In this document: positions 1 to 64,000 of the stretch, piece after piece
How positions within the stretch are numbered: position 1 is the first letter of the stretch
Layout of the letters: every line of letters starts with the position of its first letter
Assembly (NCBI RefSeq): GCF_000003815.2
Contig: NC_049995.1
Coordinates: forward strand, 2,214,154-2,278,153
DNA from: Branchiostoma floridae
Lineage: Eukaryota > Chordata > Leptocardii > Amphioxiformes > Branchiostomatidae
DNA: 64,000 bases
Direction: 5' to 3'
The notes under the pieces: model-generated
What the model was told of the DNA's origin: nothing
Database searches by the model: none
The model's input: the letters and a program-made list of their open reading frames with translations, nothing else
Translations under genes and position numbers: made by a program

Positions 1-942
1 CTGTCAGAACATGTGACTATGAGAGCAGAATAGACGACTCACCTCCATTCGTGGGGGGCCGGCATGTTGGGATTCTCGGCCTTCCGGGCCGCCCAGCGGG
101 CCCGGGAGACCCGTCCTTTCCCCTGGGGCCAGCTGGGCCGACAGGTCCAGGGGGTCCTGGTGGGCCAGGGGGTCCGACAGAGGCAGGGCCAGGTGGGCCC
201 ATGGGTCCAGTCTTCCCTGGAGGTCCAGGGGGTCCGGCAGAGGCAGGGCCTGGTGGCCCCACGGGTCCGGTCTTTCCTGGAAGTCCAGGGGGTCCGACAG
301 AGGCAGGGCCAGGTGGGCCCATGGGTCCAGTCTTCCCTGGAGGTCCAGGGGGTCCGGCAGAGGCAGGGCCTGGTGGCCCCACGGGTCCGGTCTTTCCTGG
401 AAGTCCAGGGGGTCCGACAGAGGCAGGGCCAGGTGGGCCCATGGGTCCGGTCTTCCCTGGAGGTCCAGGAGGTCCGGCAGAGGCAGGGCCTGGTGGCCCC
501 ACGGGTCCGGTCTTTCCTGGAAGTCCAGGGGGCCCGGCAGAGGCAGGGCCAGGTGGCCCCCTGGGTCCGGTCTTCCCTGGAGGTCCAGGAGGTCCGGCAG
601 AAGCAGGACCAGACGGCCCCGCGGGTCCGGTCTTCCCTGGAGGGCCGGGTGGCCCAGGGGGTCCGACATGGCCAGGTGGTCCAGCTGACACCACAGGTCC
701 CTTTTCACCTGTAAAATGTCAGTTCATTTTTATAATGCAGATATGGTACGGCGAGATTGCAGCACGAAATGTTTAAGTTTTAAAAGGCCTCAATGTGTAA
801 ACCAAGCTGCTACGGGGCCCAGACCTACGCCACTTCTTTCCTACATCAAAAACTATCTACTACCAATTATGAAGACCTAAAGCATGTGTAGGCCCTCCAC
901 CCAACACCCCCACAAATCCACCCACCCACGCGCCCATCCACA

Positions 943-973
<31 letters not shown>

Positions 974-3900
974 CGCACACACACAAACCGGAAGTTCTGC
1001 TACAGCACCAACGTCAATCACCAAAGGGTTCAAGATCGATTTTGACCTTTGCGCATGTAACGTACACCTAACCACATATTAAACATTATCGCAGTTCACC
1101 TTGAGGTTTCTTGTAGGATACGTCGAAGATGCGGGACCACACGCAAAGAGTACAAAAACTATACCTCTAGTTTTCATGCAGGTAATAATTTACTAGATAT
1201 AGGATGCCACAACGAAAGGTGCAAGATATCCAAGTTACAACAACGCCCTTGCTTTAGAAATGTACTCTAGAATATCACTACTTACGTTCCAGTTTGTCCA
1301 TCCGTTGTCCAGTGACCCCATTACATTTATTCATCTCTCCTGCGAGAGCAGTGACCATATCTATGAAAACAAAGTTTTGCGAAAATTATCATAAAATGAA
1401 ACAAAATGTTAACCAAATATAGAGTTCCTTATGTAAGACTTTATCTAAAAAAATGAATGTATAGTAAAATAATACGGAATTCAATTATTTAAGTCACAAT
1501 TATAGCATACATATCTAATGTACATATGACTCCAGTTATCTCACTGACATATGTGAGTAGGATTTGTTAAATACAAGTGTATAATCAAAGGCAAGAGATG
1601 ACCAGAATTTTCTAATTCTTAATGCTATCCATCGCTTTGTGTCCGTATGTCAGTCTAAACGGGCGTTGAGATAGAAGGAAAATGTCCAGATTTTCCATGA
1701 TGTACAAAATGACCAATAAACTGGTGGACGTACCAACTGATAAGTATCTAATACCCGCTCAAAAAAGAACAAGAAACAGTCATTCCTTCAAATACCAGAG
1801 TTACCAACCTAGGATTGATGTGTTCAAAAATTCGTACTTTCCCAGAACTATCGTAGAGTGGAATTTGTTATCACCAAGTACAGTAGGGGCATCTTCTCTG
1901 GGTAGTTTTAAAGAACGCTTGCAGATAGATGTGCAAAAGTTAGGGGTAACGAGTCGTTCGGTGTAATATAACCAGCTGCTGCTGCGCGGCGTGCATGCGA
2001 AGCTGGTGTGTTACGCCGAACGGCGGTTACAGTGAATGGCTATATAGATACAGATATAGAATAGAATAGAATAGAATAGAATAAAATAGAATAGAATAAA
2101 ATAGAATAGAATAGAACACTTTGTTTTTAGACTAGTACTTACATTCCAGTCGGGTAAACCGGTTGCCTGTGTCTACGGAAAGCTTCACTAACTCTCCAGA
2201 AAGCGTAATGACTTTGACTGAAATAGAAAAAAAAATAAAGAAAATTAAAGTTCTGCTGCAGTACCAAGGTCGCATACCAGGGGGCCCAAAATTTACATTG
2301 ATCTTGGTCTTCCAAACCCCTACCCACATAACAAATATCGTAGTCCATCAAGAGGTTCTCAAGGTATGATGATCACAAATATCAGGAAACACACACACAC
2401 ACACGCCCGCACACATACAAATACACACACACACACGCGTGCGCGCGCGCACAGACAGACAGACACGCCAAAAACTATAACGTTACCTCCATTTTTCATA
2501 GAGGTAATAAAACCATGGCTGCGTTCTTCTTTTTTCCTTCTTATTCTGCCAGTAGCCAATCAGAGCTTAGGTTAGATATTAGCTGTTGATGCAACTATGG
2601 ACAATTTGTAGCCAATCAGAGCTTAGGTTAGATATTAGCTGTTGATGCAAATATGAGCAATTTGTAGCCAATCAGAGCTTAGGTTAGATATTAGCTGTTG
2701 ATGTAACTATGGACAATTTGTAGCCAATCAGAGCTTAGGTTAGATATTAGCTGTCGATGCAAATATGAGCAATTTGTAGCCAATCAGAGCTTAGGTTAGA
2801 TATTAGCTGTTGATGCAAATATGAGCAATTTGTAGCCAATCAGAGCTTAGGTTAGATATTAGCTGTTGATGTAACTATGGACAATTTGTAGCCAATCAGA
2901 GCTTAGGTTAGATATTAGCTGTTGATGCAACTATGGACAATTTGTAGCCAATCAGAGCTTAGGTTAGATATTAGCTGTTGATGCAAATATGAGCAATTTG
3001 TAGCCAATCAGAGCTTAGGTTAGATATTAGCTGTTGATGTAACTATGGACAATTTGTAGCCAATCAGAGCTTAGGTTAGATATTAGCTGTCGATGCAAAT
3101 ATGAGCAATCTGTAGCCAATCAGAGCTTATTCTGTTATATAACTGTTCTGTTGTAAATTTGACACCTATAAACCGGTAAAGTACAAATGTATTGTGTGCA
3201 AGTAACCTTTCTAGTTACAGCAAGTTCTCCAATATTGAAAATAAAACAAAACTTACCCGTAAAGTATGGCAGAAGAATGGCGACGACCACGACGAACATT
3301 ATCCCGGCGATTTGCAACAGCTTCTTACAAATGCTCCAACATTTTTCCCTGATCATGATGTCAGTGTCCGCATCGTAGTCATAAGCTGTTCATGAGTGCA
3401 AACAAACATAAAAACTCATGATCAACTCCTCTAGCTCTCTAAGTTGGAATGGCATCAGCACCATTGTAGAAAACAAACTAAGAAAGAGAATAATTAGGAT
3501 ATTACCAATTAAAAATGATTCAACTATGCCCATTCTATTGTTGATTTGCTAAGTTTATGTGTTGACTGACAGAGCAGTATTTTGTATTGTACACATAGTA
3601 CATCCATTGTCGTTTAGTTCCTTGTCTGTATAGACCGACTGACAGTAGTATTAGTTAAAACGACTCTTAGACCTTTATTTTTAAGCCCCAAAGACACATA
3701 TGATGATTGTCGTCATTACTTCTGCCTATTAAAGAAACTGCAAACCAATGGATCGTAAGAACGTAAGAACGCGTAAAGCTAAGGGCACAACCCGCCGTAC
3801 GTGCAATTTGTCCGTACGTTTTTTGGGGAGGCTACGTCCGCCACGTATTGCTGAAAACGTGGGGAACGACTTTCAAGAGCAGGGAGGGAGTACGTCAACA

Positions 3901-6900
3901 CACGGCACACAAAGTTTTGCCTGCACCTTAAGTTCTACGGCGTGTTTGCGTGCAAATCCGTCGAGTTCGTACGGAGGCGGTACTTACCACTTACAGATCC
4001 CAAAATATTGCCCACGTTTTGGCACGTAGACACCACGTATTTGCACGTACGGCGGGTTGTGCCCTTAGCTTTATAAACGAACAGATGTAGACCTTTTCTT
4101 ACAATCTCCAAATAGATCTATCGGGGGCAAAGACAGAATTCAGGGCTAAACAATGAAAGAAAGATTATTAAAACCTGTAACCATATATTGGCCAAACAGT
4201 TCAAGAAAATACAACCTCTTTTTTTGGGGGGGGGGGGGGGGTTGTCGGGGAAATTGGAAATGTACATAAAATCTGTCCACGTTGCATTCACATTCGTGAT
4301 TTGAGCAAAGCCGATAGGAGTGTTCACATTCAAGAAATCAATCCGGATAAGCCATTGCCTTTGAATCGGATTCGATGTTTAATCCGCTTGACTTTTGTTT
4401 ATAATTAGTGTGAACTGGGTCCTTGACAAAATCTAGACGGCAATCACATTAGGAACTGAAAAGTGCCCTACCTGTCCGTGACACGTACAGACTGTTGGGT
4501 ATATTCGCAGCCATGTTCGCAATTGTCCTCCAGTCGGTCGGAGGCGGCTGCATGGGTGTGGTACCTGCAGAAAAAACACAAACTTTGATAAGCGTTTCTT
4601 CAAGAACATATAAACCTCCCAGTTAAGGCTTAGGTCACGATTCGAAAAAGGGGCCCTGCCGGGCAATTCACGGGCTGTTTTTTGGCACTTTCGGGCGTGA
4701 CCCCTGCGTTGCCCTGTGGGACACCTCGCGGCTGCCGGGGTATTTTGAGGCCCGGCCGGGACCCTGGTTCAATTTAAGTCTGAGTTAAAATGAACCAGGG
4801 ACCCGCTCGTACAACCACCCCGCGACCTAATCGTGACAACACCGAGAGGGACCCCTCCGGTTGCCGGCAGTCTGTCGGAATAAATTCGTTACGTCAAAGA
4901 CCAGGTTTACGGAATAAAAGTGTGTAATTCGTAACACCGGGTCAAATATGTGACGTCACAGATCACGTGAAAGGACAAAAGCCGTGAACTTACACGTATC
5001 ACACAGTTCTCGTATTACAGTGGAGTTAAGTGCATAGCGCTATACCAAGGGAAAGGAGAAGACCAGGGGAAACAGCCCTTAGCCCACTAGGCAGGCGGAA
5101 GAATTCAGCAACAGAAACTTCTGCAGACAAGGGCTGAACAGAGGGGGATAGGACAACACACCACGCAACAGACCACATAATAGGCTGCATCACTGAGAAG
5201 CAGGACGAACAGATAGCCTCCTTCATAGAAAGCTTCTATGTTTTTTACGATATTACAACCCCAGACTATAGAAACAAGCTGAAGAAAGATGTTTGGCTGA
5301 AGAAGGACGTTTCCTCTGCAATGGCCGACGGAACGCCAAACTTGCAGTCATTCGGACCCATAAGCCATTTTTTTCGTTTTACAAATATAAAAATATAGGC
5401 CTCAACAGTTTGGCAAGTCATCCGCCGACATTAAAAATTCCAATAACATGTTTATTTAGTTTAGTTTAGAAACGTAACAGTGCCGCACGTCAGTGCGAGT
5501 GCGAGGAAAAGTTGGCGAAAAAAACCGTGCCGCAGTGAACGGACCCCGACGTACCGCACCAGTACTCCAAGTTCAATGATGTACTACCTTAAGTGAATGC
5601 AGGCAATGCTTGTTTTTATACCCCTTAAAGAGTGCCCACCAGGAGCCTGCCTGGTTCCCTGCCGTTGTTCGCAGGGCATGCGGCAGGGACCCTACAACTG
5701 CCCCACCGGGCTGTGAGAGACAAACGTTACCCTGTCGGACCCCGCAGGGGTGACTACAGGACACCGTCAGAACATCTGACGGGTGTCTGCCGGAGACGAA
5801 CCTAGGAAGGTGGAAATTTTTTAAAGAAAAATGACGGGGTGCCCGCCGGAACACTCCGGGACCCCCATGGGGCAGCGCGAAGGCAACGTTTGATTGTGAC
5901 CACGACAGCCGGTAAACAGCCGGTGTCCGCCCGACTTCAGAGCCCGGCCGGGGCTACATCCCTGACGGGCACCGGGCCAATTGTGACCCTAGCCTAAGCA
6001 TGTATAGTCATAAGACAGTTGTATAGAATAGACACTGGTTACTGTATACTATCTGTACCCATGCAATTAGCCTACGGGCAGCAATTTGCAAATAATTAAT
6101 CTATTCATTATTTATCATTATTATAAGATATACTGAAAATATACTAGGGTGTTAAGTATTAATCGTAATTGTAAGCATTAGGTATAATATGTAATGAAAG
6201 AAAACATTGAAAACAAACACGTAAAATGAATACTGTGCAATAATTACAGAAGAACTCAAAAATTTAAATCATCAAACTGTAACATCCAATCTTAACTGAC
6301 GTGGCGTTTAGAAATATCAGTATATCAGTGGATAAAATTTGATCAAGATAGCTAACTGGAAGGAAAATATCAGAGAAAAGTGTATTATTTTAAGTACTGT
6401 CATATTCTTCGTTTTACATATCTTTTATTACATATCTTTTGACTAACTTCATATATTGAGAGAAACAACATGAGACGAAAATATAAATAGATTATACCAT
6501 TTTCCCCATAACTATTAAAATCAGGGTGTATAAGCACACTACTTCATGCGTATTCAACAAATTGGTTCTATATTATTAACTGTAGCTTGTACTAAGAATT
6601 ATTGTCAATTGTAACAGCTAACAGAAAACAGCATTTTGAATTTCAAAATAAATTTCTATGTTATAGATCAGATGTTCCTAATACCCCCCCTCACATTAAG
6701 CGCGATTCGATCGGACGACGAGTCTGCGAGCTCTAAATTACGAGGAGGCATGACCCTGCTGCCGACGAAGAAATGGTAGAGTTTCATCCCCCCTTCCCGT
6801 CAGGGTCATGCCTCCTCGTAATTTAGAGCTCGCAGACTCGTCGTCCGATCGATTTTCGCCTAATGTGAGGGGGTATTAGGGCGCTGTCAAATGGGTCGTA

Positions 6901-7366
6901 CGATCGTCGTACGATTTTGATGCCATAGCCATAGGATTTTCAAGCAGGTCGCGACAGAACCAACCACCGACACGGATCCAAAACAGCACTTTGTGTACCC
7001 AGACAGTTGACCTTACAGGAGACGTGCATTTTTGGGTGCCCATTTTTGTCCTCCAAAATGTCCGAAGTTAGCGATCGTGCGACGATCTCACGACCGCTCC
7101 CCTAATACCCCCGTCACATTTGGCGAAAGTAGATCGGACGACGATTCTGCGGCAATCGCCCGAGCCTCGCTTAAAATTACAACTTTATTGCACAACAATT
7201 GTACAAGGCAGAAAGTATGGCTCATATGTGACAGGGACGGTTTTTAGGTGAAAAATGCGCCCGAAGATCGTGGGTAATGTTACAGGGGTATACACAGAGA
7301 CTTTATAACTACAGCCAGCTTACCTCCTCTGTTTCCAGTCCGGGGCTGTCGCTGCCCTCCCGACAT
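1..7366 (-). CDS. Type II transmembrane collagen-like protein, 5' part of gene (partial)
   Basis: Five exons read on the minus strand join in one frame: 7366-7324, 3385-3257, 2217-2143, 1360-1286 and 708-43. Each has AG/GT borders and every junction is phase 1. The product starts [14 protein letters not shown], then an acidic-tyrosine cytosolic stretch (AYDYDADTD) and a basic segment ([10 protein letters not shown]). A hydrophobic membrane span without signal peptide features follows, then two 25-residue linker segments and at least 222 residues of Gly-X-Y. N-terminus inside and collagen outside is the layout of membrane collagens and collagen-type scavenger receptors. The Gly-X-Y run breaks down just before the last donor ([13 protein letters not shown]), so a C-terminal head, possibly lectin- or fibrinogen-like, probably lies beyond the left edge. 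I cannot name an orthologue. The exon structure is convincing; ligand and function are unknown. Confidence 0.8.
43..708 (-). CDS. Exon 5 of transmembrane collagen gene (222-codon Gly-X-Y exon)
   Basis: Acceptor TTTTACAG, donor GAGGTGAG, phase 1 to 1. About 200 residues are uninterrupted Gly-X-Y triplets. The bulk is a 60-bp (20-residue) repeat with the core GKTGP, present about eight times. Two variants alternate (Leu/Pro and Val/Met forms), giving a 120-bp higher-order unit with copies identical over full lines, so expansion or homogenisation is recent. The long open frames on the opposite strand are shadows of the repeat. Confidence 0.85.
941..986. repeat. (CA)n microsatellite
   Basis: Nearly pure CA dinucleotides with a few CG interruptions, in the intron between collagen exons 4 and 5. 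Confidence 0.9.
988..1195. repeat. Diverged interspersed repeat (TTCTGCTACAGCACCA family)
   Basis: Begins GAAGTTCTGCTACAG and ends near a CATGCAGGTAATA motif next to the CA repeat. It resembles the copies at 2240, 20508, 37036 and 39700, which share TTCTGCT(A/G)CAGTACC, GGGGGCCCAAAAT and a GAGTTATCTTGTTCAC tail. Likely a SINE or LINE 3' end; the family name is not known to me. Confidence 0.4.
1286..1360 (-). CDS. Exon 4 of transmembrane collagen gene (25-codon linker B)
   Basis: Also exactly 75 bp and phase 1 to 1 (acceptor TTTCATAG, donor CGTAAG). It encodes [15 protein letters not shown] followed by [10 protein letters not shown]. Same length, phase and core pattern as exon 3, plus one Cys that could form an interchain disulfide. 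It splices directly into the collagen exon, giving DKLEREKGPV. Confidence 0.65.
1600..2116 (+). pseudogene. 5'-truncated non-LTR retrotransposon (reverse transcriptase C-terminus)
   Basis: An open frame at 1682-1966 encodes the typical tail of CR1/L2-like reverse transcriptases: RRKM...[11 protein letters not shown], then [11 protein letters not shown], then the hallmark [14 protein letters not shown]. Upstream frames are broken. The 3' end is a run of AGAAT pentamers (about 2057-2115), as expected for the simple-repeat tail of this LINE type. It lies in an intron of the collagen gene, antisense to it. A dead fragment, not a host gene. Confidence 0.75.
2057..2115. repeat. (AGAAT)n microsatellite, LINE 3' tail
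   Basis: About ten imperfect AGAAT/AAAAT units directly after the LINE fragment, probably its own terminal repeat. Confidence 0.8.
2143..2217 (-). CDS. Exon 3 of transmembrane collagen gene (25-codon linker A)
   Basis: Exactly 75 bp, phase 1 to 1, acceptor TTTCAG, donor TGTAAGT. It encodes [14 protein letters not shown] followed by [11 protein letters not shown], an amphipathic heptad-like stalk segment. It aligns with exon 4 at LSGE/LAGE, TG-R and LE, so the two are duplicated exons. Probably a trimerising stalk between membrane and collagen. Confidence 0.65.
2240..2515 (+). repeat. Interspersed repeat with internal (CA)n/(ACAG)n tract
   Basis: Starts AAAGTTCTGCTGCAGTACC, continues GGGGGCCCAAAATTTACATT, then an ACAC/ACGC tract (2391-2465) with CAGACAGACAGACA, ending near CATAGAGGTAATA. 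Same family as 20508-20690. The simple repeat after the body suggests a retroposon tail. Confidence 0.5.
2554..3130. repeat. 56-bp tandem repeat, ten units plus a partial eleventh
   Basis: Each 56-bp unit starts AGCCAATCAGAGCTTAGG. Units differ at CAACTATGGACA / CAAATATGAGCA / TAACTATGGACA / CGATGCAAATATGAG; naming these a, b, d and c by type, the order is a-b-d-c, b-d, a-b-d-c. That is a four-unit (224-bp) higher-order repeat with an inserted pair. Every unit carries a CCAAT motif. It sits in the intron between collagen exons 2 and 3. Confidence 0.95.
3257..3385 (-). CDS. Exon 2 of transmembrane collagen gene (membrane anchor)
   Basis: A 43-codon exon between a CAG acceptor and a GGTAAG donor, phase 1 to 1. 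It encodes the end of the acidic cytosolic tail, the basic Cys-containing stop [11 protein letters not shown], and a span of about 20 hydrophobic residues ([17 protein letters not shown]). Positive charge on the N-terminal side predicts type II topology. The two Cys next to the membrane could be acylated (inference). Confidence 0.75.
3774..4073. mobile_element. 300-bp MITE with ~33-bp terminal inverted repeats
   Basis: The ends TAAAGCTAAGGGCACAACCC and its reverse complement at 4041-4073 match for about 33 bp, continuing CGCCGTACGTGCAA. The interior is rich in CGTACG-type motifs and has no transposase. The open frame inside is incidental. Confidence 0.85.
4214..4245. repeat. T-run then G-run homopolymer
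   Basis: About seven T followed by about 18 G; low complexity and a possible assembly weak point. Confidence 0.8.
4628..5998. mobile_element. Candidate ~1.37-kb TIR element, non-autonomous
   Basis: The left end reads GGCTTAGGTCACGATTCG then GGCCCTGCCGGGCAATT. The right end in reverse complement reads GCTTAGGCTAGGGTCACAATT then GGCCCGGTGCCCGTC. The subterminal parts are GC-rich and full of GCCGGG blocks; the middle has no coding frame of note. Ends are imperfect, so the borders are approximate. Confidence 0.5.
6677..6880. mobile_element. Foldback MITE with ~90-bp arms
   Basis: CCTAATACCCCCCCTCACATT at the left and its reverse complement at 6880. The arms (CGGACGACGAGTCTGCGAGC, CTCTAAATTACGAGGAGGCA) pair over most of their length around a ~40-bp loop. 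Confidence 0.9.
7100..7295. mobile_element. Related diverged MITE (CCTAATACCCCCGTCACATT end)
   Basis: The left end resembles the 6677 element (TACCCCCGTCACATT, GATCGGACGACGA). The right end is a weaker inverted match (TACCCCTGTAACATT on minus). The stretch 6881-7099 also carries ATCGTCGTACGAT motifs, so 6677-7295 is a small cluster of these elements between collagen exons 1 and 2. Confidence 0.55.
7324..7366 (-). CDS. Exon 1 of transmembrane collagen gene (start codon, cytosolic tail)
   Basis: The ATG is at 7366-7364. Fourteen codons rich in Gly, Arg and Gln are followed by the donor GGTAAG at phase 1. The start was chosen because it is the only in-frame ATG upstream of the transmembrane exon that splices in phase. 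The 5'UTR continues rightwards; no TATA box is obvious. Confidence 0.65.
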
Positions 7367-7774
7367 GATGCCGCTTGTCAGGTTTCTGTGATTCTTCTGT
7401 TCAGCAAGAACACACGTCCTTCACCGGGCTAGGCTGCTGGTGATTTGAGAGGAGCACGAGACCAAAACTACTTTGTCCCTCTCTCATAAAAATATCAAAT
7501 GAAAATATGAAAGTAGATCAAAGACTCAATTGAATCGCACTGTGCGAAATCCAGACAAATTACTTGGATCAGTTGGTTCACTAAATATGAAGACAGGCTA
7601 CTTACATGTATATATATTATTTTTGTTGCCTTTTCTTTCCATACGTAAATGTGATGCTTTATAGTTTGCATTTCTGCTTGATTGTACACAATACTCTATT
7701 AAAGTGAAACCCGGCGATGCTATATATTAATAAAAACCATCTTTGCCTCAGTTTTTGGCAGTTTCCAATTTCGC

Positions 7775-7955
7775 CCGTAATTTCCTTCCTTATAATACAC
7801 TTTTGCCGGCCATTTCTTGTTATACTGGGTCGTTTGTGCTTCTACGGGCCGGTAGTACAAGCAACCCAGTACACGTTTAAAAGAAATGGCGAACAAAAAT
7901 GTATTATGGCCCCCTAAAAAACGATAAAAAGGCACAGAGAGCCTACTATGCCATA
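7775..7955. mobile_element. Foldback element, TAATACACTTTTGC family
   Basis: The left arm CGTAATTTCC...ATAATACACTTTTGCCGGCC pairs loosely with the right arm ending AATGTATTATG...GCACAGAGAGCC. It matches the better-preserved copy at 39943-40119 (TAATACACTTTTGCTGGCCG, ACTGGGTCG, TAGAGAGCCTGCTATGG). It lies just upstream of the collagen gene start. Confidence 0.5.
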
Positions 7956-8260
7956 GAGTTTACCCGATACCAATGCTGTGGAAGATGGTACTAGGTAGAA
8001 ATAGTTATAGAAGGGTTTTTGTACATTTCATATTGAAGAATACAACATAATTAATATTCATGCGCAACTGTAAATATTTATGTGTATCAATATTACCTAC
8101 TTTATACTGGCGTTGTTTGATTTTTTTATCTATGCTGTGTCCACCGCCACATCATTAGCAGCTGTACTGAACTGAATAACATTTTTACAATACAGTACGC
8201 TTGCGAGTGGCGGTGAGGTGGGCATTTACTTTTCGTTTAAAGTTCTGTAAGTCTCTGGTA

Positions 8261-9003
8261 CAGTGGAAGCCGCTTAATTGCACACCTAATTTGCCAGCGA
8301 ATTTCGTGCAATTATCCGGCGTGTGCGATAATGCGGAGTTGGTCATTTGGACCACACCACCACGGGCGGAGGGGCCAAGAGGTGGTATGGGAGCGAGGTA
8401 GCATAATACAAATTTGACATTCATTGACACAAGGAAAGCAGACACACATAATGTACATGTCATTAACTTTATTCATAAATGTTAACAAGGAACTGCACTA
8501 CAGTATACGATTATATAGCTTCCTGATCACGAAACTAAAGCACTGAACCGCCGAAGGCGAGTGTTATTCCGTCTGTAGGACCCGAGTCGCTGTGTGGTTT
8601 CCGACTGGCCGCCAAGAACTTAGAACCATTGCATAAGTATTTCACCGCCACCCTAATTACAGTAATTAGACAATGGACAGATAGAGAACAGTTGTTATTG
8701 AGTATGTCATAGCAAGTTGTCTACCAAATCCAAACCATAATCGCTTTCTTTTGATCCCAATAACAAAGGCAGTTATCGGGTTATTTGTACCGTGTTTGAC
8801 GATTTTTGTCGCGCATTTCTGTCAATTTGTCGACGATGTTTGACGAATTTTTTTGCAATTATCCGGCGTTGGTGATTTTTCACCGTGCAGAGAAGCGAAG
8901 TCACTAACAATGGAGTGAATGGGAGACGGTTTGGGATTTGGGAATTCCGTGCAATTACCCGAAGTTTGCGTTTATCCGAGGTGCAATTAACTGGCTTCCA
9001 CTG
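8261..9003. mobile_element. 743-bp non-autonomous Tc1/mariner-pogo-like element
   Basis: TA target duplication on both sides. The TIRs CAGTGGAAGCCGCTTAATTG and, on minus, CAGTGGAAGCCAGTTAATTG continue into subterminal repeats of GTGCAATTATCCGGCG. TA flanks plus a CAGT start are typical of pogo/Tigger relatives; this assignment rests on ends only. No transposase frame. A fragment of the same family is at 44243-44360. Confidence 0.75.
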
Positions 9004-9417
9004 TATCTACAATGTCGTGTGGAAGGCAGTTCCATAGCTTAACGATAGCAGGAAGAAAGGTTCTTTTGTTTCTAGTTCATAATCTCCAATCAGATCTTTC
9101 TGTTGGCACGACGCGTGTAGTTCTGCAATGTTGATTGAATGAACATAGAAAGAAAGAATAAAGAAAGACGGTATAACAAAGCAAATCATTATTGGGGGTC
9201 TTAAATTTTTGAATAAAGGTAAAACTAATCATATTGGCTGAGTCTCAAACAACACAATTTGTACAGTCGAGACAAATCATGGGGATACGTGATTGTTTAA
9301 GTCACGACATACTTTAAAGAAAGGTCACAACATGTAATGCTTACAGGAAAAACACCCTCTACTATCTGCAAAGTAAATACATTGAACATTTAGCAGAAAA
9401 AAAGTTTTAAGTGACCA

Positions 9418-9777
9418 TTAGGCCACACCAATTTAATTTCTTGGTTCACGGATTTTTTCATAAAAATATGGAGCGAGAGGGCGAAATAAAAATTGTAAAC
9501 TGGTTGGGGTAAAGGTAACGGCTAATCCAAAACATAAAGAAAAAAAGTTTTCAGCTTGAAAAAAGTACAAAAACACTATTTTTGTACAGTAACAGCACCT
9601 GTACCCACACTTTAAGGAGCTTATAATATAAAGGCCAATTTGCTACACCGGAAAGTTGGTGAATGGTTTCATTAATGGTGAAAATTTGCTGAGTGGTAAT
9701 TTTTATTTTATTTTTTTTCCCCAAAAATAGGAGCGAGCGAATCCGTGAACCAAGAAATTAAATCGGTGTGGCCTTAA
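9418..9777. mobile_element. ~360-bp TIR element (TTAGGCCACACCAATTTAA ends)
   Basis: About 38 bp at each end match in inverted orientation: AGGCCACACC(A/G)ATTTAA then TTTCTTGGTTCACGGAT. A second short inverted match is GGAGCGAG near both ends. The interior is AT-rich and non-coding. Confidence 0.75.
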
Positions 9778-10209
9778 CAAGAAACAAGAAGGTACCGATG
9801 ATTGGTAATAAAAACAGGCTTTAAACTATTTAACTTTACACTTATAATAATGTTAAATTTCTACTGGTAGATGAATCTGCAGACTTTGTGGGCAGAAAAA
9901 TGTTTAATTCATTAAAAAAAATGACAAAAAAGTCTCTTAGTAGTTAATTACAACCATCTTTGTAAACATTGTAAGTATTAGCACACATGCTTCACACATG
10001 TTGGTAACGTAATAAGGAAAGAATTGGAACTTACTTACTTATCCTCTCTTAATTTATAGTCTTATTGTAACATGTATCAGAACATGAATGGTATATCCAG
10101 ACTTGCTTGCTTGGCATATCCTATGAAGTAAAAAGTGGAAAACCAACATGAGTAACAGCATGTCCATTTTGCTCAAAGTGACTTTTAAAATTTCTTGCAT
10201 CCAGAGTTC

Positions 10210-10615
10210 TAGCCTGGATACCATACCCCAACCTCAAAATATCTTTTGTGTTGGGGTCTGGCAGGATGGCTGTAGAAATGTTCTCGAAGGCCCTTGATCA
10301 GAGGGAGGAGAACCTAGGATTAATGACCACTCACACCACAGGTAGCCAGCTGCAACACACAGCGTTGGTCAGCAGGCTATCACAGTAGCGAATCAGGTAC
10401 TTGGTGGCCACTGTTATGGATTCAAAAAATACAGTTGGGGGTCTTTAACCAATCATGGTAGGGGTGTAGTACCTCCTGCTGATCCTGCTGCTGTTCTATT
10501 GGTGGAGTTTTTTACCCACTATAAGGGGCAAAATTGAGAACCCGGCCTATCCCATCCGGCCAGACCCCTGCACGATAGATACTTGAGATCGGGCTGGGGT
10601 TTGGTAACCAGGCTA
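10210..10615. mobile_element. TAGCCTGG foldback element with perfect 9-bp target duplication
   Basis: Ends TAGCCTGGATACCA / TGGTAACCAGGCTA. Flanks are CCAGAGTTC at 10201-10209 and again at 10616-10624, exact. At 406 bp it is a long member of the family seen at 39528, 45242 and 51733. The interior repeats GGGGTCTGG and GATCGGGCTGGGG motifs on both arms. Confidence 0.85.
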
Positions 10616-11127
10616 CCAGAGTTCCAGCATCACAGGGAATTGTACGTTATACATGAAGCTTACAAAATTCAGCAGTAAACAAACATCTACACTCAAACAT
10701 TGCAAACATGTCCGGACAAAGCATTGTATATATCATTGTATGTGAGGAACTGTAAACTTTTACCCTAGCCCACAATGCACCACGACACCATGGGCAATTG
10801 GAACTGTGCAATTGCTTATAATAAGTTATACAACATGTCTTAAAATCAAACAGGTCTTTTCAAACGAAAAGAAACTGAAATTTACAAAAACAATTCTCAA
10901 AACCTTAACACTTTAATTTTGGCAAAAACAAGAAAAAGTGCTGTATAAGCTCCACATTGGGAGTAATAAGGCCTAGGAAAAAATGTGTGTTTCCTGTTTC
11001 AGTCCACAAAAAATTAGGGTCGGTAGGGATAACTTTTTTCTTTTTTGTTTTTAGGCTGGTCAAAACTCTATAGTGATACATATTGCAATAGAGTTGAACA
11101 AAGTTAACTGAAATGCATGAAGACACT

Positions 11128-11825
11128 AGAGTCCATTCCAAGACACCATGCGGATGTTTGTGACCATTGTTTAGAATTGATTTTAAAGTTTTGTAATTAT
11201 ATGTCTAGGACATTTGATACTTCAGAAATATTTGTAACACTGTTTCAACTTTATAAATATTTCCCTGGTCCTGTAAAACTTTGGAAATATTCATCGTGTG
11301 GAATTGGATACTTCTAATGGTTTCTAAATAATGATAACAGCATTCTACCATTATTTACCATTTTCTACCATTTTTTGTAAATGGTTCAGTGGGCTGGGAA
11401 GATAGCAATTCACACATCCTTGCAAAGTATGGTTGGGTGCCATGCAACAATGGCCCACCACAAAGGATCTACCATTGCCCAGCAGTGAAATCTAAAAATA
11501 TACAGATACAACAATAGGGCTTACTTTTATGGGGGCAATAAACTAATTTAACCATTTGGCCAGGTTTACCATTTTTTACAAATATTTGTAAATGTGAAAT
11601 AATCACACAGAGGTTTCACAATTATTCTAAATAAAGATATTTTTATACAGTTACTTTCAAAATGTTTCTAAAATATTCAAAGGAATTCAAATATATGAGT
11701 ACTTTCTTAGTCAATTTTTTGAAAATAATTTAATTATTGTGGCTCAGATATTCTTTTATTCAAAATAATTCAGACTAATTATAAATATCGCCTAAAAACC
11801 CTCATGGTGTCTTGGAATGGACTCT
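11128..11825. mobile_element. ~700-bp TIR element, left member of an inverted pair
   Basis: Ends AGAGTCCATTCCAAGACACC / GGTGTCTTGGAATGGACTCT. No coding capacity. The whole element reappears in inverted orientation at 12338-13054, downstream and upstream of the last HDDC2 exon respectively. Confidence 0.85.
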
Positions 11826-12077
11826 AAGTGCCTTTCAATGTCAAACTTTAATTTTGTGCATAATAGATACAATTATCCTTCATCGGATAGGACAGGCAGT
11901 GTTTTTACTTCAATAGGAAGCAAGCTGAATAAAAATTCTAACTGGAAGCTATGTGACTCCACTGCCCACCCCCTTAGAAGTCTAGGGTCAGCATGTTTTT
12001 CTAGGGTGGGTAGGGAAACAGGAAACACAACATTTTTTTCCTAGGACAGTGAGGAATGCTATGAAATATCATAAGCA

Positions 12078-12241
12078 TTATCTGGAACTGGTTTTATCCT
12101 GAGCATCACTGCTGGATGATGAGGGGTCCCTCTTGGTTGATGGGTTAACAATTCTGGTTAACGGGTTATCAGCGTCATCGTTGTCTCGCAGTCTGTTCAG
12201 GTCTTCCACCCAAGACTGCACAGATGGATAATTGAACTTTC
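12078..12241 (-). CDS. HDDC2: HDDC2 terminal exon
   Basis: 164 bp from acceptor TTTCCACAG to TAA at 12080-12078. Encodes KFNYPSVQSWVEDLNRLR, then a low-complexity Asp/Ser-rich tail. It lies between two inverted ~700-bp transposon copies, so the 3'UTR probably runs into or through the left one. Confidence 0.9.
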
Positions 12242-15200
12242 CTGTGGAAACAAAAGGAGATATAAAGCTATTGAATAAAACCACCGGTAACAGAATAATG
12301 TACATGAAATCAGCTTTTCTGAACCAGCTGCAAAATTAGAGTCCATTCCAAGTCACCATGATGGATTTTAGGCGATATTTGTAATAAGTCTGAAATATTT
12401 TGAATAAAAGAATATCTGAGCCACAATAATTAGATTCTTTTCAAAAAATTGACAAAGGAAATGCTCATCTATTTGAATTCCTTTGAATCTTTTAGAAATA
12501 TTTTGAAAGTAACTGTACAAAAATATCTTTATTTAGAATAATTGTGAAACCTCTGTGTGATTATTTCACATTTACAAATATTTACAAATATTTACAAATA
12601 TTTGTAAACTTTGCCAAATGGTAAATTAGTTTATTGCCCCCATAAAAGTAAGCCCTATTGTTGCATCTGTATATTTTTAGATTTCCCTGCCGGGCACTGG
12701 TGGATCCTTTGTGGCGGGCCATTGTTGCATGGCACCCAACCATAATTTGCAAGGATGTGTGAATCGCTATCTTTCCAGCCCACTGAACCATTTACAAAAA
12801 ATGGTACAAAATGGTAGAAAATGGTAAATAATGGTGGAATGCTGTTATCATTATTTAGAAACCATTAGAAGTATCCAATGCCATATCATAAATATTTCCA
12901 AAGTTTTACAGGACCAGGGAAATATTTATAAAGTTGAAACAGTGTTAGAAATATTTCTAAAGTATCAAAGGTCTTAGACATATAATTACAAATCTTTAAA
13001 ATCAATTCTAAACAATGGCAACAAACATCCGCACGGTGACTTGGAATCGACTCTATAGGTATACGAAATTGTAATTAATAGAAGCTTCTGCATCTGTCCA
13101 CAAAGATTTTTTTTAAAGTGAAATCAGACTTTTAAGCGTAAAAAAACTAATGGCCTTAACCATAACTTGTTCAATCTTAACACAAGATGTCAATTGGTTG
13201 AAGATAAATGAGAAAACAAGGCTGAGTTGGAAACATGTTTGCTCTGTGAGCTTCTTTTGTCACTTGCAATTAGCCCTCGGGCAAAAATTCACAATAAACT
13301 TTGGAATAAATAGACCAGTCATTAATTTGGACAAGATGATCTGTAATTTTCGACAAAAAATTTGACTTGCTGACTTATCAAATGACCAACCAGTGTTTGT
13401 CAAGGAATGGGCAATCCACCATTTTTGTGCTGTCACGTTATTTGTGCAGATAGAGCGCGTGAGCAGTAGACTTAACAGCTCCCCCGTCTCTGTCAAAGGA
13501 GGGTTGTAAGAAGACTGAAGTTGGACAGTCAGCCAAAAATTTGGGTCAACTTTGCATCAAAATGATTTTTACCAAGTTGAACAAAGAATAACTTCAAAAC
13601 TAACCTCTTGTAGAGTTGAAGAAGTCTTGAAGTTGTCCAGGCCGATTCTGCAGTGTCTCATACTCGAAGGCTTGCAGGACCATGTCAAACTTGTCCAGAT
13701 CCTTTACTGCTTTAGCTTCTGCTGTGGACTCCATCTCATATTCCTATAAATGTACATTTAAAAACTAACTGATTAGAGGCAATTAGAATTGTCAGAGAGT
13801 TTAGTTGAGAAAGTCCAAAGTCCCTCTACAGAAACAGTTTCTTTCCTGGACAGCCAAACGATGGAAATCTCTCGGTGACAAGTGTTTTCCTCCTGTCTAC
13901 AACTTTTCAGCCTTCAAAGTAAATGTTCACCGCTATCTCCTTGTACAATTTTTTCCAAATTCTTGGTTCATGTACAATGACCTTGCTCTGAACAATCTCG
14001 TTAAAAAAGTTATACATTTTATGCCATCACACAATAGAAGTAACTATTATCTTTACACAGATATTGAAAGAAAACAATGAAACATGTATATTAATTACTA
14101 CTATACTAGTGGGAACTGGGAATCCTTAACAATTTTCCTTTATATTGCTTGGAGATAAGAGCATACTGCCCTTTCCTCAGACTGAGGCAATGACTTACAA
14201 CATCTACTGCAGTACTAAGAATGCTCCACTAGATGGTGCTACTTCACATGATCGTACACAATGTACGTCCATAAAACTCTGCAGTACCATCAGGCTTTAC
14301 TAGGTGATGCTATTTCATACTGACCTCCCATAGACTGTAGAGTTCCTTCCCTACCTCCCCTCCTACCATACCAGACAGGTGCAGCATGGCTTCCTGCCAC
14401 AGAAATGGAAATTAAACAAATGCAAAAAGGAGTTATTAATTTTCGAGAAAAGTGAGTCAAGCTAATGTATGATTCTAAAACTTGTTGATCAAAGAAATCG
14501 GGAAAGACTGAATAAGATTTTTTAAAGATATACATGTACAGTACTTCAGAAGTTCAGAAGTTACTCTCATCTAAAGATTTGAGATAATAATCCTAAGCCA
14601 TTTTCTGAATTTCAATTTTGTTATATGGCCATTACTAGCAGCATGATTTGTATGAATATAGATACAAATTTTGAAAGGCTGACAACCAATGTCATTTTCA
14701 ATGCTCTCATACAGTACATGTAGTTTTGAAAGAACATTTCACAAATACAAAATTTAAAAATCATATAAAAATTGCAGCATGATACTATAGGTAGCAGTAT
14801 ATTTGATGAGCAACAGAACAAGTATAATTTAGAACTGCCACAGAATTCAAAATACTCTGCTAGAATTCTTGTTTTGTTATCTACATAGATAGGACACTTT
14901 GCTATAAGGAACAGCAATGCCATGGGATGAAAAAAATGCCTCAAAACAAGAAAATTGCATCATGATATTCATGGTAGCTGTATATTTGATGAGAAACAGA
15001 ATAACTTCAATACTTGTCTCTTTATCTACATCCTCAGAAAGGTTTTTAAAGGAAACAGCGACTGGATGAAAAAATGGCTCAGTAGCTGTATATTTGATGA
15101 GAAACAGAATAACTTCAATACGGATAATTCTTGTCTCGCTATCTACATCCACAGGAGAGTTTGCTGAAGGGAACAACAACAGGATGAAAAAATGCCTCAG

Positions 15201-18200
15201 AAAACAGGAGAAACACATCCGATCAGTCTGACGGCATTTCTCAGCCCACTGTGATCGCTGTTCCACCTCCCATAATCTCATTCCTATCACAGCGAACACG
15301 CCTACCAAACAAACAATGGTGGGAAACGTTAACAATGGAGGGACACAGGGCTCTTGAATGTGCCGGTTTGGTGCGGCGCTATTACCACGTGTGTCCAAAA
15401 GATCGGTAAATACGGACAGGCGCTGACACTGTTGAATCACGTGGCTGTAATGCTCTTAACCCTTTTGACACAAACTCTGGGTAATCGTACTACAGTTAGA
15501 CACAGAATACTACAGTAAAGGAGATATTTGTGAGTGTTTTATGTCTAAACTAAAAGACTAAAGCCTTCTTGATTCTTGCAGCTGTAAGTTGTCGTATTGG
15601 GCAACTTTTCACACACCATGTACGTCGTAGGTAAATTGTACATTGTAGTTGGCTCTAGAGGCAGTTGACCTGTGTAGTCTGGCATCTAGGCTTGTTAAAT
15701 TTTGTACTGTATAAAAATAGGCTAGGTAGCTGCCTAGTGCCTGCATTGTATTGTACCTGTTGCCATTTGAATAAAGTCAAGGCTAAGCAGCAGTATCATT
15801 TGGATTTCTTCCAAAATTGATGACTAAGGTAAGGAAACAATCTCACTTGGAGAAATCTTCTAAAAGGTTTCTTCATTAATTCTAACAAGATTCTGACAAA
15901 GGTTTGTGTGATTTTACACCCCCTAAAAGCCTGAGATCATTGTGTAAAGCTGCATTCTGTTTTAGAGGAAGGAATTTCTAGCATCATCACTAAGTCATCA
16001 GCAAACCACTGAGTTCATGAGAAAGAATAACTCAAATATTTTTTGTCAACTTTCTGCTACGGTATGCGTATATGAAGACGAACTTGCAGTCGTATGCTAA
16101 CCTGGTTCTAAAGGTCTGCATACTTTCAGCTACCACTACAGTAATAGAAATATGATATCAATTGATTTTTTTCATCAGACTGTGCTATAAAACAGGACTT
16201 TTCAAAAAATTATCATAACAGTGTGTGCATTACAGCCAACTTATAAAAGAAACACAATAGTTACTGTGAAATCTTTTTTGTTGCATTTAAGCACAGATTA
16301 CTTTGGGCTGCATACTTTTTTTCAGTAACTTGAGTGAGCCCTTTGAAAGCTATTTTGAATTCCAGGAATTCTTCATAAAAGTTTTTTTTTTTATCCCTGC
16401 AATTCTTAGGAAGATAGTTTCATTTAGTATGATTGACTTCCTGAATCTAGCTGCAGCATAAAACGTAGACAACCTTCTGAATTTCGCACAAAACGTGCCC
16501 CCTCCATTTCAGGACCCCAATAATATTGTTCATCTGCATGTACAGGGATGCTAAAACAAAGGAATCCAAACTACAACAGTACAAGCTACATGACCTGGTA
16601 TCCCATGGTGGGAAGTTACACAGGACTTAGACCAACTCAAACGTGCCAGTTTGTTGCTAAATGACTATTACTGGTGTAAGAATGCAGAGAGCAAACGTAG
16701 ACAGCGGTCCGTCATGCGACAGTCAACATCCCTGTCTTCCCACTGATGTCTGTAACAGTGTGCTGGGGTAGTTAGAATGTCTGTTACAGTGTGCTAGGGT
16801 ATTTAGTGGTACAAAAACACAAACACACTACAAGCTATTAAAATCACATCACATAATTACTAGTGCTGAAGTGTATGATTTAGTGGTTCAATCCTTTAGT
16901 CCCCTCAAAACAGTGACAAGCCTGCTGTCAGCTATTGTGTCTGAACATTTACATGTTAAGGCTTTAAGAACATAGGACTTCATGAACAGACTAAGGGCTT
17001 TCAGAAGATGGGGATTTCGAAAGATAGGGGTTTGGGAACATGGGTCTTTCATATAACATAAGTATTTCGGAAAATAGGGTCACCGACTTAGTAGGCTGCT
17101 AGATTTATGTGACCCAGCAGTTACAATGGATAACATCCAACCTTTTTTTCCAAGCAGATAAATTGGAAGGTACAGCCTTTTCTGCATTTCTCCATCTCTG
17201 TCTACATTTTTCCATCTCTTTCTAGCATATGTAGGCTTTCTTGGTGCTACCTACTGGCTTTCTCAAGAGAGGAACAGAAAAAAAATAAAAGGCCAAAACA
17301 AAAGACCTAACAAATATACATGTAAAGGCATACAATATATAGCACTAGATTGATTCATCTGCTTTCTTTATCAATTTTCTCAGAAACAAAAGACTGGTAA
17401 GAGGAAGGACCACTTCAGTATAATACATTTTCCCTTTTGCATTCATCAATACAAGACACAAATAGAATGCCAGATAAAAATGGCAAAAAAAGTGGAGCTG
17501 GAGCCTAACCTCTGCTTGGAGAGTAGACTATACCGTCAAGAGTCAAGACTGTTTAAAAGTGACTAAACAATCCAATTGAGAAGTTCTCATTTTATTTCTT
17601 ACACTATACAAAGACAATAGGAGTAACTCTGTCAACGGTGCAAGACAACACTGTCACTTCCCTTCCACAGATGACATAAACTGACAAACAAACACTATTG
17701 TTAGGGGAGGGAAATGCCAACATTGTCTGGGACTCCAGTCTACTGCTGTCCAAATGTGCCAGTTTGTCACCAGTTGTTGAGGAGGGGTTCCCACAAGGAT
17801 CCTGTAACACCCTGCTGTACTACTGACAGGGGACTGACAAGTGCTAAACTAACATGCTTCAGTACCCATGGAGTTGTTTCTTCTACTGGAGATACCGAGC
17901 CTCCATACTCACTTTGTAAGACTAAGAGCTTAAATATAAGAGATGGGATAAAAGGGAAAACCTAAAAGGTCTGCACAATTGTGATAGCCTGGTATCCAGC
18001 CGTATTATAGCTCCCAAGTCTCTTCTGTCCTCTTCGCAAATACAAAGACAGAAGAGACTCGGTAGCTATAATACGGCTGGATACCAGGCTAGAATTGTGA
18101 CTGAGGCGTCAAGAAGAAAGTGAAAAATAATCATGTCTGTGTATACAGGTAACAGTTACCTATACTTACATGTAGCATCTGTTACCTTCTCTTTAAAAAA

Positions 18201-21200
18201 GTGGAAAGTAGATTTCCTTCAGACAATCATCTTTTGGCAAGAAAGAAGGATATTGGTGATTGTATATCAAAGAAGAGGAACAGTTTAAAAGAAAACGAAG
18301 AACACAGGGAAATTGAAAAGGAAGAGGAAAGGAAGAAAAAAATGCTTATCTCCCAGTCTCAAGTTCACTGCAATATGTATACAGTGAAACTTATAAGGTC
18401 ATGCCAATCTCAATACTTAAGTTAACCATTGGAATCATATGAAATGTAACAGTGTATTGCAAATAAAAAACATTCCTACTCCAGTCGAAGAATATTTCAG
18501 GTACCGCCTTGTGCAGTTTACTTAAATTGTGTTCCACTTGCGGCAAGTTGTAGAAGGCAAAAAGAAGTATTTGTGGTTGAAACAATACAGCAGCAATACT
18601 AGCAGATTCAACACAGTGCATTTGCAGTAATAATTCATCATGAATTTAAACCATCCCAAACATTATGTTTGTGAAGGTTAGACATACAGGATATGATAAA
18701 TAGATGATGGTTCAAACTCTTCTTCAGATAATATCAAAATTTTGATATTATCCAGAAGAAGAGTTTGAACCATCATCTATATCTATTCATCCCAAACATT
18801 CTTCAGTAATCAAGAGGTACAAAGAGAGAATGGTAGATCCATGCAAACAAACCTTGTCAGGTAAGGTCAAATGTTTGCCTCTGACTCATTTTCATGCTGA
18901 ATTTTACTAGCTGGTCTTTCCAGTTCCCATACAAAACGAACCAAAAAGTCAAGAGACCAAGCCACCCATCTGCTTGGATCTCCCTGCCCCAGTACCCTGC
19001 CCAGCTGCAGGTGTTCCATGTCCCCCTCAGTTGATGCCTGTTTACAACTCATCAGGTACAAGTGGGAGGGGGAGTTTGGGGGCTCTCTCTGGCCCTACAA
19101 ATATGGCCTAGGGCAGCAACAAGTCAATTCTAGGGATAACAACCTCTATTGATTTTGGCTGGACACCAAGAAAAGAAAAGAAATAAAGTTTTTCTTTTAC
19201 TTAAGTTTTAAACTTCAACTTTATGTATTCTGAGTAGCATTCAATATAATGGGGGTGAGAAATATAGAGGGACATAGTAAATGTTTCTAGCCACCCGGCC
19301 AGCAAACTCTCACCCTGCATGTCTCCTCCCTAGAGTACTTATCCAACGTCTAAGGCACGTTTTACACAAGGTTTTTCAGAGACATCCTGGCCAAGACCGT
19401 CTCAGCCAAGATATCTCAACCACAGTGTAAAGAGAAATTTAAGGGTCTCAAGATGCGATTCCTACTGCACATCAGAGGTGGACTCAAGGGGCTCAGCGGG
19501 AGTGCCAAGACACATTTTTCCAGTGTGAAGAGAACGCAAGGTCCTCAGGAAAACCTGTCCTCGCTGCCGAACAAATTCTCTGCCGGTCCTGGCTAAAAGA
19601 GGGTCTGCATGGGGGGTCCCGACAACGATTTACGCTGAATTCAGAAGAACCCCTACGTATTACGCTAAATCAAGGAAGGCAATTACGTTAAATTTGGTTG
19701 CCTCGCTACGAATTACGTAGATAAGATGGTTTTCCAAAAGTCTGGCTTTCACGAGTAGGAGGAAGGGTGTACAGGCCTTTCTTTGATGTTGTACTAAATA
19801 TGATTTGAATCCGACAACGACCATGTTGGTGGGTAATTGAATTAAGCAGTACCATCTTCCTGTAATTTACAGACATACACTGTAATCCAACATGGCGCAG
19901 ATGTCGTCAAATGAAAAGCCTGTATTCTTACATGAAAGAGAAAATCTCCAGGTGATGCAACACACAGAAATAACCTAGTGTGGCCTCCCCACAGTCAGAC
20001 AGCCCTCCGCACCATCCTGACCTTTCTGGGAGGGGTCCTGTTTTTCCTGGAGAGAGGGGGTGGGTATTCTCACATGAAATAAAAGATCTCCAGGTGATGC
20101 CACACACAGAACTACTCTAGTGTAGCCTCAGACAAACCTGTCAGCCCCCCACACCAACCTGACCTTTCCCATGCCCCAGGAGTAAACGGAGGCCTGGTGC
20201 ATGTGCTACTGATAAAACATGCCTGAGAGGGGGAGGGCTTTAATTCTCATGGAATGGGACCCTGCTGGCAGCCTAGCCTCTACCAGGCTTTCCTACAGCA
20301 GGGGTGCGTGGATGATAGAATTGGGTAAAAAATCTGGAAACTGTCCAGGGGAGTCATAGCCTGGAGTCCAGCCTTCTTCGCTTTACTATCCTGTTCCTGA
20401 TCGCGGGTAGCGACCTTTGGGAGCGGACTAAAACGAACAAGGCTGGACTCCAGGCTAGGGGAGTCAGTCAGTCAAAGCTAAAGAACGAGAGATAGCAAAA
20501 CCAGAAGTTATGCTGCAGTACCAAGGAAAGCCACAAGGGGGCCCAAAATCTAATCATTTCCAACTTTCGTCACACCCCACCAACACACCTAGTATGAAAG
20601 CAATCCATCCAGCCGTTCTTTTCTTGAGTTATCTTGTTCACAGACACACAAACGCTAGTGTAATATAGTGAATATTCATAGAGGTAAGAATGCCAGAATT
20701 CCGCCATATTCCCCAAACAGGAGTCATCTTCTGATTTTTCCTTGACATTTGCCCAAGTATAACAGGAAGTTACTTCTACTTTCCCCTGGTTCAACTCAAG
20801 GCTAAGACTCCAAAGTTAAACAAGGACCCACTGGAAATGAGAACTCCATCAAGGAGGGAATAAAAATAAACATGGAAGTCAAAGATATCTTCAGAAGTCT
20901 TGTAGGAAGCCAAGAGTTTGGAACTGGATTTATGGTGTTATGATATTGTACATATCCGGTTTTCCCACCGAAAATGTTGCACTGTATGCTTGTTACTTGG
21001 TACCCTGGTTTTTAGAGTACTAATCTTGAATGCCTTTCAGCTCATTTTTGTATGTCTTTTCCCATGATTTTACTCCTTCACCTGGTGGGTTTTCAAGTAT
21101 TTCTGGTTGTGTAAAAGAATTCTCCAATATAAGGGAACCATTACAAAATGGTCACATTGGCTATAGGACTTTGACTGTATCTGTTTTGAGATCATAACAA

Positions 21201-23588
21201 TCATCTAAATGCTATTAAAACTAAATTCAAAGCGTTTCCACCTATTCTTGCTACCTTTTAAATTTTCAGTCTATTGCTGTAGTGGGCTGTCTCTGAAAAA
21301 TTTTTCTCACTGGATTGGACTTTTTTGGTTGCGCCCTGGGCAGAGTCCACAGTTATTTGAGAAATATGGGGGACAGGAGCGTCTAGAAGGAGAGAGTGGA
21401 CTTAGTCCGGACAAGTCTTCCGAGATAATGATGATGATACTGACCTTCTCCCTCCTGTGCTTCTCCTCTTTACTGATGCCATCAGCTGGAGCAATGTCTC
21501 CCACAATGCTCTCTGCCATGTCATGGACAAGGGCTATCTTGATGCACCTGGAACAAAAAGCACTCTGTCTACACCGGTTGGACTATTAACTGATAGGTGA
21601 CTGATTGATTGATCTTATAGGGTAGTCCCTTCAGTCTAGATGACTGATTTCCAAGGGAGCCCTGAACATGTTCGCACATGTTTACACGGCGGGGTTATAC
21701 CGCCCCTTATGGGGTGACATACCCTTTCGCTGGTAAATCACCGTGTGGCTGATACGGTATGGAGGTTCGCCAGGCCTCCATCCGGGTGATTTGAAGTGAA
21801 TCACCAACTCCAGACAGAAGGGTTTGTTCCATCTCACACCGCACCATCGCACGTGTGGGGGTTCTTTAACGTGCATGGGGTGTGACTCTCCCCATACACG
21901 GGACCTCCATTTAACGTCCTATCCGAGGGACGGCCCTAGCCGAAGCTAGGTACTCATTTTCACCTGAGTATAGTGAGGAAATTCGTGTAAAGTGCCTTTC
22001 CCAAGGGCACAAGATCGGTGACACGCAGCCGGATTTGAACCCGCAACCTCTCGGTCACGAGGCACAAATCCTGCCACTGCGCCAGGCGATCTCACACCAG
22101 TGACTAGCACATTTTAGATTTTCAAACTGTTCTTTCTCTGTGACAATGTTTGAAATATGATTGTAAATGATATATTGAATTTGGTGTTTTACCTTTTGTT
22201 TTTTTGTCTTACATCTTGTATCATGTTCCATTTATGAGATCAAGGGTAATACTAGTTGCAGTTCAGTCCCTAAATAATCTAGTGGAAGAAAGTCTGAGGA
22301 ATAATCTCCAAGTAGATCCAACAGTAGCCAAGATAGTATCAAAAGCTGGCAAAGAAGTGCAGCTGTCCTAGAAGCGTGCAGTAGCCAAACAAACTCCCAA
22401 GCCAGCTAAACTCCTCTGCCAGCTTTTGATACTACAGTCAAACCTGTCTATAGCGGCCACTCAAGGGACTGGTCAAAATTGGCCACTATAGAGAGGTGGC
22501 CACTATAGAGAATATGCTAATTAATTGACCACAAGCAATAACTTACACATGGTTTTAGTACCCACTGATCTTTATTCACATAATACAGTACTGTACATGT
22601 ACTGCAATGATTTTACACTATATGTATTAAGAAAACAAAAGCTATAAAAAGTTTTAATTGTTCTACAGTTGATATTGTCTGAAGAGACCGGTATCGTCAT
22701 ATTTCTTTGATCTTTCGTCTTGTATCCTTTGATACTTCACCGTCCGTGTGTTCCCGCTCCCGTTCACACGTCAGATTCGCCCATTATGCTAATGTGGTAC
22801 TCACAAGAAAAGTCACATCATTTTAGACTTATCTCTTAATAAATGTAAGAATAACATCCACCATAGTCTGAAGTTCATATCATTTTGTCTTTGTAACAAT
22901 TTATTTAGAAATTTTTGTGATGTAAATTAACCTAAGCGATAGTGTATTAGAACGTAACTTTAACACAATTTACCTCCGTAATATTGGTGTCGTCTATTGA
23001 CCTTATATGACCTCGTTTGTCGGCGGGTATGGGTAGCGCCAGGTTGACGAAGTTTTGGTTTGAAAATAAGTCACAGAGGTTTTAAATCCGGCGTAGGGTG
23101 ACGATACGGCCGCTGTATATGGCCGAACGCGTGCCGAAACATAGATCAGCGGTCCGCGTGGCCGTAAACGGCAGTGTTTTTGTTCCTGCGGGACCGGAAA
23201 TCGTGTGGCCGTGGCCGCGTTGGACAGGTGGCCGCTAAGCCTATTTCTTAATCATTAAAAATCCAAGGGACCGACAAAAAGTGGCCACTATGGGCAGGTG
23301 GCCGTTATGCAAAGGTGGCCGCTAATACAGGTTTGACTGTATCTTATGCTACCGCATCTGCTTGGAGATTACTTAGGAAGTTCCCTTTGTGGAAAGTCAT
23401 GTATTTAGTCAAAGTATCACTACAGACTCAGAGGATCAGTTCCAATTCAGATTCAAAACTTACTTGTCCCTGTTGAGGCCTCCCTCCCCATCCAGTAAAA
23501 ATGCCATGATGGCCATCCTGTACATGTGGTCAGCTACACTCTCCACGTTCTGGACACCCCGCAGGACCCAGCCTGTCCGAGGGACTCT
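12078..23588 (-). CDS. HDDC2: HDDC2, HD-domain 5'-deoxynucleotidase (five exons seen, N-terminal exon missing)
   Basis: Exons 23588-23464, 21547-21445, 14393-14325, 13743-13605 and 12241-12078 have consensus splice sites and join in frame to 199 codons plus stop. The product matches vertebrate HDDC2 along its length: RVPRTGW, ADHMYRMAIMA, LVHDMAESIVGDIAPAD, SKEEKHRRE, STAEAKAVKDLDKFDM, QAFEYE, GQLQDF. Metal ligands of the HD fold are present: His of ADHMYRM, His-Asp of VHDMAE, and Asp of the LDKFD segment. The family (bacterial YfbR, yeast YGK1) dephosphorylates deoxynucleoside 5'-monophosphates. The C-terminal tail after EDLNRLR is acidic and Ser-rich. The first ~28 residues (expected hydrophobic helix before RVPRTGW) were not found between 23.6 and 25.4 kb. 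Introns hold a SINE and a nested transposon. Confidence 0.92.
12338..13054. mobile_element. ~717-bp TIR element, right member of an inverted pair
   Basis: Ends AGAGTCCATTCCAAGTCACC / GGTGACTTGGAATCGACTCT. Read in reverse complement it follows the 11128-11825 element closely over its whole length, including the CCATTATTTACCATTTTC and GGTTCAGTGGGCTGG blocks. It lies in the intron before the last HDDC2 exon. Confidence 0.85.
13605..13743 (-). CDS. HDDC2: HDDC2 exon with third metal-ligand region
   Basis: 139 bp, acceptor TTTATAG, donor GAGGTTAG, phase 0 to 1. Encodes EYEMESTAEAKAVKDLDK, FDMVLQAFEYETLQN, RPGQLQDFFNSTR. Strong match to vertebrate HDDC2. Confidence 0.9.
13805..14080 (+). pseudogene. 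Possible LINE reverse-transcriptase C-terminal remnant
   Basis: A 91-codon frame contains VPLQKQFLSWTAKRWKSL then PPVYNFSAFKVNVHRYLL, resembling the end of non-LTR ORF2 proteins (aromatic-x-Trp-x-Ser-Leu-Pro, then a serine/Phe-Lys helix). It is antisense within an HDDC2 intron. Only a general pattern match; it could be chance. Confidence 0.4.
14325..14393 (-). CDS. HDDC2: HDDC2 exon, 23 codons
   Basis: 69 bp, phase 0 to 0, acceptor CTGTGGCAG, donor GAGGTCAG. Encodes EAMLHLSGMVGGEVGKEL then YSLWE; vertebrates have a comparable EAM...LYELWE segment. It is isolated by a 7-kb intron from the HD exon. Confidence 0.85.
14785..15185. repeat. Three diverged tandem units (110-185 bp)
   Basis: GTAGC(A/T)GTATATTTGATGAG recurs near 14791, 14970 and 15083, each followed by CAGAA(T/C)AA, TTATCTACAT and a GGATGAAAAAAT(G) segment. 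The repeats create a 187-codon minus-strand open frame that I do not consider a gene. Confidence 0.7.
15441..17984. other. HDDC2 intron, no recognisable feature
   Basis: AT-rich sequence without convincing exons. There is a small duplication (GTCTGT(A)ACAGTGTGCT near 16749 and 16780). Nothing else stands out. Confidence 0.6.
17985..18091. mobile_element. Foldback element, TAGCCTGGTATCCAGCCGTA family
   Basis: Arms TAGCCTGGTATCCAGCCGTA + TTATAGCTCCCAAGTCTC pair with the right half around a ~25-bp loop. The flanks AATTGTGA (17977-17984 and 18093-18100) match over 8 bases, one base offset from the family's 9-bp duplication. Relatives are at 32796 and 59331. Confidence 0.85.
18711..18779. repeat. 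Near-perfect ~34-bp-arm palindrome
   Basis: TAGATGATGGTTCAAACTCT + TCTTCAGATAATATC meets its inverse at AAAATTTT with essentially no loop; one indel and one mismatch. The direct repeat CATCCCAAACATT flanks it at 18652 and 18788. It could be a tiny foldback element or a cruciform-forming intronic site. Confidence 0.85.
19545..19605. repeat. Repeat fragment shared with 52565-52650
   Basis: CTGCCGAACAAATTCTCTGCCG followed by CCTGGCTAAAAG occurs here and near 52590. An unclassified interspersed repeat. Confidence 0.6.
19920..20185. repeat. Tandem duplication, ~145-bp period
   Basis: TCTCCAGGTGATGC(A/C)ACACACAGAA followed by CTAGTGT(G/A)GCCTC, then CACC..CCTGACCTTTC, appears twice (about 19945 and 20088). 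Confidence 0.75.
20273..20475. mobile_element. Partial TAGCCTCTACCAGGC...CCTAC element interrupted by another insertion
   Basis: Left part TAGCCTCTACCAGGCTTTCC then GGGGTGCGTGGATGATAGAA, ending GGGGAGTCA. Matches the left third of the elements at 42717, 51398 and 59250. The right half is missing here. Confidence 0.6.
20357..20457. mobile_element. 101-bp foldback TAGCCTGGAGTCCAGCC, perfect 9-bp target duplication
   Basis: Ends TAGCCTGGAGTCCAGCCTT and its inverse. GGGGAGTCA at 20348-20356 is repeated exactly at 20458-20466. Inserted inside an older element of a related family. Confidence 0.9.
20508..20690 (+). repeat. Interspersed repeat (TGCTGCAGTACCAAGG family)
   Basis: AGTTATGCTGCAGTACCAAG, GGGGGCCCAAAATCTAATC, then CCAGCCGTTCTTTTCTTGAG, TTATCTTGTTCACAGACACA and CATAGAGGTAAG. 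Same order of blocks as 2240-2515 and 39700-39860. Confidence 0.6.
21445..21547 (-). CDS. HDDC2: HDDC2 exon with HD motif
   Basis: 103 bp, acceptor TGTTCCAG, donor AAGGTCAG, phase 2 to 0. Encodes CIKIALVHDMAESIVGD, then IAPADGISKEEKHRREK. Contains the defining His-Asp pair and the following Glu that fixes substrate geometry in YfbR-type enzymes. Confidence 0.92.
21601..22095 (-). mobile_element. tRNA-headed SINE (~495 bp)
   Basis: Reads from right to left. A tRNA-like head has A box CTGGCGCAGTGGCAGG (22085-22070) and B box GGGTTCAAATCCGG (22042-22029). A long central body contains TTTAACGT blocks, resembling conserved central domains of marine-invertebrate SINEs. The 3' end is TGATTGATTGAT-type simple repeat at 21601. 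It sits in the HDDC2 intron about 50 bp from the HD-motif exon. Confidence 0.75.
22302..23371. mobile_element. TAATCTCCAAG(C/T)AGATC foldback element, split by a pogo-like insertion
   Basis: The left arm TAATCTCCAAGTAGATCC...AGTATCAAAAGCTGGC pairs with GCCAGCTTTTGATACTA (22417-22434) plus TATCTTATGCTACC...GGAGATTA (23340-23371). The uninterrupted relative at 42222-42407 shows the continuous right arm. Confidence 0.85.
22435..23339. mobile_element. 905-bp pogo/Tigger-like non-autonomous element
   Basis: TA duplications at both ends. The TIRs CAGTCAAACCTGTCTATAGC and, on minus, CAGTCAAACCTGTATTAGCG continue into repeated GTGGCCACTATAG motifs. No transposase frame. Nested in the 22302-23371 element. 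Confidence 0.85.
23464..23588 (-). CDS. HDDC2: HDDC2 exon with RVPRTGW and first HD-fold His
   Basis: 125 bp, acceptor TTTTTCCAG, donor AAGTAAGT, phase 0 to 2. Encodes RVPRTGWVLRGVQNVESVA, then DHMYRMAIMAFLLDGEG and GLNRDK. The phase-0 start implies the upstream exon ends on a codon border. Confidence 0.9.
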
Positions 23589-23708
23589 CTGGAAAAACAA
23601 CATAAACAATGACAAAATACCCCCGTCATGTTACTGTATATGGGTGCAAGATTGGAGGTACAATATAATTCGTACAATGAGGAACAATTATATTATGTTT
23701 ACATAATT

Positions 23709-24406
23709 GAGAAATTTAATTTAAAAAGGGTAATAGGTGATTTTTTTAAACTTCAAAACACCTCTGTATGAGTATGATGGTCTTAGCCATAATTTGCAAC
23801 TTTTTCAACTGTTTGAAAAAAGATCTGATGTCACCTTTAGAATGTGATACTATGTATGTTTTTGCATTTGCTTGCTGCTTACATGTGCATCTTAAGAGTA
23901 TAAACTAAATTGACTGGTCTTTTAATCATATTGTTTAGAGGGTATGAAGCAGGCTGTAGCATTTCCCGTATGGCAGAAGTCCCAACTTTTCTTAACTCTC
24001 CATGCAGAGGGCTAGTGGGAAGAAAACAGGACGTATATAGGGTCCCATCTTCCCCACTAACTTCTACATCCCCTTGAAGAGTAGAGCTATTCTTATTCAA
24101 GCTGACACATTTATTGCCTCTGATAGCTAGAGCTATGTATGTGTATTTCCCATACGTTAGAGCCTTTCTGATGACCCTTTGTAGCTCTCTCATAGCCCAC
24201 ATCCAAGAAAAGACTATCCCGCAATTTCTAAGGCTTTGTCTCAGTAAGACTGTAGCTGTTTGTCTCTATAAGTGAGCCTGTGTATTTGGAGGCTAATTGA
24301 GTGAAATATAGGATGTTGGCGACCAGTATACAACTGTTCATATAAGTACAATGTATTATCCTTAAGGTGGACTCTCACTGCACTTGCGGCACCGGTGCGG
24401 CACTAT
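23709..24406. other. Region upstream of HDDC2 RVPRTGW exon, no exon recognised
   Basis: An open frame of 107 codons at 24202-23879 (minus) has no recognisable domain and no HDDC2 similarity. The missing HDDC2 first exon should lie to the right of 23588 but was not identified. Confidence 0.4.
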
Positions 24407-24715
24407 TAGCCTCCTTCACCGGAGTCTCTGGGAAGCTTGGCAATTTTTTTTGGGGGGGGGGATTTTTTTTTGGGGGGGGGGGCGGTAGGTCGATTCGCGA
24501 TTTTTAACCGGGAATATTATGCCGGGAAAGGAATATATGCCGGGAAAGGAATATACACCGGAAAGCTTGTACGGGCTAGGCGAAATTGGCTTCCCAGTAC
24601 TGGGAAGCCAATATTCCTTTCCCGGCATATATTCCTTTTCCGGCATAATATTCCCGGTTAAAAATCGCGAATCGACCTAAAAACCCGCTTCCCAGAGAGG
24701 CCAGTGAAGGAGGCT
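24407..24715. mobile_element. 309-bp foldback element, TAGCCTCCTTCACCGG family
   Basis: Ends TAGCCTCCTTCACCGGAGTC / GGCCAGTGAAGGAGGCTA. Inner arms AATCGCGAATCGACCT and GAATATATGCCGGGAAAGGA pair around CCCAGTACTGGGAAG. Two T/G homopolymer blocks (24448-24482) occur on one arm only. Relatives are at 44093 and 47576. Confidence 0.9.
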
Positions 24716-25430
24716 ATTTCACTAGCCATTTCTTGATTCTGCTTTTCAATCCTTTGGAGTCTTCCCCTACCCCATGGCTCACATTGAAATTGCATAACCA
24801 TAGTAGTGTTACTTCTGATTCAATATCTCTGTCTATCTCTACACTACACACCAACTGAAGCTGTCTGAACAATACAATCAAACTCAGGAAACCTATAATT
24901 GTATTGACTACATGTAAAAAAGGGCAAACAGAAGGGAAAAAGCAACAACACATGTTCAATGTTCTTTAATACTAGGATTGACAGCTGGTATGGAGGCCAT
25001 AACCAGTGGCCATAACATTCAAGATAAACTACAATGTACTGTGCTCTTTAAAGAATTAATCTTTACTCAAAAGGAGTTTCATACATTAACTCCATATCTT
25101 GATAATAACTCCATATATTGATAAACTCCATATCTTGATACCAATACTCTTTTAAACTTCTTGAAGACTGCCATGTTGAGTTGATAATGATAAGAAGTCC
25201 ATGTAGCATTGTTCTCATACTAAGCATAGTAATATTAGTATTAGCAAGCATTCATTCAAGGACCACTTCCATAGAATATCTATTCTCAACATTTCCAAAA
25301 GTCTGTATTTCCTTTGCACTTTCCTTATAATTATCATTTAGTAGTGATTTACATGTACTCTTCCATATCTTGTTTTCATCAATGCAAACTTAATTTCAAC
25401 AATTATACTGGTGCTCCATCATGAATCATC

Positions 25431-25436
25431 TTTATT
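25431..25436 (-). terminator. Candidate MRPL15 polyadenylation signal AATAAA
   Basis: TTTATT on plus, 31 bp beyond the MRPL15 stop codon. A short 3'UTR would be normal for this gene class. Confidence 0.5.
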
Positions 25437-25467
25437 ACTTAAAGTTATACAAAATGAGTCATGGCTT

Positions 25468-26358
25468 TCAAGACTTGTAGAACTCCAAGAGCTCTGGATC
25501 TGTTGGTTTCAGGACAGTTTTCCTATTCAAGTCCACCAGCCAGCCTGCCCCAAGTCCAAACAGAACCTGTCTTGGGTCCTTCCTTATACTCAACATCTCA
25601 AAACGTTCTTCCAAGGAAAGGTCAGGCAACTTGTAGCCATACTTCTCTGCTAGGGCCAGACGAGCTTTCTGGATTTCCTTCGGATCGGCAAGATATCCTC
25701 GAGACTCCGCGCTCGTGTAGTATTCCACCAAGTCTTCGGGCGGAAGCGCACGCTTCGGAATGGGAGTGCCCTTGGCGAAGAATCCTATTGGGTCCACCAG
25801 GATATGTAAGGACATGGGATCATAGTATGACATGGTTATCGTTCCACCGTTTCGCTCAACAGTGGCGATGGCCAGCTCCGAGGCGTACTGCACCTCGATG
25901 TTGATCTTGGCTTGGAAGATGTCCGCCCCCTCTTCCACGAGGTTGATTCCGTAGTGTTGCCTCTTGGGATTGATGTTCAAGGCGCGGCCTATTGTGAGCG
26001 AAGCGAGATCGATGGGCTGCGTGGTGTCGATGCGACCCATGTCGATGAGATACTGTAGACGGTAGAGCGAGAGTGGAGGGTACTGTCTACGGCGGCTGTG
26101 GTTTTCGTAGTAACCATATTTGGGGATCCGCAGGTAGAACGGAGTGTTCCCACCTTCAAATCCAAGCCTTGGCCTGGTACCTCTTTGACCTTGACCCTTG
26201 TGACCTCTACCGCATTTCCGTTTCGACTTACCGCCCCCCATACGGCGTGGTGCTTTAAAAAACGAGCCAGGGAGGGGTTTGATGTTGTTCAAACCGACGC
26301 GAGGGAGGTTTTTGAGGAGGTTCAGCGCCCCACGTGTGCCCTTGCCAGCGGACGCCAT
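25468..26358 (-). CDS. MRPL15: Mitochondrial large ribosomal subunit protein uL15m
   Basis: A 296-residue single-exon frame from ATG 26358 to TAG 25468. It matches vertebrate MRPL15 end to end at the usual length. The short basic N-terminus ([11 protein letters not shown]) serves as import signal. The L15 glycine/arginine-rich rRNA-binding segment is [15 protein letters not shown] then [12 protein letters not shown] (residues 41-70), followed by [12 protein letters not shown] (72-83), [18 protein letters not shown] (89-106), [19 protein letters not shown] and the animal-specific tail [40 protein letters not shown]. It acts in the 39S subunit near the peptidyl transferase side. No introns are seen, whereas vertebrate orthologues are multi-exon. 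The intact frame and shared promoter argue for a working gene rather than a dead retrocopy. Confidence 0.97.
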
Positions 26359-26665
26359 CTTGGATTTTCCTTCAGGAGAGCTCTAGTCAAAGAAACCTGA
26401 ATATATCCCAACGAAATCGGTAAAATGGAACCTCTTATAGTCAGGGAACGATCAAGAACCACGTAACAGTTCCTCAACACCTAGAACTGGAGAAAACACC
26501 CACTTTTAGCTGTCCGACGAGCATCATGAATTCGAGCAGTTTTCCCCTGGACGCCGCCATGTTGTTCTATGAGGTAACCAATCACAGCCGCTGTAAGAAA
26601 ATGTGCTAAAACCAAAGTCTGTGATTGGTCAATTTCAGCAAAAGGTCATAGACCAAAATGGCGGC
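26351..26665. promoter_or_regulatory. Bidirectional promoter of MRPL15 and MRPS28
   Basis: The two start codons are 299 bp apart, head to head. Each ATG lies in a YY1/TISU-like box: CAAGATGGCGTC on minus (26362-26351) and CAAAATGGCGGC on plus (26654-26665), each one base from the TISU consensus. CCAAT boxes occur at 26578-26582 and, inverted, 26624-26628; another GCCGCCATG is near 26553. No TATA box. Such boxes go with very short 5'UTRs and housekeeping mitochondrial genes. Confidence 0.75.
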
Positions 26666-26924
26666 CTTCATGCTTGCAAAAAGTCGTCTGATTCTCACAA
26701 ATTTCAGAGTTTTAACGTGCCAAAGAAAGTTTTGTACAAGTGACAAAGGACCAGGGGAATTTTTAGACGATGCGGGAGAAAAATTGAGAGGAGAAAGCCC
26801 ACCAGAGACAGCTAAAACGGAAGAAACGCCGGTGAAAAGGTCAGGATTTGCGAAGGCCTTTGAAAAGCATGAAGACTGGGAACACATAGAGGAAAAGCTC
26901 TCTGCACCTTCAGAATTAGACCAG
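26658..26924 (+). CDS. MRPS28: MRPS28 exon 1 (presequence and first [10 protein letters not shown] motif)
   Basis: 89 codons, ending at CAG before GTAAAC, phase 0. Reading through would add VNITLV and a stop soon after; the donor is preferred because the next exon restores the conserved protein. Confidence 0.9.
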
Positions 26925-29900
26925 GTAAACATAACGTTGGTCATATTGTTTCATGTAAGTTGAAAACTATAAAACGCAGGACGAAAATAGAGCGATATAC
27001 ACGTTTTATATATCCCAAGTGTCACTGAATTAATATCATAAACTACAGATATGAATACTAGTATTGGTGCATTTTGTTATTTATAAGTGTGAACATTTTT
27101 TTCTGTGACGTATCTTTGATGTCTAGAACCATGTGTGGTATTGACCAGAGTGCTTGGCACGCCCCAGTTTTTTTGGGTTTCAAATGGAGGCAGCACACCC
27201 TCAAGTCTAGCGACCAGACCTGCAGTGGCGCCCTCTCTCCGAAAGGAGGAGGAACGCCCGCCTCACCTTTTTCTATAAAGTAGTCAACAATGATATTAAC
27301 ATAGACGCCAGCAATATTCTGAAGCCTGCCCAAGGGCGTACCCGGGGTAGTCACGACTTCAAATATCAACACATATTTGCACGCACCGATATCTACAAAC
27401 ATTCTTTTTTCCCACGCACAATTCCCGAGTGGAATGCCCTGCCTGGCACGGTTGTAAGCGCTCCCAACGTTGAGCACTTCCGTGCCAGGCAGGCGGCCTG
27501 CCCGCCCTAACCCGGGAGCCTCAGCTCCCCCCCCCCCTACTTTTGCCCCTCGCGGGGTCATTTGGGGGTATCCTATGCAGATGCAGATGCAGACCATCTA
27601 GATCTCTTCCAGGGAACAAAGCAAAATAACTGTACATGGGGTGAGAGGATATTCCTTCAGCTACAAGATCAACTGAGTTCTGATCCTTCAACTTCTCTAA
27701 TAATACCCCGACTTCTATTAGGATAGGATCTTAGATGGAGATCATGTTTTTGAACATGTTAAAGAACATACCACAGCCATGCCAGATATGCAGCTTGTAC
27801 TAGTACTTACTCATCAGTTCACACCAGGTATGTTATGCCATAAACATAAGGTAGTAAACTGGGTATGAAATACAAACAAACATTAACTTAACAAACTTTC
27901 TTTGCAAACTTAATAAACACCATTTACCATTTGTTTAGGATACAAGCACAGAGAAGAAGGATCCTCCCAAGCTGTCTGGATTTGCTGCAGCTTTTGAAAA
28001 ACATACAACTTTAAAGGACTCAACTGTAAGTACCGGGTACACACAAGATCACAGTTGATTTCATTGGCAAACAAATTCTGCTTGCATTATTGTTAGGCTA
28101 CTTTAAGTTCAATATTGAGTATCACATCTTATTAAACAGATGTATCTTGATATTGACTTTTTTTTGCTGTTACTTTACTCAGAAAAGGTACCTTATATTT
28201 GAATATTAATCTATTGTGAAATAAGTGAAAATCTAGTAATGTTATAAAAAATGAATCTAAAAATGATTCATAAGGTATGTTGTAAAACATCCAACGTATG
28301 TCACAAAACAACCTGATTGTTTTCAGCACTTCATATCATACACCGTATGACTCTAATACTACTGCTACTAGTACTACTTCATAATCATATCTAGTGTATC
28401 TGTGGGGAATGCAATCCACAAAAGTTTGTTTTCGAAACCATTGGTTCAGGTATTTTGGAATGTGACAACTTTATTTAGATCCCTTCATTTTCTTTTTTTT
28501 TTAAATCAAGGAAACTTGATCTGCTTCTACGTTGTAAATGTTGTCCATTACAGACTACTTACATCCTATTCCTATCTCCTACTCTTCCAGTCGGACTCTC
28601 CGATTCCAGATGAGAGTTTTGCGTCCATGTTGCGGAGATCCCCGCTGGTGCAGCTGGGCGATGTGAAGGACAGGATCGTGCTGGGGAGGGTCTTCCATGT
28701 GGTGGAGAGGGACCTGTATATCGACTTTGGGGGCAAGTTCTACTGTGTATGTCCCAAACCTGGCAAGGAACCTGAGTGAGTATTATCTTTATGATCTACA
28801 GATATAGCTGTGTACGTAAAGAAATTTTAGGTACAGGTACAGGTACGCTGGTTTAGGTACATGTATGGACCTTTACCTGTATCAACTTTGGGGGCAAGTT
28901 CTACTGTGTATGTCCCAAACCAGGGAAGGAACCTCAGTGAGTATCATCTTTATGATCTACAGATATAGCTGTGTAATATTATTTTGTAAGAAATTTTAGG
29001 TACTGGTACAGTTACACTGGTTTTGGTACAGGTATGGACCTTACCTGTATCGACTTGCAAGTTCTACTGTGTATGTTCCAAACCTGGGAAGGAACCAGAG
29101 CGAGTATTACCTTTATGATCTACAGATATAGCTGTGTAATATTATTTTGTAAGAAATTTTAGGTACTGGTACAGTTACACTGGTTTAGGTACAGGTATGG
29201 ACCTTACCTGTATCGACTTGCGAGTTTTACTGTGTATGTTCCAAACCTGTGAAGGAACCAGAGTAAGTATTACCTTTATAATCTCCAGATATAGCTGTGT
29301 ACGTAAAGAAATTTTGGGTACTGGTACAGGTACATTGGTTTAGGTACAGTTATAGACCTTTACCTGTATCGACTTTGGGGGCAAGTTCTAGTACTTCTAC
29401 TGCGTATGTCCCAAACCAGGGAAGGAACCAGAGTGAGTATGACCATATCTATAAATGTAACTGGGATAGTGGAGTTTTCTTTCGCAGAACCGGCAAGAAG
29501 CAAATCTCCAGTAATAGAAGCTCTAAGGAAGATGTCTAATTGGCAGTTATACCTGCTACTCACTCACTCTCTGGTTTAACGTCAATACAGATACAGATGT
29601 TTCAATGTGTACAAAAAGTTTGTGCACTGGTATGGTTGACAGGTCTATTTTTCACTTTGAGATTTGTGTGAAGAGAAGATTGGTCTCAAATCTGTATCAT
29701 GTGGCTAAAATCTCCTTCCACCTCCCACACATAATTCACTCCAGCAATGCCTGTGGATTATAGACATTTATAAGGTTATTCCATCATTTTAACAATACCA
29801 AGAACACACAAATCATCCTCAGTGCCCATCTTAGCACTGGTGATGGTATTTTGGCAAGAATGCAGACATGCAGGGCTCAAAATGTACCTTTTCCTGCATA

Positions 29901-32900
29901 CCTGCACTTCTGCAACTAACATTCTAAGTTACCAGCGGCAGACAAATTCTGCATCACTCACTGCAAGTGAACGATTGATCACTCATTCTAAATTCTTTGC
30001 CTTTCAGGTTGGAAAATACTCCTAGTGCTAGTTGTAACAGTTTGAATGTTTGTATCTGCTGTATGAAAGAAAAAAAAAATGCCGCTACCGGTATGTCTCC
30101 TTATAGTATACTATAGTTTATGTTGTGGACAGGTTTTATCATGTGCCAGTTCAGGTAGAGATCAGAAATACTTGCATACTAGTAGCTCAAATGTATGTGC
30201 ATATTCAGTCATAACATGGTGTCTTCACTCTATAAGTAGGAAACTCTCCCCACATCACTACTAACAACATCATCAATGGTAGCCACTTGTGACAGAGCAC
30301 CAGAATTCTGCTGTCAGGTGGTATTTCGAGCCCTGACATGCATAATTACTCGCAACTTTTCATACAACATTCCTGCGATGATAACTGTTTATCCCTCCGG
30401 CAGTTAACATTGAAGTCACATGGATTTAATGAATTAGTTCCTCTGGTCCGCTCTACCGAAGGTCAGCTGTTACTTTATAATAGGAATATCCGAATAGGAT
30501 AAGAGTTTCAAAATATTTTCTATGACATCTAAAGAATTCATGGCTCTAAGCCAAACTGTTATTATTACTAATGAAATTCTTTTGGATTCTAATTAGGTTC
30601 AGACATTATTAATTTCAGACAGCCAAATGCACATGTCTAGTAAGAATGAGATATTTCCTTGTCATTCACTTGAAATTTTAAAGTTAAATAAAACTATTAA
30701 AAGGTCCAAAAAGACTATACATGAAAGAGGGATAATATAAAAAGAGATTGAAGTTTAATTGGGCAATGTATGGTTTCCTAAGGGATTAATATTGTCAGTT
30801 TGCATATGAATTATGGTACTGATAGAAAAACTTGTACAGTTTAGATCTCAGACTCAGTCCTGGTGGTTTGAGTATGTTTGAATTTTAGTGAAGGCATACC
30901 AGTATCAGTGTGAAAACAAAGGATTCCAAATAGTGGGAATAAGACAATGAAAAAAAGATGATTTTTTTTAATGCCGCTAGCCATGCTAGCTGTAATAAAG
31001 ATACAATAGAGAAACCTCAATGTAAATGTACCAAAGTCAGTTCTGCATCTGATTGGTGGTTTCATCTATTTTTGCCGGTGCATAGCACCGGCTATGAGAC
31101 GGGAGAAGCGGTTCTTTCAACCCTTCGTTTGGTTTGCATGGATGCATGCATGGATGCATGGATGCATGGATCGGTCAATTTAACCAAACCCTTTTAATAG
31201 CCTTTCTATATGCCCTATTGCGTAATCGAGCCAGCGTGGCTGAGCGGTCTACAGCACGGTACCTATTGGAGCAGTTTGCTTCTCCAGCCATAGATCGTGG
31301 GTTCGAACCCCACTTGCTGAAATTTTTTTTTCTTTTGTAGACAAATCTCATGTAGTGTTTTTTTAATAGAAGAAAGACCAATTCAGTAATTCTATGTTAA
31401 AAACTCTTTTTTCGTGTGATTTTGTTTAACATCCAGGCTTTTTTCAAAATACGCACCGGCCAGCTTTTTTCAGAAGCTTTCTTGTTTGAATTGTGAAAGC
31501 ATACCAGTGTCAGTGTGAAAACACAGGAATCCCAACAGTGGGAATGAGACAATGAAAAAAAGAGGAATTTTTTGGAATCCGTCCCAATCAGCTGTAAGCA
31601 GTAGGAAGTGGAGGAGACAGAAAATGGATGGATTGCCCCTCCAACAATTTCCCAGCCACACCCCTTTAAACAGAACCAGATGGACTGGTCCAGTGGTCTT
31701 GACTACAGACCTAGCCTGAGGATTGGTCTCTTTCCCAGGATCCTCCTTGTCTGTGAACAATTAGCTCTAAAGGCACCGCTAACTGGATTGTGTGGATTAT
31801 GTTTACTAGTGTATCGATTGTGAACAGTTAATTGTTGTGAAAAGAAGACATTTTGCTACTTGAAAACAACAGTTAAAGTTTTAATTAACGCTCATGCCCA
31901 GCCACTTTTAACTTGCCCAGAATCTGGAAGTTGAATATTCAGTAAGGCGGGAAATGTTTGTGATGTTTCAAGTGTGCCATTGAAAAAACTGTCTTAAGAC
32001 ACTGCATTAGACATCTAGCAAATATGTTTGTAGTGTGATGATGAGTTTGCAGTGAGGAGTCATATAACCACTGCAAATTTTTCACTATTTGATATTAGTG
32101 ATAGTTTGTGTTCTTAATTTGTTGCTTTATATATTTACTTTACAATTCTTGCTACAGCATTTCTCATTATTGAACATTCAATCTTGAACATTCAAACCTC
32201 TTAACACCACACGATCCTGAGAGTTTGGATTTCCAGTAGATGATATCCACTAGAAGAACTTTCCGTGGCCTAATCTGTTCAGTATTAACTATTATCATCC
32301 AGTCTGGTGCCACATTCATCCCTCATTATTATTCTCTGAGATCGTGGGAAAAAACTGCCCGCCTCTGGTTCCAGTTATCCTCGTTTGTCAGAGGCCTTAT
32401 TGCTAAAACGTGTCTGAACTTTGGTCGCCAATTTTGGCTGATTTCTCCGCTGGTGAGGCTAAGTGGATGGGGCAGGGTCCTGGAGATGTCTTGTTAAAGT
32501 GAAGTCACTGTAGGTCGTGAAAGGGAAGAATTACTGGGGCAGTATACCTAGTACCATGTCCACTAGCCTGGATGCCAGACTTTCAAGGCCTATGCATCCC
32601 AACCCCAAGGAAATTCTATAGCAGGTCCCCATGGCATGAGTAGGACACTGATAACCCGGTTATGCACGATAGATATTAGGAAGTGGATGGGGCAGGGTCC
32701 TGGAGATGGCTTGTTAAAGTAAAAGTTGTTAAAGTCACTGCAGGTCCTGGAAGGGAAGAATTACTGGCTGTATGAATGATGAGGGTAGCCAGAATTTAGT
32801 CTGGTATCTAACCGTATTATAGCTCCTGAGTCGGAGTCTGTTCTGTCCTCTCCGTAAATACGTCTGGCCAGGTTGATTTGAATGTTGTGCCTGAGAAATT

Positions 32901-35900
32901 TGCGGAGAGGACGGAAAAGACTCGGGAGCTATAATATATAATATATAATACGGTTGGATACCAGGCCACCAAGGCAGTGGTTGGGTCAGAGTCCTGGAGA
33001 TGTCTTGTTCAAGTGAAGTCACTACAGGCCTTGAAAGGGAAGAATTACTGGTTCAGGGCTGTCCTTATACACTGGAAGCCAGACTTTTAGCCAAGACTTT
33101 TAGCCAGGACAGCCCCCAAGGAAATTCTACAGCAGGTCCCCCAGAGTTAGACCCTAACAGACTGTGCAGGGTCTGGTATCCTGACTACAGGTCCCAACCG
33201 GAGTAACTGGTCTATGTATTATAAGGTACAAACAAATGTACATGTATACCTGAACAAATTACAGCACTAGCAGATGCCTTTTTTTGCTTAAGACAAGTAG
33301 ATCCTGTCTCAAAGATGACAATTTTATGCTTCAATCTTTGAAGAACTCATGTTTCATGATTAAGATATATGTATGTATGAAAATGAGTTTTGCCTTTCCA
33401 AGACAAACCTACACTCATCTCGATCCTCCATACCAAAATGACATAGAACGACACACACCAACTTTGTGCAGACTTTTTACTATCCATCATCAGACATATG
33501 AAATAAAGTAATTCTGAAAGTTTTCAACTTTTAATTCTATGTTTGAATGAATGAAGGAATTTTGTATGTTTTTCTGAAATGTGTTTTTTTAATGGTTTTT
33601 ATGTCTTTATTTCTTGATCACAAAATGAAGGGGGAAAAAGTCTATGTGATGACTCAAATGTGTCAGTAGTCTCCCCATGTGTTTCCAGATATCATAACTT
33701 CTTTATTAGATAGAGCACTGAGCCTAGGTGACCCAAATTGGTGGGACATGAACAGTTATTGTTATGTGTTGCACTAGTTTAGGTGAGACATGAACAGGTA
33801 TTGTTATGTGTTGCACTAGTTTTGACACCTCAGGCCCTTAAAGTGTCGCCTGTTCCTCCTTAACCCTTTGGGTCCAACAAAGCATGTCCATGTGGCCGTC
33901 TTTAAGTAAACAGCTTTCTTAAGGTATTATTACCCACCTCCGTCAACACCTTACATACAAACCCAATTATCCTTGGGGGTGTTACACGTTTTTCCCACAC
34001 TCTTGCGCCCAAAATTGGGCGGACTTTACCTAGGAGGCGGGTTTACAGGGGTCAAGTTCCGACTCCGCGCCGCCAGCTCGGCGCCTGTTGCCGCTTTGTC
34101 GCACGGCTGTCGCCTCCGTGTTGTAAACGCTTCTAAAAGAGACGTGTAGAGCGTAAGAGCATATCCCTGGGACAATGGCGGAGGGGCGGGGCGCGAAAGC
34201 TTATCCTCTTAAAACGGTTCTGACCCCTCAATGTTAGCAGTGATCCACCGGTGCCCGGTTGTTAGTGAGACGCGTGTGACCCCCTGTATGGTACACACCT
34301 TACACTGACAGTTACCACACTGTTACGGAAATAGTCTCGTGCACACTTTTTTTACCTTCGTTAGAAGGTTATGTTTTCAGTAGCATTTGTGTGTGTGTAT
34401 GTGGTTGTGTGTAGTTGATCAGCATAAATCCAGAATACCTGGATGGATTGTATTAATATTTTGTACGTGGCCATGAGAACTTGAAACAATTAGATTCTGA
34501 GCTCCCTAGCGGCTTGCTAAAAATACTTTTGTACCACTTTACCATGCCTTGATGTAATTGCAGCAAATGATGCACTCATAGGCCATGGCAAATTGTTTCC
34601 TTGGAAAGTGCGGACAAATTTAGCAAGAAAGTCAGAAAACCATAAAGAAAACTTTTATCTGACTACTACTGTATTCCTTATAAAACGTACAAACTGTCCT
34701 GTTAAGCACTGTTTTTGTGTTGATCATCCAGTTCGGCAAATATGGTTTTAGATCCGTAAAACTTTGAATTTGTTCCTCACACACAGTTTTACGTAGACAT
34801 TTGTACCACTTTTTCTGCATACTACTTTCCTGACATACCTGCAGTAAATCAAGCACTCCTACTGGTCTTACTCTTAGGCCATGCCAAATCATTCTCCTGG
34901 GTTTCAGAATTAGGAAAGTGTAAAGAAAACTGAAAGGCTAACTTGAATCCAACTTCTAGTATATTCAACCCACAAACAAAAGAGCAAACTTTTCTTTCAG
35001 ACTCCTCCAGTTCAGTAAATACAGTTTTCGATCCTAGAAACCACAAATTTATTTAACATGGCCTCATCAGGCCGCGTGCGCCCTGCCTGCTAGGTGGCCC
35101 GTGTTGTGTGGACGCTGCAGCGCCTCTTTGAGCCTTTCCCACAGGAGCAAAGTTACACCTATTGACTATCAATACTACAGCAGACACTCGGCTCTTTACA
35201 GTATACACTGCCGTGCTGAGATAACTTTACACTGAAGCACACTGTGGTAGCGTATGTCTGCATTCTTTGGGGCTGACACAAAAAACAAAGATTGAGTAAA
35301 GAGGGACCCTGTTTCTAACTAATGAGCCTTTGCTGTGTTCATTACAGTATTTACTCACAATGTTTTAGACCAGGTTTTAAATGGAAGGAAATGTGTAAAA
35401 AATAATTTGACTTAAACAATGTTTTGTTTCAACTTCAAGCAGTATAGATTTCATTCTATATCACAGCATGTTTGTTTGTTTTTTTCAAATAAATCTAGAT
35501 TTTATGTAACTTATTATCATGTCAAAAATGTAGATGTAGGAGCGATATGAAGGAGTATATAGAAAATTTGATAGAAATGAAACTTGTATGTTTTGTGGGG
35601 ACAACAGCCTAGGGAATCTGTTGGTGTTACAGCTTTTAACCAACTACACTTTTAGCAAATATTTGTTTAAAGTGATAGTGCTAATACTTTTGTCCAAAAG
35701 AAAGAGTAGTCTATTAAAAAAAAAGAAAATAAGTTGAACAGTGCTCATGTTTGTAAAAGGTATGGCCAGGCCACCATATCAATGTAGTAATGTTAGGTGA
35801 TTTGGAGAAACACTATGTAGAATATGAAATCTGCTTAGTACAAAATATACTGGTTCTCCTTCCTTTTATAACTCTTCTTACATGAGTCATGTATAATGGA

Positions 35901-36215
35901 AAGGTTAGAGTGTATGGTAGGGTAGGGTTTGTTTGGACCCATATGTACATGTTTGTTAGTGGTTGCAATAATATATCATGTATTTCATGTTTTTTTATGG
36001 TTAAGTTTAACGTTCAATCCTTCCATATCCCTATAACACCTCCAATTCTCATCCACAGGAAATACCACAGAGGAGTGAAGGTACGGTTGCGACTGAAAGA
36101 CCTGGAGCTCTCCACGCGGTTTATCGGAGGCACCAAGAACACCACGCTTCTAGAAGCCGACGCTGTACTGTTGGGTCTTCACAGTCCCTTGGAAGGAGAA
36201 AGGCCAAGACAATGA
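26658..36215 (+). CDS. MRPS28: Mitochondrial small ribosomal subunit protein bS1m (MRPS28), four exons
   Basis: Exons 26658-26924, 27939-28025, 28591-28775 and 36059-36215 join to 231 codons plus TGA with consensus splice sites (phases 0, 0, 2). The N-terminus [20 protein letters not shown] is a basic presequence. Residues ~60-118 hold two copies of SGFA-x-AFEKH, one per exon, where human has one (GGFASALERH). The conserved core is [55 protein letters not shown], then [20 protein letters not shown] and [12 protein letters not shown]. Human MRPS28 is an S1-like component of the 28S mitoribosomal subunit. Intron 3 is 7.3 kb and begins with degenerate copies of exon 3's 3' end. A polyadenylation signal follows at 36328. 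Confidence 0.95.
27120..27597 (+). pseudogene. 5'-truncated CR1/L2-like LINE fragment in MRPS28 intron 1
   Basis: An open frame at 27241-27510 encodes [30 protein letters not shown] and the hallmark [17 protein letters not shown]. It is followed by a GC-rich 3'UTR and a (GCAGAT)n tail ending near 27597. Upstream of 27241 the RT frame is shifted and degraded. It is in the same orientation as MRPS28. Confidence 0.8.
27939..28025 (+). CDS. MRPS28: MRPS28 exon 2 (second [10 protein letters not shown] motif)
   Basis: 29 codons, acceptor TTGTTTAG, donor ACTGTAAG, phase 0 to 0. Encodes [19 protein letters not shown] then [10 protein letters not shown]. It parallels the end of exon 1 at both protein and DNA level (TC(A/T)GGATTTGC). 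Confidence 0.85.
28591..28775 (+). CDS. MRPS28: MRPS28 exon 3 (conserved core)
   Basis: 185 bp, acceptor CTCTTCCAG, donor GAGTGAGT, phase 0 to 2. Encodes [18 protein letters not shown] through [17 protein letters not shown]. The best-conserved exon of the gene. Confidence 0.93.
28850..29445 (+). repeat. Four degenerate tandem copies of MRPS28 exon 3 end plus donor
   Basis: AAGTTCTACTGTGTATGT (exon position 28735) recurs in copies at 28896, 29059, 29222 (diverged) and 29382, a period of 160-163 bp. Each copy keeps the stretch from about CTGTATCGACTTTGG to GGAACC(T/A)GA, then a donor-like site: GTGAGT, GCGAGT, GTAAGT and GTGAGT. The inter-copy spacer is intron sequence with GGTAC(A/T)GG motifs. 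No acceptor or 5' part of the exon is included. Confidence 0.9.
29540..30885. other. MRPS28 intron 3, no recognisable feature
   Basis: AT-rich, non-coding; no repeat or exon could be supported. Confidence 0.6.
30886..31000. repeat. Direct repeat copy 1 (partner 31488-31600)
   Basis: GGCATACCAGTATCAGTGTG, AAAACAAAGGATTCC, then GTGGGAATAAGACAATGAAA. The second copy about 600 bp downstream matches most positions. The pair brackets the tRNA-like sequence. Confidence 0.75.
31139..31172. repeat. (GGATGCAT)n short repeat
   Basis: Four to five imperfect GGATGCAT units, just upstream of the tRNA-like sequence. Confidence 0.85.
31230..31320 (+). tRNA. tRNA-like sequence (Leu-type A and B boxes), probable pseudogene
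   Basis: The A box TGGCTGAGCGGTC and B box GGTTCGAACCC are intact. The D stem GCTG/CAGC and T stem GTGGG/CCCAC pair perfectly. The acceptor stem pairs only if shifted by one base, and the anticodon arm is replaced by a longer hairpin (TGGAG...CTCCA), so no anticodon can be read with confidence. Either a tRNA-Leu/Ser pseudogene or a SINE head. Confidence 0.4.
31488..31600. repeat. Direct repeat copy 2 (partner 30886-31000)
   Basis: AAGCATACCAGTGTCAGTGTG then AATCCCAACAGTGGGAATGA; same block order as the first copy. Confidence 0.75.
32465..33055. repeat. Three dispersed copies of a ~90-bp unit
   Basis: GTCCTGGAGATG(T/G)CTTGTT followed by AAGTCACTxxAGG and GGGAAGAATTACTGG occurs at about 32477, 32697 and 32990. 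Between them lie TAGCCTGGATGCCAG and TAGTCTGGTATC foldback material. Confidence 0.75.
32796..32968. mobile_element. Foldback element, TAG(C/T)CTGGTATC family
   Basis: TAGTCTGGTATCTAACCGTA + TTATAGCTCCTGAGTCGG pairs with the right arm CGGTTGGATACCAGGCC. The right arm carries an extra ATATAATATATAAT run. Relative of 17985 and 59331. Confidence 0.75.
34530..35050. repeat. Diverged tandem duplication (~260 bp)
   Basis: GTACCACTTT, (C/A)ATGCC, AGGCCATG(G/C)CAAAT, AAAGAAAACT and CCAGTTC(G/A)G(C/T)AAATA occur in the same order twice, starting near 34532 and 34803. Intron 3 of MRPS28. Confidence 0.65.
36059..36215 (+). CDS. MRPS28: MRPS28 exon 4 (terminal)
   Basis: Acceptor ATCCACAG, phase 2 in, TGA at 36213. 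Encodes [40 protein letters not shown] and a short basic tail. Matches vertebrate MRPS28 directly after the EKY junction. Confidence 0.93.
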
Positions 36216-36327
36216 ATACTTCACCAATAAGAAGAAGACTTCTTAAAGAAAGTTGTTGTTAAAAAAGTTTTGTTACTTCATGTTGAAAGAGACATTTCCA
36301 ATCAAGCACAAAGATTTGTTGAGTTGT

Positions 36328-36333
36328 AATAAA
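36328..36333 (+). terminator. MRPS28 polyadenylation signal AATAAA
   Basis: About 113 bp downstream of the stop, in TTGTAATAAAATGC. Confidence 0.7.
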
Positions 36334-36539
36334 ATGCACAGCTATAGAAGAACTTGTTGATGTTGATGGTTTTGTTGTTTCAAATGTTCGGTTTGGGTTC
36401 GTTTGGTTGGTTCTTGTTCTGAGTACATATACATTTGTACCTGTGTGTTTTTGTCAACAACAGTCTCCATCAAACTTCTCTCAGGATCCAATGAAAATGA
36501 AATTGCAAAATTTGGCTCAAATAGCAAATATTAACAAGA

Positions 36540-39500
36540 TGGTGACCAAGGTTTGATCTCCAAGCAAATGTTGTGTCTGGCTAGTATTACACCTGTATTT
36601 GTGACATTTTGTACATCTTTCTAGTTTCCTGCATTTTCATCTCCTTACCTCACAACACCTATGAAGACCACCAAACAAGAGGTACAAAATACTGCAAAGA
36701 CATGCATAGAATAAGGCAACTTCTTGGAGATTTACCCAGGATTCCAACCATCTTCTTTGGGTAATAAACTTCTGTGTGCTTGGGCCAAATTCTGCAATTT
36801 AATAGACATTGAAAGAAGTCTGGTAGAGACTATCACATGTAAAAAAAATGAGGATGCCCTACTTTGGACAGTGCCCAGTCAACACCACAGGTCAGTGTAT
36901 TTTCCCCATTTCTTTTGTATTTTGCCTTGTTAATTACTTTCTTCTCCATTACAATTCATACTGTTCATTAGGAGGATCTATCTACCACTCAAAAATCATT
37001 ATCATAGCATGTCCAGAACTTGAGGTATCAAAACTGAATGTTCTGCTACAGTACTGTAGAAAGCTGGTAGGAGGCCATCCACAGCTTCTCAAGTTATACT
37101 GTCCGCAAACACACATCCATGCAAACAGCACTGGAAGGTAGTAATAAATTGACTTCCAGTTCCCCCCCTTCGCAATGACATGGAATAGTCCTTCCATATT
37201 TGTATTGCTAGAAACTTTCCTTTCGGGGTAAGAGTAAAAGTCTGGAAAGTCACGTCATCCACCCCATGAATTTTCCCAAAATGGTACGGTCCAACATTGC
37301 AACATTACTAGTATATGGCCACATAAAATAAGCTATGCAAAAGAGACACGTCCAAAAGTACACTTATACCTCATAAATAACTTCACTGAATATAGAAATG
37401 TGAACATTGAATGTCTAAATTTATGGGCCAGCATTCTTTGGCCGTTTCCTTAGTTCATTCACGGGACAGGAGTTATTTTTGTAGAGGAGGGCTCAAAAAG
37501 AGAGATTGATATCGTTATGTTTGTTGATTGTACAAGTGCACTTGTAGCTGTCATTTTGTGCGGACGCATACCTGTCTGAATATGAGTACTTAAAATTCAA
37601 TGAAACATGGTTAACAAGAGTCAAGTGTTCAAGATATCATTACGTAGAGATGGACTCATGGAGGTCTGTCGATGAAGGTTTATAGTAACCTGAGTACTGA
37701 CTACTTTCCCTTGCTAACCACGGAAAAGCAAGCGAAAGTAGTGAGCCAGCGGTTACTACGGAGGATGGCAGTCAGACTAGGTTTATAGACATCCAGGTAA
37801 TATAATAATAAGACACGCCAAAAAGCAGTTACTCATGCAACCAGATCAGTTCAACCACAGACCAATGAGCTTTTGTTCTATCAGATGGTGTAAATTGGAA
37901 ACGCAAGATAGCTTAAGCAGCTTTGGATGCTTTCAAATTGCTAGAAAGTCGTAAAAGTCCAATTTGTAGTTCCTTTGCCATAGTTACTGGACGAAAGTGG
38001 CTCGGCACTTGACGAGGCACACGTTATCGATGACATACGGTAATGTCAGGAATATGACTTGCTACAACGTCAGAATGCCTTTTCAACACCCAGATACCAG
38101 TACGTGTAGACACTGCATGCTTGCCGATTTTGGAAGTGAGAAAGACTGATGCAGGTTTGGTTGTTCAGGGTCGTGTCATTCAGCGAAACAGACCTTTCAG
38201 GTCCCGCTTTGGTGGTGCCGTTTTTAATTTGCTGCGTTTGATTTTGTTCCTTTTCTGGGACGCTTCAAAATAATGAGCGTTTGTAAGAAAAACAAAACCA
38301 CTGATTAGAAAATAACACGTAGCGCCCACCACGTCGAAGTCCCGTTCTGATGGCCTAACTCCATTGCACAGCTGTTGGTGGAGATGGATGGATAAATAGT
38401 CTTGATGGCTATTTGATTGCCAGCACACGAGTGACGGCGACGCCGTGTGATTGCGACGTGTGTTGGACTAGGACCTACAGCAGTGTCGTGACGTCGTCGG
38501 CAGAACCTATTCTCCAAGCAGAGGTTGGGTCCCAAAGATAGTGGTCGGGATTTTTACCGGATAGCCCCCCTCACCTCTACTTCAAAACGCACCAGGGCAG
38601 AGCTTTCACTTAAAAGGCTAACAGTTACACGCCCAATCACAATAGATATATCGCAAACTCTCTTATACTCCGCTTGTTGTCTTCAGTCATGATCATCACG
38701 TACCCTCTTGTGAGTTGGGATTAGCGGACACTTCTGCCGCACGTGTCGCGAGAAGGAGAGCAAGCACGGACCGCAGGCCCCACTACACTTCAAACAGACG
38801 TGCGATCATTTCTATGCTGTATCCCTCATTTGTCCCTATATATGTAGGTTTGTGCGTGATTTGCGTGTAAGCATTTTATCTGTGGTTGCCGAACAGTGCC
38901 GAGTAAAAAGTGTACATGAACAAAAGGAGCAAGAATTTGAAGAAAACGGACAAAGATGATGAGCTGAAGTCGTCATCTGTTTGGAAGTTACAGATACAAT
39001 GTATACGAGAGACTACAAAGATTGTGCAACGGATGTAGTGAAAGATTAAATGTATTTCATATAGATACGCTTGTTACGTTTTTACTGTATGTACCCTTGC
39101 AATCAGCCTACGGGCATGACTTTATATGATGATTATGAATTTGCAAATATTGAACTATCATTTACAACACGTACCAGACAAATGGCCTCAATCTCAAAGC
39201 AGACGTATTCTTAAAAATCTTTTTGCGGCCGTTCATGACTAACTGCTGTGAGATTGATAAGGTCCACGGGGACCTGACTGAGGTCCTGTGAAGAGTGTGT
39301 CACACACCCTGCCCCGAAAGCGTGGCGCTATTCCTGTCCTGGCGCGACGCCTGGTTCTGAGTGATCGGTATGTGACGGGGGGATTTGCTGACCAGCGGGA
39401 AGCGTGGAAACCATTTGGTCGCGATCAGCGACAACTGATCGGTCTAGGTCCTCACGGACTCGTAACGCCATCTATGATAACATACTAAACTAGAGTCCAA
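36540..39500. other. Intergenic, no gene recognised
   Basis: Contains a fragment of the TTCTGCTACAGTACTG repeat (37036-37140) and a loose hairpin around 37686-37760. The short open frames at 38180-38535 show no domain. Confidence 0.5.
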
Positions 39501-39527
39501 TAATCGAGACCATGGCGTGTCCAGAAC

Positions 39528-39611
39528 TAGCCTGGATACCAGACCCCGGCCCGATCTCAAAAGATAGATATTTTTGAGATCGGCCTGCATGGTATCCAGG
39601 CGTATAGGCTA
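39528..39611. mobile_element. 84-bp TAGCCTGG foldback with perfect 9-bp target duplication
   Basis: TAGCCTGGATACCAGACCCC pairs with GGTATCCAGGCGTATAGGCTA (extra bases near the end). GTCCAGAAC at 39519-39527 and 39612-39620, exact. Confidence 0.88.
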
Positions 39612-39699
39612 GTCCAGAACACGATCTATCAAAACTAGAAGTTCCGATAATTTAACTAGAGCTCAATAATCGGACCATAGCGTGTCCAGAATACGGGAT

Positions 39700-39860
39700 T
39701 TCCACTGCTGTTCATAGAGAAGCCGCTAGGGGGCCAAAATGTAATCATTTATGTATTTGTCGCACCCTACTGACACACCAAATATGAAACCAATGAATAT
39801 GTTAGCCAATCCATTCAGTCGTTCTTGAGTTATCTTGTTCACCAACAGACTGATTGGCTG
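39700..39860 (+). repeat. Interspersed repeat copy (GAGTTATCTTGTTCACC family)
   Basis: GCTAGGGGGCCAAAATGTAA, CACACCAAATATGAAACCAA, CAGTCGTTCTTGAGTTATC; block order as in 20508-20690. Confidence 0.6.
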
Positions 39861-39942
39861 AGGAGAGACGGATTGGTTCTAGTGCTATGTTGGTTATTTA
39901 ATGAGAAACATTTCTAATTGAAGTAATTTCATGGAACATGAC

Positions 39943-40119
39943 TAGCCTCCATAGCAGACTCTCTGGGCCTTTTCCGTGTTTTTTTTTCGTAATACACTTT
40001 TGCTGGCCGTTTCTTTTTTTACTTTTTCTACTGGGTCGCTTGTGCCATCGGCAAAAGTGTATTATGAGCAAAAAGAATCGAAAAAAGGCATAGAGAGCCT
40101 GCTATGGATCCGGAGGCTA
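39943..40119. mobile_element. Foldback element TAGCCTCCATAGCAGACTC
   Basis: TAGCCTCCATAGCAGACTCTC pairs with GAGAGCCTGCTATGG...GGAGGCTA. The inner arms are TAATACACTTTTGC / GCAAAAGTGTATTA. Relative of 7775-7955. Confidence 0.85.
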
Positions 40120-41454
40120 GGAAGATGACGGCCTGTTCCAGCTTAAAATGTTAAATAACGTTAGCCTATGTTGAAAATCGCGCATCAGTGCCCCCCACCA
40201 CCAGTAAATAATGATAAATGCTGCCGTCTATGAATGAGGCTAGTGACCACCACGGTTTGTCCAGCGGTTGCACATGCCGGTCATCATCTGCAGTCGAGAT
40301 GCGCGGACGTTCCAAAACAACTGCTCAGTGTTGATGACCACACATTGCTGCGGTTCGTGTTGCAACCAAAATATCCAAATTGCTAATTCGCAATTTGGAA
40401 ATATCACCGAGGGTACTGTCCACGTCGAGTACTGCTTCGTTCAGACTTCTGGTGTTTTTTCGTGGATGGCCAATAATATGTGTAGAAAACCGGGCTAGAT
40501 TGGGTCACAACATTTTGAGAACCTTCTTTTCTTTTTCCTTATATCTAACAACGAGAAAATCACGGTGAGAGCTAATACTTAGTCTATACTCGTTACATCA
40601 GAAATCAAGATACCGCAACAAGTCGAATGCTTTTGATAAATCATTATTTGATAAAGTAGGGGAAATCCGAGTTTTAGTACTTATACATCTCTGCACCTTT
40701 AATACAACTGTCCAGTTACATGATGACGTGTGTACTAATAGTAGTCAAGTTCGACATATCGGTACACATGTCGGCCCGCCTCGGTAACACGTAAAGCCGA
40801 GGTTATCTGTGCGGAGAATGCGGGCGGAATTGATGGGGTTATCCCGGGGTGGGGCAGACGTACCATCCCCTGCTGAGGGACGCACGTCCGGGCATTCCGG
40901 ACCGGGACCCCGACCCACTAGTCTCTAAACAGCCGTGTCAGCTGGACGAAAGGAATTTAGCTAAATAGACGTACGTACAAATTTACGTACAGAAAAACAA
41001 GAACACTCACTCTTGATTGTTCAGTTCGGGTGCCCAACGACCTGTATATTTTATTCTAGGAGAAGATTGTCCGAACATGCCTAGAAAATGAGAAGCTTAG
41101 CCCTTAAATTAATAATTAACCCAGTATCATAGAAGATAGGTTGATCATGTCTTCCGATCATTTGTAGTTCTGGTCCACGTGGGGCTTTAAAGGCTCTTTT
41201 TCTTTAGGGATCTTTATGCAAATTAGGAATAAAGATGCAATACAGATCATCCAATCATTATTTCATTTCCAAACAGCGCGCGCGAAGCCTGCTGTCGAGA
41301 CTACCCTGTCCGAGAATAACAGCCAAGTGTCCCCATTACAGACATGCCTGTCGTGACGGGGTGACAGGGGCGGGCCCGGGTGGGCCAGGCTTGCCTTACC
41401 CCTGCTGCGGGGCGCAACGCGCGGCATACCGACGGCACGCGGGGCGGCTGGAAC

Positions 41455-41727
41455 CCTCTCCAAGCAGAGGTTCGGCTCCGGCTGTCTTTGACTAGTCTGC
41501 GTAACACAAACTCTGCTGTCCGGGGCTGTAACTGGCCCCTCCCCGCGGAGTTTGTGCTCCTCTTTCCGTAAACTAGGAGGCCGGCGGATGTTGGGCGGGC
41601 TGCTATAAGCGAGATTTAATCAGGATATCTTTGACGTGATTTCATCGGGCTTTCTGCTTTGTACCGGTTTATGTCTGGCGTTGTCAAGGAAGAAATCCCG
41701 ATAAAACGAACCTCTGCTTGGAGAGTA
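41455..41727. mobile_element. Foldback element, CTCTCCAAGCAGAGG family
   Basis: Ends CTCTCCAAGCAGAGGTTCGG / AACCTCTGCTTGGAGAG. The right arm holds ATCGGGCTTTCTGCTTTGTACC and CCCGATAAAACG, which form an inner hairpin as in the 47216 element. Confidence 0.8.
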
Positions 41728-41737
41728 AGGCTGCCCG

Positions 41738-41915
41738 ACAATAGGAAGGACGTAGCCACCACGTACGGGGATCGTAGTATTCGGGGGGAAATGGGGAAAA
41801 TTGCCATGCTATTGCTAATAATGTTCTCCTTCAGGCGCGGCCGACCAATCCCTATGGCAGCGAAACTCCCCTGGCAAATCATTCTCCCTATATTGGCCAG
41901 CGTAGTCCATTTGAG
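41738..41915. mobile_element. Degraded element of the CCTAC...GGGGATCGTAGAATT family
   Basis: ACGTACGGGGATCGTAGTATTC...GGCGCGGCCGACC and CTCCCCTGGCAAATCATTCT match internal parts of the 42717 and 59250 elements. The end motifs are lost. Confidence 0.55.
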
Positions 41916-42007
41916 TTCTTCAGTAAAAGAATGTTTGTCCCTGTGATGATAACTATTTTAGACATCTTGTCCCAGTTTCATTTTTGTGGAACTGGAACAA
42001 ACCTATG

Positions 42008-42114
42008 TACTCTCCAAGCAGATGTTTGGTAGCAGGGATTAGTAGGGGCCATGTGAAAACCCCAGCCACTCCTTATCCTCGCAAGACCGCGACCCAACCA
42101 CTGCTTGGAGATTA
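42008..42114. mobile_element. Small element with TACTCTCCAAGCAGA / TGCTTGGAGATTA ends
   Basis: Mixed ends from the two CAAGCAGA subfamilies. The interior shows no clear pairing; possibly two half-elements. Confidence 0.5.
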
Positions 42115-42221
42115 GAACAGCCTCATGTCATCAGGCACTTTTGCTATCCATCGACACACCTGCCAGCCTTTGAAAATTGATGTTCGAATCTCTCTATTGC
42201 CAGTCTCGTTTTACTCTTGAA

Positions 42222-42407
42222 TAATCTCCAAGCAGATCCCACGGTAGCATAAGGTAGTATCAAGAGCTGGCAGAGGAGTGAAGACGGCCTAGGAGTGTTT
42301 TTTTGCTACCAGGGTGCCCGTTTGACTCCCTTTGGTCGGATATACTCCTTTGCCAGCTTTGATAATACATTGTATCTTATGGCACCGTAGGATCTGCTTG
42401 GAGATTA
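42222..42407. mobile_element. Intact 186-bp TAATCTCCAAGCAGATC foldback
   Basis: TAATCTCCAAGCAGATCCCA...AGTATCAAGAGCTGGC pairs with GCCAGCTTTGATAATACA...TGCTTGGAGATTA. It supplies the uninterrupted form of the element split at 22302-23371. Confidence 0.9.
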
Positions 42408-42637
42408 CTGTCGTTTTTCGCCCAAACGTTCTCTGGTTTCTGCGTTTTGTTCGGACGAAATGTTGCAGTAGACATCGGTACCCTTGATGGTTTAAACTAA
42501 TATTTTTCCTGCCCGTTCGCAGGCGTGTCGCTGTGAACGCTTCATGCGACAGTTTTGCGGTATGTCTGCCTTTGTCGGGCACAACCGCGAACTTTGCGTA
42601 ACCTCCGTGAATTATGTTTTTATTACGCGGCGGGTCG

Positions 42638-42716
42638 CATTACATACTCTTCAAGCAGAGGTTAGGCTCCGGCTGTTTTTGACGTTTTTAGTCACTTTAC
42701 AGGCAGGGGCAACTCT
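42638..42716. mobile_element. Left end only of a TACTCTTCAAGCAGAGGTTAGG element
   Basis: TACTCTTCAAGCAGAGGTTA then GGCTCCGGCTGTTTTTGACG, as in 47216. Cut off where the next element begins. Confidence 0.7.
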
Positions 42717-43048
42717 TAGCCTACACCAGGCCTTCCTACGGGGGTGCGGGGATCGTAGAATTCGGCAAAAATCGGGAAATTGGTCAGGGGAGTCACTCCA
42801 CGCCAAGGTTCATGTTCTAATCTCCAGCCGATTTACCAGTGGCATACGGATTGTAGCTGGCTAATGGAGTGTTCCCCAGTCGCCCAGAACACTCCTTGAC
42901 CAGCTTAACTCCTTATGTCACTGGTAGATCTGCCTGGAGATTACCATGTTTCCCCTCCGGAGCGGTCGACCAACTCCTCTGGTAGCAAAACGTCCCTAGC
43001 AAATTATTCTCCCTACAATAGCTAGCGTAGTCAATCTGGTAGAGATTA
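42717..43048. mobile_element. TAGCCTACACCAGGCCTTCC element with a nested foldback
   Basis: Starts TAGCCTACACCAGGCCTTCC, GGGGATCGTAGAATTCGGC, GGGGAGTCACTCC. After the insertion it continues CAACTCCTCTGGTAGC, AGCAAATTATTCTCCCT and ends GGTAGAGATTA. Same body as 51398, 59250 and 61936. Confidence 0.85.
42818..42943. mobile_element. 126-bp TAATCTCCAG foldback nested in 42717-43048
   Basis: TAATCTCCAGCCGATTTACC...CAGTGGCAT pairs with TCACTGGTAGATCTGCC...TGGAGATTA. The flanks TCATGTTC / CCATGTTT are near-matching remains of a duplication. Confidence 0.85.
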
Positions 43049-43875
43049 GGCATCTCTATATTCTTGACACCCCAAAAGTGTGTGTAAGATTTAACGCGAG
43101 TTGAAAGTAAAAGTGCTGTAGATCTTTTCGTGAATTACTTTCCCTTGTGTCTTGGTGCTTTGTAAGTCGTTCCTTTTCATGTTTCGGAATCTTTGGAAAA
43201 GACCGCAGCGGCGCTGTGTAAGAACTATACCGATAGAACAGAGCTAGACGGAAGAAGAGGGCAACTTTGTGACTCAGCTTGAAATCAGAAAAACACTTTC
43301 TAGACTGAGTGTTGTAAAGCGTCCTTTGAAACAAGTTGCAGACAAGCAAAATCCAAAACCATGACCCATATAACCCATATCTGTTCACACTTTCGAACAA
43401 AATGTAAAGTGAATTTTAAGTGTGTATGTCAATAAGCTGTAAGTGAAAGTAGCAGAAACGACACCTTAAATCCAATTTGCAACTAGCTTTAAATTTAACA
43501 TTCAGTGAATTTACGTCACTCATTGAAAGTTCCCTTGTGCGCTTGAGAAAGTGGAAAATAATTCAAGTCAAAGCAGCGGTCGCATTCTGATCTCTGTAAC
43601 AGTAGAAACGTGTCGACCCTTGTGTTTGGGCTAAGTTGAGTGGGAGGGCCTGTGTGTATAAATATCGTGTTTGGATTGCGAATACTCGCGCGTACGTTTG
43701 TCTATGGTTATACGGGACGTGCCGTATTTTGATTACCCCGGATGCCATGCGTAGGGTGCCGCGCATACCGTCGGACCCCCGGCGGTGCCGTTGTGCGCCC
43801 GGCCCGGGTGGGTAGTGCCGGGGTCACCGCTTTCCCATGAATCTGAGTCCGTCTCCCTGCAGCCTCCCTCTAGCC

Positions 43876-44088
43876 TAGTCTCCAGGCAGACGTTTCAGCT
43901 GGATAAAAAAACGAGAAGAATCTGGTTAGACAGGGACAAATTGATACTAATGGATTTTCAGTCAGTCTTTCGCAGTCGCTGGCCGGTCATTTCACCCCTT
44001 GGCCAATTAACTTCTACTAGAATTTTATTCCTAACTTGGCCAAATTCACCTATTACTATTCGACCATGCCGGAGTCTGGTAGCGTCTA
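43876..44088. mobile_element. TAGTCTCCAGGCAGACGT foldback family member
   Basis: The left end TAGTCTCCAGGCAGACGTTT, CAGCTGGATAAAAAAACG. The right end holds CTAACTTGGCCAAATTCACC, ATTCGACCATGCCGGAGTCTGG. Relatives at 48835 and 50421 share CAGCTGGAT...GGCCAA. Confidence 0.65.
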
Positions 44089-44092
44089 CCTC

Positions 44093-44450
44093 TAGCCTCC
44101 TACCCTTCAAAGGAATATATGTCAAGAAAGGAATATATGTTGGGAAGCTTGTATCCTGCTGTGGGCTACTCTCCAAGCAGAGGTTGAGTCGCGTAGATAT
44201 AGTAGTAGTAGTCGGAAAAATTACACGGGCGCTCGTAAGAGGTTAATTGCACGAAATTCCAAACTTCAATGGTGGTGTGGTCCAGCTTGATAACTTCGCT
44301 TTGTTGCACCATTCGTATGCACTGGCAAATGGGGTGTGCAATTAAGCGGCTTCTACTGTATTCCTTTCCCTGCATCAGAACCTTCGCGAATCGACCTCCC
44401 CCCAACAATGCCCAACAGTGCCCACACAGAGAGGCCGGTGAAGGAGGCTA
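44093..44450. mobile_element. TAGCCTCC...GGAGGCTA element containing two further insertions
   Basis: The outer element matches 24407-24715: TAGCCTCC, AAAGGAATATATGTC, GGAAGCTTGTA at left; CCTTTCCCTGCATCAG, CGCGAATCGACC, GGCCGGTGAAGGAGGCTA at right. Between the halves are a TACTCTCCAAGCAGAGGTTG piece (from 44167) and the pogo-like fragment 44243-44360. Confidence 0.75.
44243..44360. mobile_element. Fragment of the CAGTGGAAGCCGCTTAATTG pogo-like family
   Basis: TTAATTGCACGAAATTCC at the left and GTGCAATTAAGCGGCTTCTA then CTGTA at the right, as at the end of 8261-9003. The left TIR is truncated. Confidence 0.7.
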
Positions 44451-44639
44451 CCACCATGAATCTGACTCCGTCTCCCTCGCCGGCAGAGGGAGTCAACTGT
44501 GATGGATGAAAACCGTTTCACTCGTTGACAGGCAGTCAGAGGAAAGCGCAAAGAGGGTATTACCGCGAACCTGTGTTAGTGTAACATGAGTTGAGTGCAG
44601 TGGCTGGGCAAGAAAGGATGCAGCCGTGATAGCCTGGTC

Positions 44640-44990
44640 CATAGCCTGGATACGAGACCCTATCTCTGATGGAGGATATAAATGTCAGTTGCCATAGACC
44701 ACTTGCACCACAACCGGCCGGCTATTATACCGTAATATACGAAGGGGACCCATAGCATGATCTCTGGGCCTTTTATTGCCGCGGGACGGCCTGGTGGGGG
44801 CTATAAATGTCACTTGCCATATACACTTGCACCACCACCGCCCGGCCATTACACCAAGGCCGGCCCGTCGGCAGGACAGCGGTGCGGGCGGCGGTCGCAC
44901 GCTCCCGGCTGTCGTCAGGGTCATGACGTCACGCGCCGAGGGAATGCTGGGGCGTCGAATCTGACCTTGGTCGAGGTCCAATGACTTTGA
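44640..44990. repeat. Internal direct duplication in GC-rich intergenic DNA
   Basis: TATAAATGTCA(G/C)TTGCCATA followed by CACTTGCACCAC(A/C)ACC occurs at about 44678 and 44801, each near a TCTCTG / GATCTCTGGG segment. No gene seen. Confidence 0.6.
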
Positions 44991-45071
44991 CAACAACCAG
45001 AGAGCTCATGGAGCTGTGAAAGGAGTCACAGCTGATGTATGACTACCCTTTGCTTTTCTACTATGATAATA

Positions 45072-45213
45072 TAGCCTCTACCAGGCTCCACAGGACGCTG
45101 GAAAAATCGCAGAGATTGGCCAAATAAGACAGAAAACACGACAGAGGAGTACAGTGTCTTAGTTGGCAAATTTCTACTATTTTTCCAGTGACCTGTGCAG
45201 CCTAGTAGAGGCT
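45072..45213. mobile_element. Foldback element TAGCCTCTACCAGGCTCC
   Basis: TAGCCTCTACCAGGCTCCAC, GGAAAAATCGCAGAGATTGG, CCAAATAAGACAGAAAACAC pairs with its inverse ending CTAGTAGAGGCTA. Confidence 0.85.
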
Positions 45214-45241
45214 ACTATGACTAGAGGAACCTAAGAAAAAC

Positions 45242-45493
45242 TAGCCTGGATGCTAGACTGTTTTCAGTACTCTCCAAGCAGAGGTCGAGTCGCGGAGATA
45301 TACTAGTAGTCGAAAAAAATACAGAGCCGCTCCATCTCTGCTTGGAGAGTATGTTTTCAGGACCTATGCAGCTCAACTCCTGGGCTCTAGGGCCAACATG
45401 TCCCCAATGACATTTTACGGCAGGTCCCCTCTGAATTAGACCCTGATAAACACGATAGATAATAATGAGGTCCTGTGTCTGGTATCCAGGCTA
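45242..45493. mobile_element. TAGCCTGGATGC element split by a CAAGCAGA foldback
   Basis: Starts TAGCCTGGATGCTAGACTG and ends GTCTGGTATCCAGGCTA. The interior CTATGCAGCTCAACTCC...AGGTCCCC and CACGATAGATA match the TAGCCTGG family bodies at 10210 and 32563. Confidence 0.8.
45268..45351. mobile_element. 84-bp TACTCTCCAAGCAGAGG foldback with perfect 9-bp target duplication
   Basis: Arms TACTCTCCAAGCAGAGGTCG / CTCTGCTTGGAGAGTA. TGTTTTCAG at 45259-45267 and 45352-45360, exact. It shows that the CAAGCAGA family also makes 9-bp duplications. Confidence 0.9.
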
Positions 45494-45655
45494 GGAAAAA
45501 AACGAACAGAAACGCCGAAATAGACAGACACACAAGCACAGACGGTTACATCTGCTCGGAGACCGACCAAGAGCTATTCACTCGGTTAAAGAACCCATCA
45601 CATTTCAGAGTAGGGGTTCTTAATTCCAGGTGTGAGTGGATCAAATATATCAGAC

Positions 45656-45933
45656 TCAGCCTCTACCAGGCTCCACAGGTCACTGGAAAAATGGTAGAAA
45701 TTGGCCAAATGAGAAAGAAACACACCAGAAGGCGTTAGAATTTAGATGACCTTAGGTCACAAACTCCGATGGCGTGTTTTCTGTCTTATTTGGCCAATTT
45801 CTACTATTTTTCTAGCGACATTTGGAGCCGAAAACTGTCCTCCTCGGCCATCTAACTCCTCTGGCGTGTTTTCTGTCTTATTTGGCCAATTTCTAGTATT
45901 TTTCCAGCGGCCTGTGGAACCTGGTAGAGGCTA
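45656..45933. mobile_element. Foldback element (T)CAGCCTCTACCAGGC, partly triplicated arm
   Basis: CCTCTACCAGGCTCCACAGG...GGAAAAATGGTAGAAATTGG at left. TCTGTCTTATTTGGCCAATT occurs twice on the right (about 45780 and 45868) before CCTGGTAGAGGCTA. Probably a recombinant of two copies. Confidence 0.8.
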
Positions 45934-45939
45934 ATGAGA

Positions 45940-47210
45940 CTGGCGGACGTGACTGCTCACCTCTTATGTAAACAAAACGATCTGAAGTGTGAAATCGTAG
46001 TTATGTAACAGCCTAGTGAACCACACCAATCTATTGTGATGTGACATTTGCACCTTGGTATGTTAAATTGAATTAGGCCCGGCACCTCAAGTTACAGATC
46101 ACATCCACTACAGGCCCAAAATCCAATGCTAGAGGCCGAGAAAATGGAAAAGATGCCTATTTTTTTTCAAAATAGAAACGACAATATTATACCTCGTTAT
46201 AACAATATTTGAAGCGACAAAACGAGTCTTATCCTTGTATTCTGAAGTATCGCTTGCCAAACTACACAGTACAAGGTCACCACACTAATGTTACTTATAG
46301 AGCCACACCTTAGGCTACCACGCGACAAGCTTTACCATTTTAGATTATTATTTCTCGTTATAATATCATGTTGAACATTGCTGGAGGGGAACGAAGTTTC
46401 TTGTATGTCTTTTTTTTTATCTTTCAGAAATCAGTTCGCACCTCCATAAAATGTCCTTGCTGTGGCCTAACTAAATTTAATTGCCACTAATTACCATTAT
46501 GTAAGGTGCTTGACGCAGCCAAGTATGGATGACCTAAGCACAGATTAATTTCAATCAATTACCTCCCTTTAGGGCCAATGTCTTGGTGCGTGATTTAAAC
46601 TTTCCCACGGTAAACGACCTTTTAACCCAAAATTAAGATCATGATTTTTGACAATGCAGTTGTTCTGCGTTGTGAAATGCCGCTTGCTTATATAATAATT
46701 ATCTCCAATTAGATCGAGCAAGTTTTTTCTTCACATTTGATCAATAATGAGTTGGTCTTTACCAGATAAGGTTGGAGAATTAATTCGTGTGAAAATCCAA
46801 ACACTAGCGACAGGTGAATACATCACGCTCACCTGCTTGGATGCTACTTGCCAGAAAGTAAACCTACGTCGGTTTAAATGATGAAATTGACAGATTCTAT
46901 GACGTCACTGTCTGTGAAGGTTTTGACTTTTCCTTCTGACTTCTCCGGTGACATGCGGCAGCTTTGGTCTCTGTTGACAGGGGGGCGTTTGTCGCCGACC
47001 TTCGGTGCAAGTGTACTTATCATTTTTCTCTTAGACTATAGCTTCGGCTTGTTTTTGCAGGCCCGTATGGGCCTTTTCGTTCGTCTCTTTAGGGTCTCTA
47101 ACAAAGACACGAACAGAGATCAATGCATTAAGTGCTATAACATTGAACAGACTCACCTAACGCGGTTTATTACACCGAGAAAAGACGTACAAAGCTCACA
47201 ATAACTACTC
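45940..47210. other. Intergenic, no recognisable gene
   Basis: AT-rich stretch; a 108-codon plus frame at 46878-47204 has no domain or splice context. Confidence 0.5.
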
Positions 47211-47215
47211 TCCAA

Positions 47216-47545
47216 GCAGAGGATAGGTTCCGGTTGTTTTTAACGTTTTTAGGCGTTTTTATCGGGCTTTCTATTTTGCACCGTCTTCTTGATGTCTCGA
47301 AAACAGTACCAAATAGAAAGCCCGATAAAACGACGAAGAAAACGTCAAAGAACAACCAGGTACTCTCCAAGCAGAGGTCGAATCGCGCAGACATAGTAGT
47401 AGTCGAAAAAAAATTACACAAGCGCTCTTCCTGCAGCGCTTGTGTAATTTTTTCGACTACATGTACTACTATATCTGCGCGATTCGACCTCTGCTTGGAG
47501 AGTACAACCAGGGCCTAAACTCTGCTTTGACAAGTTTTGAGAGTA
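47216..47545. mobile_element. TACTCTCCAAGCAGAGGATAGG foldback, host of a nested copy
   Basis: Inner arms CGGGCTTTCTATTTTG / AATAGAAAGCCCG around GATGTCTCGAAAACAG. The right end CTCTGCTTTGAC...GAGAGTA is diverged. Confidence 0.8.
47361..47504. mobile_element. 144-bp near-perfect foldback nested in 47216-47545
   Basis: TACTCTCCAAGCAGAGGTCG, AATCGCGCAGACATAGTAGT pairs with its inverse over ~68 bp around the GCGCTCTTCCTGCAGCGC centre. CAACCAGG flanks both sides (47353-47360, 47505-47512). Confidence 0.93.
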
Positions 47546-47575
47546 CACAAGAACTGCACATCCGCTAGTGTACTT

Positions 47576-47770
47576 TAGCCTCCTTCATCGGCGTCTCTGG
47601 GAACCTTGGCGAATTTTTTTTTTCGGGGGGGGGGGGGGGTAGGTCGATTCGATTCGCGATTTTTAACCGAGAATATGCCGAGCAAGGAATATATGCCGGG
47701 AAAGGAATATATACCGGGAAGCTTGTACGGGCTAGACGAAATCTGGTTCCCAGTACTGGGACGCCGGTGA
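47576..47770. mobile_element. TAGCCTCCTTCATCGG foldback with perfect 9-bp target duplication
   Basis: AGTGTACTT at 47567-47575 and 47771-47779, exact. The right end stops at GACGCCGGTGA, lacking the final AGGAGGCTA expected from relatives. Contains T and G homopolymers (47612-47640). Confidence 0.85.
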
Positions 47771-47939
47771 AGTGTACTTGTCATTCAGCGCGCGCGCACG
47801 GGTAGCTTTGGGGGAACAATTATCCACCCGTAATTGGTTCCCCGGCACGCCCGCCGAACGTTCCCACGACAAGGTTCCCAGGACCCCGGGGAGCAAGGCC
47901 GCGCTAGCCTGCACCAGACGCCACTAGTGGCTCAAACGT

Positions 47940-48197
47940 TCTCTCCAAGCAGAGGTCGCGTAGATATAGTAGTAGTCGGAAAAAACACATGGGCGCTCCT
48001 CTTACCTCTGCTACTGAACGGAACGGCACAAGCGTATTAAATGTTATTACTTTGACACATTCAGGGCGTTTTGTACCTAGGTGCTAAATCTGTCCCGGGA
48101 GTTTAGGGTTTTTGCCGTGCGCCGTAAGAGGAGCGCCCGTGTGATTTTTCCGACTACTACTACTATATCTACGCGACTCAACCTCTGCTTGAAGAGT
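47940..48197. mobile_element. TTCTCTCCAAGCAGAGG foldback
   Basis: Arms with TCGCGTAGATATAGTAGTAG, GGGCGCTCCTCTTAC pair with GTAAGAGGAGCGCCC...CCTCTGCTTGAAGAGTA. Confidence 0.85.
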
Positions 48198-48207
48198 AGC
48201 TGAAACA

Positions 48208-48358
48208 TTCTCTCCAAGCAGAGGTTGATGGGGGGGAAATCGTGATATACCGTCTTTTTCTGCGAGCTATCCTGACAGAAAAAAGAGATATCCTGACAGA
48301 AAGACGACATATAAGAAAAAGGTCATGACTTCCCCGTCAAACTTCTGCTTGAAGAGTA
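48208..48358. mobile_element. Second adjacent CAAGCAGAGG foldback
   Basis: TTCTCTCCAAGCAGAGGTTG...TGGGGGGGAAATCGTGATAT; right end TTCCCCGTCAAACTTCTGCTTGAAGAGTA. CTGAAAC occurs on both sides of this copy. GATATCCTGACAGAAA is repeated in the centre. Confidence 0.75.
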
Positions 48359-48834
48359 ACTGAAACGTTTCTAACGTTCTCTAACGTTTCAAATATTCCT
48401 TAGATACTTTCTGGATACTCCAAGCAGGGGTTCGACTCGGTTGTGTTTTTAGGTAATCAGTCGGTTTTGTAGGATTTTCTATTTTGTACCGTTACAGGTC
48501 TGGCCAGCGGATTGAAGAAAACGGTACAAAATTACTAAAATTGGCCATTGGTTTTTATGTTTGAACTTGAATAGCATCTAGGTGTACTGTTTACGAGAGC
48601 TGAACAGTGAAAACGCTTGAACATCGCATGTTGATCGGTGCATGACAAGCAAGTTGGAAAAAATCAACAAGTGGTTGTGTTGCATTCTTTTTCGGCATCC
48701 AGAAACGAGCTATGTTTTCTTATCATGAAGGTTAGATTTGGTGAATTGAATTGTTGTATTTGTGGGACATCTTCAAAAAAAGCGACTTCATGTGGCCTTA
48801 AGAATACTGCCATGTCATCACATTTGCGCTGACG

Positions 48835-49042
48835 TAGTCTGCCGACCAGACGCCCACCTGGCCGAATAATAAAAGGGAACTTTGGCCAAGTTAGGAACAA
48901 AAGCTTGGCCTATAGCTAGGAGTGAACAGACATACTGGTAGCTAGCTGGATAGACTGCAAAGAACCCAATGAAATCCCATGGAAACTACATGGCCAAAAT
49001 CTTCTCTTTTTTCCATCTAGCTGACACGGCTACTTGGACACT
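48835..49042. mobile_element. TAGTCTGCCGACCAGACG element
   Basis: Left TAGTCTGCCGACCAGACGCC, right end CATCTAGCTGACACGGCTAC, TTGGACACTA. Shares AACTTTGGCCAAGTTAGGAAC with the 43876 and 50421 copies. Confidence 0.65.
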
Positions 49043-49067
49043 ACGGCCTAACGTATACATTCTGTCA

Positions 49068-49900
49068 TGATACTGCCATGTTATCAGCTTGGCACTGACG
49101 GGCGAGCCGCGTCGGTAAAATTGGAGCTGTGCATGTATCTCTGGTGTCTACATGCACCTAACCTGCACTGATCTATGAACTGGCTTTTATACATAAATGC
49201 CATATGATGTAAGTGTATGTGGATTGATATTACCTGCATTGAATGTTACTACCTATAAACTTTAGTATAACTATAAAGAAAAAAATAGCAATGGTTCCTG
49301 AACAATTTAAGTATGATCCATTTTCATAAATGCAGAGTGGTGCAGGCAATTTTCAATGTAACCTGCACCAGTGCATGTATGCAGAAAAAAAATATTTCGA
49401 GCCCTACGCATACTGTCATGATACTGCCATGTCATCAGGTTGGCGCTGACGGGCGTCAGGCGGCCCGGGTCAGCTGGGTGCCCGCCGAGCCGCGTCGGTA
49501 AAATTGGAGCTGTGCATGTATTTCTTGTGTCTACCTGCTCCTAACCTACACTGGTTTATGTACTGGCTTTTATACGTAAATATCATATGATGTAAGAGTA
49601 TGTGGATTGATACTAGCTGCATGTTACTACCTATCAAGTATAAAGAAAAAATAGCAATGGTTCCTGAACAATTTTAGTATGATCCATTTTCATAAATGCA
49701 GAGTGGTGCAGGTATTTTTCAATGTTACCTGCACCAGTGCAGGTATGCAGAAAAAAGTACTTCGAGCCCTGTCGTCATGATACTTCCATGTCATCAGCTT
49801 GGCGCTGACGGGCGTCAGGCGGCCCGGGTCATCCGGGTGCCCGCCGGGCGGCGTCGGGACCGGTGTCTGCCGAGCCGTTCTCGCGACCCCGGTGACCCCG
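49068..49900. repeat. Tandem repeat, ~350-360-bp unit, 2.3 copies
   Basis: CATGATACT(G/T)CCATGT(T/C)ATCAG starts at 49068, 49417 and 49776, followed by TGGCGCTGACGGGCG, AAATTGGAGCTGTGCATGTA, CATATGATGTAAG, CAATGGTTCCTGAACAATTT and GAGTGGTGCAGG. The first unit lacks about 10 bp present in the later ones. Confidence 0.9.
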
Positions 49901-50420
49901 ACACCACCGCCAAAGTAAAGGGCTTTGCAGACCCTTGACAAAGCCATGAAAATGGCGTGACGTCAAGATGAAGTGCGGTGCCAACATCAAGTCAAGCTCA
50001 GGTCAAGCCTCAACAACTTTTGGGTCTGCCTTGGTGGCCGGCAAAAGTCATCGGCCTGTTGTCAAAACGTCAATCTCATGGAATAAACACAGGGTTTGGG
50101 ATGGATCTGAATGGTAGTTTACTCGGCTTAGAGCCTCGCTAGCTCAAGTTTTCCAACTCATTGAGAATCAATTCAACCATCGAGAAAATTATGAAGACAG
50201 AGGCTGCCCTTGGGAGGCATTGTTGGGTCAAAGGGCAGTCACCTCTTCTGACCTAGGTCGCCATGCTCGGACATTGTGTGGCAGTGGCCTTCCGACATGG
50301 CCTCTACACCATTATTCTTTTGCGGTTGGATAAAGAATAGAATTGGTCAAAATAGGGTGCAAGGTTTGACAGGGGTCAGCTTGTTGTCTGTTGGCTAGAT
50401 AACCTCTCTGGTCAATGATT

Positions 50421-50650
50421 TGTCTCTACCAGGCTCCGGCCTGGCCGCACAGTAATAGACCACTTTGGCCAAGTTTGAAATAAAAGCCTGGTAGGAGTTA
50501 CATGTAATTGGCCTAGGAGTGAACTGACCGGCCGGTGGATAGTTGGATAGACTGCAAGAGACTGACTGAAATCCCACGGCAACTTGTTTGTCCCTATCTG
50601 GCCAAATTCGTCCCTTTTTTCATCCAGCTGACACGTCTGCTTGGAGACTA
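50421..50650. mobile_element. TGTCTCTACCAGGCTCC...CTGCTTGGAGACTA element
   Basis: Left end resembles the TAG(C/T)CTCTACCAGGC family; right end AGCTGACACGTCTGCTTGGA resembles the TAGTCTCC family. Central ACCACTTTGGCCAAGTTTG and GGCCAAATTCGTCCC. Confidence 0.7.
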
Positions 50651-51267
50651 TACAAATGATAAACCTTGTCACGTTCTGATCGAACTATTCCTCTGAATGT
50701 TGTGGTCATAGAGGTGTAGGTGGGAGACTGTAATTGGGTACTTGTGGTCTAGGTCGCATACTACTACTAGTACTTGCGTCGTTTCTTTTCTTGTGGCCAG
50801 AGTGTTGTTTGTGTGGAGTTTCAATTACGTCGGAGGGAAATTGAATATACATGGCCTTTTCATTCTCTGGTGCAGAAAACGCATTTGACTCTTTCTCAGA
50901 GAGAAAGCGCGATAAAAACATGTCTCAATGACCTTTTCGAATTCAAGGACCTTTCGGCGACATTAAGGCATTACTGAGATCATTATCTTCGTTACATAAT
51001 ACGCGTTACCCTGCGGCACCTAAGTCGACATTACGGTCTCCGCCCATCCATTCTCACGGTTCGCCACAAAAATTCAAAATTATTCGATGAAAACTTTTTT
51101 TCTCTGGCCCATTTATTCCTCTGCCAAGTTGTTCACCCGCTAATTTTAGTGAGATTTTTTTTCAACTCCCAACCTAGTATGGTGAGGGCCAGTGACCCAG
51201 TCGGCCATGTGGCACCTGAGTTGGACCGCTTGCCTCTTTGGCAGACCTCTGGGGTGGTGGCGTCCTT

Positions 51268-51300
51268 TTTGGGGGGGGGGGGAGGGGGAGGGGGGGGGTA
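51268..51300. repeat. G-rich homopolymer run
   Basis: About 30 bases of G with three A interruptions; G-quadruplex-capable. Confidence 0.8.
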
Positions 51301-51397
51301 CATGGGCTACAGGTGGTTCTATGCCTGGAAAGGGAGTTTTGTCAGCATAGAGAACCTTAGCTGATGTTGAAAGTCGCGAATCAGCGCTCTGGACCCC

Positions 51398-51557
51398 TAG
51401 CCTCCACCAGGCATTCCTACGGGCGTACAGGATCATAGAATTCGGCAACAAAATCAGGGAATTGGCCAGGGGAGTCAGTCCACTCCTCTAGTATCAAACT
51501 CCCCAGGCAAATTATTCTTCCTAGATCTGAGCTGGTGTAGTCAGTCTGTAGAGACTA
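51398..51557. mobile_element. TAGCCTCCACCAGGCATTCC element (intact, 160 bp)
   Basis: TAGCCTCCACCAGGCATTCC, TCATAGAATTCGGCAACAAA, GAATTGGCCAGGGGAGTCAG, then CTCCCCAGGCAAATTATTCT and TGTAGAGACTA. The simplest uninterrupted copy of this family. Confidence 0.85.
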
Positions 51558-51732
51558 CAAGAAGTCTGCGAGGGAGGCAAATAAACGGGCTATGATAATC
51601 AATAGTGCAAAATCGCATCATTGACAGGTTGATCTTGTCAACAGTGCAATGTTTTTAAAACTGCTGACAGGATCATCCTAGTTGTCAATAGCCACGTCCA
51701 TCATCTGTAGCAATCTTCGTCTTTATTACACT

Positions 51733-51821
51733 TAGCCTGGTTACCAGACCCCAGTCTGATCTCAAAAATATCTATTGTGCAAGGTAGATATTTTTGAGGT
51801 TGGGGTCTGGTATCCAGGCTA
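51733..51821. mobile_element. 89-bp TAGCCTGGTTACCAGACCCC foldback
   Basis: Pairs with GGGGTCTGGTATCCAGGCTA around AAATATCTATTGTGCAAGG. ATTACACT follows on the right and precedes on the left (8 of 9 bases of the expected duplication). Confidence 0.88.
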
Positions 51822-51910
51822 CATTACACTCGGAACAACGTTTGTCTTATGAATACGCAGAGCAAACCACCAGACTTCCTTCGGGACTGTGAAGGACTTA
51901 CCAGAACTAG

Positions 51911-52186
51911 TAGTTGACTAGAAAAGGTCAACTAATGCACTGAACTCTTCTGGATAATGAGACACACACCACCAAGCGTTGGCCGACCTTACGCAGTTGT
52001 CATTACGACAGGCCGGGGACACGCACCGGACTTCTGCGGGCAGCCGCCTGAGTAATGACCGCTTTCCCGGGCCCAGCTCCGGACGCCGTCCGCCGACCGA
52101 CCGTGCGTAAGGTCGGCCAACGCTTGGTAGTGTGTCTCATTATCCAGAACCGTTGAGTGCATTAGTTGACAGTCAACTATTAGTCA
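51911..52186. mobile_element. 276-bp foldback element (AGTTGACTAGAAAAGGTC ends)
   Basis: TCAACTAATGCACTGAACTC, TTCTGGATAATGAGACACAC and CAAGCGTTGGCCGACCTTAC pair with the right arm around a GC-rich centre. TTGACAGGTTGATC/CTTGTCAATAG motifs occur on both sides outside it (51620, 52340). Confidence 0.85.
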
Positions 52187-52564
52187 CAGTCCAGAATGAA
52201 GTCTGTTGGGGTGTTCTGCGCCTGGGAAAAACGAGTTGTTTTTCGTGAAATGACGAGACGGACATTGCCTGTCATTGGCATTGCCAAAGACGATATGGAC
52301 ACAGTGTCAACAGTGAAAAAATTGCAATGTTGACACGATAATCTTGTCAATAGTGAAGAAAATTGCACTGCTGACAAGATCATCCTGTCAATAATTTTGT
52401 TCACTATTCATTATCATCCTGTCAATAGCCACGGACAAAGACGATGTTTTGGTGCTGTCCTGTCTCGTAAGCGACTGCAGTGCACCAGTGGAAAACCAGA
52501 CGTAACACCTTGCCTAGCTAGACCGGCAAACTCTCCCTAAATGACAAATCCCCGGTGTGCTTAT

Positions 52565-52650
52565 CTAAGGCCTTCGGGAAGACCTGCCCTGGCTGCCGAA
52601 CAAATTCTCTGCCGCCCTGGCTAAAAGTCTGGTTTCCAGGGTAGAAGTGC
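52565..52650. repeat. Repeat fragment shared with 19545-19605
   Basis: GGCTGCCGAACAAATTCTCT then GCCGCCCTGGCTAAAAGTCTG; the copy in the HDDC2 intron is close. Confidence 0.6.
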
Positions 52651-53420
52651 CCCAGCTGTGCGATTGGTTCCATCTTCCTAGCAGGTCTAGAAGCCAGACG
52701 CACCCGCAGTTCTTGTTATATGATATATTTGGACAGACCATGGCCTTAATCCTCGTTCGATCCGTCAATTGCTTTCAAACTGGTGAGAGCCTGTTTCAAC
52801 CCAAGTCATAAAAGATGTCAAAAGATGTTATTAATTATCTCCTTTCGTCGTCGAAAGAATAGCCGAAAAGTAAGCTCATACTATAGTTTGACAACTAGTC
52901 CTTCTACATAGCCAACTCGTCTTCTAAATCATTTAGCCAATTTCTACTATTCTTTACGGGACATTTGTGGGGCTAGTGCGACCAGTGTTGGGGACCGGTG
53001 AAATGAAATGGCAGTAGAGCCCACACAAGCAGATATCGACGCATTCCTGTCCGTATCTAGAGCCTGTCGCGACCCTAAACCTGGTAGCCTGGATACTAAA
53101 TCGCCGATCTCAATGATATATCTACTTCTTCTTGATAAACCCGATATCGATCGTGTCAAGGTCTAAGCCATGAGGACCTGCCGTAGAGTTTCCTTGTTGG
53201 CCCAACCTGGCCTATGTTACTATATGTAGGCCCTGGAAACAGTCTGGCATCCAGGCTATAAACTTGGGTACCAGGCGCGAAGGATGGTCAATCTTTCGGC
53301 TACCGTACGTTCTAGGCTATATACCCGCCGAGTTAGCCCTCCCGTGGGACAACAGTAGCCTTCAAGATCAACATACCCTGCAGCCACAGAACGAGTCTGA
53401 GACCGGATTATTGTTCATCT

Positions 53421-53515
53421 CACGGTGTGTGCATAGACGACATTCCGACCGCCGGGAGGACGGCCGTCCGATCCGTGTCTTGCGGGCGGCCCAGCGTTGG
53501 TCTGCGGTGGTCTCC
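53421..53515. repeat. Direct repeat copy 1 (partner 53814-53905)
   Basis: CGGTGTGTGCATAGACGACA, TTCCGACCGCCGGGAGGACG, CGGGCGGCCCAGCGTTGGTC. The second copy sits at 53814 with scattered changes and no net frame shift. Confidence 0.75.
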
Positions 53516-53713
53516 ACTAGACTGACTACGCTGGCCATTATGTTTGTATTTTTACATGTCATATGTCCAGGAAGCTTAGCTGAGCCTGAGTACAAGTTGT
53601 TGCTTTTTTTTGTTAGTATGTCAGCTAATGAACAAATAATGCATCCAAAGAACAAGAGGAGTCGGTCGGCCTCGTCTTCGGAGGGGAAACATGAACCTAA
53701 GCCGCAGTAAGCG

Positions 53714-53806
53714 TCGACTGACTCCCCTGGCCAATTTCCCGATTTTTTTGCCGAATTTTACGATCCCTGCACCCCCATATCCTATAGGAAGGCCTGGTGG
53801 AGGCGT
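53714..53806. mobile_element. Half element of the TAGCCTCCACCAGGCCTTCC family, inverted
   Basis: GACTCCCCTGGCCAATTTCC, GCCGAATTTTACGATCCC, then AGGAAGGCCTGGTGGAGGC: the left third of the family in reverse orientation, next to direct repeat copy 2. Confidence 0.75.
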
Positions 53807-53813
53807 TTATTAC

Positions 53814-53905
53814 ACGGTGTGTGCCTAGACGACATTCCGACCGCTGGGGGGACGTACGCCGCGTCCGTGTCGAACGGGCGGCCCAGCGTCGGCCCGCGGC
53901 TTCCT
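53814..53905. repeat. Direct repeat copy 2 (partner 53421-53515)
   Basis: CGGTGTGTGCCTAGACGACA, TTCCGACCGCTGGGGGGACG, CGGGCGGCCCAGCGTCGG. Confidence 0.75.
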
Positions 53906-54078
53906 CTAACAGGGGACGCGGTGCCCTGATTATCCACGGCGGCTTTAGGACGGATAAGGAAGGCTCTCCCCGTGCCCCTGTTGTATTTTGAGGACGTTAT
54001 CAGATCGATTATTGCCAGTAATCTGTTTGCGCACGCCTGGAGTCTCGCAGGGCTCCGCCACGATCTACAACGATTAGA

Positions 54079-54565
54079 TTCGACACGTCTGAAACACTGT
54101 AGCGTGTGGTGCCACATCATTCATAATTGCTATAGCTAGCCTGCGTGGCAGCCCCCGAACTCAATAATGACCATCGTGTTTATCAGGGTCTAATGTGAAT
54201 CTGAGGGCCCCGCCACGAAAACAAGCCAATCCATAACGATTACAGTCGACATGTCTGAAACACTGTAGCGAGCGTGTGGTGCCGCCCAATTGAACATATT
54301 CATTCAAAAAGTGTATATATAGCTATCCTGGATGTCAACCCCCAATGGCCCAAACTCAATAATATTCATCGTGTTTATCAGGGCCCCGACACGAAACCAA
54401 GCCAATCCACAGCGACTAGCTTCGACATATCTGAAACACTGTAGCGTGTGGTGGCTGGTGCTGCCCAATTGTACATATCATATTCAAAAAGTGTATATAG
54501 CTATCCTTGATGTCAGCCCCCAATGGCCTTAACTCAATAATATTCATCGTGTTTATCACGGTTTA
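54079..54565. repeat. Tandem repeat, ~170-bp unit, three copies
   Basis: GACA(C/T)(G/A)TCTGAAACACTGTAGC starts at 54079, 54249 and 54424, followed by GTGTGGTG, GCCCAATTG, AGCTAT, CCCC(A/G)A and CAATAAT...ATCGTGTTTATCA. Confidence 0.9.
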
Positions 54566-54663
54566 AGTGAGTATCTGTTGTAGAATTCATTTGATAGCAT
54601 ATTTGCCCTAGACTAGAGCAGAAAAGTTGGCTTGTGTGAGCACTGAAAGCAGCCTTGCATCCA

Positions 54664-54712
54664 TGCTAGTGTGTAGCATGCTAGTGTGTAGCATGCTAGT
54701 GTGTAGCTGACG
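54664..54712. repeat. 15-bp tandem repeat
   Basis: GCTAGTGTGTAGCAT three times, the last ending in CTGACG. Confidence 0.85.
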
Positions 54713-55693
54713 CTGTGTGTTCAAAATGACTGTACTTCCACTGAAGTTTTAGTAGGGGCCCTTTCTATCTAGTCGACTTGTCGTCAGCTCGTCTAACCTC
54801 CGAGATTTGATCAGACAAGGCTTTTTGTCGTACATACTTTGAATGCATGTTCTGTACGGGGATTAACTTTCTTTACAGCGAGTCTCGGCAGCTTTTATAC
54901 TTTCTATGAGACACACTTGGTTTTATCTCTTGTGGAAATCTTGGTTTTGGGTACTGAAGACATATGGGTCCCGGGTCTTCAACTAAGTACTGAATCCAAA
55001 ACAACTTGCAATCGAACACTTGCTACTGTTACTTTCTTGTGGTAGAATATAAGACTAACAGTTAAAACTAGATCGCCGAACCTTTCTCACCCAACTGTAC
55101 GCACCTCCCATGTTATTATTTAGGCCCATATAGAAAAGAAACGAGACATTTGCATGGTTCAAAGTTTGTGACATTATATTCACACGGATTCCTGTTCTCA
55201 GTCATATACAATTTTACAACAGGGCAAAATAAAATTTCTTTACTTCTGATGTAGAAAAATACAAAAGAACCACAAAACACAAAACGTTACACTCAGACGA
55301 AGAAACAAACGATTTGTCCAATGGTAAATGTGGTTACAAAATTGTCAAAAGTTTGATTGCAGAAGCTCGCACATGATTGGCTACTACACTGATTGATACA
55401 CAGAAATTGAATTCATGATTGGTTCCTATGGCAATTAAATTAACGTGGCTATAACCGTCATATCAAATGATTTACTACCTAACGCTTGACCTTGCAAAGT
55501 AATGCAAGCAAGGCAATGACTAAAACGTCTGGACACACAAGACCTGCTTGTCACACGGTCTTGGACTTGGTATGACCGGACGAAAAACAAGTAGACGCTA
55601 CTATCATCAACTCTTCTTTCACATTTTGGTCTGTTAGTGATATTTTCAATATTTACAGCAGTCTATGGACAAGTCCAACAACAGAGTTTATGT
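54713..55693. other. Hey 3' flank, no coding feature
   Basis: AT-rich; presumably includes the Hey 3'UTR. No minus-strand AATAAA could be fixed close to the stop codon. Confidence 0.5.
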
Positions 55694-56262
55694 TCAGTAG
55701 GCGTTAACTTCCGACCCCCAAGGCCTGTACGGTTTGGTGATGATCTGTGATTGCGTTGTACTGGTGGTACCATAGCCAGTGGGGGACAGATGGAGCGTGT
55801 TGAAGGTGACGGGAAACTGCGTAGAGGAGATGAGAGTCGGCGAGATTTGCGCTGTTGAGGAAGCCGGGACGGAGGCTGCCACAGGTAGATGCGCGGAGGT
55901 CTTGAGATAGGTGTTGGGGGTGGAGCAGGCGATGGCTGCGGGTTGGCGCGGTGGCTCGTGTAGAGAGGTGGCGTGGAGAAGGCCCTGGGCATCCGGCGCG
56001 GCTTGGACCGACGCGAACTGCGGGTGGGGCGCGGTGACTCCGTTGACGTTCCACGGGGACGTATGTCGCATCCCCGCCGCCGCCACGACTTGGGCCTCCC
56101 GCTGCGCCGCGATGCACTGGAGGTGGTTCATCAGGCGGATACGTAGGGGGTCTTGGATGTCGAGGCCCTCTATTGTCACCATGTATCTGGCCACCTCGTT
56201 GGCGCACTCCCTGAACCCGATCCCGCGGTAGTCAATGAAGTGATCGTCGTAGGCATGGTAAC
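55694..56262 (-). CDS. Hey: Hey exon 5 (Orange domain, tail, YRPW)
   Basis: 569 bp from acceptor ATTTTCCAG to TGA 55696. Holds the whole Orange domain, a 110-residue Ala/Pro/Ser/Thr-rich repression region and KPYRPWG with the final SEVNAY, comparable to the vertebrate terminal motif. The GC-rich opposite-strand frames are shadows. Confidence 0.96.
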
Positions 56263-58256
56263 CTGGAAAATACACGGGGGAAAACTTGGTTAGAGACCAC
56301 GCGAATGAGAAACTTTATTGTGATACCCTTTTAAAATAGCCATATTCAGAACTAGTCTTCCAGGGTTCGAAATTCGAACAATAAAACATGCAAGTACGGC
56401 AAAGACATATAAATATAGATTAAAGATCAAAATTAAAGACACAAACACAGAGACCGTGCCAATGAGTGAGTAATCCTTATCATTGTCATATCGCAACTAA
56501 AATTTGACTCTAACAAACACAAGCTAAGAGGGTGGTGGACAAATTCCACAACACTGCATCTGCCGTGTCTGAAATTAATCGAGAACGATCGTTTCAGAGA
56601 TAACCGTGATATAATAGAACATGTGGTTTTCCTCAAAGAGATAGCACACAACAATACCACATAGAGTACCAGTGGAGTTAATCGTCCTAACAAAAGAAAG
56701 ACCCAAAGGACGACCCATTTTCTAACGGATAACAAGATCACACAACGTCTAAAATAAAAACTTTAAACACTCATATAACCTCCCTGATACCCCAGAGTGC
56801 CCATAATATCTAAAGACTCGATACTGAGTTTGATGAAACTGGACAAAAACTAATCTTCACGTATCATTCCCTCAACCGCTTTTTGACAGTTGAAATACAG
56901 TTCACCCACAAACTTCCGTTCCGATAAAAAAAAAGCGTCGTCAACAATGTAAGAAAACCTTTCATCTTTTAACGCCCATGTAAAGCTAAGCTACTGTAGT
57001 CTTGAGTATTGTGTATTCAAGTCTTCCGCATTTGAATGAGAGAGAGAAAAGCCCTTGACGGACGTCAGAGGTTCGATAGGCGAGTGAAAAGCCGCCTGAG
57101 AACACTACAGGCACCCGCGGCCCTTTCTAACGACTGAAAGGGTTTTGCCGAAATCTCAACAGTCGCCACAATGCCGGCGGGCGTACACTTACACGGCCGG
57201 GCCTTTAGGACACAACCCGGCCACTTAACGTAAGAAAATAGAGGCCGCTATCCCACGGTATCGCTTACACGAGTCTGCTTGTCTTGACAAACATGCATTA
57301 CGCCTTAGCTCTCAGCCAACACCGCGATATCCGCGCACTATTTATTAAAACTTAACCGTTCTTAACAAGACAAAAGGAGGACGAGCTTTACCTTTCGCGG
57401 CCAGCATTTTCAGGTAGTCCACAGTCATCTGCAGGATTTCCGCTTTCTCCAACTTGGCTGACCCCTGGTGGATGAAAACAAGCACAGAGCGTTGGTCGGC
57501 GTGAAGCCATACAAAGGGCAAGGCAGGTGTCATACCGTGCTATACCCTCTAGCAAAACGTTTTTACGACAACGTGAAAACAACAAAGGTGCGAGCCAGAC
57601 AACAAGAGCGGCGTGACCTAGGGAAACAGGACCGGTAAAGCCACCGTGTACTAGTATTCTTGCGGTCCAAATTGATATAACAGAAGCGGAAGTGGGGAGG
57701 AAACTCTAAACCGTGAGAAAAAGAGAGAAGGCACAGTCAAATCTTTGTCGAAATTATAATATTATACCGTACCTGTTTTTCGAAAGCGGTGGGGACGAGT
57801 CGTCGAAGCTCGGCAAGACAATTGTTGATCCGATCGCGGCGTCTCTTCTCAATAATCTGCAAACGATGAAGGATTACCGCGGTAAGCATACACACCAATT
57901 GTTGCTCATTCAATAAACATCAGCAAAAGTGAATAAAAAGTGTAAAAATTGAAGGGAGGAATGTTATATATAGGACACTTACCCCTCGTCGCTTCTTTCT
58001 TGAACTCATCTGGCAACTTTGGCTGGGGGACCTGTAGAGGAAACAACAGAATGACACGCGTTAGACAAGCGGCGCTAAATATCTCTAACCCCTCAACGGC
58101 CTTGCGGCACGTGTCACCCAGAATCAACGCCAAAATATTTCCAAAAAACTCAGAAAAAAATATTGAATAAACCACTGAGGATTAAACCTACCCCTTCGTC
58201 TCTTCGAAAACGCTGTCGTCTTCGCTCTCGATGCTATCGGAAAAGGACCGCTTCAT
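55694..58256 (-). CDS. Hey: Hey, bHLH-Orange transcriptional repressor with YRPW motif (complete)
   Basis: Exons 58256-58192, 58031-57983, 57856-57773, 57464-57392 and 56262-55694 join to 279 codons plus TGA with consensus sites. The acidic-Ser N-terminus is [15 protein letters not shown]. The basic region and helix 1 span residues ~33-66 ([34 protein letters not shown]) with Gly where Hes proteins have Pro, the Hey hallmark. Helix 2 is at 67-91 ([19 protein letters not shown]). The Orange domain follows ([43 protein letters not shown]). A Pro/Ser/Thr-rich stretch leads to [13 protein letters not shown], the YRPW plus terminal motif. Vertebrate HEY1/2/L bind E-boxes as dimers with HES or each other, repress in the nucleus downstream of Notch, and act in heart, vessel and somite development. 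CSL sites upstream fit Notch control. Confidence 0.97.
57392..57464 (-). CDS. Hey: Hey exon 4 (helix 2)
   Basis: 73 bp, acceptor ATCCACCAG, donor AAGGTAAA, phase 0 to 1. Encodes [19 protein letters not shown] then MLAAK. Confidence 0.95.
57773..57856 (-). CDS. Hey: Hey exon 3 (basic region, helix 1)
   Basis: 28 codons, phase 0 to 0, acceptor GTTTGCAG, donor CAGGTACG. Encodes [17 protein letters not shown] then [11 protein letters not shown]; contains the Glu and Arg residues that contact the E-box. Confidence 0.95.
57983..58031 (-). CDS. Hey: Hey exon 2 (pre-basic region)
   Basis: 49 bp, acceptor CTCTACAG, donor GGGGTAAG, phase 2 to 0. Encodes [16 protein letters not shown], the end being the start of the DNA-binding basic stretch. 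The alternative frame ([12 protein letters not shown]) would break the bHLH and is rejected. Confidence 0.88.
58192..58256 (-). CDS. Hey: Hey exon 1
   Basis: ATG 58256-58254; 21 codons plus two bases, donor GGGTAGGT, phase 2. Encodes [15 protein letters not shown] then VFEETKG. The Met-Lys-Arg start matches vertebrate HEY proteins (MKR). Confidence 0.9.
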
Positions 58257-58351
58257 GGTGGACGGGTGTGGTAGTGAGTTGGGTACTTGGCGCGGAACGA
58301 TTCGCAGACACGTCCTCACTCTGCTGAGTCTGAACTCGAAATGCCGGCCCG

Positions 58352-58550
58352 TTCCCACGGTTGGGCTCAATAAAAAATTTCGAGTGTGTGAAATCCACCC
58401 CTCCCCAGCGGGCATGGCGCAGTGATTGACAGGCAATCAGCTGTTCAACATGCCCCTTCTGTGCGATGCGGCGTTCTGATTGGCTGCCGTGATCCCAGCT
58501 GAGCGCTCGCGGCGGTGCGACGCACGACTTGCACACGCTGGCCGTGGGAA
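58352..58550. promoter_or_regulatory. Hey proximal promoter with two convergent CSL/Su(H) sites
   Basis: TTCCCACG at 58352-58359 (CGTGGGAA on minus) and CGTGGGAA at 58543-58550 on plus, both perfect YGTGGGAA sites, 96 and 287 bp upstream of the Hey ATG. An inverted CCAAT (GATTGG, ~58479) and GACCAATCAGCGCGC (58571-58585) lie close by. Sequence motifs only; binding is inferred from the known Notch dependence of Hey genes. Confidence 0.7.
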
Positions 58551-58988
58551 CGCTCCCGGCCGACCTCGTGGACCAATCAGCGCGCGCTCCCGGTTTCTGC
58601 GGGCTGACAGCCCTTTCTCGCTTGGCTGAACAGTTCACCAAATATACCGTGTGAACCGAGTTTCCTCGATTTTAGCCCGCAGTTTCTCCGCGAAAATCCC
58701 GAAAATTCAGGTCATAGGTACGCGTTTCGGTTGTTCGTGTCGTTGCCGTGGTAACGGACGAGTTTCTCGTCCCGAAATATTTTTGTATCTCGGCTATTTT
58801 GGATTTATTGTCAAGAATGCGCGGAATCGAAGACAAATGTTGTCTTTACAACCCCACCGCGCCTGTTTGCAACCCGTCTCCACGATACGTCAACGGGTCG
58901 ACTCACTACAAACTTGACTCGGCCAAATTCAACAAAATATTCACGAGAAGTCGCGAAAAACTCGCACTTTTTCTTCCGAAAGAAGCCT

Positions 58989-59219
58989 TTCCCACGGTCC
59001 AACCACTGTTTATTTATTTTTAGCTTTCACATGCAAAGAGCACACGTGATCAAATTAAGTCTAATTAGTAACAGCCGGTCGTTGACAGGAGTTATCAAGA
59101 CGTCGGTGCTCGGTGTCTTCAGGGCACGACTGTTGGGCGGCTCGGGGGCTTGCCAAATGTCTCCAAAGCACGCACTGCACGCACCCGTGTCTAACACCTT
59201 TCACTCAAACTTTCCCACA
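58989..59219. promoter_or_regulatory. Two further CSL sites upstream of Hey
   Basis: TTCCCACG at 58989-58996 and TTCCCACA at 59212-59219, both minus-oriented like the gene. A CACGTG E-box lies between (~59043), a sequence Hey itself can bind. Confidence 0.55.
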
Positions 59220-59249
59220 AGCTCCCTTGCCACCTTCCCCCTCCTCCCC

Positions 59250-59556
59250 TAGCCTCCATCAGGCCTTCCTACGGGGGTACGGCGATCAAAATGATCGGGA
59301 AATTGGCCAGGGGAGTCAGTCCATGGCTCCTAGCCTGGTATCCAGCCGTATTATAGCTCCCGAATCTCTTCTGTCCTCTCCGCAAGCAGAAGCTCTATTA
59401 TAAATACGGCTGGATACCAAGATACATGGCTCCATGATGCTAAGGTAAATGTTTCCCCTTTTGCGGCCGGCCAACTCTCTCTGGTTGCAAAACTCCCTAG
59501 CAAATTATTCTCCCTGTATAATTAAAAATCCAGTGTAGTCAGTCTGGTAGAGACTA
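59250..59556. mobile_element. TAGCCTCCATCAGGCCTTCC element interrupted by a foldback
   Basis: TAGCCTCCATCAGGCCTTCC, GGGAAATTGGCCAGGGGAGT; after the insertion GCCAACTCTCTCTGGTTGC, CCCTAGCAAATTATTCTCCC and GGTAGAGACTA. Confidence 0.88.
59331..59424. mobile_element. 94-bp TAGCCTGGTATCCAGCC foldback with perfect 9-bp target duplication
   Basis: CATGGCTCC at 59322-59330 and 59425-59433, exact. Arms TATCCAGCCGTATTATAGCT / TATAAATACGGCTGGATACC. Nested in 59250-59556. Confidence 0.92.
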
Positions 59557-59559
59557 CCC

Positions 59560-61080
59560 CTCCCTAACGCTCCTGTCAACCGTGCCTAACCTCTCGCCAC
59601 TCCGTGTAAGTTTTTCCCATGCTTAAAAATTCACAGATTACCCGAGCGAACAATGGTAGGCGGGCAACCACAATGGGAAGCCATTGTTTGGGTTCGGCCG
59701 GTGAGAGGCTGCGTTGTGCAGTTTCCTTTCAGTAGTGGAACTTGTAATTGTCTACTCATAATTGATAGTAAGAGGACGCGCTCGATGAATGCTGCCATTC
59801 ACGAAGAGAGAGAGAGTGGAAGGAAGGAAAAGCGCAGGGTTGGTTCGGGTCGGAAAGTTTATTTAGCGCAACAGTTCGCGGGCCGTGCATGCGTTGCACT
59901 ACGTAAACACCCGCCTCCAGATCTCAAACCGTCCATCAAACGAACGGGTTCGGTGCTACCCCCACGGGGTCGATCATCGGACGGCCGAGAAAAATTCCTC
60001 CGGTGAAGCCATACCCATCCCCCGGGGGAGGTGTCCGACACTTTACGGAGAGACAGCGGGGTTTATTATCTTTAGAGAGGTGTCAGGTCCAACAGATGGG
60101 ATGAATGGGGTTAGGCTTCGCGCCGCCATGGGAAACGACGGGTAACAATAGGATGATAGTTTTACAACTACGCTAATCGCCCAGGACTCTATCAGCGAGG
60201 TTTATAGTTGATTATGTTGTGAGACGACCTTCCAAGCGCGTTAGAGAAGCCTCGTTTGCTGCGAAATGTTGTTGTAAGTTTACCGAGGTGGAGAAACTCG
60301 GACGGGACATCTCGAAACGTCAAAACAAAACGTCTGCGACGCTTCAAACGGGAAACTTGTCTGTCAATGGGTTTTGTGACATGGTGCATTCATTATTACA
60401 AAGCTCCTTACAATGCTAAGAAATGGCAAGAAGGAGATAAACTTTTACTGCAGCATGTTCATTGTGGATTCATGTCAAAGAGCTAACAAAAGATAGAACT
60501 AAAAGGAAGGAGGAAAACTTAGATAATGAGGTCTAAACCTCGGATTAATGTATTTATCCAATATAAGAGTTTACATTACTGAAATGGTCTGAGATATCCC
60601 GCTAAGCTTACTTTAATAGTCTATGGCCTAAACGGATTCTCTGAAACAGAGCTAGTGAAAGTGAATTCGTGATAACATTTCTAAGAATTTCGATAACTGT
60701 TTTCTCCTTTTTTCTTCTTCTTTTTCCCCCAAAGACGTTTATCGTTCATCAGCCTGACGTGTGTACGTAATTGAAATGTCAGCGTAGTATAAGTGAACAT
60801 GTGAGAATAATTCCAATAATATCGAGCTAGAGTACTCTATTTTCTGTTTGTTTGTTTGTTGTTTTGTTTTTTTTCTTCATTCTTCCTTTTTTTCCAAGAC
60901 GCTTATCGTTTATCAGCCTGACGGGCGTACGTAATCGAAATGTCATGGCGTAGTATAAGTGAATCTGTGATAATATTTCTAAGAATATGGAGTTGTTTTC
61001 CACCTTTTTTCTTCCTTTTTTTCAAGACGTTTATCGTCTAAGGTAAGATTATCGTTAATCAGCCTGACGGGCGTACGTAA
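59560..61080. other. Hey far upstream DNA with a tandem repeat
   Basis: ATCGTT(C/T/A)ATCAGCCTGACG(T/G) followed by CGTACGTAAT(T/C)GAAATGTCA recurs at about 60741, 60905 and 61051 (periods 164 and 146), each preceded by TTTTTTCCAAGACG. The rest is unremarkable. Confidence 0.75.
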
Positions 61081-61085
61081 TTGAA

Positions 61086-61335
61086 ATGTCATGGCGGCCG
61101 GGCCGTCGCCTTGCCCCGCGCCGCTCCCGGCGTTCCCCCGGCCGGCGGTCGGGGGTGCTCGGCCGCCGCTCGGCAATTAGGAATGTCTGATCCCGGGGGG
61201 TGTCGGCCAATCAGCGCGCCCGGCTGGGTATCGGCGGTGACAGCGCAGGTATTTTCCCACAGCCCCGGCGGCCGCTTGTAATCGTATCGCCGTGCGACCG
61301 ACATGCGTTCGGGCAGACGCGCTCTTCCCACAGGC
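61086..61335. promoter_or_regulatory. CpG-rich block with CCAAT and two CSL sites
   Basis: CATGGCGGCCGGGCCGTCGC opens a GC-rich stretch. CCAATCAGCGCGC (61207-61219) is a 13-base match to the Hey proximal block (58573-58585), followed in both by (G)GTGACAG or (G)CTGACAG. TTCCCACA occurs at 61254-61261 and 61325-61332. Either an upstream enhancer or a second promoter; no gene is visible here. Confidence 0.5.
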
Positions 61336-61396
61336 GCGACTTCTCCCTCCGGGGACCAGCCAACCGTTCCCTGACCACTTTCGCGCGTATTTGTGC

Positions 61397-61588
61397 TAGT
61401 CTCTACCAGACACCGGGTCGCTGGAAAAATCGTAGAAATGGAACAAATTGAGGAGTAAACCGGCCAGAGGAGTATAGTTGGTTATGGAACAGCACGCGAC
61501 CTAGCCGGCTATAGTTCTCTGGCCGGCTCACTCCTCTATTTGTTCTATTTCTACGATTTTTCCAGCGACCCGGAGTCTGGTGAGACTA
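61397..61588. mobile_element. 192-bp foldback TAGTCTCTACCAGAC
   Basis: TAGTCTCTACCAGACACCGG, GTCGCTGGAAAAATCGTAGA, GGCCAGAGGAGTATAG pairs with its inverse ending GGTGAGACTA. Confidence 0.9.
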
Positions 61589-61935
61589 CGTATTTGTGCA
61601 AGCTCTCCAAACCTTCATCCAACCACAATAGCTGCTTCACAACCTGTTGTAAACTTCCCAACCGCCTCTTCAAGCAAAAAAGTTGTTAATCTAAACTCCT
61701 ACGTCGTGATCTATGGCGAGCAGGTACAAGATTTTTGGAGAAGATTATCACTTGGGTGTTAATGCGTCCCAGAAACCTGAGAGGCTGGGAGATAGCGCAG
61801 AAGAATTTTGTTTTCAGAAGTGCCAAAGTGATTCCGTATGTTGGATCACACGGACGGCACCTCGCGGCTTGTCTGACAACCTGTCTCTCGGCAGATGACG
61901 CAGGGAAGGAGAAGTAGGATCAAGTAGAAATCGGC

Positions 61936-62335
61936 TAGCCTCCAACAGGCCTTCCTACGGGGGTTTGGGGTCGTAGAATTGTGCAAAAACTGGGGAAAAT
62001 TGGCCAGAGGAGTCAGTCCACACTAGCCTCTACCAGGCTTCGTGGTTTGATGGTCTAATTGTCGAAATTGGACAAATAGAGTCACCGTACGCTAGGGGAG
62101 TCAGCCGGCCGAGAAGGTCCATTTTTTTTTTGGAGATGTCCCTAATCGGCCGACTGACTCCCCTAGCGTAGTATTTACTCTATTTGACCAATTTCTACAA
62201 TTAGACCACCAAACCACGAAGCCTGGTAGAGGCTAAGTCCACACCCCTGCGAGGCAAAACTTCCCTGGCAAATCATTATCCTCATAGTCTATAGTTATAA
62301 CAGCTAGCGTAAGTCTGCCAAAGAGTGAGAGACTA
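61936..62335. mobile_element. TAGCCTCCAACAGGCCTTCC element containing a nested foldback
   Basis: TAGCCTCCAACAGGCCTTCC...GGCCAGAGGAGTCAGTCC, then after the insertion AAAACTTCCCTGGCAAATCA and AGTGAGAGACTA. Confidence 0.85.
62024..62235. mobile_element. 212-bp TAGCCTCTACCAGGC foldback with perfect 9-bp target duplication
   Basis: AGTCCACAC at 62015-62023 and 62236-62244, exact. Arms run TAGCCTCTACCAGGCTTCGT, GGTTTGATGGTCTAATTG, CTAGGGGAGTCAGCCGGCCG. Nested in 61936-62335. Confidence 0.93.
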
Positions 62336-62833
62336 GGCAAAAGAAGCAGAAATCGGCCGCGAAATAGAGTGGAACAAGCAAAAGCAGTTACACCAAGGAG
62401 CTGTCGTCAACGTTGATAAAAGTTCATTGGCTTCATGGAGGAATGGTCAAAGTCAAAGCTAACTTCACTTATTTGCTCAATCACTATTAGTTTGTTATCT
62501 GCCATGAAGTTGAATGGGTGGACAACCACTGTGTTCCAGCCAAAAGGGAGTCTGCTTGAGACTACAAAAGTGGAGAGGGATGAAAACAGACGTGGCAAAC
62601 CAAAGTCTTACAAGTTGTTGTTTTGTCGCGTGTTTGCGGGTCGCCTTGGCGCATTGTGCGAGTGGCACATGAGAAAAGGTGCTAAATAGATTAGAGTGCG
62701 TGCGCGTGCCGGCATGTCACGACTGGTGTGATTTACCCAACCCGGCGGGTGTCGGACCCCCGTGGGGGCGGAGAACTCTGACCCGTACCCTCGTTTTTTT
62801 TATTCTTTCGGCCTCCCCAATGGTCCCAATATG

Positions 62834-63083
62834 GTAGTCTCTACCAGACTCCATAGGCGCTAGACTCCATAAGAAAACCAAAGAAATGGAACAAATACAG
62901 GTAAGCCGGCCAGAGAAGTACAGCCGGCTAGGGAGGAAATAATTGTTCTGGTCGGGCAAGGAGCTTTTATCAACTTGATAAAAGCTCCTTCGGTCAGCTG
63001 ACTCCCATAGTGTACTATGAGTATGAGTCTATTTGTCCAATTTCTACAATTAGACCACCGATCTACGAAGCCTGGTAGAGGCT
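62834..63083. mobile_element. Chimeric TAGTCTCTACCAGAC...GGTAGAGGCTA foldback
   Basis: Left arm from the 61397-type, right arm from the 62024-type (TTTGTCCAATTTCTACAATT, CTACGAAGCCTGGTAGAGGCT). The centre is AAGGAGCTTTTATCAACTTG with its inverse. Confidence 0.8.
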
Positions 63084-63096
63084 ATTAAAACGGTAA

Positions 63097-63234
63097 CAGT
63101 ACGCTAGGGGAGTCAGCCGGCAAGTAAAAACAACATCCTCACCGTGACTTCCCCCTAGCGTACTTACTATTGACTCTACATTTGTCCAATTTCTACACTT
63201 AGACCACCGATCCACGAAGCCTGGTAGAGGCTAT
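63097..63234. mobile_element. Partial duplicate of the preceding element's right part
   Basis: GTACGCTAGGGGAGTCAGCC...TTTGTCCAATTTCTACACTT, CACGAAGCCTGGTAGAGGCTA, again followed by TTAAAACGG as at 63085. A tandem partial copy. Confidence 0.75.
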
Positions 63235-63245
63235 TAAAACGGCCA

Positions 63246-63410
63246 CGTGGGAACCACTGTTTACTGTCGTCTGGTGGCAGGGTATACGGGAAGGATTCTC
63301 CCTCACCCTCGCGGCGAGAGTTGGAAACAAAAACACGCCTTGCTGCCACAGTAAACAATGATTAAAACCCCCGCAGACGACCGCAGCTGCTTCCCCCGAA
63401 GTTTCCCACA
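63246..63410. promoter_or_regulatory. Pair of CSL sites in far Hey upstream region
   Basis: CGTGGGAA 63246-63253 (overlapping the CACGTG E-box 63245-63250) and TTCCCACA 63403-63410. The two CTGTTTAC-like forkhead-type motifs lie between. Another CGTGGGAA is at 63969-63976. Confidence 0.45.
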
Positions 63411-64000
63411 CTCTCCGTACACACACACATGCCCTGATTCGCTCAGACGGACGGCGTTTGGCAATGACAACGATTTGGCGCGAACACAAAGGCCTTCCTG
63501 TTGTCAGAAGCGCCCTGTCAAGAGGACTCGTCCATTCAGGACTCCGTCTCGGGGTTGAGTGGATGAAAGGCCCTGGGGTGTTCGGGTTCACGAAGCTGGA
63601 GCCTCGGCGCATGCCGGAGCGACGGCCTACAGGTGGGCACTGTTTCGGCCCATAAAGGCCCGTCCCCCGCCCGCAAGCATAACTGTGCGACGGTGCAACA
63701 AAGGAGGGAGGAGCGGTGTGTGTACCGTGAACAAAGGATACCTGAAGGCTTTGACTGTCTGTCTTTATTTACAGACAAAGACCCATTCTCTACCGGACCA
63801 TTATGTGTTTGGGTTGCGGCTATTGTTCTCGATACTTTCCCATGGCTCGGCACAACGCGCGCCGTGTGCTCGCCATTCCCACCCCTACTCCGTGACACGT
63901 AATTAACGGACATGTGCGCCCCTTGCCAAGGGTAAACAAAACAAGCCAATTGGGGAGATTGCCGTGCTCGTGGGAACCGAGATTTTCTCACAGGCCGTGC

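Follow-up and report, generated by a model that had tools for sequence, protein, structure and literature searches.

A linked Hey, MRPS28 and HDDC2 in Branchiostoma floridae as a probable single-copy form of the gene block around human HEY1 and HEY2

Gene content of the locus

The 64,000-nucleotide stretch of Branchiostoma floridae DNA analyzed here (contig NC_049995.1, positions 2,214,154 to 2,278,153; hereafter the window) carries intact models of Hey, MRPS28, HDDC2 and MRPL15, in which every intron is GT-AG (Table 1). Hey, MRPS28 and HDDC2 contain 2 to 5 introns and lie in a row, with the 3′ ends of Hey and MRPS28 facing one another; MRPL15 contains none. Intact reading frames and full GT-AG models thus bear out what a first-pass annotation of this DNA had proposed, namely that the four genes are linked and that Hey, MRPS28 and MRPL15 are complete.

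Hey carries the bHLH (PF00010) and Orange (PF07527) domains, as well as a YRPW motif near its C terminus, at the end of the model. Its Orange domain matched that of HEY1 (2db7) at 1.8e-15 versus 3e-4 for HES1 (7c4o). The exon phases match those published for HEY1, HEY2 and HEYL (five exons, 2-0-0-1; PMC3396596), and we count this agreement in favor of the Hey block described below. MRPL15 matches mammalian uL15m along almost the entire protein (best E 1.5e-121), and an AATAAA lies 31 nt 3′ of its stop codon.

HDDC2, previously described as nearly complete, turned out to be complete. Its missing exon 1 was located at 26504-26560, upstream of MRPL15, with an in-frame ATG and a phase-0 donor; this was the single match to a relaxed exon-1 motif among 3308 pieces (12 aa or longer) of the six-frame translation. 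The join of exons 1 and 2 reads QLK|RVPRTGW, which we take to agree with the human HDDC2 protein. Because similarity by itself is weak (tblastn E 0.85), the exon was called on its phase and join, and an incomplete HDDC2 was ruled out on finding it. This exon places MRPL15 within HDDC2 intron 1 (23589-26503), on the same strand and 145 bp inside the intron, so that a plain row of four genes can likewise be dismissed.

The earlier statement that no other gene lies between these four held for the ORFs scanned. Above the curated Pfam cut-offs, no match was obtained in 40 further long ORFs (70-192 aa), four of which gave weak sub-threshold matches, and additional protein genes were ruled out in these ORFs on that basis. 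Of 348 listed ORFs with a minimum length of 60 aa, 50 were covered by the Pfam scan, a coverage at which short exons of an unrecognized gene could escape. No tRNAs or Rfam RNAs were found in the window.

Table 1 Features of the window (positions are those of the window)
Feature	Position	Strand	Description
Collagen-repeat ORF	17-718	-	left window edge
HDDC2	12078..26560	-	6 exons, complete; phases 0-2-0-0-1
HDDC2 exons	26504-26560, 23464-23588, 21445-21547, 14325-14393, 13605-13743, 12078-12241	-	
MRPL15 (uL15m)	25468..26358	-	single-exon ORF, 296 aa
TISU-like elements (n=3)	26351..26665		on the MRPL15, HDDC2 and MRPS28 start codons
TISU-like, MRPL15	26351-26362	-	1 mismatch
TISU-like, HDDC2	26553-26564	-	exact
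TISU-like, MRPS28	26654-26665	+	1 mismatch
Candidate bidirectional promoter	26561..26657		97 bp between HDDC2 and MRPS28 start codons
Opposed CCAAT boxes (n=2)	26576-26584; 26622-26630	+; -	within 97-bp region
Perfect 11-bp inverted repeat	26577-26587 / 26619-26629		within 97-bp region
MRPS28 (bS1m)	26658..36215	+	3 exons: 26658-26924, 28591-28775, 36059-36215; PF10246, 3e-23
MRPS28-Hey interval	36216..55693		19.5 kb between 3′ ends; scanned long ORFs without recognized protein family
Hey (bHLH-Orange, YRPW)	55694..58256	-	5 exons, 279 aa
Hey exons	58192-58256, 57983-58031, 57773-57856, 57392-57464, 55694-56262	-	phases 2-0-0-1
Hey upstream region	58257..59219		four strict YGTGRGAA sites, presumed Su(H)/RBPJ type
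YGTGRGAA sites (low coordinates)	58352, 58543, 58989, 59212	-, +, -, -	

A candidate promoter between HDDC2 and MRPS28

HDDC2 and MRPS28 are arranged head to head, with start codons less than 1 kb apart. The 97-bp gap, the opposed CCAAT boxes, the 11-bp dyad and the TISU-like element (SAASATGGCGGC) at each start were counted as signs of a shared promoter. The two halves of the region, start codons included, aligned with a score of 31; the highest score among 2000 shuffles was 30. The dyad is not rare once the start-codon part is left out, being equalled in 2 of 2000 shuffles and at 45 of 2766 control centers in the window. CCAAT-type matches are also common (27 in the window versus 9.9 expected), and 11 of the 27 fall in one tandem repeat. 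TISU-like matches with at most one mismatch number six in the window, half of them at these three starts; shuffling gave an expectation of 0.54, and none of 100 shuffles reached six or more. From these features we infer a candidate bidirectional promoter whose activity would be shared by both genes.

MRPL15 as a probable retrocopy

The first-pass annotation had included MRPL15 in the ancestral block. Its lack of introns and its nested position make a retrocopy the more likely origin, in which case the gene is no evidence for the block. A competing account, which we regard as possible though rather doubtful, is that MRPL15 belonged to the block and was moved along 8q by vertebrates after the duplications, its intronless state being old or the result of loss in place. 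Human MRPL15 is indeed on 8q, the amphioxus gene is intact and highly conserved, and nothing marks an insertion: no exact flanking repeat of at least 9 was present in the stretches compared, and no poly(A) tract was visible in the 3′ sequence read, two traces that would erode if the event were old. Against this account, MRPL15 lacks introns beside three neighbors that have 2 to 5, sits within the intron of another gene and is missing from both published human block lists, and the human gene has several exons. Two contig collections, neither of animal genomes, yielded no relatives of MRPL15.

It was also considered whether MRPL15 uses the HDDC2 promoter by splicing from HDDC2 exon 1 (phase 0), which would act as a leader exon and join in frame at 26382. 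An AG at 26383, following GGTTTCTTTGACT, would give such a joining to the MRPL15 frame, and retrogenes whose 5′ exons recruit bidirectional promoters are described in the relevant passages of PMC5803294. However, an in-frame join arises by chance in one case out of three, and the 145 bp contain ten AGs. In addition, the TISU-like element at the MRPL15 ATG suggests a very short 5′ UTR and hence a start site belonging to MRPL15 itself, which makes the leader exon unlikely. The region upstream of MRPL15 was also compared with the putative shared promoter; the likeness is limited to the start-codon motif and some of the coding bases, and homology was ruled out.

The probable retrocopy has a parallel in amphioxus SYCP1, which the passages on it describe as a retrogene replacement located beside CHIC, the gene being multi-exon in most animals (PMC5803294). 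Both are working genes with a single coding exon that adjoin a candidate bidirectional promoter. As described there, SYCP1 lies beside CHIC and reaches the promoter via a multi-exon 5′ UTR, whereas MRPL15 is nested in an intron of its host on the same strand (PMC5803294). The nested MRPL15 is thus a candidate for a second retrogene replacement alongside SYCP1.

Position of the amphioxus Hey among HEY genes

In a tree of six rows, the window gene with five comparison sequences, the window Hey fell outside any one vertebrate clade and was paired with the fly Hey (92/90 and 91/93); no strongly supported fork contained the window gene, its nearest row by path was HEY1 or HEY2, and the vertebrate HEYs were not recovered as one group. 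For the same six rows, pairing of the window Hey with HEY1, HEY2 or HEYL gave AU p values of 0.034, 0.090 and 0.10, respectively, so that at p < 0.05 only the HEY1 pairing is rejected and the HEY2 and HEYL pairings are not.

Comparison with the human HEY1 and HEY2 neighborhoods

Human gene lists, which we assumed to follow map order, give HEY1, MRPS28 and TPD52 at 8q21.13 (PMC2966422) and TPD52L1, HDDC2, LOC643623, HEY2 and NCOA7 at 6q22 (PMC4657880), in agreement with the first-pass annotation, which had put MRPS28 by HEY1 and HDDC2 by HEY2. A third list holds identical 6q genes in two groups, with HDDC2 separate from HEY2 (PMC9318831). The relative positions of HEY, MRPS28 and HDDC2 in these blocks match those in the window, but each human list contains only one of MRPS28 and HDDC2, which adjoin in the window, and neither contains MRPL15. 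HEY1 lies on the minus and HEY2 on the plus strand (PMC3396596); combined with the list orders, this indicates that both are transcribed away from the MRPS28 or HDDC2 side. The window Hey has the reverse orientation to both and points towards MRPS28. The proposal that the window preserves an unsplit order therefore stands for gene order, but not for orientation.

Relatives of TPD52 and NCOA7, suggested as further block members to look for, were not found in the window, which extends only 12 kb beyond HDDC2. In the window, tblastn with human proteins detected neither TPD52, TPD52L1 or NCOA7 (TLDc part) nor STMN2 or HINT3. A TPD52 profile built from two proteins and run against the 3308 pieces gave best E values of 3.5 (9982-10056, +) and 5.7 (16166-16243, +). 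The same search with HDDC2 as a control recovered every one of the six exon pieces at E ≤ 10, three of them strongly and the others at 0.16, 1.5 and 5.6. As the control was weak for half of its exons, weak TPD52 scores alone are not decisive, and both places were inspected. The first shows a 13-residue likeness (FSSVGSVITKKLE / FTHVGNVIRKELE); neither has a donor directly behind it, and the two are in the wrong order for a single plus-strand gene. Both were consequently read as chance matches, and no further TPD52 piece at E 1 or better was present in the left 12 kb.

Origin of the block

With the human lists read as map order, the Hey-MRPS28-HDDC2 arrangement of the window is what reciprocal loss predicts. 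A single ancestral block of these three genes, followed by such loss, is well supported; of the block first proposed, these members agree with the human lists, and MRPL15, in neither list, intronless and nested, does not. We consider it highly probable, for the explanation taken as a whole, that the window represents the invertebrate single-copy form of a block that vertebrates carry in two copies, one at HEY1 and the other at HEY2. Its ancestral order would have been Hey - MRPS28 - HDDC2 - (TPD52), in which a short common promoter served MRPS28 and HDDC2 in head-to-head arrangement. Following the genome duplications of vertebrates, MRPS28 would have been kept and HDDC2 lost on the 8q copy, the reverse would have happened on the 6q copy, and Hey and TPD52 would have been retained on both. 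Linkage may have been maintained because Hey enhancers reside in the introns of the neighbors. MRPL15 was most likely a later arrival in HDDC2 intron 1, a retrocopy that has become the working gene. Counted against this explanation are the inverted Hey, the absence from the window of the TPD52, TPD52L1, NCOA7 (part), STMN2 and HINT3 relatives sought, the separation of HDDC2 from HEY2 in the third list, the weakly supported Hey tree, and the location of Drosophila mRpL15 (3L:77C3) and mRpS28 (2R:55E2) on different chromosome arms (PMC2246290).

Splitting of an ancient block by translocation in vertebrates, rather than duplication and reciprocal loss, is compatible with gene order when only one human genome is considered, but HEY and TPD52 paralogues on both human copies are explained by duplication and not by translocation, leaving this account very improbable. 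Also very improbable is a coincidence in which HDDC2 and MRPS28 joined Hey independently in this lineage: the orientation of Hey is unlike that in human, but the two genes next to the window Hey occupy, one on each human copy, the listed place between HEY and a TPD52 paralogue, for which we roughly estimate a chance of ~1e-6, taking about 20,000 human genes.

The locus has known counterparts in ohnologue blocks resolved by loss and in retrogene replacement in amphioxus. Reconstructions of the proto-vertebrate and amphioxus pre-duplication state likewise compare a single invertebrate block with multiple ohnologue copies in vertebrates, but at chromosome scale, and their relevant passages do not mention the Hey block (PMC8302630). 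In human, the enhancer hs1305 lies in an MRPS28 intron and, in the passages on this locus, is assigned to HEY1 and STMN2 (PMC3599049). MRPS28 would be a bystander neighbor of a HEY gene in both settings. Among the literature matches listed (titles and abstract openings), no open study addressed an invertebrate version of the block or the HDDC2-MRPS28 pair.

A fuller scenario, which we offer only tentatively, is that MRPS28 and HDDC2 were born as a head-to-head pair on a mirror-image promoter by Hey, that the duplications broke the pair, opposite halves being retained at the two HEY copies and each surviving as a host of HEY enhancers, and that in this lineage MRPL15 then landed in HDDC2 intron 1 and took the place of its parent, giving a compact hub of three TISU-type start codons within ~300 bp. 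The locus would offer a small, clean test case for the fate of a shared-promoter pair after whole-genome duplication, each duplicate copy having kept a different partner beside a developmental gene common to both. From the locus one would expect MRPS28 and HDDC2 to be head to head in outgroup genomes, and HDDC2 and its surroundings to be the place to look for HEY2 enhancers, by comparison with the HEY1 enhancer reported in MRPS28.

Other features of the window

The YGTGRGAA motif found upstream of Hey, which we take to be of Su(H)/RBPJ type, occurs 22 times over the whole window. Many dispersed and inverted repeats occupy the interval between MRPS28 and Hey. The window has a GC content of 43.5% and a CpG observed/expected ratio of 0.73.

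Gene models and identities

Gene models were rebuilt by joining exons at GT-AG borders, and the reading frame was then verified. As claimed in the first-pass annotation, intact Hey, MRPS28 and MRPL15 models are present and linked. Pfam and PDB searches identified Hey by its HLH and Hairy_orange domains, MRPS28 by PF10246, MRPL15 by PF00828 and mammalian uL15m (best E 1.5e-121), and HDDC2 by HD_3 and the human HDDC2 structure 4l1j. The exon phases of Hey are those of HEY1, HEY2, HEYL and sponge Hey (PMC3396596, excerpt). No Pfam match above cut-off was found for 40 further long ORFs of the window, and tRNA and Rfam searches of the window returned no match.

Features of the window (window positions)
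Feature	Position	Strand	Description
Hey	55694-58256	-	5 exons, phases 2-0-0-1
MRPS28	26658-36215	+	3 exons
MRPS28 intron 2	28776-36058	+	
HDDC2	12078-26560	-	6 exons, complete
HDDC2 exon 1	26504-26560	-	57-bp coding exon
HDDC2 intron 1	23589-26503	-	
MRPL15	25468-26358	-	uninterrupted ORF
HDDC2/MRPS28 gap	26561-26657		97 bp between start codons
Possible exon 1-MRPL15 splice	26382-26504	-	in frame at 26382
CCAAT-rich tandem repeat	2552-3129		~10 copies of 56 bp
MRPS28 exon 2 repeat	28733-29471		4.0 copies to 29375, weaker extra copy to 29471
Collagen triple-helix ORF	17-718	-	60/120-bp tandem repeat
ORFs sharing a stretch	1670-1966; 27211-27510	+	second in MRPS28 intron 1
Inverted repeats	44165-48200; 45072-45933; 61405-61581; 62024-63084		61-80 bp, 85-97% complementary

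A probable pre-duplication Hey block

Copy-number tables list HEY1, MRPS28, TPD52, ZBTB10 and onward for human 8q21.13 (PMC2966422, excerpt), and NKAIN2, STL, RNF217, TPD52L1, HDDC2, LOC643623, HEY2, NCOA7 and TRMT11 for 6q22 (PMC4657880, excerpt), bearing out the claimed proximity of MRPS28 to HEY1 and of HDDC2 to HEY2. If both lists follow map order, as we assume, MRPS28 lies between HEY1 and TPD52, and HDDC2, with LOC643623 beside it, between TPD52L1 and HEY2; the Hey-MRPS28-HDDC2 row of the window then equals the two lists added together. A third list divides these 6q genes into two groups that keep HDDC2 apart from HEY2, and so gives no order (PMC9318831, excerpt). In the simplest account, the block would have been duplicated and each copy would then have lost a different gene, one HDDC2 and the other MRPS28. 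The Hey-MRPS28-HDDC2 linkage is real and well preserved and very probably represents a pre-duplication block, one more case of an already known sort of evolutionary relic.

The claim that the unsplit order is preserved holds for gene order but not for the orientation of Hey. HEY1 is a minus-strand and HEY2 a plus-strand gene (PMC3396596, excerpt). Given the list orders, transcription of each runs away from the side where MRPS28 or HDDC2 lies, whereas the window Hey is transcribed toward MRPS28, and one inversion must therefore be assumed. The flank search for TPD52 and NCOA7 relatives that had been called for found none within the window, which stops 12 kb past HDDC2; TPD52 would be expected next after HDDC2. 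Drosophila mRpL15 and mRpS28 lie on different chromosome arms (PMC2246290, excerpt); thus, the block is not universally kept.

The window Hey is identical to HEY1 at 86/114 aligned residues, HEY2 at 86/116, HEYL at 77/115, fly Hey at 81/115 and HES1 at 47/104. In a rough six-row tree its partner is fly Hey, with support of 92/90 and 91/93, under the strong-support mark, and by path length HEY1 or HEY2 comes closest to it. Constraining it with HEY1, HEY2 and HEYL gave AU p values of 0.034, 0.090 and 0.10; nor did the tree recover the vertebrate HEYs as one group (forced together, p 0.076). The tree thus does not conflict with the pre-duplication reading, but neither does it add support.

The human enhancer hs1305, in an MRPS28 intron, was assigned to HEY1 and STMN2 by synteny and expression (PMC3599049, excerpt). 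We infer that Hey enhancers in neighbour introns may have held the linkage: if they already lay in MRPS28 and HDDC2 introns, both genes would be bystanders anchored by Hey. Of the 22 strict Su(H)-type sites in the whole window, four lie within ~1 kb upstream of Hey, which would be in keeping with Notch control.

MRPL15 as a likely retrocopy

HDDC2, previously described as nearly complete, gains an exon 1 (MAASRGKLLEFMMLVGQLK) that opens with ATG and ends at the phase-0 donor GTGGGT; the exon 2 acceptor is CAG. The two exons join at the point where human HDDC2 reads QLKRVPRTGW. The similarity of exon 1 by itself is weak (E 0.85); a relaxed exon-1 motif occurs once in 3308 six-frame pieces. This exon places MRPL15 inside HDDC2 intron 1, on the same strand, its start 145 bp beyond exon 1. 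Splicing of exon 1 to the MRPL15 reading frame would give a candidate chimaeric leader.

Human MRPL15 presumably lies on 8q. In the window the gene lacks introns, which its neighbours have. MRPL15, taken earlier as a block member, is best left out of the case for the block: it is intronless, nested and absent from both human lists (PMC2966422, PMC4657880, excerpts). Amphioxus SYCP1, beside CHIC, is a retrogene replacement adjoining a candidate bidirectional promoter (PMC5803294, excerpt); MRPL15 is intronless, nested and near a candidate promoter. Because of this published precedent, the likeliest, if unproven, reading is that MRPL15 is a retrocopy that took over. No target-site repeat was found around it, and no poly(A) tract in the 3' sequence read.

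A head-to-head gene pair

MRPS28 starts on the strand opposite HDDC2, and the gap between their start codons looks like a candidate shared promoter. This pair and the nested intronless MRPL15 are additions to the first-pass annotation. The gap holds two CCAAT boxes in opposite orientations, both within a perfect 11-bp inverted repeat. CCAAT-type matches (AGCCAATCA) number 27 in the window against 9.9 expected, 11 of them within one tandem repeat. Read toward their start codons, the gap halves align (CTGTGATTGG...TCATAGAMCAAMATGGCGGC) with a score of 31, against a top score of 30 among 2000 dinucleotide shuffles. Without the start-codon part, the score is reached by 2/2000 shuffles and 45/2766 control positions in the window; the dyad alone is therefore unexceptional. 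TISU (SAASATGGCGGC) has six matches in the window at ≤1 mismatch against 0.54 expected; three of the six coincide with the MRPL15, HDDC2 and MRPS28 start codons. Enrichment of this element is described for very short 5' UTRs, and many of these belong to mitochondria-related mRNAs (PMC6347283, excerpt).

Repeats

Dispersed and inverted repeats are abundant to the right of MRPS28 exon 2. The 3' end of that exon, its donor and the intron start are tandemly repeated with a 163-bp period; the copies resemble competing donor-like sites rather than added exons, and 163 is not divisible by three. The collagen ORF repeat reaches the window's left edge. Two ORFs have in common an SxFPRTIxEWN-type stretch that resembles the tail of reverse-transcriptase ORFs in LINEs; neither ORF matched a Pfam family. 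The inverted repeats, with related dispersed copies, are probably small non-autonomous transposons.
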